DNA from: a virus | Virus record (IMG/VR): IMGVR_UViG_3300036846_000530 | Coordinates: 1-34,500 of that record | Strand: one strand, 5' to 3' | Length of the DNA stretch: 34,500 nucleotides | In this document: piece by piece, positions 1 through 34,500 of the stretch | Layout: each line of letters begins with the position of its first letter | Position numbering within the stretch: position 1 is the stretch's first letter | Notes under the pieces: generated by a model | What the model saw: the letters and a program-made list of their open reading frames with translations, nothing else | Told to the model about the DNA's origin: nothing | The model's database searches: none | Position numbers and translations under genes: made by a program

Positions 1-127
1 CCATGCCGACAAAGGCTAAGCGTCCTTGCGTCGAGCCGGGTTGCTCTCGGTATGCGGAGCCCGGTAGTCCGAGATGCCCGAGGCATCGAGTCAATAACTC
101 TTGGAGTCGAGGGAGTCAAGGTCGGAA
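1..127. repeat. Left copy of 127-bp exact terminal direct repeat (circular overlap)
   Basis: Bases 1-127 are identical to 34374-34500. The repeat covers the first part of the HNH gene and stops in mid-gene. Its length, 127, is a common largest k-mer in short-read assemblers, so this is best read as the overlap of a circularly closing contig. The unit genome would then be 34,373 bp. A genuine short terminal repeat is possible but less likely, because the boundary falls inside a coding sequence with no special signal. Confidence 0.93.
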
Positions 128-365
128 GATGCCGAGAGGATGGGACCGGACCCGAGCCCGGATACTAAAGCGGGACCCGGTATGCCGCTTGCAATACCCA
201 AGCATTTGCTCCGGTATCTCGACGGAGGTTGACCATATGTATCGAGGACTTGGAGACATAGACTCCAACCTCGAGGGAGTGTGCGGTCCTTGCCATAAAG
301 CCAAGACTCAACGGGAGGCAAGGGCATCGAGGCAGGCAAGGCAAGGGATAGGAGACAGGGAGTGA
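3..365 (+). CDS. HNH homing-type endonuclease, packaging-associated
   Basis: This 120-residue protein has a cysteine-rich N-terminus (CVEPGCSRY then CPRH) and a compact HNH domain. The domain has a CRLQ..SIC zinc half-site, the catalytic TEVDH at about residues 74-78, a central Asn in DSNLEGVC, and a terminal CGPCHKAKT. HNH nucleases placed beside the terminase genes are widespread in cos-type phages, where they act with the large terminase in end cutting; that role here is inferred from position. In the circular genome the preceding gene (33997-34392) overlaps its start by 17 bp. It ends in a GTGA overlap with the next gene. Arg/Lys-rich C-terminus. Confidence 0.9.
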   Translation: MPTKAKRPCVEPGCSRYAEPGSPRCPRHRVNNSWSRGSQGRKMPRGWDRTRARILKRDPVCRLQYPSICSGISTEVDHMYRGLGDIDSNLEGVCGPCHKAKTQREARASRQARQGIGDRE

Positions 366-580
366 AGCGGAAGGTAACCATTGAGGGAAGCAACCCGGAT
401 GGCCGGATCATTGGCTCTGATATCCGAGCTATAGCGCTCGACCTCGACCCGGACGCGCCGGTTAAAGCCCGGACAACTATGGGCGGATGGATCAAGAGCC
501 TTGAGGTCGAGGTCCTTGGGCTCACGGCTCCGGCTCCGGGGACGGGGACCGGGGACCGGGCGGAGGGAGAGGGTCAATGA
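362..580 (+). CDS. Hypothetical protein between HNH and small terminase
   Basis: A 72-residue product starting with GTG, which overlaps the HNH stop codon as GTGA. The N-terminal 55 residues look like a folded alpha/beta segment (KRKVTIEGSNPDGRIIG, then IRAIALDLDPDAP). The tail is Gly/Thr/Glu-rich and low-complexity. No family is recognised. Coupling to the HNH gene suggests a helper in DNA packaging or end processing, but this rests only on position. Confidence 0.65.
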   Translation: MKRKVTIEGSNPDGRIIGSDIRAIALDLDPDAPVKARTTMGGWIKSLEVEVLGLTAPAPGTGTGDRAEGEGQ

Positions 581-798
581 GGGTAAGGGCATTGCTCATA
601 TGGGCTCGACGTCGAGCGGAAGGACCGGGGAGGGACCCCCTACCTCCCGCCTTGGCTCCGAGCGGATCGGGCTACGGGCATGAGCCGGGACAACTCCCTG
701 CCGACCGGGGACCAAGATGCCTCCCGGACGCTCGACAACGGCTCAGGAAGCCGGTTAGAGCCCGCTCAGAGCCGCTCAGAGCCGTTGGCGGGAGGTAA
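577..798 (+). CDS. Possible small basic protein (weakly supported)
   Basis: A 73-residue Arg/Pro-rich reading frame. Its ATG overlaps the previous stop codon, and a good ribosome site (GGAGGGAGAGGG) lies just before it. Composition is poor (many Arg, Gly, Pro) and other frames in this stretch are also open, including a 55-residue frame from an ATG at 680. It may be a spacer rather than a gene. It ends 5 bases before the small terminase start. The GCTCAGAGCC repeats near 765-790 lie in its 3' end. Confidence 0.35.
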   Translation: MRVRALLIWARRRAEGPGRDPLPPALAPSGSGYGHEPGQLPADRGPRCLPDARQRLRKPVRARSEPLRAVGGR

Positions 799-803
799 GA
801 GGC

Positions 804-1259
804 ATGGCAAGCCCTATCCCGGAGCCAACTCGGCTCAAGAGAGCTAAGGGAGTCCGCCGCGACCGGCTCAATGCCGTCGAGCCCGAGCCTCCGGAAGCTC
901 TGCCGGTCCCTCCGTCCTGGCTCCCGGACTCGCTCCGGGTCATCTTCCTCGATACGGTCCGGGACCTCGACCATATGGGCTTGGCATCGAGAGCCGACAC
1001 TCCGAGCCTCATTGCCTTTTGCCAAGCCGTTTATGAGCATCAACGCGCTTCCCTCTTGGTACATAAGCAAGGGCTCATCCTCTTTGGTCGAGAGGGTCAA
1101 CCCATCCGCAACCCTGCCGCGGTCATAACCAACCAAACGGCAACAACCATCCTCCGGCTCTCCGAGCGCTTTGGATTGACTCCGGCATCGAGGACGCAAA
1201 TGGGGACCAAGAATGAGCCACTAAAGAGCAAGCAAGAGCCAGAGAGGCTATTGGCATGA
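804..1259 (+). CDS. terS: Terminase small subunit, P27-like
   Basis: This 151-residue protein opens with a PxPxPTRLKRAKG segment matching the N-terminal signature of P27-family small terminases (PxPTxLKxLxGN). A helical region follows (LRVIFLDTVRDLDHMGL, then LIAFCQAVYEHQRA) with the NPAAVITNQTATTILRLSERFGLTPASR stretch typical of the family. It would recognise phage DNA and deliver it to the large subunit. The start is backed by GGGAGGTAAGAGGC upstream. It ends with an ATGA overlap into the MazG-like gene, so the usual TerS-TerL adjacency is interrupted by two genes. Confidence 0.82.
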   Translation: MASPIPEPTRLKRAKGVRRDRLNAVEPEPPEALPVPPSWLPDSLRVIFLDTVRDLDHMGLASRADTPSLIAFCQAVYEHQRASLLVHKQGLILFGREGQPIRNPAAVITNQTATTILRLSERFGLTPASRTQMGTKNEPLKSKQEPERLLA

Positions 1260-1615
1260 CGGACCTATTGACCTTTGAGCAAGTGAGCTTGACCAATCGA
1301 GAGCGAGCCGAGAGATGGCATCCGGGTTATCCCGCGGATGAGGGTTGGTCTATTGCCGATTGGTCAAACGCAATGGCCGGAGAGGCAGGAGAGGCTTGCA
1401 ATATCGTCAAGAAAATAAGACGTTGGCAATGCGGACTCAAGGGAGAGCTTGACCCGCCGCTCGACAAGCTCAACCATAAACTTGCCGAGGAACTAGCGGA
1501 CGTTTTCCTTTACCTCGACCTCTTGGCAACCAAGGCAAACATCGACCTCCCTGCCGCCATCGTTGCCAAGTTTAATAAAGTCTCCGAGCGGCAAGGCTTC
1601 CCGGAGCGGCTTTGA
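1256..1615 (+). CDS. MazG-like nucleotide pyrophosphohydrolase
   Basis: A 119-residue protein with the MazG-fold signature: EAGEACNIVKK followed by the metal-binding EELADVFLYLDLLA helix (Glu and Asp ligands) and a short C-terminal helix. MazG enzymes hydrolyse NTPs, dNTPs or alarmone-like nucleotides to the monophosphate and pyrophosphate. In phages they are thought to alter host nucleotide or stringent-response pools during infection. The gene overlaps terS by ATGA and so is expressed with the packaging genes, an unusual place for a metabolic enzyme. Substrate cannot be told from sequence. Confidence 0.85.
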   Translation: MTDLLTFEQVSLTNRERAERWHPGYPADEGWSIADWSNAMAGEAGEACNIVKKIRRWQCGLKGELDPPLDKLNHKLAEELADVFLYLDLLATKANIDLPAAIVAKFNKVSERQGFPERL

Positions 1616-1800
1616 TGAGGGACGGCATTTACGGAGTCAGCTATAAGGGCATCGAGGCAGGCTTGGCGCTACGGGATGAGCAAGTCATATGGTGCGCGCC
1701 GGTCCTCCGTAAGCGGCTCCCCTATTGGTTGACCGTTGCTAAATGGGAGGGACCGCTCCCGGAGAATATGGCTCAACCGTTGCATAATAGAACCTACTAG
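1615..1800 (+). CDS. Hypothetical protein between MazG and large terminase
   Basis: A 61-residue product starting at an ATG that shares its first base with the MazG stop (TGATG). The sequence (MRDGIYGVSYKGIEAGL, then WCAPVLRKRLPYWLTVAKWEGPLP) looks like a small mixed alpha/beta protein rich in aromatic residues. No family is recognised. It ends six bases before terL, so it is translated as part of the packaging operon. Confidence 0.65.
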   Translation: MRDGIYGVSYKGIEAGLALRDEQVIWCAPVLRKRLPYWLTVAKWEGPLPENMAQPLHNRTY

Positions 1801-1806
1801 GACCTA

Positions 1807-3441
1807 ATGGATAATCGCTCCAAGCCCATATGCAATCGACCCTTTGACGGGAAGCTCTGCCGGAAGCGCGGAGAGCATCTTTGCGAGTCCCGCGCCGGTC
1901 ATGTCAAGGCTTTCTTTGTCGAGCTTCTAGTCCATACCAAGGGGGATTGGGCTCGACGTCCGTTTATCCCGACTCGATGGCAAGAGGATAAGGTCCTCCG
2001 CCCGCTCTTTGGCATGGTTGTTTGGGACCCGGAGCGTAAGCGCTACGTCCGCAAATACCGAGAGCTTTACCTCTTTATTGCCCGCAAGAATGGCAAGACG
2101 GAGCTATTGGCCGGGATAGTCCTTTACCTCTTGGTTGGGGACGGAGAGGAATCCGCTGAGATATATGGGCTCGCGCTCGACCGGGACCAAGCCTCTCAGG
2201 TTTATCGAGTGGCATCGAGGATGGTCGAGCTAAACCCAACCCTCTCCGCTCGACTCCAACAGGTTAAGTATGCGCGCCGGATTGTTGACCCTAAGACGGC
2301 ATCCTTCTATGCCGTTACTGCCGGAGATGCCTTGGGCTCTCTAGGCGGCAACCCTCATGGCGCGTACATTGATGAGCTTTTGACCCAACCAAGCCGGGAT
2401 CTTTATGACGTCCTTAAGACGGGTTGGGGAGCCCGAGCCCAACCGTTATTGCTCATGGCAACAACGGCAGAGAATGACCCTAACGGCTTTGCCGCATCGG
2501 AGCGGGTTTGGTCCGAGCGAGTCATTGAGAGCCCGAGCATCGACCCGCGCCGGTTGGTTGTCATGTATCGGACGGACTCGGAGGAAGATTGGACGGACCC
2601 GGAGGTATGGCGGAAAGCCAATCCCGCTCTCGGAGACTTTCTCGATATCAAGGTCCTTGAGGATGAGTGTCTCAAGGCAATCGAGAATCCCGCGGCAGAG
2701 AGAGCCTTTCGGCAATACCGGCTCAATCAACCAAGCCAACAAACGGGTCGAGCCATAAAGCTCCCGCAATGGGACCGGAGCCGCGGAGAGGTCGATTGGT
2801 CCGTCATGCTCGATGCCTTGACCGGGCTTGAGGTCTTTTGCGGGCTTGACCTTGCCTCGACCTCCGACCTTGCCTCTTATTGCTTGGTCTATGCCGTCGA
2901 GGATGGCTCGATGAGAGCCCTTTGGCGGCATTTTGCTCCGGAGGCTCTGTTAGCGGCTCTCGACCGGAGGACCGGAGGAATGGGGACCGTATGGGCGGCT
3001 CAGGGAGCCTTGAGCCTTACGGATGGGGACGTCATTGACTACGGAGAGATAATCGAGAGCTTGGAGCGCGACCGGGAGCGCGTCGAGATTGTCGAGGTTG
3101 CCTTTGACCCTTGGGGAGCTTCCCAACTAAGCCAAACGTTGATTGATCGAGGATGGCCGTTAGTGAGCTTCCGTCAAGGCTTTGCCTCTCTTGCCGCTCC
3201 TACCGCGGAGTTTCTCCGTTTGGTTGCCGCGGGACGCTTCCATCATGGCGGTAATCCCGTTGCCCGATGGGAAGCCGCCAACCTCATTACTCGGACGGAC
3301 CCGGCAGGGAACCTTAAGCCCGATAAGGCAAAGAGCATGGACAAGATTGACGGCATAGTTGCCGCCATTATGGGCTTGGACAGAGCCATCCGTCGAGAGC
3401 GGACCGAGCCGGAGGACGATTACGTTGCCGCGGGATTCTAA
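1807..3441 (+). CDS. terL: Terminase large subunit (ATPase and nuclease)
   Basis: At 544 residues this is a normal-length large terminase. The N-terminus has a cysteine cluster (C9, C18, C26) like a small zinc finger. The packaging ATPase has a variant Walker A, IARKNGKTEL at about 91-100, and Walker B HGAYIDELL at about 184-192 with catalytic Glu190. The RNase H-like nuclease domain has acidic residues in CGLDLAST (D348), VAFDPWG (D434) and MDKIDGIVAA (D515). It pumps DNA into the prohead through the portal and cuts concatemers. The portal gene follows after four tiny genes. Confidence 0.96.
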   Translation: MDNRSKPICNRPFDGKLCRKRGEHLCESRAGHVKAFFVELLVHTKGDWARRPFIPTRWQEDKVLRPLFGMVVWDPERKRYVRKYRELYLFIARKNGKTELLAGIVLYLLVGDGEESAEIYGLALDRDQASQVYRVASRMVELNPTLSARLQQVKYARRIVDPKTASFYAVTAGDALGSLGGNPHGAYIDELLTQPSRDLYDVLKTGWGARAQPLLLMATTAENDPNGFAASERVWSERVIESPSIDPRRLVVMYRTDSEEDWTDPEVWRKANPALGDFLDIKVLEDECLKAIENPAAERAFRQYRLNQPSQQTGRAIKLPQWDRSRGEVDWSVMLDALTGLEVFCGLDLASTSDLASYCLVYAVEDGSMRALWRHFAPEALLAALDRRTGGMGTVWAAQGALSLTDGDVIDYGEIIESLERDRERVEIVEVAFDPWGASQLSQTLIDRGWPLVSFRQGFASLAAPTAEFLRLVAAGRFHHGGNPVARWEAANLITRTDPAGNLKPDKAKSMDKIDGIVAAIMGLDRAIRRERTEPEDDYVAAGF

Positions 3442-3559
3442 TGAGGATAGCTTTGACCGCTTCCTCCGGACCTTTCCCGTTACCGCGCTTTGGTTTACCG
3501 TTGCCGTCCTCTTGGCATTGCTCATTGCCATGAGCGTTGCTTTCGTCCTGTCGATCTAA
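3425..3559 (+). CDS. Tiny single-pass membrane protein
   Basis: A 44-residue product from a TTG start inside the last 17 bases of terL, with a GGAGG ribosome site nine bases upstream (3411-3415). A short charged N-terminus (RDSNEDSFDRFLRTF) is followed by one hydrophobic span (ALWFTVAVLLALLIAMSVAF). An upstream in-frame ATG at 3359 has less support. Its stop overlaps the next start as TAATG. Function unknown; with the two-span protein at 3693-3866 it forms a pair of small membrane proteins in the head operon. Confidence 0.6.
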   Translation: MPRDSNEDSFDRFLRTFPVTALWFTVAVLLALLIAMSVAFVLSI

Positions 3560-3696
3560 TGGGCATCAACGGACGTCCGCCTATCTGTCCCGGATGCGGC
3601 AAGAGATTTCCCGAGGGAGTCCCGGACGGTATCGACTTTTTTTGGTGCATGGAGTGTTTAAATGAGCGGATACGGAAAGCTAGGGAGACAGATTGA
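3559..3696 (+). CDS. Tiny zinc-ribbon protein
   Basis: A 45-residue product whose ATG overlaps the preceding stop codon. It has a CPGCGKRF knuckle and a second CMEC knuckle separated by about 20 residues (PEGVPDGIDFFW), a classic four-cysteine zinc ribbon, then a basic helix (LNERIRKARE). It may bind nucleic acid or protein; no specific family is recognised. Its stop overlaps the TTG start of the next membrane protein gene. Confidence 0.68.
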   Translation: MGINGRPPICPGCGKRFPEGVPDGIDFFWCMECLNERIRKARETD

Positions 3697-3866
3697 AGCC
3701 CGCGATTAAGAGTTACTTGCTACTAGTGGCGGCTCTGTCTGCCTTTGCCTTGGGATTGGTTGTCCTCTTTGGCAAGCCGGACCATCCGCTCGACCTCTTG
3801 GCCGGAGCCGCGTTGTGTACGGCTTTCGGCTTCCTCATCATCCTTTTGCCGGAGCGGACGCTATGA
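3693..3866 (+). CDS. Small two-span membrane protein
   Basis: A 57-residue frame read from TTG at 3693, overlapping the previous TGA, to a TGA overlapping the next ATG (ATGA at 3863). It encodes MKPAIKSYLLLVAALSAF.LGLVVLF, a short GKPDHPLD turn, then LLAGAALCTAFGFLIILL and PERTL. These are two transmembrane helices with a tight polar loop, like a small holin or antiholin. The main holin candidate is elsewhere (19652-19831), so this could be a second lysis-type or exclusion protein. Function is open. Confidence 0.6.
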   Translation: MKPAIKSYLLLVAALSAFALGLVVLFGKPDHPLDLLAGAALCTAFGFLIILLPERTL

Positions 3867-4078
3867 CCGTTGAGCAACAAATATGGGAGCAACTCCTATC
3901 GACTCTCGACCTCCATGCCGCCCATACATGGAAGCAAGTAAGCCGTTGCGTTTATTGCGATGATTGCGGAGTCCGGCTCTACCAAGGGACCTTGCCCGCG
4001 GACCGGAGGAAGCCGAGGAAGCCTCCGCCCGAGCCTGCCGCTACTACCGAAATGAGGAACCGATGGAGGAAGGACTAA
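3863..4078 (+). CDS. Small zinc-knuckle protein upstream of portal
   Basis: A 71-residue product starting at ATG in an ATGA overlap. A helical N-terminus (VEQQIWEQLLSTLDLHAAHTW) precedes a CVYCDDCGVRLY knuckle and a Pro/Lys/Arg-rich tail. Only one CxxCxxC cluster is present, so zinc binding may also use the His residues before it. It abuts the portal start directly. Function unknown; similar small zinc proteins are frequent in actinophage genomes. Confidence 0.62.
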   Translation: MTVEQQIWEQLLSTLDLHAAHTWKQVSRCVYCDDCGVRLYQGTLPADRRKPRKPPPEPAATTEMRNRWRKD

Positions 4079-5449
4079 ATGCCGGACCTAACCTTTGAGC
4101 AATGGCGGCAAATCGGAGCGTCCAAGCTCGATGCCCAATCGAGTCGAGCGATCTATTATCAAAACTACTATGACAATGACAACCTAGTTACCGCTTTGAT
4201 GGATGCCGAGGAAAGGCAAAACTTTAGGACCTTCCTCAAGGAATCCCGCGCTAACTGGTCGGAGTTGGTTGTCAATGCCGTTGCCGAGAGGCTCCAAGTA
4301 GTCGGCTTCCGCTTTGGTCCCGCGGGAGCATCATCGGATCATGCTTGGGAGATATGGCAAGCGTCCTCGATGGACGCGGACGGAGAGCTTGCTCAAACGG
4401 ACGCTTTGGTTTGCGGCTCTGCCTTTGTCTTAGTCCAACCGGACGATGACAACCCGAGCGGAGTTGCTATAACCGGAGAGAGTCCGGTTGAGGCAACGGT
4501 CATTTATGCTCCCGGCAATCGACGGAAGCGGCTTGCCGGATATAAGCGTTACCGGCTTGGGGACCAAGTAACTCAAATCCTCATCTTGCCGGAGGCAATC
4601 GTTACTTGGGAGCCCAACGGCAAAGAGCCCGAGGTCGAGGGTAATCCGACCGGAGTTGTCAACCTCATCGAGATTATCCCTCAACCAAGATCGAGCCGTC
4701 CTCCGCGGTCGGAGCTTCACTCGGCAACACACTTTCAAGACCGGATAAACACAACGATATTCAACCGTTTGGTTGCTACCGATTACGGAGCTTTCCGGCA
4801 GATATGGGCAACCGGAGTCAAGCTAGCGCGGCAGGTATTGACCTCCGAGGACGGGACCGAGACAACCGTTGTCAAAAAGCCCTTTGATATCGGAGCCAAT
4901 CGGCTCTTGACCAATGAGAATCCGGACGGCAGATTTGGAGCCTTTCAAGAGTCGAGCCTCCGAGGCTACCTCGATGCCGTAAGCCAAGACGTCGAGCAAC
5001 TCGCGGCAGTAACTCAAACTCCGCCGCATTATCTCTTGGGCTCAATGGTCAACCTGAGCGCGGATGCCATCAAAGCCGCGGAGGCAGGCTTAGTCTCCAA
5101 GATAAGCCGTCGAGCCCTACATATTGGGGAGGCTTGGGAAGCCGTTATGAGGCTTGCTCTGGCATTGACCGAGGACCCTTATGCAAATGACCAATCGGCA
5201 GAGGTCATATGGAAGGACTTTGAGACGCGCTCCGAGGCTCAGATGGTCGATGCCCTTACCAAGATGGCAACTCTCGGAGTCCCTCAAGAGGTCCTCTGGC
5301 AACGTTGGGGAGCCACTCCGCAAGAGATAGAGCAATGGAAGCAACTAAAGGCAAATGAGGGTACTCAAGCGGCTCTCAATCAAGCCGTGGCTCTCGGAGC
5401 AACGGACCCTTACGCTCAACTCCTAGCGGGCGGAGGCAATGCCGGATAG
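4079..5449 (+). CDS. Portal protein, SPP1 gp6-like
   Basis: A 456-residue protein directly after the TerL block. The N-terminal region (FEQWRQIGASKLDAQSSRAIYYQNYYDN, then WSELVVNAVAERLQVVGFRF) and central segment (HFQDRINTTIFNRLVATDYGAFRQIWATG) match the gp6/portal pattern of actinophages. PPHYLLGSMVNLSADAIKAAEAGLVSK is the conserved tail-proximal motif. It forms the dodecameric ring through which DNA enters and leaves the capsid. It starts one base after the upstream stop and overlaps the MuF-type gene by 11 bases. Confidence 0.92.
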   Translation: MPDLTFEQWRQIGASKLDAQSSRAIYYQNYYDNDNLVTALMDAEERQNFRTFLKESRANWSELVVNAVAERLQVVGFRFGPAGASSDHAWEIWQASSMDADGELAQTDALVCGSAFVLVQPDDDNPSGVAITGESPVEATVIYAPGNRRKRLAGYKRYRLGDQVTQILILPEAIVTWEPNGKEPEVEGNPTGVVNLIEIIPQPRSSRPPRSELHSATHFQDRINTTIFNRLVATDYGAFRQIWATGVKLARQVLTSEDGTETTVVKKPFDIGANRLLTNENPDGRFGAFQESSLRGYLDAVSQDVEQLAAVTQTPPHYLLGSMVNLSADAIKAAEAGLVSKISRRALHIGEAWEAVMRLALALTEDPYANDQSAEVIWKDFETRSEAQMVDALTKMATLGVPQEVLWQRWGATPQEIEQWKQLKANEGTQAALNQAVALGATDPYAQLLAGGGNAG

Positions 5450-6809
5450 CTCTGCCATTACGGACCTCTATCGAGGTCGATTGGCGTCCGGGAGCGCTTC
5501 CTTACTGGCGCGCGTCCGAGCCCTTTGGGCGGCTCAGTTTAATCCGCTCGACCCGGCATCAAGCCTGCCGATAATCGGGACCGTTGCCGGAGGTTGGATA
5601 ACCCGAGCCCAAGCCGGAGCCGCGGCAGAGTCAACCCGTTACCTCTCGGCTCTTTTCTCGCGCGGCTCTGGCATACCGCTCCAAGCCGTCCGGCCCTTTA
5701 GCGTCCCTGCCGGATTGGTTGGCTCGACGGCATCGGGCTCGACGGTAATGAGCTACCTCCGGCAAGCTCCCGCGGTCTATTTCAACCGGATAGGTCAAGG
5801 GTATTCCGATGGCATGGCGGCAGACTCAACGCTCTCTTGGCTCAACCGGACGGCAAGCTCCGAGCCGTATCGGGTTGCCAATCAAACGACAACGGAGAAC
5901 GCAAACAAAGATGACCGCTATAGCGGTCGATGCCGGAGGATAACCCGAGCGGGTTGTTGCGAGTTTTGCGCGCTCATTGCCGACAGAGGTTATATCCCGA
6001 GCCATGCCGGATTTGCCGCTCATGCTCATTGCCGTTGCACTCCCGAGCCCGAGATATCGAGTTGGGCAACGTCGAGGTCCTCGATTGCCCGAGGACGGCA
6101 AGCGGCAGACATAGCGGCAAGGGAGGCATGGAAGCGCGAGATGTTCGCGCCGCGGTATGCCAACCGGGGAGGTATCGACGGCATACCGCTTAACGGATTT
6201 GACGATTATGCAATGCAAGCCTTTAACGGTCGAGAGCAAACCCTCAACGCGCTCCGGATGAATCTTGAGGGAATCAATCCGGATATCATCGACCGGCTTG
6301 GGTTTATCAACGCGGCTCCGGACCCGTACTTTCAAAAGAGCGATGCCTTGGCTTATTACCAAGACTCCGACCGGCATATCAGTATCCGACCGAGCGAGTA
6401 TCGACCGGGCTCGACCAAGACAATGCAAGACACAATCGACCATCATTGGTGGACTCCGGACGGCAAGACAACCGGCGCGGAGCGGACCCTCTCGCATGAG
6501 CTAGGGCATTTCCTCGACTACCAACTCAACTCAACCCAACGGTATGAGATAACCTCCCATTTGGCGGTTGATTACGGCATCGAGACACTCTCGGACTCAA
6601 AGACTCTCATCTCCGAGTATGGCGGCAAGAATGATAAAGAGATGATGGCGGAGCTATGGGCGGAATATAAGACCTCTCCCAACCCTCGACCTCCGGCTCA
6701 GTACGTCGGCTCCTACATGGAGGACAAACTCGGACGTAATCCGACTCCGGATAAGTCGATGGCGGACCTCAAGGATTGGAAATATCGAGCTATGGGTTGG
6801 ATCAAATGA
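5439..6809 (+). CDS. MuF-type minor head protein with C-terminal HExxH metallopeptidase domain
   Basis: A 456-residue two-part protein. Residues 1-205 resemble the MuF/capsid-morphogenesis family that follows the portal. They end in a metal-type cluster AGCCEFCALIADRG with C173, C174, C177, then HAHCRC (H195, H197, C198, C200). Residues 230-456 form a separate domain with a zincin motif, SHELGH at 352-357, followed by EMMAELWAEY (candidate third ligand E401, E405 or E409) about 45 residues later. MuF proteins are packaged in the head and may be injected; toxin domains at their C-termini are known. A role as injected effector or head protease is inference. Confidence 0.82.
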   Translation: MPDSSAITDLYRGRLASGSASLLARVRALWAAQFNPLDPASSLPIIGTVAGGWITRAQAGAAAESTRYLSALFSRGSGIPLQAVRPFSVPAGLVGSTASGSTVMSYLRQAPAVYFNRIGQGYSDGMAADSTLSWLNRTASSEPYRVANQTTTENANKDDRYSGRCRRITRAGCCEFCALIADRGYIPSHAGFAAHAHCRCTPEPEISSWATSRSSIARGRQAADIAAREAWKREMFAPRYANRGGIDGIPLNGFDDYAMQAFNGREQTLNALRMNLEGINPDIIDRLGFINAAPDPYFQKSDALAYYQDSDRHISIRPSEYRPGSTKTMQDTIDHHWWTPDGKTTGAERTLSHELGHFLDYQLNSTQRYEITSHLAVDYGIETLSDSKTLISEYGGKNDKEMMAELWAEYKTSPNPRPPAQYVGSYMEDKLGRNPTPDKSMADLKDWKYRAMGWIK

Positions 6810-7030
6810 CAACCCAATATCCGACCCTCTGCCGCGCGTGCATCCGGAGGCTCGATGCCGTTACCTGCCTTAGCTTTCCGAGCGGGATACCGGATGAGAT
6901 TGCCCGCTACGGAGCGGACCATCGTAAATCAATCGGCTTGGAGGCTCCCTTTGACCTAGACCCGAGCAAGCAAGAGCTATTTGATGAGTGGCTTTCATTT
7001 AGTCCATACGCGAAAGGTGGCAAGCAATGA
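6806..7030 (+). CDS. Small cysteine-containing protein after MuF gene
   Basis: A 74-residue product beginning at an ATGA overlap with the MuF-type gene. An N-terminal LCRACIRRLDAVTC segment holds three cysteines. The remainder is acidic and helical (QELFDEWLSFSPYA). It overlaps the scaffold start. Lying right after a possible toxin domain it could be an immunity or partner protein for it, but that is only a positional guess. No family recognised. Confidence 0.6.
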   Translation: MTTQYPTLCRACIRRLDAVTCLSFPSGIPDEIARYGADHRKSIGLEAPFDLDPSKQELFDEWLSFSPYAKGGKQ

Positions 7031-7554
7031 GTGATACCGGCAACCCTCCCGCTCCCGACCCTAAGCCTCCCGAGCCTCCCAAGCCGGGGGAGCCCGAGCC
7101 CGAGGGAGAGCCCAAGAATAAAAAGCCCGCGGACCAAATCCGAGATTTGGAGTCGGCTCTGGCGGAGGAAAGGAAGCTCAAGAGAGCGGCAGAGAGCAAG
7201 CTCTCAACGCTTGAAAAAGAGCGGATGACCGAGACAGAGAAACTAGTTGCCGCGGCCAAGGCGGAGGGTCATAAAGAGGCTCTCCAATCTGCCGGACGCC
7301 GATTGGCCGCGGCGGAGTTTAAGGCATCCGCGGCGGGACGGATTGGGGACCCGGACGCGGCTCTTGAGGTCCTCGACCTCTCCAAGTTTGTCGGAGAGGA
7401 CGGAGAGCCGGATAAGGCTTCTATTACAAGGGTTGTTGACCGATTGGCCGCGGCCATGCCTCCGGCTCCGGCAAGCGGGCGGGTCCCTTCCGGCCCGAGG
7501 TCCGATAATGAGGATGGCGGAGACTTTATCCGCCAAGCAATGCAACGGAGATGA
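7027..7554 (+). CDS. Capsid scaffold protein
   Basis: A 175-residue, highly charged protein. It has a Pro/Glu-rich N-terminus (residues 1-35), a long coiled-coil-like stretch (DQIRDLESALAEERKLKRAAESK through about residue 100, Glu/Lys/Ala-rich), an LDLSKFVGEDGEPDKASI segment and a short conserved-looking C-terminus. This composition, together with the place just before the capsid gene, is typical of siphovirus scaffold proteins that template prohead assembly and are then lost. No protease motif is visible in it. Confidence 0.82.
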   Translation: MSDTGNPPAPDPKPPEPPKPGEPEPEGEPKNKKPADQIRDLESALAEERKLKRAAESKLSTLEKERMTETEKLVAAAKAEGHKEALQSAGRRLAAAEFKASAAGRIGDPDAALEVLDLSKFVGEDGEPDKASITRVVDRLAAAMPPAPASGRVPSGPRSDNEDGGDFIRQAMQRR

Positions 7555-7557
7555 GCA

Positions 7558-7851
7558 ATGGCATTGACGACAAAACAGAGAGCGGCTCTCCCGTCCTCCG
7601 CATTTGCGTATCCGAGCCAGAGGAAATATCCGGTCCCAACCAAGGCTCAAGCTCAGAGAGCCGGGATTACGGAGAGGCAAAGAGTCGGCATCCATCGAGC
7701 GGCTTTGAGCCGGAGCGCTCAAACTAAGACGTCCGGCAGTTACCGCCATGTCTCCGGAGTTGTTGCCAAGCGCTCCGGAGGCAAGGTCACTCCAAAGAAT
7801 GTCTCCCAAGGGAGACAAAAGAGGCTTGCATCCCGAGGCAAGAGGACGTAA
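7558..7851 (+). CDS. DUF6582-like small basic head-region protein
   Basis: A 97-residue basic protein beginning LTTKQRAALPSSAFAYPSQRKYPV. This resembles the short domain seen in phage head regions with the pattern RxxLpxsaFavPxxRxYPi (DUF6582-like). The C-terminal third is rich in Ser, Lys and Arg. Its last codons carry the first copy of the genome's repeated dyad (7798-7819), here read as NVSQGRQK, the same peptide encoded by copy two at 18664. Function unknown; probable capsid-associated or maturation helper. Confidence 0.7.
   Translation: MALTTKQRAALPSSAFAYPSQRKYPVPTKAQAQRAGITERQRVGIHRAALSRSAQTKTSGSYRHVSGVVAKRSGGKVTPKNVSQGRQKRLASRGKRT
7798..7819 (-). repeat. 22-bp dyad element, copy 1 of 4
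   Basis: The core is TGTCTCCC-AA-GGGAGACA, perfect 8-bp arms around two bases. Oriented by its flanks (TTT on one side, ATT on the other), this copy lies on the minus strand with a TT centre. It sits within the end of the 7558-7851 gene. See the finding on the four copies. Confidence 0.85.
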
Positions 7852-7864
7852 TATCCCGCTTGAT

Positions 7865-7889
7865 CGGAGCGCGGCGCGATGCGGCTCCG
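7865..7889 (+). other. Short hairpin in the 155-base gap before the capsid gene
   Basis: Arms CGGAGC (7865-7870) and GCTCCG (7884-7889) could form a six-pair stem. The surrounding gap, 7852-8006, holds no convincing gene. It contains two related stretches, GGAGCG..GATGCGGCTC and GGAGCGATACGGCTC, about 60 bases apart. It may be a leader or processing site that raises capsid expression; no clear promoter was seen. Confidence 0.35.
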
Positions 7890-8006
7890 AGAGACAATCC
7901 TTGAGATTGAGGCAAAGGGAGCGAGTCCCGAGCCCGGAATAGTGCGGAGCGATACGGCTCGACCGGGTTGCCAGAGACAGATAAATCTCTAGCAACTAGG
8001 AGCGTT

Positions 8007-8993
8007 ATGCCGTCCATTGATGCCTCCGGGCTCATCCCGACTACTTACTCAAATCAAATCATCCAAGGAGTTGTCCAAGCCTCCGCCGCTCTGTCCTTGG
8101 GTCGGAGAGTCCCGATGGGCTCCGGCATTGCGGAGTTTCCCGTTGCCGGAGCCTTTCCGACCGCGGGCTTTATCGCGGCGGGAGGACGTAAGCCGTTTAC
8201 GGACTTTGCCTTGACCTCTAAGACAATGAAAGCGGAGGAAGTAGCCGCGGTCATTGCCATTCCTCAAGCGTACCTCGATGACTCATCCGTCGATTTATGG
8301 GGATATGCCCGTCCTCTCTTGGCTCAAGCCATCGCGGTAGCGCTCGATGATGCCGTCCTTTGGGGAGATAACAACCCTGCCTCTTATCCGCCCGGAGGCA
8401 TTACCGATCCGGCTTTTGCTACTGCCGTCCCTCCCGGAGCGGACCCGCTTGCCTCCGTCAATGATGCAATGGCCGCGGTCGAGGCTCAGGGAGTCCCGGT
8501 AACCGGCCATGCCGCGGACTTGGTAACCAAAGCCGCTCTCCGAGGGATTAGGGACGCGGCGGGAGCTTTGTTGCTTGGTCCGGCTCAGGTTGATAATCCG
8601 GCCATGTCGAGCATTTACGGAGTCCCGGTCATGTTTAACTTGACCTCCCCGGATGCAACTAGGGACTTTGTGACCGGAGATTGGGACGCTCTCTTGATGG
8701 GAGTCCGGCAAGATATCACTTATGACCTCTCGACCGATGGAGTCATTGTCGATGGAGCCGGAGCCGTTGTTGTGTCGGCTTTCCAAGATGACCAAGTGCT
8801 AATGAGGGTCCATGCCCGCTTTGGTTGCGTAGTGGCTCAACCCGTTACGCCGCGGGCTCCTACCGGAGCAAAGCCCTTTGCTTATACGGACATTGCCACT
8901 AGTGGCGGCGCGACAATGGCCGCGGGCTCGACCTCGACTCCGACTCCGGCTCCGACTCCGACTCCAACCTCATCCCGGAGCCGGTCGAGCTAA
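8007..8993 (+). CDS. Major capsid protein, HK97 fold
   Basis: About 328 residues from the ATG at 8007, which has AGGAG upstream; an in-frame TTG at 7968 would add 13 residues. The sequence PTTYSNQIIQGVVQASAALSLGRRVPMGSG, GAFPTAGFIAAGG, KTMKAEEVAAVIAIPQAYLDDSS and RPLLAQAIAVALDDAVLWGDNN follow the HK97-type capsid pattern (N-arm, E-loop, spine helix) common in actinophages. A C-terminal Thr/Pro low-complexity tail (TSTPTPAPTPTPTSS) extends past the fold. It abuts the Ig-like gene, which lies in the -1 frame. Confidence 0.92.
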   Translation: MPSIDASGLIPTTYSNQIIQGVVQASAALSLGRRVPMGSGIAEFPVAGAFPTAGFIAAGGRKPFTDFALTSKTMKAEEVAAVIAIPQAYLDDSSVDLWGYARPLLAQAIAVALDDAVLWGDNNPASYPPGGITDPAFATAVPPGADPLASVNDAMAAVEAQGVPVTGHAADLVTKAALRGIRDAAGALLLGPAQVDNPAMSSIYGVPVMFNLTSPDATRDFVTGDWDALLMGVRQDITYDLSTDGVIVDGAGAVVVSAFQDDQVLMRVHARFGCVVAQPVTPRAPTGAKPFAYTDIATSGGATMAAGSTSTPTPAPTPTPTSSRSRSS

Positions 8994-9340
8994 TGCCCGC
9001 TTGGACAAAGGTTGGCGGAAAGGTTTGGAAGGGAGGGACCGTATTGGGACCTCCGCCCGCTCCGCCTTTATCCAATCCGGTTGCCACTAGTTGCACTCCG
9101 CCCGGAGGTCCGATTGCCGGAGGGACTCCGGTACAGATTCATGGGACCGGATTTACCGGAGCCAACTATATTGAGTTTGGCGGCTCTCCATGCGGTCCTA
9201 CCGGACAGGATTTCGTTGTCGTTGACGACACTCTCATTACTTGCCAATCTCCGGCTCATGCCGCGGGAGCGGTCTATCTGACTATTGCCAATCCCGAATA
9301 CAACTACGGGAGTGACGCTCCCGTTTATACCTACGCGTGA
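8993..9340 (+). CDS. Ig-like (IPT/TIG domain) protein, probable capsid decoration
   Basis: A 115-residue protein whose start overlaps the capsid stop as TAATG. From about residue 28 it has the IPT/TIG pattern PVATSCTPPGGPIAGGTPV, IHGTGFTGANYIEFGG, then DDTLITCQSPAHAAGAVYL and TIANPE, two likely paired cysteines included. Ig-like folds on phage structural proteins usually decorate the virion surface and may bind cell-surface sugars. The frame is -1 to the capsid gene and open upstream to 8903, so a frameshifted fusion is conceivable. Confidence 0.82.
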   Translation: MPAWTKVGGKVWKGGTVLGPPPAPPLSNPVATSCTPPGGPIAGGTPVQIHGTGFTGANYIEFGGSPCGPTGQDFVVVDDTLITCQSPAHAAGAVYLTIANPEYNYGSDAPVYTYA

Positions 9341-9352
9341 CGGAGGCAGAGG

Positions 9353-9739
9353 ATGAGTAACGGGACCGCTCCGAGTTGGGAGGATTGGGCTCCGCCTTTG
9401 GACCCGCCTACCGCGGGAGCGGTCCCTTACGCTACCGCCGAGGCAATAGCGGCAACCTATTGGGACTCTGAGCCTCATTTGTGCGCGGCGCTCCAATGGG
9501 AATACTACGCATCAATGCAAGACCCGAGCCCGAGCGTTTCTCAAGTCTCAACCGGAGTCCAATCAATCGCTTACAACCCTGCCACTCCGAGCGGAGAATA
9601 TGGCAAGGCAATGTCAAGGGCTCAATGGCATCGGAGCTTCCTCTCCGGTTACTTGGAGACTGTCCCATTGGTTAGCTCCGTACCAAAGCCGGGTTGGTAT
9701 CCGTCTTGGTCCGACATAGCGGAGAGGGTTGTCGAGTAA
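9353..9739 (+). CDS. Head-tail connector, adaptor-like
   Basis: A 128-residue protein in the position of the adaptor that docks below the portal. The sequence is acidic N-terminally (WEDWAPPLDPPTAGAVPY), then TAEAIAATYWDSEPHLCAALQWEYYAS, and SYLETVPLVSS-like C-terminal segments. The family match is by gene order and general character, not a sharp motif. It has GGCAGAGG before the start and a TAATG overlap with the next connector. Confidence 0.62.
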   Translation: MSNGTAPSWEDWAPPLDPPTAGAVPYATAEAIAATYWDSEPHLCAALQWEYYASMQDPSPSVSQVSTGVQSIAYNPATPSGEYGKAMSRAQWHRSFLSGYLETVPLVSSVPKPGWYPSWSDIAERVVE

Positions 9740-10185
9740 TGGCTCCCTTGGTCGCGCCGGACCTCATAACGCTCTATCCGCCATCCGAGGACCTCGATGA
9801 GCATGGATGGCGGCTCCCGGCAACGGAGTCCTATTGGCAGGGAAAAGGCAACCTCCAACAGTATCCGGGCATATCCGACGTCCGCGCTTCCGATGGCGGA
9901 GGTCGAGGTCCGTTTGGTCCGGCAAGGGACCGGACCGGCTCGATGTTCCTGCCGGTCGAGGACCTCCAACTCATCGAGGGAAGCGTTGCCGAGTGTCGAG
10001 GTCGGTATTACTACCTAACGCAATGCCGCTTTGTTGGGGACCCGACCGGGACCGGGGACGGAAGCTCTCCGCTCGACATTTGGACGGCAACGGCAACGTC
10101 CTTTGATACTTGGCCGGGAGTTGAGGTCCCTCGACCCTATGGAGAGCCGGGAGAGCCCGCTCAGAGGCTCAGGGAGGCTCTCTAG
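9739..10185 (+). CDS. Head-tail connector, stopper-like
   Basis: A 148-residue protein starting at the ATG overlapping the previous stop. It is beta-rich, with GSMFLPVEDLQLIEGSVAEC and RGRYYYLTQCRFVGDPT; cysteines near residues 84 and 92. Position, size and the C-terminal proline-rich tail fit a head-closure (stopper) protein that locks DNA in the filled head. Assignment is by gene order. It ends in a TAGTG overlap with the tail-completion gene. Confidence 0.58.
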   Translation: MAPLVAPDLITLYPPSEDLDEHGWRLPATESYWQGKGNLQQYPGISDVRASDGGGRGPFGPARDRTGSMFLPVEDLQLIEGSVAECRGRYYYLTQCRFVGDPTGTGDGSSPLDIWTATATSFDTWPGVEVPRPYGEPGEPAQRLREAL

Positions 10186-10484
10186 TGTCCGGAGCGGCAT
10201 CGACGTACCAAGTCCTCAACCGTAAGGCTCCCAAGCAAGCCGCGGATGGGATTGTCCGAGGCATTGCGGAGCAAATCCGCGGAGCCGTAGCGGCTCAGAG
10301 CCCGAGAGGTCGGACCGGACGCTATGCCGGAGCTTGGCGGGTCGAGCGGATCAAGCCCGGTATTTACCGGGTCCTCAATGACACTCCCTACGGCAGATAT
10401 ATCGAATACGGGACTCGGTACGTCCATGCCCGTCCTGTCTTTGGTCGAGTGGTATCGACCTATCGAGCCAGGGTAAGCCGATGA
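10185..10484 (+). CDS. Tail completion protein, HK97 gp10-like
   Basis: A 99-residue basic protein with a GTG start overlapping the preceding TAG. RGRTGRYAGAWRVERI, YRVLNDTPYGRYIEYGTRY and HARPVFGRVVSTYRARV match the HK97 gp10-like neck family, whose members have a G.L..SW..... N.apYA..vEyGT..mpArPfl pattern. It joins the tail to the head. It overlaps the next start by four bases. Confidence 0.8.
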   Translation: MSGAASTYQVLNRKAPKQAADGIVRGIAEQIRGAVAAQSPRGRTGRYAGAWRVERIKPGIYRVLNDTPYGRYIEYGTRYVHARPVFGRVVSTYRARVSR

Positions 10485-10867
10485 GCGCGCCGGTCATTGC
10501 CCAACCGGACCTTGAGGCTTGGGTATGGGAGAACCTCAAGAGCCGTAAGGGAGTTACGTCCTTTGCATATCACTCGCTCCAAGACGTAGCGGGATGGCAA
10601 TGGCAATGGTCCCTCCAAATCGACGTAAGAGGACCGAGAAAGAAAGCTACTGCCGACCTCGCGGAGCTTGTCAGACAAGACCTCTTGAGCCTGCCGGACG
10701 TTTATTGGCCGGACGGCTCGATTACCTACGCGCAAATCACAGAGGGTCCAATGTGGAATCCCGACGTTAATGATGGCGCGCCGCGGTACACAATCCGCAT
10801 TGATTACCGGGTCCATCCGTCCCGGACTCAATACCTCTCTAACACTGTGAACACTAGAAAGGAATAA
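10481..10867 (+). CDS. Tail terminator-like protein
   Basis: A 128-residue protein following the gp10-like gene, where the tail terminator is normally found. PDLEAWVWENLKSRKGVTSFAY, WQWQWSLQIDVRGPRKKATADLAELV and YTIRIDYRVHPS give an alpha/beta fold with the strand-helix-strand pattern of gpU/gp17-like terminators, which cap the tail tube and set its end. Assignment by position and fold pattern. Confidence 0.65.
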   Translation: MSAPVIAQPDLEAWVWENLKSRKGVTSFAYHSLQDVAGWQWQWSLQIDVRGPRKKATADLAELVRQDLLSLPDVYWPDGSITYAQITEGPMWNPDVNDGAPRYTIRIDYRVHPSRTQYLSNTVNTRKE

Positions 10868-10872
10868 CCCGG

Positions 10873-11484
10873 ATGAGCAATGTTGACCTTGACCCAAGCG
10901 AAATCCTACTTGGCATTAATAACGGTCCCGGAGTGTATCGGGCTCCCGTAGGGACTCCGCCACCCGCGGACCTCCAAACCGCGTGGGATACACCTTGGGA
11001 GCCGATTGGTTATATCTCCGATGACGGAGTGACTGTATCCTCAACGACAACCTCCGACACTCTGACTCCCTGGCAATCGACCTCTCCGGTAAAGACCATG
11101 ATTACCGGCAAAGAGTTGACGGCTCATTTCATTATGTGGCAAACCAACCCGGACACTCTGGCAATGTATTTCGACATGCCTCCCGCCACCGCGGACGCGG
11201 GCGGGATGGTTGCCTTTGATATCCGCTCCGACGTAGGCGGGGAGCTTTATGCCATCGGGCTCGATATCAAGGATGCCGGAGTCATTACTCGGATTGTCTT
11301 TGGTCGAGCCCAAGTCTCCGATACCGGGGACGTTTCATTCCAACGCGGCGCGGCTATTGGTTGGGAGGTAACCCTCTCGGCAATGGATGAGGCAGGAGTC
11401 TTGGCTCATTTGATGAGCGGTCCCGAGGTTGTCGTCCCTCTCGGAGCCTCATCGAGCCGGACCTCTCAGACTCCCGCGGCATGA
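10873..11484 (+). CDS. Major tail (tube) protein
   Basis: A 203-residue beta-rich protein right before the tail chaperone genes. GVYRAPVGTPPPADL, WEPIGYISDDGVTVS, TTSDTLTPWQSTSPVKTMITG and IGLDIKDAGVITRIVFGRA are characteristic of the actinophage tail tube family, which stacks as hexamers around the tape measure. The C-terminus is Ser/Thr-rich. It ends with an ATGA overlap into the chaperone gene. Confidence 0.85.
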   Translation: MSNVDLDPSEILLGINNGPGVYRAPVGTPPPADLQTAWDTPWEPIGYISDDGVTVSSTTTSDTLTPWQSTSPVKTMITGKELTAHFIMWQTNPDTLAMYFDMPPATADAGGMVAFDIRSDVGGELYAIGLDIKDAGVITRIVFGRAQVSDTGDVSFQRGAAIGWEVTLSAMDEAGVLAHLMSGPEVVVPLGASSSRTSQTPAA

Positions 11485-11834
11485 GCTTTGACCTCAAGGC
11501 GGCAACTCAAGCCGCCCAATCCGAGGCAGGCAGAGAGCCCTTTGAGTTTGATTGGGGGGGAGAGCATTTCTCCCTCCCGCCAATGGGCTTATGGCCGTTG
11601 AGCATCTCGGCAACGTTCGCGGCCTATTCCGAGCTAAAGCCCGAGGACATAAACCCGAATGAGGTTGTCCTCTGTCTCCGGCAGATTGTTGGAGAGGATG
11701 AATGGGTCCGCTTTTCCTCGACCATCCCGCTCGATGCCATGCCGATACTCATTGAGGAAATGAGCAAGGAGCAACTCGGAGGCTCGATGCCGGATTTATC
11801 CGAGCGGCAAGAGCCCGTTTCGATCCCGACATAG
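11481..11834 (+). CDS. Tail assembly chaperone, first product (G-like)
   Basis: A 117-residue acidic protein: EPFEFDWGGEHFSLPPMGLWPLS, then AAYSELKPEDINPNEVVLCLRQIVGEDEW. This resembles tail chaperones (lambda gpG-like) of actinophages that keep the tape measure soluble. The next gene lies in the -1 frame, and that frame is open from 11756 through this stop, so a share of ribosomes probably shifts to make a longer product. Confidence 0.78.
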   Translation: MSFDLKAATQAAQSEAGREPFEFDWGGEHFSLPPMGLWPLSISATFAAYSELKPEDINPNEVVLCLRQIVGEDEWVRFSSTIPLDAMPILIEEMSKEQLGGSMPDLSERQEPVSIPT

Positions 11835-11842
11835 AAGCCGCC

Positions 11843-12163
11843 ATGATGGCGGTATATGGGATTGACGTCCTCGATCCTGCCGTATCACTTAGGCGGATCA
11901 AGGTCCTATCGGAGCGCTTGCCGCTTGGGTCATTGACAAGACATGAGCCCGCTAGTTGGACCCATGAGGCTCATTTGCTAGCGCGGCTCAATGATGCCGT
12001 CGATTTATTGACTTGGATTGTCATGCGGGTTGCGGGCTCCAAAGCCAAGCAACCAAAGCCGCTTGAGCGTCCCGGTCAACCAAAGCCGCGAGGTCAACAA
12101 ATGAGTTGGGGACAACTAGGCGGCTTCCTAAAGGCAGAGGGAGCGTCAACAAATGGCCGGTGA
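11843..12163 (+). CDS. Tail assembly chaperone, second (frameshift, T-like) part
   Basis: A 106-residue frame (from ATG 11843) in the -1 frame relative to the first chaperone. Read upstream of the ATG, the frame continues as ARFDPDIEAAMMAVYGIDV, matching the usual junction of G-T chaperones where an acidic DIEA..YGIDV stretch opens the T domain. It is therefore probably made mainly as a G-T fusion. No textbook slippery heptamer was seen between 11756 and 11834. The C-terminus is Pro/Lys/Gln-rich and it overlaps the tape measure start by 11 bases. Confidence 0.75.
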   Translation: MMAVYGIDVLDPAVSLRRIKVLSERLPLGSLTRHEPASWTHEAHLLARLNDAVDLLTWIVMRVAGSKAKQPKPLERPGQPKPRGQQMSWGQLGGFLKAEGASTNGR

Positions 12164-15086
12164 ATATAGCGCTCTCCAAGTCCTTGTAACGGCAAATACC
12201 CAACGGCTCGCGCAAGAGATAGCAAAGGCATCGACCCAAGCGGGAGATAAAGCCTCTCAAACCATCGGGAGCAAGCTCACGTCCGGCTTGAGTAAAGCGG
12301 CAAGCGGCATCGGTAAGGCTCTCTCGACCGGCTTTACCGTTGCCGCCGGAGCCGCGTCCGCCTTTGCCGCGGCAACCATAGCCTCCGGGACCTCTTATAA
12401 CATCTTGGCGCAAAATGCCAACGTTGCCTTTAAGAGCGTCTTGGGGAGCCAGGAAGCCGCATCAAAGATGATGGGGACTATCTCGCAGTTTGCCAAGACA
12501 ACCCCCTTCCCGCGGCAGGTATGGATAGAAGCCGCTAAGACAATGGTTAGCTTTGGCATCTCGACGGATAAAGCTCAAACGTATATGGCGGCATTGGCGG
12601 ATGCCGCCGCGGCAACCGGGACCGGGACTCAAGGCATCTCGGACATGACCTTGATAATGTCCCAAATCTCCGCGGCAGGGAAGATTACCGGGCAAGACCT
12701 TATGCAGTTTGCCCAAAGAGGCATCAATGCCGCCGACCTCATCGGCTCTCAAATGGGCAAGAGCGGAGCCCAAATCAAGGACGATATTACCGCGGGCTCC
12801 CTCGATGCCGGGAAAGCCCTTGATGCCTTAGCGGCAGGGATCGAGCAAAAGTTTCCCGGAGCCGCTAAGAATATGGTTCAAACTTGGGACGGAGCCGTTA
12901 GCTATTTCAAGGGTCGAGTCCGGGACCTTGGCTCCGTCTTGGTTGCTCCGTTTATCTCCCCTACTGGCGGAGGCTATGCCGTCAAATGGGCTCAGGATTT
13001 GGGTAAGCTCATCTCCGCCATAACTCCCTTTGTCCAAAAGCTAGTTGACCAAGTAATGACCAAGCTAGGTCCGGCTTTCGACAAGATAAGTCCGGCCATC
13101 GGCAAGATTGCCGACATGATTGCAAACTTTGGCAAGCAGGGCGGACAGGGTATCGACGGCTTGCTAAAAAGCTTGGGCGGCATAGCTCCGCTCATCGCTC
13201 CCTTGGTTGGGTTATTGCTCAAGGTGGGCGGAGGCAACCTTGCCGGAGCCTTTGGTCCTCTAGGCGGAATCATCAAAGCCGTTACCGGCGCGCTCAATCC
13301 CTTTGTCTCGATCCTCTTGGCTCTAGTGGCAACCTCTCCGGCTTTCCGAGGGATGCTCATGGACCTTGCCAAGATGCTCATGCAACTAGTGACTCCGATA
13401 ATGGGCATTGTCAACGCGATAGGGCAAAGTCTTGGTCCGGTCATCGAGGCTCTAGTCCCGATTATCCAAGAGGTCTTTGGCGGACTCATCCTTGCCGTCA
13501 ATGCCCTATTGCCTGCCATCATGCCGGTTATCCGGATACTCGGTCCGATTCTTGGGCAAGCCATTAAGGCTCTAGTTCCGATTGTCTTGGTCTTGATGGA
13601 TGCCTTTAATCAAATCATCGGAGTCCTGGCCGGACCGCTCAAGCAAGTCCTCGCGGTTGTTGCCTCCGTCCTAGTCGCGGTTATGCCGGTAGTGACTCAA
13701 CTAGCGGAGGTCTTTGCCAACATCTTTGCCGACGCGCTCAACGCGGTTATGCCGCTCATCTCGACCATTGCCAAGCTCCTAGCCTCGACGCTTGCCAAGG
13801 TCCTCCCGGTCTTGGTCCCGTTGATAACCAAACTCGGCTCCGTTATCGGGATGATTCTCGGCAAGGCAATGGTCGCGGTCATGCCGCTTATTGCCATGCT
13901 CGCGGACCTCATCGGAAAGGTCCTTGCCAAAGTAATCCCAATGCTTATCCCGATAATCATGCAACTAGCGGACGTCTTTGGACAGATACTCGATGCCTTG
14001 ATGCCGGTTATCGGCATGATCCTCGACCTCGCGGCAACGCTCATACAAGCGCTCATGCCGATATTGCCGCCACTCATCGACCTTTTCCTAACGCTTATCG
14101 AGGCTATCCTCCCGCTCTTGCCTCCGATTATCCAACTCATCTCCGCTATCTTGCCGCCATTGGTTCAACTCCTAACGGTAATCTTGGTCCCTCTCTCCAA
14201 GCTCATTGCCTTAGTGGCTCAGGTAGTGGCTTGGTTTGTCCAACTCTCGGTCCGAGCCTTGCAACCCATCATCAAGCTAGTTGGTCAAGTCATTGCTTGG
14301 TTTGTGAGCCTTGCCGCCAACGTCCTTGCTACCGTTGTCCGCTTGGTTGCCAACGTAGTGTCTTGGTTTGTCGGGATGCCTGGCAAGATTATGGGCGCGG
14401 TGTCCGGGCTCTTGGGCTCGATAACCGGATTCTTTTCCCGGACCATGAGCGGCATTATCGGAGCCGTTGCCGGAGGCATTGGCTCGATAGTCGGATGGTT
14501 TGCCGGTCTTTGGGGGAGGATATCTGGAGCAATCGGCAACATTGCCGGAGGTCTATCCGGCATAGGGAGTCGAGCTATGGGCGCGCTCAGGGACGGCTTT
14601 GCAAGCGCTTGGGGAGCCGTATCCGGATGGCTTGGAGGGATGGGAGGTCGAGTAATCGGAGCCATCGGCAATGCCGGAGGATGGTTGGTTGACGTCGGGA
14701 GGCAGATGATTAGCGGCATGATAAGCGGAGTGCAATCAATGGCCGGGTCCCTCATCTCTGCCGTTACCTCGATGATTCCCGGACCCATCAAAAAGTTTCT
14801 CCATATCGGCTCTCCCTCAAAGCTCATGGCAACGGAGGTCGGAGAGCCCATCTCTCTCGGCATTGCCAAGGGCATCGAGGACGCGGGTCATTACGTCAAT
14901 GCCGCTCTCCGGAGCGTCATCCCGGTCCCGAGTGATTTGGGCTCTTGGCCGGGACTCGGAGCCGGAGCCGGAGCCGGTCGGATTGGTCCGCTAGTAAACG
15001 TCGAGCAAGCTAACTTTGCCGAAAAGCTCGACATTGACCTCTTTATGAAGCAAGCCGCTTGGACGCTACAAACTCAAAGGATTTGA
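12153..15086 (+). CDS. Tape measure protein
   Basis: At 977 residues, the largest gene. It has an Ala/Ser/Gly-rich N-terminus, then an N-terminal domain (FKSVLGSQEAASKMMGTISQF, then DLMQFAQRGINAADLIGSQMG) of the tape-measure N-terminal type. From about residue 330 to 780 there are long hydrophobic helical repeats (VMPLIAMLADLIGKVLAKVI, ALMPVIGMILDLAATLIQAL) that may form pores on DNA entry. The C-terminal part carries GIGSRAMGALRDGFASAWG and KFLHIGSPSKLM, typical of many tape measures. Its length suggests a tail near 140-150 nm. Confidence 0.96.
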   Translation: MAGEYSALQVLVTANTQRLAQEIAKASTQAGDKASQTIGSKLTSGLSKAASGIGKALSTGFTVAAGAASAFAAATIASGTSYNILAQNANVAFKSVLGSQEAASKMMGTISQFAKTTPFPRQVWIEAAKTMVSFGISTDKAQTYMAALADAAAATGTGTQGISDMTLIMSQISAAGKITGQDLMQFAQRGINAADLIGSQMGKSGAQIKDDITAGSLDAGKALDALAAGIEQKFPGAAKNMVQTWDGAVSYFKGRVRDLGSVLVAPFISPTGGGYAVKWAQDLGKLISAITPFVQKLVDQVMTKLGPAFDKISPAIGKIADMIANFGKQGGQGIDGLLKSLGGIAPLIAPLVGLLLKVGGGNLAGAFGPLGGIIKAVTGALNPFVSILLALVATSPAFRGMLMDLAKMLMQLVTPIMGIVNAIGQSLGPVIEALVPIIQEVFGGLILAVNALLPAIMPVIRILGPILGQAIKALVPIVLVLMDAFNQIIGVLAGPLKQVLAVVASVLVAVMPVVTQLAEVFANIFADALNAVMPLISTIAKLLASTLAKVLPVLVPLITKLGSVIGMILGKAMVAVMPLIAMLADLIGKVLAKVIPMLIPIIMQLADVFGQILDALMPVIGMILDLAATLIQALMPILPPLIDLFLTLIEAILPLLPPIIQLISAILPPLVQLLTVILVPLSKLIALVAQVVAWFVQLSVRALQPIIKLVGQVIAWFVSLAANVLATVVRLVANVVSWFVGMPGKIMGAVSGLLGSITGFFSRTMSGIIGAVAGGIGSIVGWFAGLWGRISGAIGNIAGGLSGIGSRAMGALRDGFASAWGAVSGWLGGMGGRVIGAIGNAGGWLVDVGRQMISGMISGVQSMAGSLISAVTSMIPGPIKKFLHIGSPSKLMATEVGEPISLGIAKGIEDAGHYVNAALRSVIPVPSDLGSWPGLGAGAGAGRIGPLVNVEQANFAEKLDIDLFMKQAAWTLQTQRI

Positions 15087-15979
15087 TGATGAGGCAGGCA
15101 TGGCTTGACTTGGACGGGATTATCCTCAACCTCGATAACCATACCGCGGGATATGCCATGATTGAGTTGGATTTGGGCTTTCCCGATATCCGAGATGTTG
15201 TCAATAACGCTCCTAATCAGCATGGCATTGATGACCAAACGGCTTTCTTTGGAGGACGTCCTGTTACGGCAAAGATAGCGGCATGGCCGGGAGGGACAGT
15301 AGCGCTTGACGATATTGTCGAGCTATTTATGCCCTATCTCCGACCCGCGGCGCGTCCAATCCTCCACTACACAACCGAAAGCTCGACTCCGTTGGAGCGG
15401 GTCATAACGCTCCGAGCCTCTAACTTTGCCTCTCCGATGCCGAGTCCGGGACGTCGAGACATGGAGCTTGCTTGGGTCGCTCCGGACCCGCTTATCAGGG
15501 ATGCCATTATCCAAATGGCCGCGGCCTACGTCGGCTCATCGACTCCGGGCGGACGGAGTTACAACCTATTCTTTGATCGGAGCTACGGATTAGGTGGCGG
15601 CGCGCCTAGTACGGCTCATGCCCGATCAAAGGGGGACGTTGCCATCGCTCCCCTATTCCGTTTCTATGGTCCGGTAGTGGGTCCCCGTATCCAAGTCATT
15701 TCCTCCGCCACTAGGAGCCAATCCCATAGCGGGCAAATCGCTTTTGACCTCGACTTTCGGGTTGATACGGGACATTGGGTTGATATTGATTGTCAAGCCC
15801 ATACGGCTTTGCTGGACTCGGACCAAGGGCAATCCGTCATCTCGGAGCTACAGTTTTCGGTAACACAATGGCCGTTGCTCTATCCGGAGCCCTATGACAA
15901 CGCGATAAGCGCTTATGGGTCGGATGCCTCCGGAGTCTCTCAAGTCCAAACCATTTGGCAGGATGCCTTTATCCAATGA
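15086..15979 (+). CDS. Distal tail protein (Dit-like)
   Basis: About 297 residues, start ATG sharing a base with the tape measure stop (TGATG); the ATG three bases on is equally possible. RQAWLDLDGIILNLDNH at the N-terminus and beta-rich body (LAWVAPDPLIRDAIIQ, GQIAFDLDFRVDTGHWVDID) fit the first baseplate protein after the tape measure, which builds the hub ring at the tail end. Called by gene order and general similarity to actinophage minor tail proteins. Confidence 0.75.
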   Translation: MMRQAWLDLDGIILNLDNHTAGYAMIELDLGFPDIRDVVNNAPNQHGIDDQTAFFGGRPVTAKIAAWPGGTVALDDIVELFMPYLRPAARPILHYTTESSTPLERVITLRASNFASPMPSPGRRDMELAWVAPDPLIRDAIIQMAAAYVGSSTPGGRSYNLFFDRSYGLGGGAPSTAHARSKGDVAIAPLFRFYGPVVGPRIQVISSATRSQSHSGQIAFDLDFRVDTGHWVDIDCQAHTALLDSDQGQSVISELQFSVTQWPLLYPEPYDNAISAYGSDASGVSQVQTIWQDAFIQ

Positions 15980-17244
15980 CTACGCGCGCCTTTGTCCCTG
16001 TCCCGGAAGGTCGAGCCCGTTGGCGCTTGACCTTGCATGAGCGGGCTTTCTCGGTCAACCGGAGGCTCGATGACCTCTTTATTGCCGAGATAACTCATGC
16101 CCGGAGCATACAAGTCCAACAAACGCTCAACGCTCCCTCGACCTTGGGCTTTAGCCTTAGTGGGCTCGATGCCGCCGCGCCACTCATCCGGGAGTTTATG
16201 ACGGACGTAGTTGCTTGGAGATGGGATGAGCTAACGGCGCGAGATTGGCCGGTCATGCGCGGGATAGTGGCTCAGAGCCAGGACACTCTCTCGGAGCAAG
16301 CCGATACGGTTACGTTTAACTGTCACTCCTATTTGGCAATGTTGGAGCGGCGGATTATCACTTATCCGAGGTCATTTACTCAAGCGGACCAAGATGACAT
16401 TGCCGGAGCCTTGGTCGAGTACGGAGCTAAGAATGTCTCGACAACGGACCAAACGGTTAGCTTCCAACCGGGGAGCTACCTGCCTCTTGCCGTCCTCTTG
16501 GTTGACCCGGACGGACGGCAACGCTTTGTCAAGTCCGGCAAGCTCCGGGACCGGAGCTACGTTGGGCAAGAGCTTGTCTCGGAGATGCTCGATAATCTGG
16601 CAAATGTCCTCGACGGCTTTTGCTATGACGTAGTACCGGGGACCCAATATACCGAGGCATGGCCGGATGACCAACTCCGGATATTCTTCCCAACTCAAGG
16701 GATGCCTCGCGATGATGTTGTCCTTGAGTACGGGTCGAGCGTTAGCGCTTTGAGCCGGAGCGTCAACTCGGCAAACTACGGTAACTTTGTCCGGCTCATT
16801 GGGGACCGATCTAACCCGGATGATAGTGAGTCTCCGCCATTGGTAAGCGAGGTTTGGAATCCCGACAGTAATGACATAACGCGGGCTCCGGTAGGGCTTT
16901 GGATGACCGGAGACAATGCCTCCGACGTAAAGGACCAAGGGACGCTTGATGAAAAGTCCGCGGGCAATCTTGCCACTACCGGGCTCTTGATGCCGAGCTA
17001 TTCCGTTGACCTCCGACCGGGTTGGTATTTATGGGGGAGCCCGAATATGGGGGATACGGCAAGGCTCATCATCCGTAAGGGACGGCTCAACGTCGATGAA
17101 GCCGTCCAAGTAGTCGGTATTAGTTATGACGTAGGAGATGATGGCGGGGAAACGGTAAAGCTCGACTTAGGACGTCCCGTTGTCACGTTTGGCGATTTGC
17201 TAACTAGTGCATCAAGGGACGTTAACGCTTTAGCCCGGAGGTAA
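15976..17244 (+). CDS. Tail hub / minor tail protein (Gp37-like)
   Basis: A 422-residue protein from an ATGA overlap. SVNRRLDDLFIAEITHARSI, QQTLNAPSTLGFSLSG and WRWDELTARDWPVMRGIVAQ recall the ReqiPepy6 Gp37-like minor tail family found after Dit. The C-terminal half contains YGNFVRLIGDRS and SYSVDLRPGWYLWGSP followed by VVGISYDVGDDGGETVKLDLG, the typical closing strand region. It likely forms the central hub that plugs the tail and holds the fibre. Confidence 0.8.
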   Translation: MTTRAFVPVPEGRARWRLTLHERAFSVNRRLDDLFIAEITHARSIQVQQTLNAPSTLGFSLSGLDAAAPLIREFMTDVVAWRWDELTARDWPVMRGIVAQSQDTLSEQADTVTFNCHSYLAMLERRIITYPRSFTQADQDDIAGALVEYGAKNVSTTDQTVSFQPGSYLPLAVLLVDPDGRQRFVKSGKLRDRSYVGQELVSEMLDNLANVLDGFCYDVVPGTQYTEAWPDDQLRIFFPTQGMPRDDVVLEYGSSVSALSRSVNSANYGNFVRLIGDRSNPDDSESPPLVSEVWNPDSNDITRAPVGLWMTGDNASDVKDQGTLDEKSAGNLATTGLLMPSYSVDLRPGWYLWGSPNMGDTARLIIRKGRLNVDEAVQVVGISYDVGDDGGETVKLDLGRPVVTFGDLLTSASRDVNALARR

Positions 17245-17250
17245 TGCTCA

Positions 17251-18249
17251 ATGACTCGCTTCACTCCCCTATGGTTGCAAGGCGGCAACTATGCCGCATC
17301 CGTTGACCGGAGGCTAATCGGAGCCTTATGGCCGGAGCCGCGTTGTGACGGCATGACTGTCCTTGCCGGAGCGGGCATGGCGGTAACCGTTGATCCGGGC
17401 ATGGCCGCGGTCCCGACCTCAAACGGGACCGGCTCGACCCTTTGCGTTGCCGACGCGCAAGAGTCCCTCTCTTGGGCTCAACCGGCTCCGCCATCCGGCC
17501 AAGACAGATATGACCTTATCATTGTCCGTCCGCGAGCTACTGACATTGATGGAGCCGTAGACAATGATTGGATTTGGGATATCGAGTATGGAGTTGTTGC
17601 CGCGACCGGGCAAGCCGTTGTCCCTCCGGCTCCGGGCGGGACCATCCCGCTTGCCTCCCATTTAACGGTTGGCGGGAGCGCGGCGGTTGACCCAACCAAG
17701 ATTGCCGACCTCCGACCGCAATCATTAGTAGTTGGAGCCGGTGACCCGCCCGGAATCATCAAGCTAAACGCGGCTCCTATCATCCCGATTGGTTGGCATA
17801 TTTGCGACGGAAGCGCGCTCGACCGGATGGTCTATGGAGGTCTATTTGCCGCCATCGGGACAACCTATGGTCCGGGAGATGGAGTGTCGAGCTTTAATGT
17901 CCCTAACCTCATCGACCGATTTGCCCGAGGTAAAGCCGCTCCCGGAGCCGCGGGCGGAGCCGCAACCCATAGTCACGCCGCGGCTTTGCATACCCATCCC
18001 TTGAGCGCGGCGGGAGCGGCTCAGGCATATGGTGCCGCGGCATCGGGGACAAACTTTCATACAAGCCGAGTTAGCACTCCGGCTTGGACGCCTTGGGGGG
18101 GAATAGCTATTCCTGCCGGATGGACGGCCGGACTCGTTAATAGTCTTGGATTTGGCTTGGCCGGTCGGACCGAGAATGGCGGAGCCGCTACCGATGCTCC
18201 GAGCCATTTACCGCCATACGTCGAGCTAGCGCATATCATCAAACTGTAA
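17251..18249 (+). CDS. Tail fibre with phage collar domain
   Basis: A 332-residue protein. Residues 1-165 are beta-rich (ALWPEPRCDGMTVLAGAGMAV, YDLIIVRPRATD), as in virion-attachment N-domains of actinophage fibres. From about 175 the collar domain is clear: IPIGWHICDGSAL, VYGGLFAAIGTTYGPGDG, FNVPNLIDRFARGK. It is followed by HSHAAALHTHPL, the His-x-His metal motif of trimeric fibre tips, and a C-terminal LPPYVELAHIIKL. It is likely the receptor-contacting tail tip. Confidence 0.88.
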   Translation: MTRFTPLWLQGGNYAASVDRRLIGALWPEPRCDGMTVLAGAGMAVTVDPGMAAVPTSNGTGSTLCVADAQESLSWAQPAPPSGQDRYDLIIVRPRATDIDGAVDNDWIWDIEYGVVAATGQAVVPPAPGGTIPLASHLTVGGSAAVDPTKIADLRPQSLVVGAGDPPGIIKLNAAPIIPIGWHICDGSALDRMVYGGLFAAIGTTYGPGDGVSSFNVPNLIDRFARGKAAPGAAGGAATHSHAAALHTHPLSAAGAAQAYGAAASGTNFHTSRVSTPAWTPWGGIAIPAGWTAGLVNSLGFGLAGRTENGGAATDAPSHLPPYVELAHIIKL

Positions 18250-18260
18250 AGGGAGGTCAA

Positions 18261-18647
18261 ATGAGCTATCAATCTCAAGGGTCCTTGGCAACGGACCCGG
18301 CATTTGTGCAAAGAGTGTCCGCTTGCTCCGTTCAACAGGCAAATATCTACATCAATGACACTCGGGAGGATATGAAAGCATTTTCGGATGCCATCCTCCG
18401 CTTTGAGTCCGCTCCGCAAATAACCCTGTTCAATATGGTTGCCGCGGCTCCCGGATTGGCGGACTCTGCCGACGTCGGAGATGGGACGATTGACTCGACC
18501 CTAGTTGTCGATCAAGCCATCCTGTCTGCCGTCCAAGCCGTTTGGCCTACTGCCGCCGCGGCCTATTTCAACTCCGATGGCTCCGGCAAGCTCATGTATC
18601 CCTCTCCGCCCGGAGTCTTGCTCACTAACGCGCCGGTTGGAGGTTGA
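18261..18647 (+). CDS. Hypothetical virion-associated protein
   Basis: A 128-residue protein after the fibre, with GGGAGGTCAA upstream. SLATDPAFVQRVSACSVQQANIYIND at the N-terminus resembles a family of small proteins placed between tail and lysis genes in actinophages, in which residues pattern as SLA.D..F..RV.A. A helical body (LVVDQAILSAVQAVWPTAAAAYF) follows. No enzymatic motif. Probably structural. Confidence 0.65.
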   Translation: MSYQSQGSLATDPAFVQRVSACSVQQANIYINDTREDMKAFSDAILRFESAPQITLFNMVAAAPGLADSADVGDGTIDSTLVVDQAILSAVQAVWPTAAAAYFNSDGSGKLMYPSPPGVLLTNAPVGG

Positions 18648-18651
18648 GTCA

Positions 18652-18858
18652 ATGACCGAGGAAAATGTCTCCCAAGGGAGACAAAGGGAGATACCGAGAG
18701 AGCGCTTCCGGGACAGGGAGGGTCGAGAGCTTGAGGTCAAATGGCCGCGAGCCCGCAAAGAGCCCAAGACGGAGCCGTCCGAGGGTTGGGCTCTATTTGA
18801 GGACCGGCCCGAGCCCGAGGACTCCGAGGATGAGATTGGATATGAGGGAGAGCGCTAA
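18652..18858 (+). CDS. Small highly charged protein before endolysin
   Basis: A 68-residue product from an ATG four bases after the previous stop. It is dominated by Arg, Glu and Lys (REIPRERFRDREGREL, then EDRPEPEDSEDEIG). Codons 5-12 carry copy two of the repeated dyad and read NVSQGRQR. It overlaps the endolysin start by one base. Function unknown; such charged linkers sometimes turn out to be poorly conserved. Confidence 0.55.
   Translation: MTEENVSQGRQREIPRERFRDREGRELEVKWPRARKEPKTEPSEGWALFEDRPEPEDSEDEIGYEGER
18664..18685 (-). repeat. 22-bp dyad element, copy 2 of 4
   Basis: Identical over 22 bases to copy 1 at 7798-7819, in the same orientation. It lies inside the 18652-18858 gene, in the same reading register (NVSQGRQ) as copy 1. 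Confidence 0.85.
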
Positions 18859-19652
18859 TGACACTCCAAAGAGTTGCCATCCCGAGTCCGAACTATTCAA
18901 GCCGCGGAGGCTCTGCCGTTAGGCTCATCGTCATTCATACGGCTCAGGGAGCCTCAACCAAAGAGGACCTTGGAGCCTATTTCCAAGGCAACGTTGAGGC
19001 ATCGAGCCATACCGGCATTGATGATGAGCTTGGCGTCATTGCTACCTACGTCGAGCGAGCCCAAAAGAGTTGGACCCAAGCCAACGCAAATCCATATTGT
19101 GTGAGTACGGAGCTTTGCGCGTGGGCGGAATGGACAACGGCAGAATGGCATAACCATCCGAATATGTTGAGCAACGTAGCTCAATGGGTAGCGGAGGAAG
19201 CCGCGGCATTTGGCATCCCGATTATCGGGCTCAATGCCGGTCAAGCTCAAGGCGGAGCCTCCGGTTGTTGTCAGCATGTCGATTTGGGCTCCGCGGGCGG
19301 AGGACATTGGGACGCGGGTCCGGGCTTTCCAATGTCGGAGGTCCTGGCAATGGCCGGAGGTCAAGCTCCCTCGACTCCGAGCCCGCAACCTCCGAGCCCG
19401 AGCGCTCCCGCGGGTCTGGCTCCTACGTTGCATGTCGATTACTTTGGCATTGACCATAACTCGACCCATTCCGACGTTGGAGTTTGGCAAGCTCAGATGA
19501 GCGCTAGAGGTTGGTCGATTGGCGTCGATAGTATCTTTGGTCCGCAATCCGAGGACGTTGCGCGGAGCTTTCAATCCGAGAAAGGGCTTGCCGCGGATGG
19601 CTTGGTCGGTCCCGATACTTGGTCCGCGAGTTGGACGGCTCCGGTAACGTAA
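18858..19652 (+). CDS. Endolysin: N-acetylmuramoyl-L-alanine amidase with PG-binding domain
   Basis: 264 residues. The amidase (type 2/PGRP fold) spans about 15-160: LIVIHTAQG (zinc ligand H27), EASSHTGIDDELGV, then CCQHVDLGS (H140) and HWDAGPGFPM (D152 as third ligand). A Pro/Ser linker (about 171-188) joins a C-terminal peptidoglycan-binding domain of the PG_binding_1 type (VGVWQAQMSARGWSIGVDSI, FGPQSEDVARSFQSEKGL, VGPDTW). It cuts the bond between MurNAc and the stem peptide. No signal peptide, so it needs the holin that follows. Confidence 0.93.
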   Translation: MTLQRVAIPSPNYSSRGGSAVRLIVIHTAQGASTKEDLGAYFQGNVEASSHTGIDDELGVIATYVERAQKSWTQANANPYCVSTELCAWAEWTTAEWHNHPNMLSNVAQWVAEEAAAFGIPIIGLNAGQAQGGASGCCQHVDLGSAGGGHWDAGPGFPMSEVLAMAGGQAPSTPSPQPPSPSAPAGLAPTLHVDYFGIDHNSTHSDVGVWQAQMSARGWSIGVDSIFGPQSEDVARSFQSEKGLAADGLVGPDTWSASWTAPVT

Positions 19653-19831
19653 TGGAGCTTTGGCGGGGACGTATTTACTTGATGCTCTTGGGCGCGGTTT
19701 GCGTTGTCGCGGGCATCCTGGCTTTGGTCCTCCCGCAATCGAGCGCTCGATTTGACCTCTTGGCTTCCGTTGCCATTGTCGGAGGCTTGGCAATGTTCAT
19801 TGTTGCCGTTACCCGCGACCGGCAACCATAA
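19652..19831 (+). CDS. Holin, two transmembrane helices
   Basis: A 59-residue protein starting at ATG overlapping the endolysin stop (TAATG). Two hydrophobic spans (IYLMLLGAVCVVAGILALVL and LLASVAIVGGLAMFIVAV) are separated by PQSSARFD, with charged ends MELWRGR and TRDRQP. Size, topology and place next to the endolysin fit a class II holin. It is the last gene of the late operon. Confidence 0.82.
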   Translation: MELWRGRIYLMLLGAVCVVAGILALVLPQSSARFDLLASVAIVGGLAMFIVAVTRDRQP

Positions 19832-19834
19832 GGT

Positions 19835-19886
19835 CCGGCAGGGAGGGAATAGGTCCCATCCGCCACCTTGCCTCCCTCCCTGCCGG
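19835..19886 (+). terminator. Strong hairpin ending the late operon
   Basis: A perfect 14-bp stem pairs CCGGCAGGGAGGGA (19835-19848) with TCCCTCCCTGCCGG (19873-19886), with a 24-base loop. It begins four bases after the holin stop. There is no T-run afterwards, so it is terminator-like but may rely on another factor or act as a 3' end stabiliser. Confidence 0.72.
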
Positions 19887-20072
19887 TCATCCCGAGGTTA
19901 GGCCAGGGTAACCGGTTTGCCTTGCTAGCAATGCGGCTTTGGCGCGTAAGCTAACTGTTAAATCCTGGCATCGGAGCGCGTGAGGTTGGTTGGGATGAGT
20001 CCTCATCGGCTCAAGCCCGCTTGAGGGTCCCTGCCGGTAGAAATGCCGTCCCAACAGGGACTTTGCCTCCGC
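19887..20072. other. Non-coding intergenic stretch between late and early operons
   Basis: With its flanks this is part of a gap of about 345 bases (19832-20176) without a credible gene. It contains GCCAGG near 19902 and CCTGGC near 19963, which could pair over a long distance, but the interior does not fold as a tRNA. The antisense frame over 19887-20204 has poor composition. No direct repeats of note seen. The downstream part holds the promoter-like block and the 11-bp element. Confidence 0.5.
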
Positions 20073-20106
20073 TTGACGGCATCTTGCGATAGTGCTAAGA
20101 CTCGCG
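20063..20106 (+). promoter_or_regulatory. Candidate early promoter (block A)
   Basis: TTGACG at 20073-20078 and TAAGAC at 20096-20101 are spaced by 17 bases, a good sigma70-like -35 and a weak -10. The block from TTGCCTC (20063) to AAGACTC resembles 27208-27247 upstream of the replication operon. Transcription would start near 20108 and read into the gene at 20177. Confidence 0.55.
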
Positions 20107-20147
20107 AGGGACAACCAACCGGACAATGACCGGACGGTTACTAATGG

Positions 20148-20158
20148 GAGAACAGGGA
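20148..20158 (+). promoter_or_regulatory. 11-bp element GAGAACAGGGA, copy 1 (upstream of 20177)
   Basis: Exact copy lying between candidate promoter A and the first early gene. The gene has a separate AGGAGG ribosome site at 20163-20168, so this copy is not itself the ribosome site. Candidate operator or start-associated leader element. Confidence 0.65.
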
Positions 20159-20176
20159 AACTAGGAGGTCGAGCGG

Positions 20177-20542
20177 ATGGCGCGACGGAGAACATCGACG
20201 GCAATACCGGGCGGAGACTCGGTAGGGCTCGATACCGCCATGCTCAAATGCCGATTGATCCGGCATAGGTGGGATGAGTTTTATCCGGCCAATATGGGGA
20301 CTCCGTTGTATGGATGGAGGCTCTCTTTGCGTTGCGACCGTTGCACCGCGGAGCGGCATGACCTCATCGACTATGCCGGTCGGTTGATTCCGGGGAGCCG
20401 GAGATATATCTATCCCGAGGGTTACCAAATGAAGCGGGATGAGACTCCGGACCGGGAGACAATGATGCTTTCCCTATTCGACCGAGTGAAGGTCCGCTTA
20501 GATAAGGCGGACGCAATCGGAGCAATGGAGGAAGCGTCTTAA
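20177..20542 (+). CDS. Conserved actinophage-type early protein with zinc knuckle
   Basis: 121 residues, preceded by AGGAGG. The core CRLIRHRWDEFYP, GWRLSLRCDRCTAERHDLID and YIYPEGYQMKRDETPDR follows a pattern seen in early genes of many actinobacterial phages (CR..gH.Wd......G...W.lslrC.rC.teRhdlid). The CxxC plus upstream Cys/His probably bind zinc. Function is not known. First gene of the early accessory operon; its stop overlaps the ParB-like start. Confidence 0.72.
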   Translation: MARRRTSTAIPGGDSVGLDTAMLKCRLIRHRWDEFYPANMGTPLYGWRLSLRCDRCTAERHDLIDYAGRLIPGSRRYIYPEGYQMKRDETPDRETMMLSLFDRVKVRLDKADAIGAMEEAS

Positions 20543-21423
20543 TGGTTACAAGGCTCAAGCGACCCTCTGCCGTAAGGGCAAATGGTCAAGTAGTGAAGCC
20601 AAACGTCCGCATCGAGACAGTGACTCCGGAGCGGGCGGAGAAAATGTTGCTAGAGGCAAACGTCCGTAACCGGGATATCCGGGAGTCGAGGGTTGTCCAT
20701 CTTGCCGAGAATATAAAGCGGGAGGAATGGACCCTCTCGACCGATTGCTTGGGATTCGACCTCGATGGAGTCTTGCTCAATGGGCAACATCGGCTTGCCG
20801 CTTGCGTTGCCTCCGGTATGCCCATTGAGGTTGGCATCTTTCGCAACCTGCCGCGCAAGAGCCAAGACATTATGGATGACACTCTCCGGCGCGGGTTGGG
20901 AGATGCTCTCAAGCTCCGGGGAGAGGTTGACGTATTCCGGCTTGCCGCGGGCATTGGTTGGTATGCCCGGATCATTTATGCCGAGATGACCGGGACTCCG
21001 CATTATGCCGACAACGCTCGACGTCCCTCGATTCCTCAACTCTTGCAAGTCTTTGATGAGAACCAAGGACTCCGGGACGGCTTGACCAAGACGGCTCCGG
21101 CCATGAGAGCGCTCAAGCTCCGTCCGGGTCCGGCTCTCTCCGTTTGGTATCGGCTCTCCCTTGTCCATGCCGCGGAAGCGGATTTGTTCTATGACAAGCT
21201 CCGCTCCGGCGCGGACCTCTCGGAAGGGAGCCCGATACTGGCTCTCCGTCGATACTCGCAAGAGGAAGTCAATCGAGGTCGAGGACGGCAACGCAACCCG
21301 GACTTTCGTTGGGTTGCCATTTGCTTTAAGGCTTGGAACGCTTGGAGGGAGGGACGCTCGATAAAAGTCCTGAGCTATTCCTACACTCCGACAACCCGCG
21401 AGGCATGGCCGGAGCCGGTATGA
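20542..21423 (+). CDS. ParB/Sulfiredoxin-fold (DGQHR-like) protein
   Basis: 293 residues. The N-terminal half has the ParB-like layout: ITPERAEKMLL-type opening (VTPERAEKMLLEANVRNRDIR), HLAENIKREEWTLSTD, and the signature LNGQHRLAACVASGMPIEV near residues 78-96, where ParB-type CTPase/nuclease folds carry GQHRL. The C-terminal half (about 110-290) is helical and unassigned. No ParA partner is visible, so partition is unlikely; a DNA-binding or nuclease/accessory role in early infection is inferred. Confidence 0.78.
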   Translation: MVTRLKRPSAVRANGQVVKPNVRIETVTPERAEKMLLEANVRNRDIRESRVVHLAENIKREEWTLSTDCLGFDLDGVLLNGQHRLAACVASGMPIEVGIFRNLPRKSQDIMDDTLRRGLGDALKLRGEVDVFRLAAGIGWYARIIYAEMTGTPHYADNARRPSIPQLLQVFDENQGLRDGLTKTAPAMRALKLRPGPALSVWYRLSLVHAAEADLFYDKLRSGADLSEGSPILALRRYSQEEVNRGRGRQRNPDFRWVAICFKAWNAWREGRSIKVLSYSYTPTTREAWPEPV

Positions 21424-21590
21424 ATCGACGGATGACCATAAAGGTAAGCCTCGACCTCCCGCGCAAGGCATCGGGCGGAGATTGGCAAGAGATTATCCGG
21501 GAGCAACTAACGGAGGTCATCCCGGAGATGGTTTATTGGACCGATGAGGACGGCAATGAGTATGAGGTCCCGGTCGAGGTTGTCGAGTGA
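21420..21590 (+). CDS. Small hypothetical protein
   Basis: 56 residues from an ATGA overlap with the ParB-like gene. MTIKVSLDLPRKASGGDWQEI, then REQLTEVIPEMVYWTDEDG, then EYEVPVEVVE: a compact alpha/beta, acidic protein. No family recognised. Its end overlaps the GTG of the next gene (GTGA). Confidence 0.58.
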   Translation: MNRRMTIKVSLDLPRKASGGDWQEIIREQLTEVIPEMVYWTDEDGNEYEVPVEVVE

Positions 21591-21775
21591 ATCAAACGGT
21601 TGGGGACTTTGTAAAGGCAATGGTGCAACGCGGCTTGAGCCGAGAGAGGGAGATTGGAGTCGAGCGGCTCTCATTTGAGCTTGTCTTTGTTAATGCGGAC
21701 TCCGGATGGCGGAGGGTCGAGCGGATCGAGGTATCCGACTTGCATCGAGTCATCTGGCTCTATGAGGCAAAATGA
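21587..21775 (+). CDS. Small hypothetical protein
   Basis: 62 residues from a GTG overlapping the prior stop. An N-terminal helix (VGDFVKAMVQRGLSREREIG) is followed by strands (LSFELVFVNADSG, VERIEVSDLHRVIWLYEA). Unrecognised. It ends in an ATGA overlap with a possible upstream start of the next gene. Confidence 0.58.
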   Translation: MNQTVGDFVKAMVQRGLSREREIGVERLSFELVFVNADSGWRRVERIEVSDLHRVIWLYEAK

Positions 21776-21792
21776 ATGGCGGAGGTAAAGCC

Positions 21793-21981
21793 ATGCTCGA
21801 TATATCCGAGTCCGATGTTGGGATGCTCGACCTCAAGGACCGGACACTCCATAAGCCAAGCCATGCCCACCTAATAACTATGTGCGGGCTCTTGATGGAG
21901 CTTTGCAAGGTTGGTCCGGTCGGAGCCTTGGTCGAGGTCCGGATGCTTTGCCCGGAATGTTGGCATGGCTCGATTAACTAA
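21793..21981 (+). CDS. Small cysteine-containing hypothetical protein
   Basis: 62 residues from the ATG at 21793, chosen because GGAGG lies about eight bases upstream; an in-frame ATG at 21772 (in an ATGA overlap) would add seven residues. Sequence features: SDVGMLDLKDRTLHKPSHAHLI, MCGLLMELCKVGP and a CPECW knuckle near the C-terminus. Function unknown; the Cys and His residues suggest zinc binding. Confidence 0.57.
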   Translation: MLDISESDVGMLDLKDRTLHKPSHAHLITMCGLLMELCKVGPVGALVEVRMLCPECWHGSIN

Positions 21982-22264
21982 TCCCGTTGTCCTCCGGGTT
22001 GTTGGGCTTGCCGGTATGCATTTGGGGAGCTTCACTCCCGCGGAGCCGGGAGACTATTTGGTTGCCTTTGACCCGGAGGCTCGCGGCGGACGCGGGGAGG
22101 CTCTGTTTAGTCCGGACATATCTGAGGCAATGAGGTTTGTCGATGGCATGGCGGCAATGACGGCTTGGAAGATGCAAAGCCGGACTCGACCGCTCCGCCC
22201 GGACGGCAAGCCAAATCGACCGTTGACGGCTTATACCGTCGAGGCAATCGAGGTTGGGAGGTAG
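21965..22264 (+). CDS. Hypothetical protein
   Basis: 99 residues, overlapping the previous gene by 17 bases. LRVVGLAGMHLGSFTPAEPG, YLVAFDPEARGGRGEALFSP and SEAMRFVDGMAAMTAWKMQS look like a small alpha/beta fold resembling short actinophage proteins whose core ends in RPDGKPNRPLTAYTVEAIEV. No enzymatic motif seen. Confidence 0.6.
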   Translation: MARLTNPVVLRVVGLAGMHLGSFTPAEPGDYLVAFDPEARGGRGEALFSPDISEAMRFVDGMAAMTAWKMQSRTRPLRPDGKPNRPLTAYTVEAIEVGR

Positions 22265-22268
22265 GCGG

Positions 22269-22475
22269 ATGGGATATATGTATGTCTTGGGCGATTGCTT
22301 TGCCTGCCATCGTCCCTTTTATTTCTCGGCGGAGCGGGTCCCGTCGATTGTGTTTAACGGAGAGCGGGAGCCTGTCTGTGAGAGTTGCGTCCGGCTTGCC
22401 AATCCGGAGCGGGTCAAGAATGGCTTAGAGCCTATTGTCATCTTGCCGGGAGCGTATGAGCCCGATGAGGTCTAA
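22269..22475 (+). CDS. Zinc-ribbon protein
   Basis: 68 residues with GGGAGG at 22257-22262 as ribosome site. CFACHRPFYFSAERVPSI followed by VCESCVRLAN gives two CxxC knuckles about 27 residues apart. This format is frequent in actinophage early regions (MyvlG.C.aCgrpf..NP..VPS........vC..Cv...N). The tail GLEPIVILPGAYEPDE is typical of that family. Function unknown. Confidence 0.75.
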   Translation: MGYMYVLGDCFACHRPFYFSAERVPSIVFNGEREPVCESCVRLANPERVKNGLEPIVILPGAYEPDEV

Positions 22476-22494
22476 CCATAAGGGGAATCCGTCC

Positions 22495-22737
22495 ATGCCT
22501 CGCTTGACTGTCCAAGTCTCCGATGAGGTCTTTAAAAAAGTCAAGGCATTGGGCATCCCGGTATCCCTCACTTGCCAGAGAGCCCTAATCGACGCGGTAG
22601 CGGTCCGGGAGGCTCCAACGGACGCTCAAGGGACAATCTCGGAGCTACTGGTCTTTATCGGTACGTCGCGGGAGCGGCTCAATCGGTTGGAGGACGTCCT
22701 AACCAATGGCGCGAGTAACGATTTATTTGCCCGATGA
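22495..22737 (+). CDS. Ribbon-helix-helix protein 1
   Basis: 80 residues. The N-terminal 45 (MPRLTVQVSDEVFKKVKALG, then IPVSLTCQRALIDAVAV) have the strand-helix-helix pattern of MetJ/Arc-type DNA-binding antitoxins and regulators. The C-terminal half (SELLVFIGTSRERLNRLEDVLT) is helical, likely for dimer contact. It overlaps the paralogous gene 22706-22918 and probably regulates phage or host promoters. Confidence 0.72.
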   Translation: MPRLTVQVSDEVFKKVKALGIPVSLTCQRALIDAVAVREAPTDAQGTISELLVFIGTSRERLNRLEDVLTNGASNDLFAR

Positions 22738-22918
22738 GGTCCATCGACGCGCTAAGGCAAGCGGGCTCAAGTTAAGTCCGGTATGCCGTCGAGCCATCAT
22801 GGCGGCTCTCTCCGTTGCCGAGACAGAGCCCGAGGGAGCGGAGGTTACGGATGAGGTTTGGCAATGGCTCGACCGAGGACGAAAGCTCATCGAGCAACTC
22901 CAAGACTTTCTCGCATGA
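22706..22918 (+). CDS. Ribbon-helix-helix protein 2 (paralogue)
   Basis: 70 residues, overlapping the previous gene by 32 bases. MARVTIYLPDEVHRRAKASG then LKLSPVCRRAIMAAL aligns with the N-terminus of its neighbour (strand, PDEV/SDEV turn, Ser-x-x-C-x-R-A-I/L), showing a tandem duplication. C-terminal helices (DEVWQWLDRGRKLIEQLQDFL) differ. The two may form a heterodimer. It precedes the gap with two 11-bp elements, possible targets. Confidence 0.72.
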   Translation: MARVTIYLPDEVHRRAKASGLKLSPVCRRAIMAALSVAETEPEGAEVTDEVWQWLDRGRKLIEQLQDFLA

Positions 22919-22963
22919 GTATCATTGCCCTTGGGTCCGGTCCGGTTGTCGGGTTGTCAACAT

Positions 22964-22974
22964 TCCCTGTTCTC
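22964..22974 (-). promoter_or_regulatory. 11-bp element GAGAACAGGGA, copy 2 (minus strand)
   Basis: Exact copy on the minus strand. Reading leftward it is followed at once by ATG and a 13-codon frame only, so it does not serve an obvious gene in that direction. Confidence 0.6.
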
Positions 22975-23052
22975 CCCGTCAATCCGGGCCGGTCCCAACG
23001 GCAACGGTCTTTGTGTTACCCTCCGCGCTCGATGCGTCAAGGCATCGAGCTA

Positions 23053-23063
23053 GAGAACAGGGA
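23053..23063 (+). promoter_or_regulatory. 11-bp element GAGAACAGGGA, copy 3 (ribosome site of 23070 gene)
   Basis: Exact copy with 5' extension GAGCTA shared with copy 4, a 17-base identity in total. The AGGGA end lies six bases before the GTG at 23070, so the element contains the probable ribosome site. Confidence 0.65.
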
Positions 23064-23069
23064 AAGCAA

Positions 23070-23456
23070 GTGAAGATGTTTTGTATCTCGGTCCTGTTGT
23101 CCAAGGACCCAAGACGGACGTTGATTGGCTTGAGGTCCGCGGAGGATTTCCGAGCCGCCATCAAGGACGGTTGCTACGGCAACGGAGAGGACGGCTTTAA
23201 CCTCCGGGTCCGGGCGGACTCGCATCTTGCCGCGGCGGAGGTTGCCTTTGCCGTATGCAATAGCTCCGTTGGGGAGTTGCATTGTGAGCGGGTCTATCAA
23301 GACCAAGTTAAGGACTATCGAGCGGCAGGCAATCGGAGCCTCTCGGTCGGAGATATCTGCCTCATCCGGATTGCCGATGGCTTTGAGGCTCCAAGCCAAG
23401 CAAGCCCGGAGGATGGCCGGTACGGATGCGCGTCGATGGGATGGGTACTGATATGA
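23070..23456 (+). CDS. Hypothetical early protein
   Basis: 128 residues from GTG at 23070, six bases after an 11-bp element; an ATG two codons later is the alternative. MFCISVLLSKDPRRTLIGLRS, FRAAIKDGCYGNGEDGFNLR, LAAAEVAFAVCNSSVGELHC, YRAAGNRSLSVGDI and CLIRIADGFE suggest a compact alpha/beta protein. It ends with a segment that resembles small actinophage proteins stating a value is acceptable in a regulatory context (SLSVGD.v.v). Function unknown. Confidence 0.62.
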   Translation: MKMFCISVLLSKDPRRTLIGLRSAEDFRAAIKDGCYGNGEDGFNLRVRADSHLAAAEVAFAVCNSSVGELHCERVYQDQVKDYRAAGNRSLSVGDICLIRIADGFEAPSQASPEDGRYGCASMGWVLI

Positions 23457-23656
23457 GCCCGAGAGGCAAGGACTTGACTCATCAAGAGCCAAAGCATGAT
23501 GGCCGGAGCTTGACCGGCATTGCCGTAGCTATCGCGAGGTCCGCTCCGGCCAAAGCCAATACCTATGCTTACTCGGCAAATATCCCTTGGCATCTCATCA
23601 ATGAGCTACGGACTTACCTCGACCAAAGAGGCATCGAGTGGAGGGACTCTCAATGA
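23453..23656 (+). CDS. Small hypothetical protein
   Basis: 67 residues from an ATGA overlap. SPRGKDLTHQEPKHDGRSLT then GIAVAIARSAPAKANTYAYS and IPWHLINELRTYLDQRGIEW. A C-terminal amphipathic helix is likely. No family recognised. It runs into the next gene through another ATGA overlap. Confidence 0.57.
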   Translation: MSPRGKDLTHQEPKHDGRSLTGIAVAIARSAPAKANTYAYSANIPWHLINELRTYLDQRGIEWRDSQ

Positions 23657-23958
23657 CCTCCGCTCCCGGACACTTTGAACCGTTGCCGATAAGAGATATC
23701 AAGACCGAGCGGCTTGAGTGTCTCGATGGTCCGGAGGGATGCAAGGGAGCCGTCGAGTATCGGATGGCTCTGAGCCCGAGCGGTCGGAGCTTCCCTCGAT
23801 GCGGGAGCCATTGGTCCGAGCGGCTCGATGAGGATGAGCGGCAACGGGAGCGGCTTGGAGATTGGAGGTCGGACGTCCCTCCGGCTTGGTTTGACCCGCT
23901 CGATGCCGGAGAGTCTTGGGCGGATGAGCCCGAGGTCGGACCTCCGGGAGCTTGGTAG
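23653..23958 (+). CDS. Conserved actinophage-type hypothetical protein
   Basis: 101 residues. ECLDGPEGCKGAVEYRMALS, PSGRSFPRCGSHWSERLDED and the acidic C-terminal SDVPPAWFDPLDAGESWADE match a family common in actinophage genomes (C..gCkG.VeyR..lSpsG.sfpRC..H...r......i...yp......FDp..AGE.wde). Conserved Cys/His probably bind zinc. Function unknown. Last gene of the early accessory operon. Confidence 0.72.
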   Translation: MTSAPGHFEPLPIRDIKTERLECLDGPEGCKGAVEYRMALSPSGRSFPRCGSHWSERLDEDERQRERLGDWRSDVPPAWFDPLDAGESWADEPEVGPPGAW

Positions 23959-23995
23959 GACGCGGCTCCGGCATCCCGCCATCCGGAGCCCGCTA

Positions 23996-24032
23996 GGGAG
24001 GGAGGTTGACGTTGCCCGCGTCCCTCCCTCCC
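23996..24032 (+). terminator. Hairpin ending the early accessory operon
   Basis: A 10-bp stem pairs GGGAGGGAGG (23996-24005) with CCTCCCTCCC (24023-24032), loop 17 bases, beginning 37 bases after the last stop. It shares the GGGAGGGA/TCCCTCCC stem with the hairpin after the holin. No T-run follows. Confidence 0.65.
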
Positions 24033-24048
24033 GCCGCGTCCGGGGAGG

Positions 24049-24065
24049 CTCTGAGCCGCTCAGAG
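24049..24065. repeat. 17-bp perfect dyad CTCTGAGC-C-GCTCAGAG
   Basis: Eight-base arms around a single central C. The arms are shared with the longer hairpin just after the integrase gene (GGCTCAGAG...CTCTGAGCC, 26190-26223). It may be a recombination-directionality or regulator site, or simply a compact hairpin. Confidence 0.5.
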
Positions 24066-24141
24066 AGCCCGGAAGCTCCCGAGTGTCCTCCGGGAGCCCT
24101 AGAGCCGCTCAGGGAGGCTCAGGGAGCCCGCTCCGAGCCGT

Positions 24142-24170
24142 TTGACGGCATCGAGCCTCCCGCCTAGCCT
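24142..24170 (+). promoter_or_regulatory. Possible promoter upstream of integrase operon
   Basis: TTGACG (24142-24147), 17 bases, TAGCCT (24165-24170). The -35 and the next bases (GCATC) match block A at 20073, but the -10 is different. Weak support. Confidence 0.3.
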
Positions 24171-24232
24171 CCGGCCATGCCGTCGAGCCCGAGAGGATGC
24201 CGGAGCCATGCTCGCGGCTTCACTCCGGACCC

Positions 24233-24276
24233 GCTTGGCGGACAGGGAGCCCGCGTGTCAGCTATGCCCGCCAAGC
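24233..24276. other. Candidate phage attachment site (attP)
   Basis: A 44-bp imperfect dyad with 9-bp perfect outer arms, GCTTGGCGG (24233-24241) and CCGCCAAGC (24268-24276), and a few matching inner positions. Length and outer-arm symmetry resemble attP sites of large serine integrases (Bxb1 and phiC31 attP are 40-50 bp dyads close to int). The integrase gene begins about 360 bases downstream. The other explanation is a plain hairpin. Confidence 0.4.
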
Positions 24277-24440
24277 CCGTCGAGCCTTAGGGCTCTACCG
24301 ACTACCGGCCATCCGTACCGCGGGCTCCCGCTCTGGCTCATCGGGAGTCTCTGTAGTGTCCGGCCCGCCCGACAAGACTCCGACTCCCGATGATGCTAGG
24401 CTTAGCGGCTCCGCCGCTCAACCCGAGCCGGACGGAGCTA
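24277..24440. other. Non-coding region between candidate attP and 24458 gene
   Basis: No credible gene. AGCGGC-TCC-GCCGCT near 24409-24423 can form a small hairpin. The rest is GC-rich and without notable repeats. Confidence 0.4.
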
Positions 24441-24451
24441 GAGAACAGGGA
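24441..24451 (+). promoter_or_regulatory. 11-bp element GAGAACAGGGA, copy 4 (ribosome site of 24458 gene)
   Basis: Exact copy preceded by GAGCTA as in copy 3, and again exactly six bases before a start codon (ATG 24458). Confidence 0.65.
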
Positions 24452-24457
24452 GCCGAG

Positions 24458-24643
24458 ATGGCAGAGCATCGAATCATCGAGGTCCGGGAGCATCCCGCGA
24501 CCGAGCCGGGAGCGCTTGACGGTTGGGAAGCCGTTTGCACTTGCGGATACACAATGGCGGCAAGCCTCAAGGGCATTGCCTCCGGTTACGGCATCGCTCA
24601 TGTCGCGTACATGAGCGCTAAGGCGGAGAGGCAGGCTCGATGA
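24458..24643 (+). CDS. Small protein co-translated with integrase
   Basis: 61 residues. HRIIEVREHPATEPGALDGW, then EAVCTCGYTMAASLKGIASG and a helix with AHVAYMSAKAERQ. This CxCG-plus-His format occurs in many small actinophage proteins of unknown role. It overlaps the integrase start by ATGA, so it is expressed with it. A recombination-directionality factor is one possibility but nothing in the sequence demonstrates it. Confidence 0.65.
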   Translation: MAEHRIIEVREHPATEPGALDGWEAVCTCGYTMAASLKGIASGYGIAHVAYMSAKAERQAR

Positions 24644-26175
24644 CCTCCCTCTCTTACGTCATCGAGCTTCCCGAGGACCTCGACCTCGACGGCATCGAGC
24701 TTTGGGACATTTACGCGCGCATCTCGGATGATCCTGGCAACGATGAGCTTGGAGTCAAGCGGCAAGTCCGGGAGGCAACGGCGCGGATTGAGGCTCGCGG
24801 AGGTCGAGTCCATGCCATCCGCATCGACAACAATACGTCCGCTTGGAAGCGAGTTAAGAGAGCGGATGGGACCTTTACTCGCGTCCCGAGCCCGCGTCCG
24901 GAATGGGAGGCATTGCAAGAGGACGTTAACTCCGGCTTGGTCCGCAACATCATGTCCCGAGAGCCATCGAGGCTTTGGCGACATTGGGCGGACCTAGTTC
25001 CCGTTTGCGATTGGATCGAGACAAGCGGAGTCAACGTAGACACTCTTTACGGAGGCAGGCTCGACGTATCCAACGCGGGAGACAGAGCAAAGACCCGTAT
25101 GTTTGGAGTTGTGAACGCGCTTGAGTCCGAGATTAAGTCCGAGCGCTTGCAATCCAAGATGCTTGAGCTTGCCCAGGACGGCAAGTTTGCCGGAGGCAAG
25201 CGTCCCTTTGGCTTTGCCGCCAACGGCATTGACCCAATCGAGGCAGAGCAAGCCGTCATCCGGGCTTGGGCGGATGCCATCCTCAATGGGTCCTCATTGC
25301 GAGACTTGGAGCGGCTCTCGGTCGATACCAAGACTCCGAGCGGCAAGGCTTGGACGTTTGCAACCATCCATCAACTCTTGGTAAGCCCGAGGATTGCCGG
25401 ACTCCGGCAACATCAAGGCAACGTCATTGGCAAAGCCGCTTGGTTGCCGGTCATTGAGCCTGCCGCTTGGGAGCGGGTCCGAGCCATCTTGACGGACCCG
25501 AGCCGGAAGCATCGGACTCCGGTCCGGTATCTGTTGTCCGGCTTCCTCTATGCCCAACGGCTCGATGAGGACGGCAACGTTATCGAGCTTCCCAAGATGC
25601 ATGGCGGCAGAGCCGTTGGACCCAAGGGTCCGGACGGCAAGCGGATTGGCTCGACGGCTCCGGACGGATATCGGAGGATTTATGAGGTCAAGCCGGGAGG
25701 CTCGATTGATGCCGCCAAGACGGAGGAAGCCGTCGAGCTTGCCATCCTTGACGCTACGGATAGGACGGCTTTTCTCAAGCCGCGCGGCAAGCGGGTCGAG
25801 CCCGATACCTCCGACGTCGAGCAAGCTCAAGCCAACGTTGATTACCTCAAGGCTCAACGCAAGTCCGGCAAGCTCGACCTTGAGGATTACGTCGAGCTAA
25901 TGGCGGAATATCGGCAGGCTCTCAAGGACGCTCAAGCCGCGTTGGTTGAGTCAACTCCGGCCGGACCTCCGCCCAACGTTTACCGTTGGCTTGGTAGACC
26001 CGGAGCGCTCCGGCAGGCTTGGACGGCAACGGATGAGGACGGCAATCCGGTTATGACCTTTGATGAGCGGAGGGAGGTCCTGGCCTACGTCTTGGAGCGG
26101 GTCGAGGTCAAGCCGGGTCGAGCCGGGTCGAGGCTTTGGGACCCGGACCGCTTGAGCTTCCGATTCCGGGCATGA
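24640..26175 (+). CDS. Large serine recombinase (integrase)
   Basis: 511 residues. The resolvase domain has the catalytic motif DIYARISDD (R27, S29), GVKRQVREATARIEARGG, and a variant of the downstream arginine region (MSREPSRLWRHWADLVPV). The recombinase domain follows (GVVNALESEIKSERLQSKM, GGKRPFGFAANG, IHQLLVSPRIAGLRQHQG). The usual zinc-ribbon start RYLLSGF is present, but the CGxCG and later Cys pair are replaced (LYAQRLDEDG.., YRRIYEV). A C-terminal coiled-coil stretch (VEQAQANVDYLKAQRKSGKL) remains. It would integrate the phage at attP/attB. Confidence 0.93.
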   Translation: MTSLSYVIELPEDLDLDGIELWDIYARISDDPGNDELGVKRQVREATARIEARGGRVHAIRIDNNTSAWKRVKRADGTFTRVPSPRPEWEALQEDVNSGLVRNIMSREPSRLWRHWADLVPVCDWIETSGVNVDTLYGGRLDVSNAGDRAKTRMFGVVNALESEIKSERLQSKMLELAQDGKFAGGKRPFGFAANGIDPIEAEQAVIRAWADAILNGSSLRDLERLSVDTKTPSGKAWTFATIHQLLVSPRIAGLRQHQGNVIGKAAWLPVIEPAAWERVRAILTDPSRKHRTPVRYLLSGFLYAQRLDEDGNVIELPKMHGGRAVGPKGPDGKRIGSTAPDGYRRIYEVKPGGSIDAAKTEEAVELAILDATDRTAFLKPRGKRVEPDTSDVEQAQANVDYLKAQRKSGKLDLEDYVELMAEYRQALKDAQAALVESTPAGPPPNVYRWLGRPGALRQAWTATDEDGNPVMTFDERREVLAYVLERVEVKPGRAGSRLWDPDRLSFRFRA

Positions 26176-26189
26176 GGTAGGGTCCTAGC

Positions 26190-26223
26190 GGCTCAGAGAG
26201 GCTCCTAGCGGGTCCTCTGAGCC
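26190..26223 (+). terminator. Hairpin after integrase gene
   Basis: Perfect 9-bp arms GGCTCAGAG (26190-26198) and CTCTGAGCC (26215-26223) with a 16-base loop, starting 15 bases after the integrase stop. TCCTAGCGG is repeated directly at 26183 and 26203. Terminator-like, without a T-run. The rest of the gap to 26393 holds no gene except the hairpin at 26374. Confidence 0.55.
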
Positions 26224-26373
26224 CATAGGCGGCTCTGTCCGGACACTTGGACCGGCTCCGGGAGCAAGACCCGGCAGAGCGCTTAGCGGCTTGGCTCTCG
26301 ACCAAGCATCAACCAAGAGCCTCTCAAGGCAATGGGTAAGCCGTGAGGACCGGAGGACCTCCCTCCGGCCATG

Positions 26374-26389
26374 CCTCCCTCAAGGGAGG
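26374..26389 (+). promoter_or_regulatory. Hairpin that can mask the ribosome site of the 26394 gene
   Basis: CCTCCCT (26374-26380) pairs with AGGGAGG (26383-26389), two bases between. The 3' arm is the ribosome site for ATG 26394, four bases downstream. Base pairing would hide it, so translation may be controlled. The two-base loop is tight for RNA, so the innermost pair may open. Confidence 0.45.
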
Positions 26390-26393
26390 TCCA

Positions 26394-26633
26394 ATGGGCA
26401 ACCTGAGCGATGAGGACCGGGAGCGGGTCCTTGCCAACGCGCGGCGCGACAGAGAGCGGCAGGGACTCCCGGAAGCCGTCGAGGACGTCGGCATCCGTCA
26501 ACGGGTCGGAGCCTTACTCATCCGGGTCCATGAGCGGCTTGGCAAGGCTCCGCGGTCCGGGACGGAGCCCAATCCGGGAGTGATACGCTCCGCAAAGCAA
26601 GGCAGAGGACCCGAGCGGATTGGGGACCGTTGA
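26394..26633 (+). CDS. Small basic hypothetical protein
   Basis: 79 residues. LSDEDRERVLANARRDRERQ, DVGIRQRVGALLIRVHERLG and a basic, flexible C-terminus. Very rich in Arg and Glu and mainly helical. No family recognised. Located between integrase and repressor, so a lysogeny-related or regulatory role is possible. Ends in a TGATG-type overlap. Confidence 0.58.
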   Translation: MGNLSDEDRERVLANARRDRERQGLPEAVEDVGIRQRVGALLIRVHERLGKAPRSGTEPNPGVIRSAKQGRGPERIGDR

Positions 26634-26848
26634 TGCCAAAGGACGCGACGGAGAGCGGCAAAGTATCCTTAAGGGAAGGGATGCCCAATGGGGACGTTAG
26701 AGCTTTGGAAGCTACGCTTAAGACGGCAGAGGATTTGGTCCGGAGCCTTCCGGACGCGCCGGAGGTTACCGAGTTAATCGGCTTGATTACCCGCGCGTTG
26801 TCCCTGGCAGGGACCCTTGCGGATGGTTGTTGGACAGAGCCGGATTAG
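26633..26848 (+). CDS. Small hypothetical protein, convergent with repressor
   Basis: 71 residues from the ATG sharing a base with the previous stop. MPKDATESGKVSLREGMPNG, RALEATLKTAEDLVRSLPDA, then EVTELIGLITRALSLAGTLA. Two amphipathic helices. Its 3' end overlaps the end of the leftward repressor gene by 62 bases tail to tail. Function unknown. Confidence 0.52.
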   Translation: MPKDATESGKVSLREGMPNGDVRALEATLKTAEDLVRSLPDAPEVTELIGLITRALSLAGTLADGCWTEPD

Positions 26849-27182
26849 CTCTTAAATGAGCGAGCATCGAGAGCAATACGCTCTTTTCCGATGCCGTCAA
26901 CGTTGCCTCCGTTTGGATAAAGTCCTCAAGCATAGGACGCTCATCGAGGCTTATGTCCTCCGCATTTATCCTCATGCCCGCGGCTTGCAAGAGTCTCTTT
27001 GAGTCCGCTCCGAGAGCTTCCGCGAGCCTTTGTATGGTTATTCGCGGTATACGGTCCCCGCGCGCGCCAGTCTCTAACTGAGACAGATAGCCTCCGGATA
27101 TCCGAGCGCGAGATGCAACCTCTGTCTGTGAAAGACCGGCGCGCTTCCTGAGATTGACTAAAAGGGTCCCTAACTCCGTCAT
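26787..27182 (-). CDS. XRE-family repressor (immunity regulator candidate)
   Basis: 131 residues, the only leftward gene. The N-terminal HTH is clear: ELGTLLVNLRKRAGLSQTEV, ASRARISGGYLSQLETGARG, IPRITIQRLAEALGADSKRL. The C-terminal part (about 75-131) is helical (TEATLTASEKSVLLSMLAHL), with no peptidase signature, so cleavage-based induction is unlikely. Start ATG at 27182 preferred over the upstream frame. An 11-bp element lies eight bases upstream of it. The gene sits opposite the rightward replication operon, as an immunity repressor would. Confidence 0.88.
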   Translation of the reverse strand: MTELGTLLVNLRKRAGLSQTEVASRARISGGYLSQLETGARGDRIPRITIQRLAEALGADSKRLLQAAGMRINAEDISLDERPMLEDFIQTEATLTASEKSVLLSMLAHLRANPALSNNHPQGSLPGTTRG

Positions 27183-27190
27183 CTCACTTA

Positions 27191-27201
27191 TCCCTGTTCT
27201 C
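27191..27201 (-). promoter_or_regulatory. 11-bp element GAGAACAGGGA, copy 5 (upstream of repressor)
   Basis: Exact copy on the minus strand, eight bases before the repressor ATG, so it contains or neighbours the ribosome site. Possible autoregulatory operator or start-associated sequence. Confidence 0.65.
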
Positions 27202-27207
27202 CCAAGA

Positions 27208-27247
27208 TTGCCTCTTGACGGACCTTTGCTCAAGTGCAAGACTCCGT
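27208..27247 (+). promoter_or_regulatory. Candidate rightward promoter of replication operon (block B)
   Basis: TTGCCTC followed by TTGACG (27215-27220) and, 16 bases on, CAAGAC. The block shares TTGCCTC, TTGACGG, TTGC, AGTGC and AAGACTC in order with block A at 20063-20106. It lies between the divergent repressor and replication genes. No other gene in 27183-27355. Confidence 0.55.
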
Positions 27248-27355
27248 TAACTACGGCGCTAACACTAATCGACTCTTAGCAATGGAGCGAAAGTCTAGCG
27301 CCAAGTCCTTACCGCGGAGACAGAGCTTCTAAACAGGGAGGGAGGTCGGGACCGC

Positions 27356-27709
27356 ATGGTCAACCGTCCCTTGGCGGATGGAACTAAGGGAGAGGTCGCA
27401 ATCGTCCGGACTCTCCGACCCTTGTATCCAATGGCAGAGCGGCGCGCCAAAGAGGGATTCAAGGACCGGGGAGACATTGGCGGGATTGCTCCCGGAGTTG
27501 TCATCGAGTCCAAGCATTGCCCGCGGAGCTACGCGATAGCGGAGTGGCTCAAAGAGTGTGACCGCGAAATGCATAACGATAATGCCAATCTTGGCGTGGT
27601 TTGGTTCAAGCTAAAAGGCAAGACCGACCCTCTTGATTGGCCGGTAATGATGCGCGGTCGAGTCTTTGTCCCTTTGCTCAAGACTTGGACTAATAACAAT
27701 GGGCATTGA
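27356..27709 (+). CDS. PD-(D/E)XK endonuclease, Holliday-junction-resolvase-like
   Basis: 117 residues, with GGGAGGGAGG upstream. The fold pattern is KGEVAIVRTLRPLYP (E13), FKDRGDIGGIAPGVVIESKH (D40 and E51-x-K53), then an amphipathic helix (IAEWLKECDREMHNDNANLG) and VVWFKLKG. This matches archaeal Hjc-like and phage resolvase-type PD-(D/E)XK nucleases. In the phage it would clear branched replication intermediates. Replication operon starts here. Confidence 0.8.
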   Translation: MVNRPLADGTKGEVAIVRTLRPLYPMAERRAKEGFKDRGDIGGIAPGVVIESKHCPRSYAIAEWLKECDREMHNDNANLGVVWFKLKGKTDPLDWPVMMRGRVFVPLLKTWTNNNGH

Positions 27710-27881
27710 GCCCGAGGATCGGATTGTCAGAGTTGATGGCTTACGGCATCGACCCTTGACAGTTATTGCCTTATGCGAGGACCCGCGCCGAGCTTGGGTC
27801 ATCGAGTCCTTTAATCAGGGACTCATTGACGGCAACGCTTACGTTATCGACCTCGACGGTTACCGAGCGCTCAAGCCCTAG
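27699..27881 (+). CDS. Small hypothetical protein
   Basis: 60 residues, overlapping the resolvase by 11 bases. EPEDRIVRVDGLRHRPLTVI, ALCEDPRRAWVIESFNQGLI, DGNAYVIDLDGYRAL. Short alpha/beta protein without recognised family. It is followed by copy three of the dyad element. Confidence 0.55.
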   Translation: MGIEPEDRIVRVDGLRHRPLTVIALCEDPRRAWVIESFNQGLIDGNAYVIDLDGYRALKP

Positions 27882-27885
27882 TCCG

Positions 27886-27907
27886 TTTGTCTCCCAAGGG
27901 AGACATT
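27886..27907 (+). repeat. 22-bp dyad element, copy 3 of 4
   Basis: The only intergenic copy (between 27881 and 27929). TTT then GTCTCCCAAGGGAGAC then ATT, plus orientation with AA centre. The 3' flank ATTCC is shared with copy 4. An in-frame TTG inside it could extend the next protein N-terminally (LSPKGDIP), the same peptide as encoded at copy 4. Confidence 0.85.
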
Positions 27908-27928
27908 CCAAAGAGATTGGGGACCGAT

Positions 27929-28132
27929 ATGAGTACCGTTACTCGACTATTTCCCGACGTCGAGCCCATGCCTCGACCTCCCAAGCCGGACATTGCTCCG
28001 CTTTGTGAGTGTGGTTGCGGGCAACGGGTCAAGGGTCGGACTAATGGGATTTGGTCCCGATGGAGAGCGGGTCATCAATACAAGAGCAACGTTGGACCTA
28101 TCCCGCTAAGGGTCCTCCGGGGAGGTAACTAA
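27929..28132 (+). CDS. Small zinc-knuckle protein
   Basis: 67 residues from ATG 27929; a TTG at 27887 would add 14 residues. PLCECGCGQRVKGRTNGIWS followed by RWRAGHQYKS forms a CxCGC plus His zinc-binding pattern that recurs in actinophage proteins (C.CGCG........f..GH). Function unknown. Its stop overlaps the exonuclease start. Confidence 0.65.
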   Translation: MSTVTRLFPDVEPMPRPPKPDIAPLCECGCGQRVKGRTNGIWSRWRAGHQYKSNVGPIPLRVLRGGN

Positions 28133-29148
28133 TGCCCAAATATGCCGTTGATATCAACGGGACCCGTCGATACTGGCATCCTCGACGGCATGATAAGGCT
28201 CCGGGATATTGGAGCGTTACCAACGTAACCGGCGCGCTTCCCAAGATGGGCTTGCTCTATTGGGCGGCAAATGAAACGGCGCGGTATGCCGTTAATCATC
28301 TTGAGGCTTGGACTCATCTTCCGATGGAGGACCAATATGACTTGCTCCGTAAGGTCCCTTGGACCCAACGCGACCGGGCCGGAGCTAGAGGCTCAACCGT
28401 CCATGCCGTTGCCGAAAACATCATGCGCGGTAAGTCATATGAAGCGGAGGCAGTAATCGAGCCGTGGCTCCAATCCCTCAAGCGCTTTATCTCCGATGCC
28501 CAACCTCGACCGTTAATGACGGAGGTAACGGGTTACTCGGAAAAGACTATGACGGCAGGGACGTTTGACTTGCTTTGCAAGCTCAAAAACGCTCCCGAGC
28601 TTGGAAACGTCCTCTTGGATTGGAAAACGTCCAAGGGAGTTTATGAGGATATGGGAGTCCAACTAGTCGGCGGATATGCCTTGGGCTTTGAGTATGTCCT
28701 CGACCCGGATGACCAAGAGCTTGAATGGAAGCCTCCGGATACCTGTCTCATTGTCCATTTGGCTCAGGACGGATATAGCGCTCGACCCGTACCAATCGAC
28801 CGGGCATACCGTCGAGCCTTTCTCGGAGCCCTAGAGATACGCAAGTTTGAGGACGGGACTCCGGGCATTGGTAATGCTCTGAGCTTCCAACGGGAGGATG
28901 AGCCTCCCTTTAGCACTATCCCAACCAACGCGGAGCTTAACCATTTGCGGGAGCGGCTCAAGCTCTTGACCCATGAGCAACAACTAGAGCTTATGACCGA
29001 GCTTGACGCGGCAGGGATAACAACCATCCCTAAGCGGATGAGCGTCGATGACCTCGACCGGGCTCTTGGATTCCTCAAGCGATATGAGATAACGGCAGAA
29101 ATGAAAGCCGAAATACAAAGCCGCCGCCCATCGCGGCCAATGCCATAA
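28132..29148 (+). CDS. Cas4/RecB-like PD-(D/E)XK exonuclease
   Basis: 338 residues. Motifs in order: GSTVHAVAENI (H91), EVTGYSEKTMTAGTFDLLCK (E131, D146), NVLLDWKTSKGVYEDMGVQL (D163, K165, Q177) and GGYALGFEY. This is the RecB/Cas4-type nuclease arrangement, including the glutamine motif QLVGGYA. C-terminal 100 residues form a helical extension (LRERLKLLTHEQQLELMTEL). There is no obvious Fe-S cysteine set. Likely makes 3' tails for recombination together with the ssDNA-binding protein that follows. Confidence 0.85.
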   Translation: MPKYAVDINGTRRYWHPRRHDKAPGYWSVTNVTGALPKMGLLYWAANETARYAVNHLEAWTHLPMEDQYDLLRKVPWTQRDRAGARGSTVHAVAENIMRGKSYEAEAVIEPWLQSLKRFISDAQPRPLMTEVTGYSEKTMTAGTFDLLCKLKNAPELGNVLLDWKTSKGVYEDMGVQLVGGYALGFEYVLDPDDQELEWKPPDTCLIVHLAQDGYSARPVPIDRAYRRAFLGALEIRKFEDGTPGIGNALSFQREDEPPFSTIPTNAELNHLRERLKLLTHEQQLELMTELDAAGITTIPKRMSVDDLDRALGFLKRYEITAEMKAEIQSRRPSRPMP

Positions 29149-29159
29149 GGGAGGCTCAA

Positions 29160-29609
29160 ATGCCAAGCATTTATGATGACCCGGAGTTGCAACCGGAGCC
29201 TAATGAGTTTCCGGATTCCGTCGAGTTTCATCAACGGGGAGACAGGGTAAGGGCTCGCATCAATCGGATGGAGCCGCTCAAGACCCGGTATGGGACATGC
29301 GCTAAATACTGGCTCTTTGACCTCGACCGGAATATGGAAAGGACCATGCTCGCGGGAGCTAAGAATCTATGGGGACAACTCCTAACGCTCAAGCCCGAGG
29401 TCGGAGATACCGTCGATATCGAGCTAGTGGACTTTGCCAAGAATGAAAACGGGACGGCAAAGCTCTTTGAGGTATCGGTCGAGCGCTCCGGAGAGGGACC
29501 GGCTCCGGTCCGGGAGCCTCAACGTCCGAGCCCGAGCCCGCAACCCGTAGCGGCATCCCGGACGGCTCCGGCATATGCCGATGAGGATGAGGACCTTTTT
29601 GAGCGTTGA
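29160..29609 (+). CDS. Putative single-strand DNA-binding protein
   Basis: 149 residues. GDRVRARINRMEPLKTRYGT, AKYWLFDLDRNMERTMLAGA, VGDTVDIELVDFAKNENG give a five-stranded OB-like pattern. The C-terminus is a Pro/Ser-rich linker ending in acidic DEDEDLFER, similar to the acidic tails of SSB-type proteins that recruit replication partners. Assignment from fold pattern, tail and its place between exonuclease and primase. Confidence 0.68.
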   Translation: MPSIYDDPELQPEPNEFPDSVEFHQRGDRVRARINRMEPLKTRYGTCAKYWLFDLDRNMERTMLAGAKNLWGQLLTLKPEVGDTVDIELVDFAKNENGTAKLFEVSVERSGEGPAPVREPQRPSPSPQPVAASRTAPAYADEDEDLFER

Positions 29610-30225
29610 GCCAGATATCGAGCTTGCCTTGTCATTCCTAAGCTTTGTATTTGCCTCCGCATTGGAGGGAGGTTACGTCAACCTCTTTGGCATCGAGCGC
29701 GGCTCCGGCCAACGTCGGACGGCTTGGGCTCCGGTCGAGGACCTCTCCAAGCTCGCGGAGCCCTTATGGAGACTAGGGACGCGCGGGGACGTTTGGTTTG
29801 GTTGCGCGCTCCGCAAAGAGCCTCTCCCCAATGGGCAACGCGGCGGAGTTGTCGATTGCCTCTCGATTACTGGCCTATGGCTCGACGTCGATGTTGCCGG
29901 AGCCGGTCATCGGTTGGCCGGTCAAGCCAAGAGCTTTGATGAGGCAAGGCTCTTTATCAATCGGCATCCGGCCAAGCCGGACGCAATCGTCCGCTCCGGG
30001 CATGGCTTCCAAGCATGGTGGCTTGCCGTCGAGCCGCTCTATGCCAATGAGGCATTGGACTATTTAGCTCGATGGCGGGTTACTTGGTTGGCCTATGCCA
30101 AAGAGGCAGGCATTGTCATTGATGACGTATGGGACCTCCCGCGGATAATGCGGGTCCCTGGCACCTATAACCATAAAGGCTCTGAGCCGGTCAAGGTTAC
30201 GGCTCGATGGAAAGGACATAGATAA
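29587..30225 (+). CDS. Primase-polymerase (prim-pol type)
   Basis: About 212 residues; in-frame starts at 29575, 29581 and TTG 29599 also possible. The catalytic GLWLDVDVAGAGH motif (D100, D102) and the downstream RSGHGFQAWW (H139) are hallmarks of archaeo-eukaryotic-type primase-polymerases of phages and plasmids. VWDLPRIMRVPGTYNHKG near the C-terminus is the RP.tlN.K motif. It overlaps the helicase start. It would prime phage replication. Confidence 0.85.
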   Translation: MRTFLSVEPDIELALSFLSFVFASALEGGYVNLFGIERGSGQRRTAWAPVEDLSKLAEPLWRLGTRGDVWFGCALRKEPLPNGQRGGVVDCLSITGLWLDVDVAGAGHRLAGQAKSFDEARLFINRHPAKPDAIVRSGHGFQAWWLAVEPLYANEALDYLARWRVTWLAYAKEAGIVIDDVWDLPRIMRVPGTYNHKGSEPVKVTARWKGHR

Positions 30226-31763
30226 TGCCGTATCAATGGTCCGAGTTGTTGGACTCCATGCTCCCGATGCCGGAGCCATCGAGCAACGGCAAGGCTCATT
30301 CCTCGACCTCGACGGCTCATTTGGCCGGGTCAAGGTTTAATGAGCAAGCCGTTTACGGCAAGATATTGGAGGCTTTCGGTCATTGCGAATACGTCCGGAC
30401 CTCTGGCATCGAGGAACATTGGCACTATCGCAACTCCGAGAATGACGTAAGCGCGACCCATTATCTCGATGATGACCATTTAACCATTTGGTCGGAGACA
30501 ATGGCGCGAGAGCTTGGCTTAGAGGTCCGACGTCCTTACGATAAGTTTGGCTTTTGGGGGATGGTCAAGCATGGCGGAGACTTTCACGCCGCGCATGATG
30601 AGCTAGTCCATGTCGGCATCGGAGACAATCTCTACCGTCCGAGCGGGTTGACGGCAAAGGACGTATTAGCAACTCCGCTTATTGTCCCGACCGGCTTGGT
30701 AATCATTACTGCCTCCGAGGTAACTCCGGTCCGGGCTCAATGGCTTTGGCCGGGTTGGGCTCCGAGAGGCAAGCTCTTGGACTTTGCCGCCGATCCCGGT
30801 ACGGGAAAGTCAACGGTAACTAATGACCTTGGAGCCCGAGCTACCAATGGAGAGCCGATGCCCGGACAAACGGACCCGACCTTTCCTGCCTCATCGGTCC
30901 TCTATCTATCCGGAGAGGATGACCTAAGCGATACAACCATATGGAGGCTCAAAGCCGCGGGAGCGGACCTCACCCGGATTCACCATATCCAAGCGGCAAT
31001 GACCGAGGACGGACCGGAGCCGGTAGTCATCCCGCGGGATATCGGGCTCATCGAGGAAGCCGTCCAACGGACGCGCTCCGCCATTGTCGTCATTGACGTC
31101 CTCAATGAATACCTCGACGGCAACGTTGACAACTACCGGGATACTCAAATCCGGCGCGCTCTGGCTCAACTCCGGGACATGGCCGGTCGGACCAATGCAA
31201 CCGTTGTCATGCTCCGGCATCTCCGCAAAGAGGGAGGCAAGGCTCTTTACCGCGGCGCGGGCTCGATAGGGATTGTCGGAGCCGCTAGAGCCGCTTGGAC
31301 GGTAGGCCATCATCCCGAGGACCAAAGCCTCCGGGTCTTGGCGGTAACCAAGATGAATCTTGCTATTGAGCCAATCCCTATTGCTTTTAAGCTAATGCCG
31401 GTAGAGGATAGTGACGTTGCCCGCGTCGATTGGAGAGGGACCGTTGAGGGAATCAATGCGGACCAACTCCTAACCGACAGGACTCCGGAGGACCCGGAGG
31501 AAAGGCAGAGCAAGCAATCCAAGCTCGACCTCGCGGTCAAGGCAATCCGAGAGGTCCTCAAGGATGGTCCGGTTTGGAGCAATGAGTTACTCGATGCCGT
31601 TGTCAATAAAGGAAGGTTGGTAAGCCTTAGCACATATGAGAGAGCCCGAGCCAAGCTCGACAAACAACTAGATACCAAGCGGGAGCGGATGCCGGACGGA
31701 ATCATGGGATGGAGAGTCCATCTCATTCAAGACCCTCAAGACCCTCAAGGGTCGGAGGTATAG
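30225..31763 (+). CDS. RecA/DnaB-like replicative ATPase (RepA-type helicase)
   Basis: 512 residues. Walker A DPGTGKST (190-197) and Walker B SAIVVIDVLNEYLDG (D291), sensor region ATVVMLRHLRKEGG and GAARAAWTVGHHPE match AAA_25/RepA-like hexameric helicases that follow prim-pol genes. The first 150 residues (residues 40-140) are a separate domain. The C-terminal 90 residues look like a winged-helix domain (LDLAVKAIREVLKDGPVWSN, LSTYERARAKLDKQLDTKRE), possibly binding the repeats that begin inside its last codons. Confidence 0.88.
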   Translation: MPYQWSELLDSMLPMPEPSSNGKAHSSTSTAHLAGSRFNEQAVYGKILEAFGHCEYVRTSGIEEHWHYRNSENDVSATHYLDDDHLTIWSETMARELGLEVRRPYDKFGFWGMVKHGGDFHAAHDELVHVGIGDNLYRPSGLTAKDVLATPLIVPTGLVIITASEVTPVRAQWLWPGWAPRGKLLDFAADPGTGKSTVTNDLGARATNGEPMPGQTDPTFPASSVLYLSGEDDLSDTTIWRLKAAGADLTRIHHIQAAMTEDGPEPVVIPRDIGLIEEAVQRTRSAIVVIDVLNEYLDGNVDNYRDTQIRRALAQLRDMAGRTNATVVMLRHLRKEGGKALYRGAGSIGIVGAARAAWTVGHHPEDQSLRVLAVTKMNLAIEPIPIAFKLMPVEDSDVARVDWRGTVEGINADQLLTDRTPEDPEERQSKQSKLDLAVKAIREVLKDGPVWSNELLDAVVNKGRLVSLSTYERARAKLDKQLDTKRERMPDGIMGWRVHLIQDPQDPQGSEV

Positions 31764-31868
31764 AAAACATGAGGGAGATGAGGGTCTTAACCCTTGACAC
31801 TCAAGACCAAGACCCTCAAGACCGGCAGGATTCCATACCCTTGAGGGTATGAGGGTCTTGAGGGTCTT
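31729..31868. repeat. Iteron-like cluster, candidate replication origin
   Basis: AAGACCCTC occurs exactly at 31729, 31738 and 31809 (plus strand) and inverted at 31780, 31851 and 31860. A dyad CATACCC-TTGA-GGGTATG lies at 31834-31851. Two partial copies lie at 31803 and 31818. The first two are inside the end of the helicase gene; the rest fill the 137-base gap. The gap is locally AT-richer. Such clusters beside replication genes are typical origins or initiator operators. Confidence 0.62.
31794..31822 (+). promoter_or_regulatory. Possible promoter within iteron cluster
   Basis: TTGACA (31794-31799), 17 bases, CAAGAC (31817-31822). The -10-like CAAGAC recalls the TAAGAC and CAAGAC of blocks A and B, but the iteron itself contains AAGAC, so this may be chance. 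It would drive the 31901 gene. Confidence 0.35.
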
Positions 31869-31900
31869 AACCGATAACCAAGCAAAGAAAGGCATAAGGC

Positions 31901-33121
31901 ATGGCAAAGGACGTTGATACCAAGGACCCGGATGAGGACCTATTCGGCTCGATGAGGGACGGAGTGGCAGAGCCGGAGCAAGCCGTCGAGGTAGTCCCGG
32001 AGGCAGAGGTCGAGGTCGAGACAAAAGAGCAAAGAGCGGCGCGGCTCAAGTCTCTCCGCGAGGATGAGGCAATCATTGAGTCCGGGCTCTCGACCTTTAA
32101 GGACGTTGGTTGGGCTCTAATGCGGATACGGGACGGCAAGACATATCGGAGCCTCTCGGACGAATACAAGACCTTTGAGGACTACTGCCAACGTCGATGG
32201 GATATCTCTAGGGCTCAAGGCAATCGGCTTATGGCCGCGGCGGACGTTACTGCCGTTTTGTCTCCCAAGGGAGACATTCCGGAGCCCAAGCGAGAGCGGC
32301 AAATCCGGGAGCTAACTCCGCTCAAGGATGACCCGGACGCGATGCAAAGGGCTTGGACGGATGCCGTTGGGCTTGCCAATGGAGAGCAACCAACGGCTCT
32401 CCAAGTCCGGGAAGCCGTCGATAATGTCCGGGAGCCGGAGCCTACTGCCGGAGTCGGAGAGCGCGGGCATCCTGCCGTTTACTCTCGACCCGTCCTCCGG
32501 GTTATTCGGGAGCTATTGGGCGGAGACTCCGAGCGATACAAGAGGGTCCTCGACCCGTTTGCCGGGACCGGGCGGATACATGACCTCCGCGAGTACGGCT
32601 TTGAGACAATCGGCATCGAGCTTGAGAAAGAATGGGCGGACCTCTCGGAGTTTACAAAGCAAGGGACCGCGCTAAAGACCGGGCTCCGTAAGGGCTCCGT
32701 CGATGCCGTTGCAACCTCTCCGACCTATGGCAACCGGCTTGCCGACAGTTATGAGGCAACGGACCCGGACCGGAGGCATAGCTACCATTTCGACCTTGGC
32801 CGGAAGCCGTCCGAGGGAAGCTCTGCCGTCATGCCTTGGGGAGATGAGTACCGAGCCTTTCACGTTAAGGCTTGGGAGGAAGCGGTCCGAGTCCTCAAGT
32901 CCAATGGTCGATTTATCCTCAACATCAAGGACCATATCCGGGACGGAGAATGGCAAGACGTAGCGGCTTGGCATGTCTCAACCATCATGGCTCTCGGCTT
33001 CACAATGGCCGCGGTTAGGCCGGTATCGACCAAGGGAGTCCCGAGTGGAGCTAATGCCGAGGTCCGCTCCGAGGCAGAGCTTGTCTTTGCGTTTGATCGA
33101 GTGACCGGGGAGGGAGAGTAA
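31901..33121 (+). CDS. DNA methyltransferase with N-terminal helical (ParB-HTH-like) domain
   Basis: 406 residues. Residues 55-180 (GLSTFKDVGWALMRIRDGKT, YCQRRWDISRAQGNRLMAAA, ERQIRELTPL) resemble the region found in phage ParB-like regulators. From about 195 a class I methyltransferase follows: SAM site LDPFAGTGRIHDL (218-224 core), ETIGIELEKEW, catalytic ATSPTYGNRLADSY (SPTY in place of SPPY), and VLKSNGRFILNIKDHIR. It is probably an N4-cytosine or N6-adenine DNA methylase. Dyad copy four lies in codons 119-126. It may modify phage DNA against host restriction. Confidence 0.85.
   Translation: MAKDVDTKDPDEDLFGSMRDGVAEPEQAVEVVPEAEVEVETKEQRAARLKSLREDEAIIESGLSTFKDVGWALMRIRDGKTYRSLSDEYKTFEDYCQRRWDISRAQGNRLMAAADVTAVLSPKGDIPEPKRERQIRELTPLKDDPDAMQRAWTDAVGLANGEQPTALQVREAVDNVREPEPTAGVGERGHPAVYSRPVLRVIRELLGGDSERYKRVLDPFAGTGRIHDLREYGFETIGIELEKEWADLSEFTKQGTALKTGLRKGSVDAVATSPTYGNRLADSYEATDPDRRHSYHFDLGRKPSEGSSAVMPWGDEYRAFHVKAWEEAVRVLKSNGRFILNIKDHIRDGEWQDVAAWHVSTIMALGFTMAAVRPVSTKGVPSGANAEVRSEAELVFAFDRVTGEGE
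32257..32278 (+). repeat. 22-bp dyad element, copy 4 of 4
   Basis: Identical to copy 3 over 22 bases and in the same orientation, inside the methyltransferase gene at the joint between its two domains. Read in frame as LSPKGDIP. Confidence 0.85.
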
Positions 33122-33783
33122 TGGCGCGCATCAAGCGAGCGTCCCCCACTATCCAAGTGACGATTGGACAAGAGCAACTCGACCGAGCCATTAAATCTAA
33201 TAGTGGCGGTTGCCTGATCGCGGATGCCATCAAATCGCAGTATCCGAATCTGTCAAGTGTCACGGTAGATATGGCGACCATCCGAGTATCCGACCGGCAA
33301 CGCGGAGAGCGATATACCTACCTCACTCCGCCCGCGGCTCAGCATGTCCTCTTGTCTTTCGATCAGGGTTGGCCTAACCCGACTGAGCAACTAGTAATCA
33401 AGTCTGCCGTAAAGATTGATCCGATAAAACGGCAGAGAGCGGCAAGCGAGTATCGGGCTCAACGGTTGGCGGAGCTAGCGGCAAAGGAAGATTCCGGCCA
33501 AGCATTAAGCCAATGGGAGCGAGCCGCTATTACTCGGATGACCAACTCCCCCGCGGCCGACCGTCCTCATACTTCCGGACCGACAGAGGTTGTCGAGCAA
33601 CGGGACCGGAGCATAACTATCCGCGGCGGCAACCCGATACCTCAAGGTCCCAACCATCCCAACCTCTTGCGCGGACGTAATCGCATCTTTGGAGCAAAGC
33701 TGGCCGATCCGGGAGAGGCATTTAAGCAAGCCGTCGAAGCGGCAGTAAATGAGCGGGTCAATGGCGGAAGCGTTGCAAGTTAG
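33121..33783 (+). CDS. Conserved hypothetical protein with atypical base usage
   Basis: 220 residues from ATG overlapping the methylase stop. IQVTIGQEQLDRAIKSNSGG, CLIADAIKSQYPNLSSVTVD, MATIRVSDRQRGERYTYLTP, then HVLLSFDQGWPN resemble a family of actinophage proteins of unknown role. The last 100 residues are Arg/Asn/Pro-rich. The first half uses CAG, CTG and GTG codons that the rest of the genome avoids, which suggests more recent arrival. Confidence 0.7.
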   Translation: MARIKRASPTIQVTIGQEQLDRAIKSNSGGCLIADAIKSQYPNLSSVTVDMATIRVSDRQRGERYTYLTPPAAQHVLLSFDQGWPNPTEQLVIKSAVKIDPIKRQRAASEYRAQRLAELAAKEDSGQALSQWERAAITRMTNSPAADRPHTSGPTEVVEQRDRSITIRGGNPIPQGPNHPNLLRGRNRIFGAKLADPGEAFKQAVEAAVNERVNGGSVAS

Positions 33784-34000
33784 CGTCCGCTATTACCGGA
33801 CCCGCGGAGGGTCGATGGTACATAGGGCCGGATGCCATCGACTCTCCCGAGCCCGGAGCGCTCATCCTTGGCAATGGGCGGAGAAATATGGGGACGATAT
33901 CGAGCGGCTTTGGTCCGACGTCGATATGCAAGTCGGCATAGATCAAGTCCGCTTTTGCCTCGATTGTTGTCCCGAGGTCCCGAGGGTTGGCAGGGAATGA
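33761..34000 (+). CDS. Small zinc-knuckle protein
   Basis: 79 residues from ATG 33761; an in-frame ATG at 33749 and a TTG at 33773 are alternatives. VHRAGCHRLSRARSAHPWQW, then a C-terminal FCLDCCPEV. The GCH and CxxCC residues are likely zinc ligands. The pattern (vHra.C..l..A....W..a......v......fC..C.Pe) is seen in short actinophage genes. It overlaps both neighbours. Confidence 0.62.
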   Translation: MAEALQVSVRYYRTRGGSMVHRAGCHRLSRARSAHPWQWAEKYGDDIERLWSDVDMQVGIDQVRFCLDCCPEVPRVGRE

Positions 34001-34392
34001 AAAGCCAAGCGCTCTTGACGTTGGCGGAGAGCGATTGCCTTTATGCCAAGCCAACCCAAATCCCTGCCGTCCTACTTGAGCGCGCCTTAGTGCTAGTGGG
34101 ATCGGAGGGTTATTGGTTGGTTACTTGGAGCTTGGTTGGGCAACTCTCCGGCCATGAGTTTTGCTATTGCTCTCGATGCGGAGAGGCTCGATTGATGAAG
34201 CCAACCGGGCTCAAGTCCGAGGACCTCAAGCAATATACCGATGACCCGCCCGCGGCTCATCCCTATTGCAAGATGACTCCGGGTTGCCGCGGTCATATGG
34301 TCCGGATACTCAAGCGTCCGGTAATGACCAAGCGGATACGGGAGTTGTTGGAGACTCACATAAACGGAGAGAGCCATGCCGACAAAGGCTAA
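33997..34392 (+). CDS. Hypothetical zinc-binding protein before HNH gene
   Basis: 131 residues from an ATGA overlap. LLTLAESDCLYAKPTQIPAV, ALVLVGSEGYWLVTWSLVGQ, FCYCSRCGEARLMKPTGLKS, AAHPYCKMTPGCRGHMVRIL. The CYCSRC and C.....C.GH groups suggest a zinc site. A C-terminal basic helix (TKRIRELLETHI) follows. In the circular genome its end overlaps the HNH start, linking the replication operon to the packaging genes. Confidence 0.65.
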   Translation: MKSQALLTLAESDCLYAKPTQIPAVLLERALVLVGSEGYWLVTWSLVGQLSGHEFCYCSRCGEARLMKPTGLKSEDLKQYTDDPPAAHPYCKMTPGCRGHMVRILKRPVMTKRIRELLETHINGESHADKG

Positions 34393-34500
34393 GCGTCCTT
34401 GCGTCGAGCCGGGTTGCTCTCGGTATGCGGAGCCCGGTAGTCCGAGATGCCCGAGGCATCGAGTCAATAACTCTTGGAGTCGAGGGAGTCAAGGTCGGAA
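34374..34500. repeat. Right copy of 127-bp terminal repeat (start of HNH gene again)
   Basis: Identical to 1-127. It contains the HNH start codon again at 34376 and about 41 of its codons, then ends. It is the same gene as 3-365 in the circular genome, not a second, truncated copy. Confidence 0.93.

Follow-up and report, generated by a model that had tools for sequence, protein, structure and literature searches.

A repeated phage palindrome as the probable target of a helix-turn-helix protein whose own gene contains it

A palindromic element that recurs at four distant places in a 34,500-nucleotide stretch of viral DNA (IMG/VR record IMGVR_UViG_3300036846_000530, positions 1 to 34,500; hereafter the window) is very probably the cognate, dimer-type DNA site of a helix-turn-helix (HTH) protein encoded at 31901–33121. 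One of the four copies lies inside the gene for that protein, and among its homologues the letters of the palindrome vary together with the residues of the recognition helix. All of the evidence is comparison of sequences, mostly from uncultivated phages. We put the probability of the whole explanation, in which the element is the cognate site, mediates autoregulation and controls a few operons, at roughly 0.7.

The repeated element and the gene that contains it

The core of the element, TGTCTCCCAAGGGAGACA, is an 18-bp dyad with symmetric arms and is present in the window in four exact copies (7800–7817, 18666–18683, 27888–27905 and 32259–32276), with AA at the centre on the plus strand of every copy. 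The first-pass annotation had described four exact and distant copies, and this is borne out, as no further match with up to three mismatches was found in the window (0.21 expected by chance). Its account of the flanks is also correct: the outer TTT and ATT of copies 3 and 4 are met by copies 1 and 2 only after reverse-complementing.

7798–7819, minus strand: dispersed copy 1, near the 3′ end of ORF 7558–7851 (NVSQGRQ), about 0.2 kb before the start of the major capsid gene
18664–18685, minus strand: dispersed copy 2, at the start of the small ORF 18652–18858 (NVSQGRQ), upstream of the lysin gene
27886–27907, plus strand: dispersed copy 3, intergenic (stop at 27881, ATG at 27929), 224 bp before the gene at 28132
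32257–32278, plus strand: intragenic palindromic site TTTGTCTCCCAAGGGAGACATT in gene 31901–33121, encoding LSPKGDI (residues 120–126), at the homologous position in relatives

Genes for a serine recombinase and an XRE repressor are present in the window, which is of the temperate type. It has a 127-bp terminal repeat (1–127 = 34374–34500), and the record thus represents a closed map of 34,373 bp. Among the INPHARED phages there was no near match to the window DNA and none to the HTH domain. Out of 2.9 million IMG/VR contigs, the full 22-mer was found in five others and the 18-mer core in twelve others. In L002, L003, L004, L005 and L016 the element occupies one place in homologues of 31901–33121, where it encodes LSPxGD, the L003 homologue having two such dyads in tandem. 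No family member was detectable in L001, L010, L011 and L013–L015, which match the 18-mer, and several of these matches may be due to chance.

The proposed binder is organized as follows.

31901–33121, plus strand: proposed binder gene, encoding an N-terminal HTH domain and a C-terminal DNA methylase (Pfam match and predicted structure)
32024–32440, plus strand: DNA-binding domain, residues 42–180, all-helical in the model
32210–32257, plus strand: recognition helix, residues 104–119, with the covarying residues R104, A105, N108 and R109
32699–32971, plus strand: Pfam match to PF01555 (N6_N4_Mtase), residues 267–357

The intragenic site lies directly behind the codons for the recognition helix, which spans residues 104–119 in a confident structure model of the window protein (mean pLDDT 88.8). 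In the members tested, the N-terminal domain matched no Pfam or NCBIfam family and no informative PHROG, and a PDB sequence search with the first family alignment returned no match. Raf1 was the top Foldseek result (E 0.05); the nearest DNA-binding folds, KorB (TMt 0.57) and SopB (TMt 0.54), were weak matches with E > 0.05, as was Noc in a profile search of the domain (E 1.2–4.9). The C-terminal partner differs among family members (N6_N4_Mtase, Dam, MT-A70 or DUF5131, the last of unknown function), and many dyad-bearing members have no recognized C-terminal enzyme domain.

Covariation of the palindrome with the recognition helix

Homologues were gathered from viral contigs and genomes, using a first alignment seeded with dyad-bearing proteins and, later, search patterns that lay outside the dyad. 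A cyanobacterial GGYRR subgroup (19 proteins), with no dyad at the corresponding place, was removed before counting, which gave 127 unique genes. All seven arm pairs are intact just after the recognition helix in 83 of these genes, the other 44 being without a perfect dyad. Perfect dyads were present in 4.7% of cases in an equal upstream stretch of the same genes and in 5.1% of synonymous recodings; therefore, protein sequence alone does not account for the dyad. There are 50 distinct half-sites in the 83 genes. In many homologues the palindrome, read in one of two main frames, follows a helix of the form R-x-x-A-Y-R-L-I-x-A-A, and its arms differ from those of the window (TGGCTCC, TGCCAAC, TGACAAC, TGGGACC, TGTCTAC and TGTGCGC, among others). 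A perfect dyad was present in 38 of 51 new genes, taken from plasmids and genomes.

We tested the bases of the half-site against every column of the domain, and the outer TG only against the 24 positions from FE onward. FE corresponds to Phe92 in the window protein, and FE+12, +13, +16 and +17 are R104, A105, N108 and R109. Base 3 was best explained by FE+16 (z 12.8; tyrosine goes with T in 34 of 34), base 4 by FE+13 (z 14.9; arginine with G in 25 of 25) and base 6 by FE+17 (z 14.2; arginine with C in 22 of 23), each above all other domain columns, while FE+12 best explained the outer TG (z 9.4 and 13.8; arginine with TG in 56 of 56). The four positions lie on one face of the helix in the model. 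In 11 out of 11 groups of proteins with the same six helix residues the seven-base half-site was identical, also when identity over the remainder of the domain was 38–73%. The window's own pairing of N108 with T3 is a minority case (2 of 19 with asparagine).

Since some homologues are related, the z-scores overstate independence, and a pair test and a test on new genes are fairer measures. As a control for kinship we used 41 disjoint closest pairs, in which position 13 was linked to base 4 (p = 6.5e-5), 12 to base 2 (p = 9e-4) and 16 to base 3 (p = 1.4e-3); the link of 17 to base 6 was borderline (p = 0.053), and mismatched residue–base links were not significant. For 20 non-redundant independent genes, the top prediction was correct for bases 2, 3, 4 and 6 in 19, 15, 15 and 17 cases, against baselines of 18, 13, 9 and 12, an evident gain at bases 4 and 6 but a small one at 2 and 3. 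Cross-validation without relatives of at least 50% identity fell to 53, 46 and 43 of 69, with baselines of 45, 14 and 25.

Comparison with related phages, which the first-pass annotation had proposed as a check, proved decisive: the palindrome is kept and its letters change in step with the helix. The two closest relatives, G013 and G014, are members of the window's phage group, with gene order shared and a large terminase gene that is about 80% identical. In G013, TGGCTCC occurs in the HTH gene and in four further places, three of these with one mismatch; in G014, TGCCAAC occurs in the HTH gene and in three further places, one of them with one mismatch. As in the window, a G013 variant with one mismatch lies shortly before the start of the capsid gene, and in each of the two phages its own variant precedes the homologue of gene 28132; the other dispersed places are shifted relative to the window. 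Own-type extra copies numbered 13 in 26 genomes, against a single foreign match in 315 swap tests. Our central inference is that places changing their letters together with one helix indicate a trans-acting reader. In G013 and G014 the dispersed copies have changed along with the copy in the gene; the protein to which the element belongs is thus very probably the one encoded at 31901–33121, and not the XRE repressor. The predicted site of the window domain (residues about 40–180), as opposed to the G013 and G014 sites, is TTTGTCTCCCNNGGGAGACATT.

Most other related phages have the gene copy only, suggesting that the role of the dispersed copies is special to the phage genus of the window. At distances of up to a few kb from the gene, own-type extras were found 9 times in 82 loci and 22 times in 410 foreign tests; relatives, therefore, mostly have no extra copies nearby.

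These results agree with the earlier view that the element is a site, conserved at the DNA level, for a phage-encoded DNA-binding protein, but not with the proteins then named, as it covaries with the HTH domain at 31901–32440. Two of those proteins are located as follows.

20542–21423, plus strand: ParB-like protein (phrog_5931, unknown function), not supported as binder
26787–27239, minus strand: XRE repressor, not supported as binder

Nothing links the sites to either of them. Of the ribbon-helix-helix proteins, no homologue of 22435–22737 was found in G013 or G014, and one of 22706–22918 was found in G013 only. The G013/G014 comparison gave no supporting evidence for any of these candidates. 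The guesses of a ParB site and of a methylation mark nevertheless came close, as the protein proposed here, though a different one, weakly resembles ParB, KorB and Noc in its fold and carries a fused DNA methylase.

Probable function and rival explanations

The sequences strongly indicate that the recognition helix reads the half-site with, roughly, R104 at the outer TG, N108 at base 3, A105 at base 4 and R109 at base 6. Because the site is built in right after the helix codons, the protein sequence of the linker (LSPKGDI, of the LSPxGD type) appears to be dictated by a DNA site. Occupation of the intragenic site by the protein would block transcription of its own gene. Such negative autoregulation is the leading function, and we consider it somewhat better than an even bet; it was chosen because the site common to nearly all dyad-bearing members is the one in the gene, and because M.SsoII-type enzymes act in this way through a palindrome that lies between genes (PMC3978073). 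In the phage genus of the window there are three or four further copies, several of which lie immediately upstream of genes or operons (capsid, lysis region, gene 28132); the copies would place these under the same control, an extension that we propose tentatively, at a little under even odds. With operator and reader in one gene, specificity could change without loss of the target, and the module, its target with it, could be exchanged among phages and plasmids and joined to other C-terminal enzymes.

The main and serious rival, which we nonetheless regard as unlikely, is that the palindrome is a centromere-like (parS-type) site and the protein a ParB analogue without the CTPase domain, the palindrome marking DNA for segregation now or in an ancestor. 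In two non-phage relatives the family gene is directly preceded by one for a ParA-type ATPase: in a Streptomyces plasmid, where the two genes overlap by 4 bp, and in L110, a Chloroflexaceae contig with the intragenic dyad. DUF3102 genes (see below) come after ParA genes on Azospirillum plasmids, and the domain has weak fold or profile similarity to the DNA-binding domains of KorB, SopB, P1 ParB and Noc. However, no ParA was identified in the window, where a serine recombinase and the XRE repressor are found, or among the other tested neighbours of family genes, and the Azospirillum DUF3102 genes lack a dyad at the corresponding place. It is less probable still that the HTH domain serves to direct its fused methylase to the sites, which would then be marked. 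The recurrent fusions to the enzymes listed above would suit such targeting of DNA modification, but not the many dyad-bearing members without a recognized enzyme domain, nor the single site, inside the gene itself, in most genomes.

The remaining explanations are very improbable. Operators or stoperators of the XRE repressor would be consistent with a temperate-type window and dispersed sites, but across relatives the dyad lies in the HTH gene and tracks its helix. An RNA hairpin in the mRNA, slightly less probable again, might be read from the palindromes in transcripts and their covarying arms; a hairpin would require a loop at the innermost two positions, however, and there the symmetry persists in 55 and 75 of the 78 even sites; moreover, dispersed copies are found with their flanks in either orientation and also between genes, and covariation with an HTH helix is the expectation for DNA binding. 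As improbable as the hairpin is a selfish palindromic insert, for which the palindromic elements of Rickettsia are a parallel, or a set of recombination sites for the serine recombinase: the dyad at one place is read in different frames and has a central AA dinucleotide, but its letters track the helix of the same gene, and consistent extra copies are missing from most genomes.

Wider occurrence and comparison with known systems

Contig L012 matches DUF3102 (PF11300) and is related to gp51 of mycobacteriophage DeadP. At the corresponding place in each of the two genes there is a perfect 24-bp palindrome, the one in the gp51 gene (candidate gp51 site AAATCGTGGCAATTGCCACGATTT) being the longest perfect palindrome of the DeadP genome. 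The layout suggests that the window domain is homologous to DUF3102, although the window protein has no match to PF11300 over the cut-off. Two cases may indicate the same habit in DUF3102 and do not make a rule: the dyad is missing at the corresponding place in five plasmid members (Azospirillum, Rhodovastum), and the DeadP relatives L413 and L414 provided no informative intact gene. In 397 genomes of the Streptomyces phylum there were four DUF3102 matches, and the DUF3102 alignment is too diverse for scanning.

We think it probable that these proteins form a widespread class of self-addressed DNA-binding modules, each with its own target behind the recognition helix, with dozens of co-diversified specificities and a simple residue-to-base code; in phages, plasmids and chromosomes such modules would be reused both ahead of various DNA-modifying enzymes and next to ParA. 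The protein and its site seem to evolve jointly, as a single portable unit. Whereas experiment is ordinarily required to learn what a DNA-binding protein recognizes, here the gene appears to state it. The many natural protein–site pairs, with dozens of specificities, would lend themselves to the study of how recognition codes evolve. They also suggest a likely function for unnamed HTH proteins fused to DNA methylases, and perhaps for DUF3102, a name seldom mentioned in the literature searched. Phrase searches of the literature for intragenic operators or intragenic parS found nothing. One parS site of Bacillus subtilis lies within spo0J.

In M.SsoII-type methyltransferases an N-terminal regulatory HTH binds a short palindrome, unlike the methylation site, and represses its own gene (PMC3978073). 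The window protein likewise has an HTH domain ahead of a DNA methyltransferase (HTH helices in the model, PF01555 match). M.SsoII, however, is a C5 methyltransferase, in contrast to the N6/N4 type of the window methylase, and its 15-bp site, AGGACAAATTGTCCT, is intergenic, whereas the site of the window family is at a fixed place within the coding sequence and diversifies with the helix.

ParB, Noc and KorB, with their parS, NBS and OB sites, share with the window family a helical DNA-binding domain, a palindromic site and few specificity residues. Arg173 of ParB contacts guanine 1, and a glutamine of Noc goes with adenine 1 (PMC7383237), a logic (Arg–G, Gln–A) that resembles FE+17 in the window family. 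In contrast to the few conserved sites of these proteins, the window family has about 50 specificities in 83 genes; its structural and profile matches to them are weak, and no ParB/Srx CTPase domain was found in the N-terminus of the window protein (no Pfam match; helices only in the model).

The closest parallel for the dispersed copies is the stoperators of mycobacteriophages, which are asymmetric and numerous and serve the immunity repressor (PMC9283540, PMC6550527). They, too, are genome-dispersed sites for one phage DNA-binding protein and vary between phages. The stoperator analogy drawn in the first-pass annotation thus holds for dispersed sites that covary with a DNA-binding protein, but not for their form, as the window sites are symmetric and few, and one of them lies in the gene of its own reader.

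Palindromes in DUF3102-type genes and the 22-mer outside the family

Perfect palindromes, and in one contig the full 22-bp element, were found in genes other than the relatives of window gene 31901-33121 (a helix-turn-helix domain followed by a DNA methylase), hereafter the family:

L363 (NC_023728, mycobacteriophage DeadP), 35534-36331: gp51, a DUF3102-like gene, downstream of two repressor genes
L012, 1-489, minus strand: DUF3102 gene
L001, 3377-3398: full 22-mer, close to the start of a non-family gene (321 aa)

The palindrome within DeadP gp51, AAATCGTGGCAATTGCCACGATTT, is the longest perfect one in the 56-kb genome, where it occurs as a single copy. As DeadP is a cultured phage, the idea of a gene-borne site is testable there. 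The L012 gene, a relative of gp51, carries AAATGTCTCCCCGGGGAGACATTT at the corresponding position in a different reading frame, encoding NVSPGRH. The 321-aa gene of contig L001 had no match in a Pfam search, and no family member was detectable in that contig.

Variation within the family

In a cyanobacterial subgroup (L128-L151, mostly Nostoc), FEEYC...GGYRRINQLL replaces the usual helix, and the dyad is absent from the family's usual place. One gene of L097/G042 holds three palindromes in tandem with differing half-sites (TGTGTAC, TGGGAAAG and TGGGAACC).

Record ends and possible partition genes

The first 127 bp of the window exactly repeat its last (34374-34500), so its map is circular, with a length of 34373 bp once the ends are joined. 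The window's ParB-like protein (20542-21423; phrog_5931) is 68-71% identical to its counterparts in G013 and G014, the closest relatives. ParA-type ATPases lie directly upstream of two family genes:

L110, 2682-3449: ParA-type ATPase
L415, 3534-4496: ParA-type ATPase

This arrangement suggests partition modules whose ParB partner is of an unusual kind.
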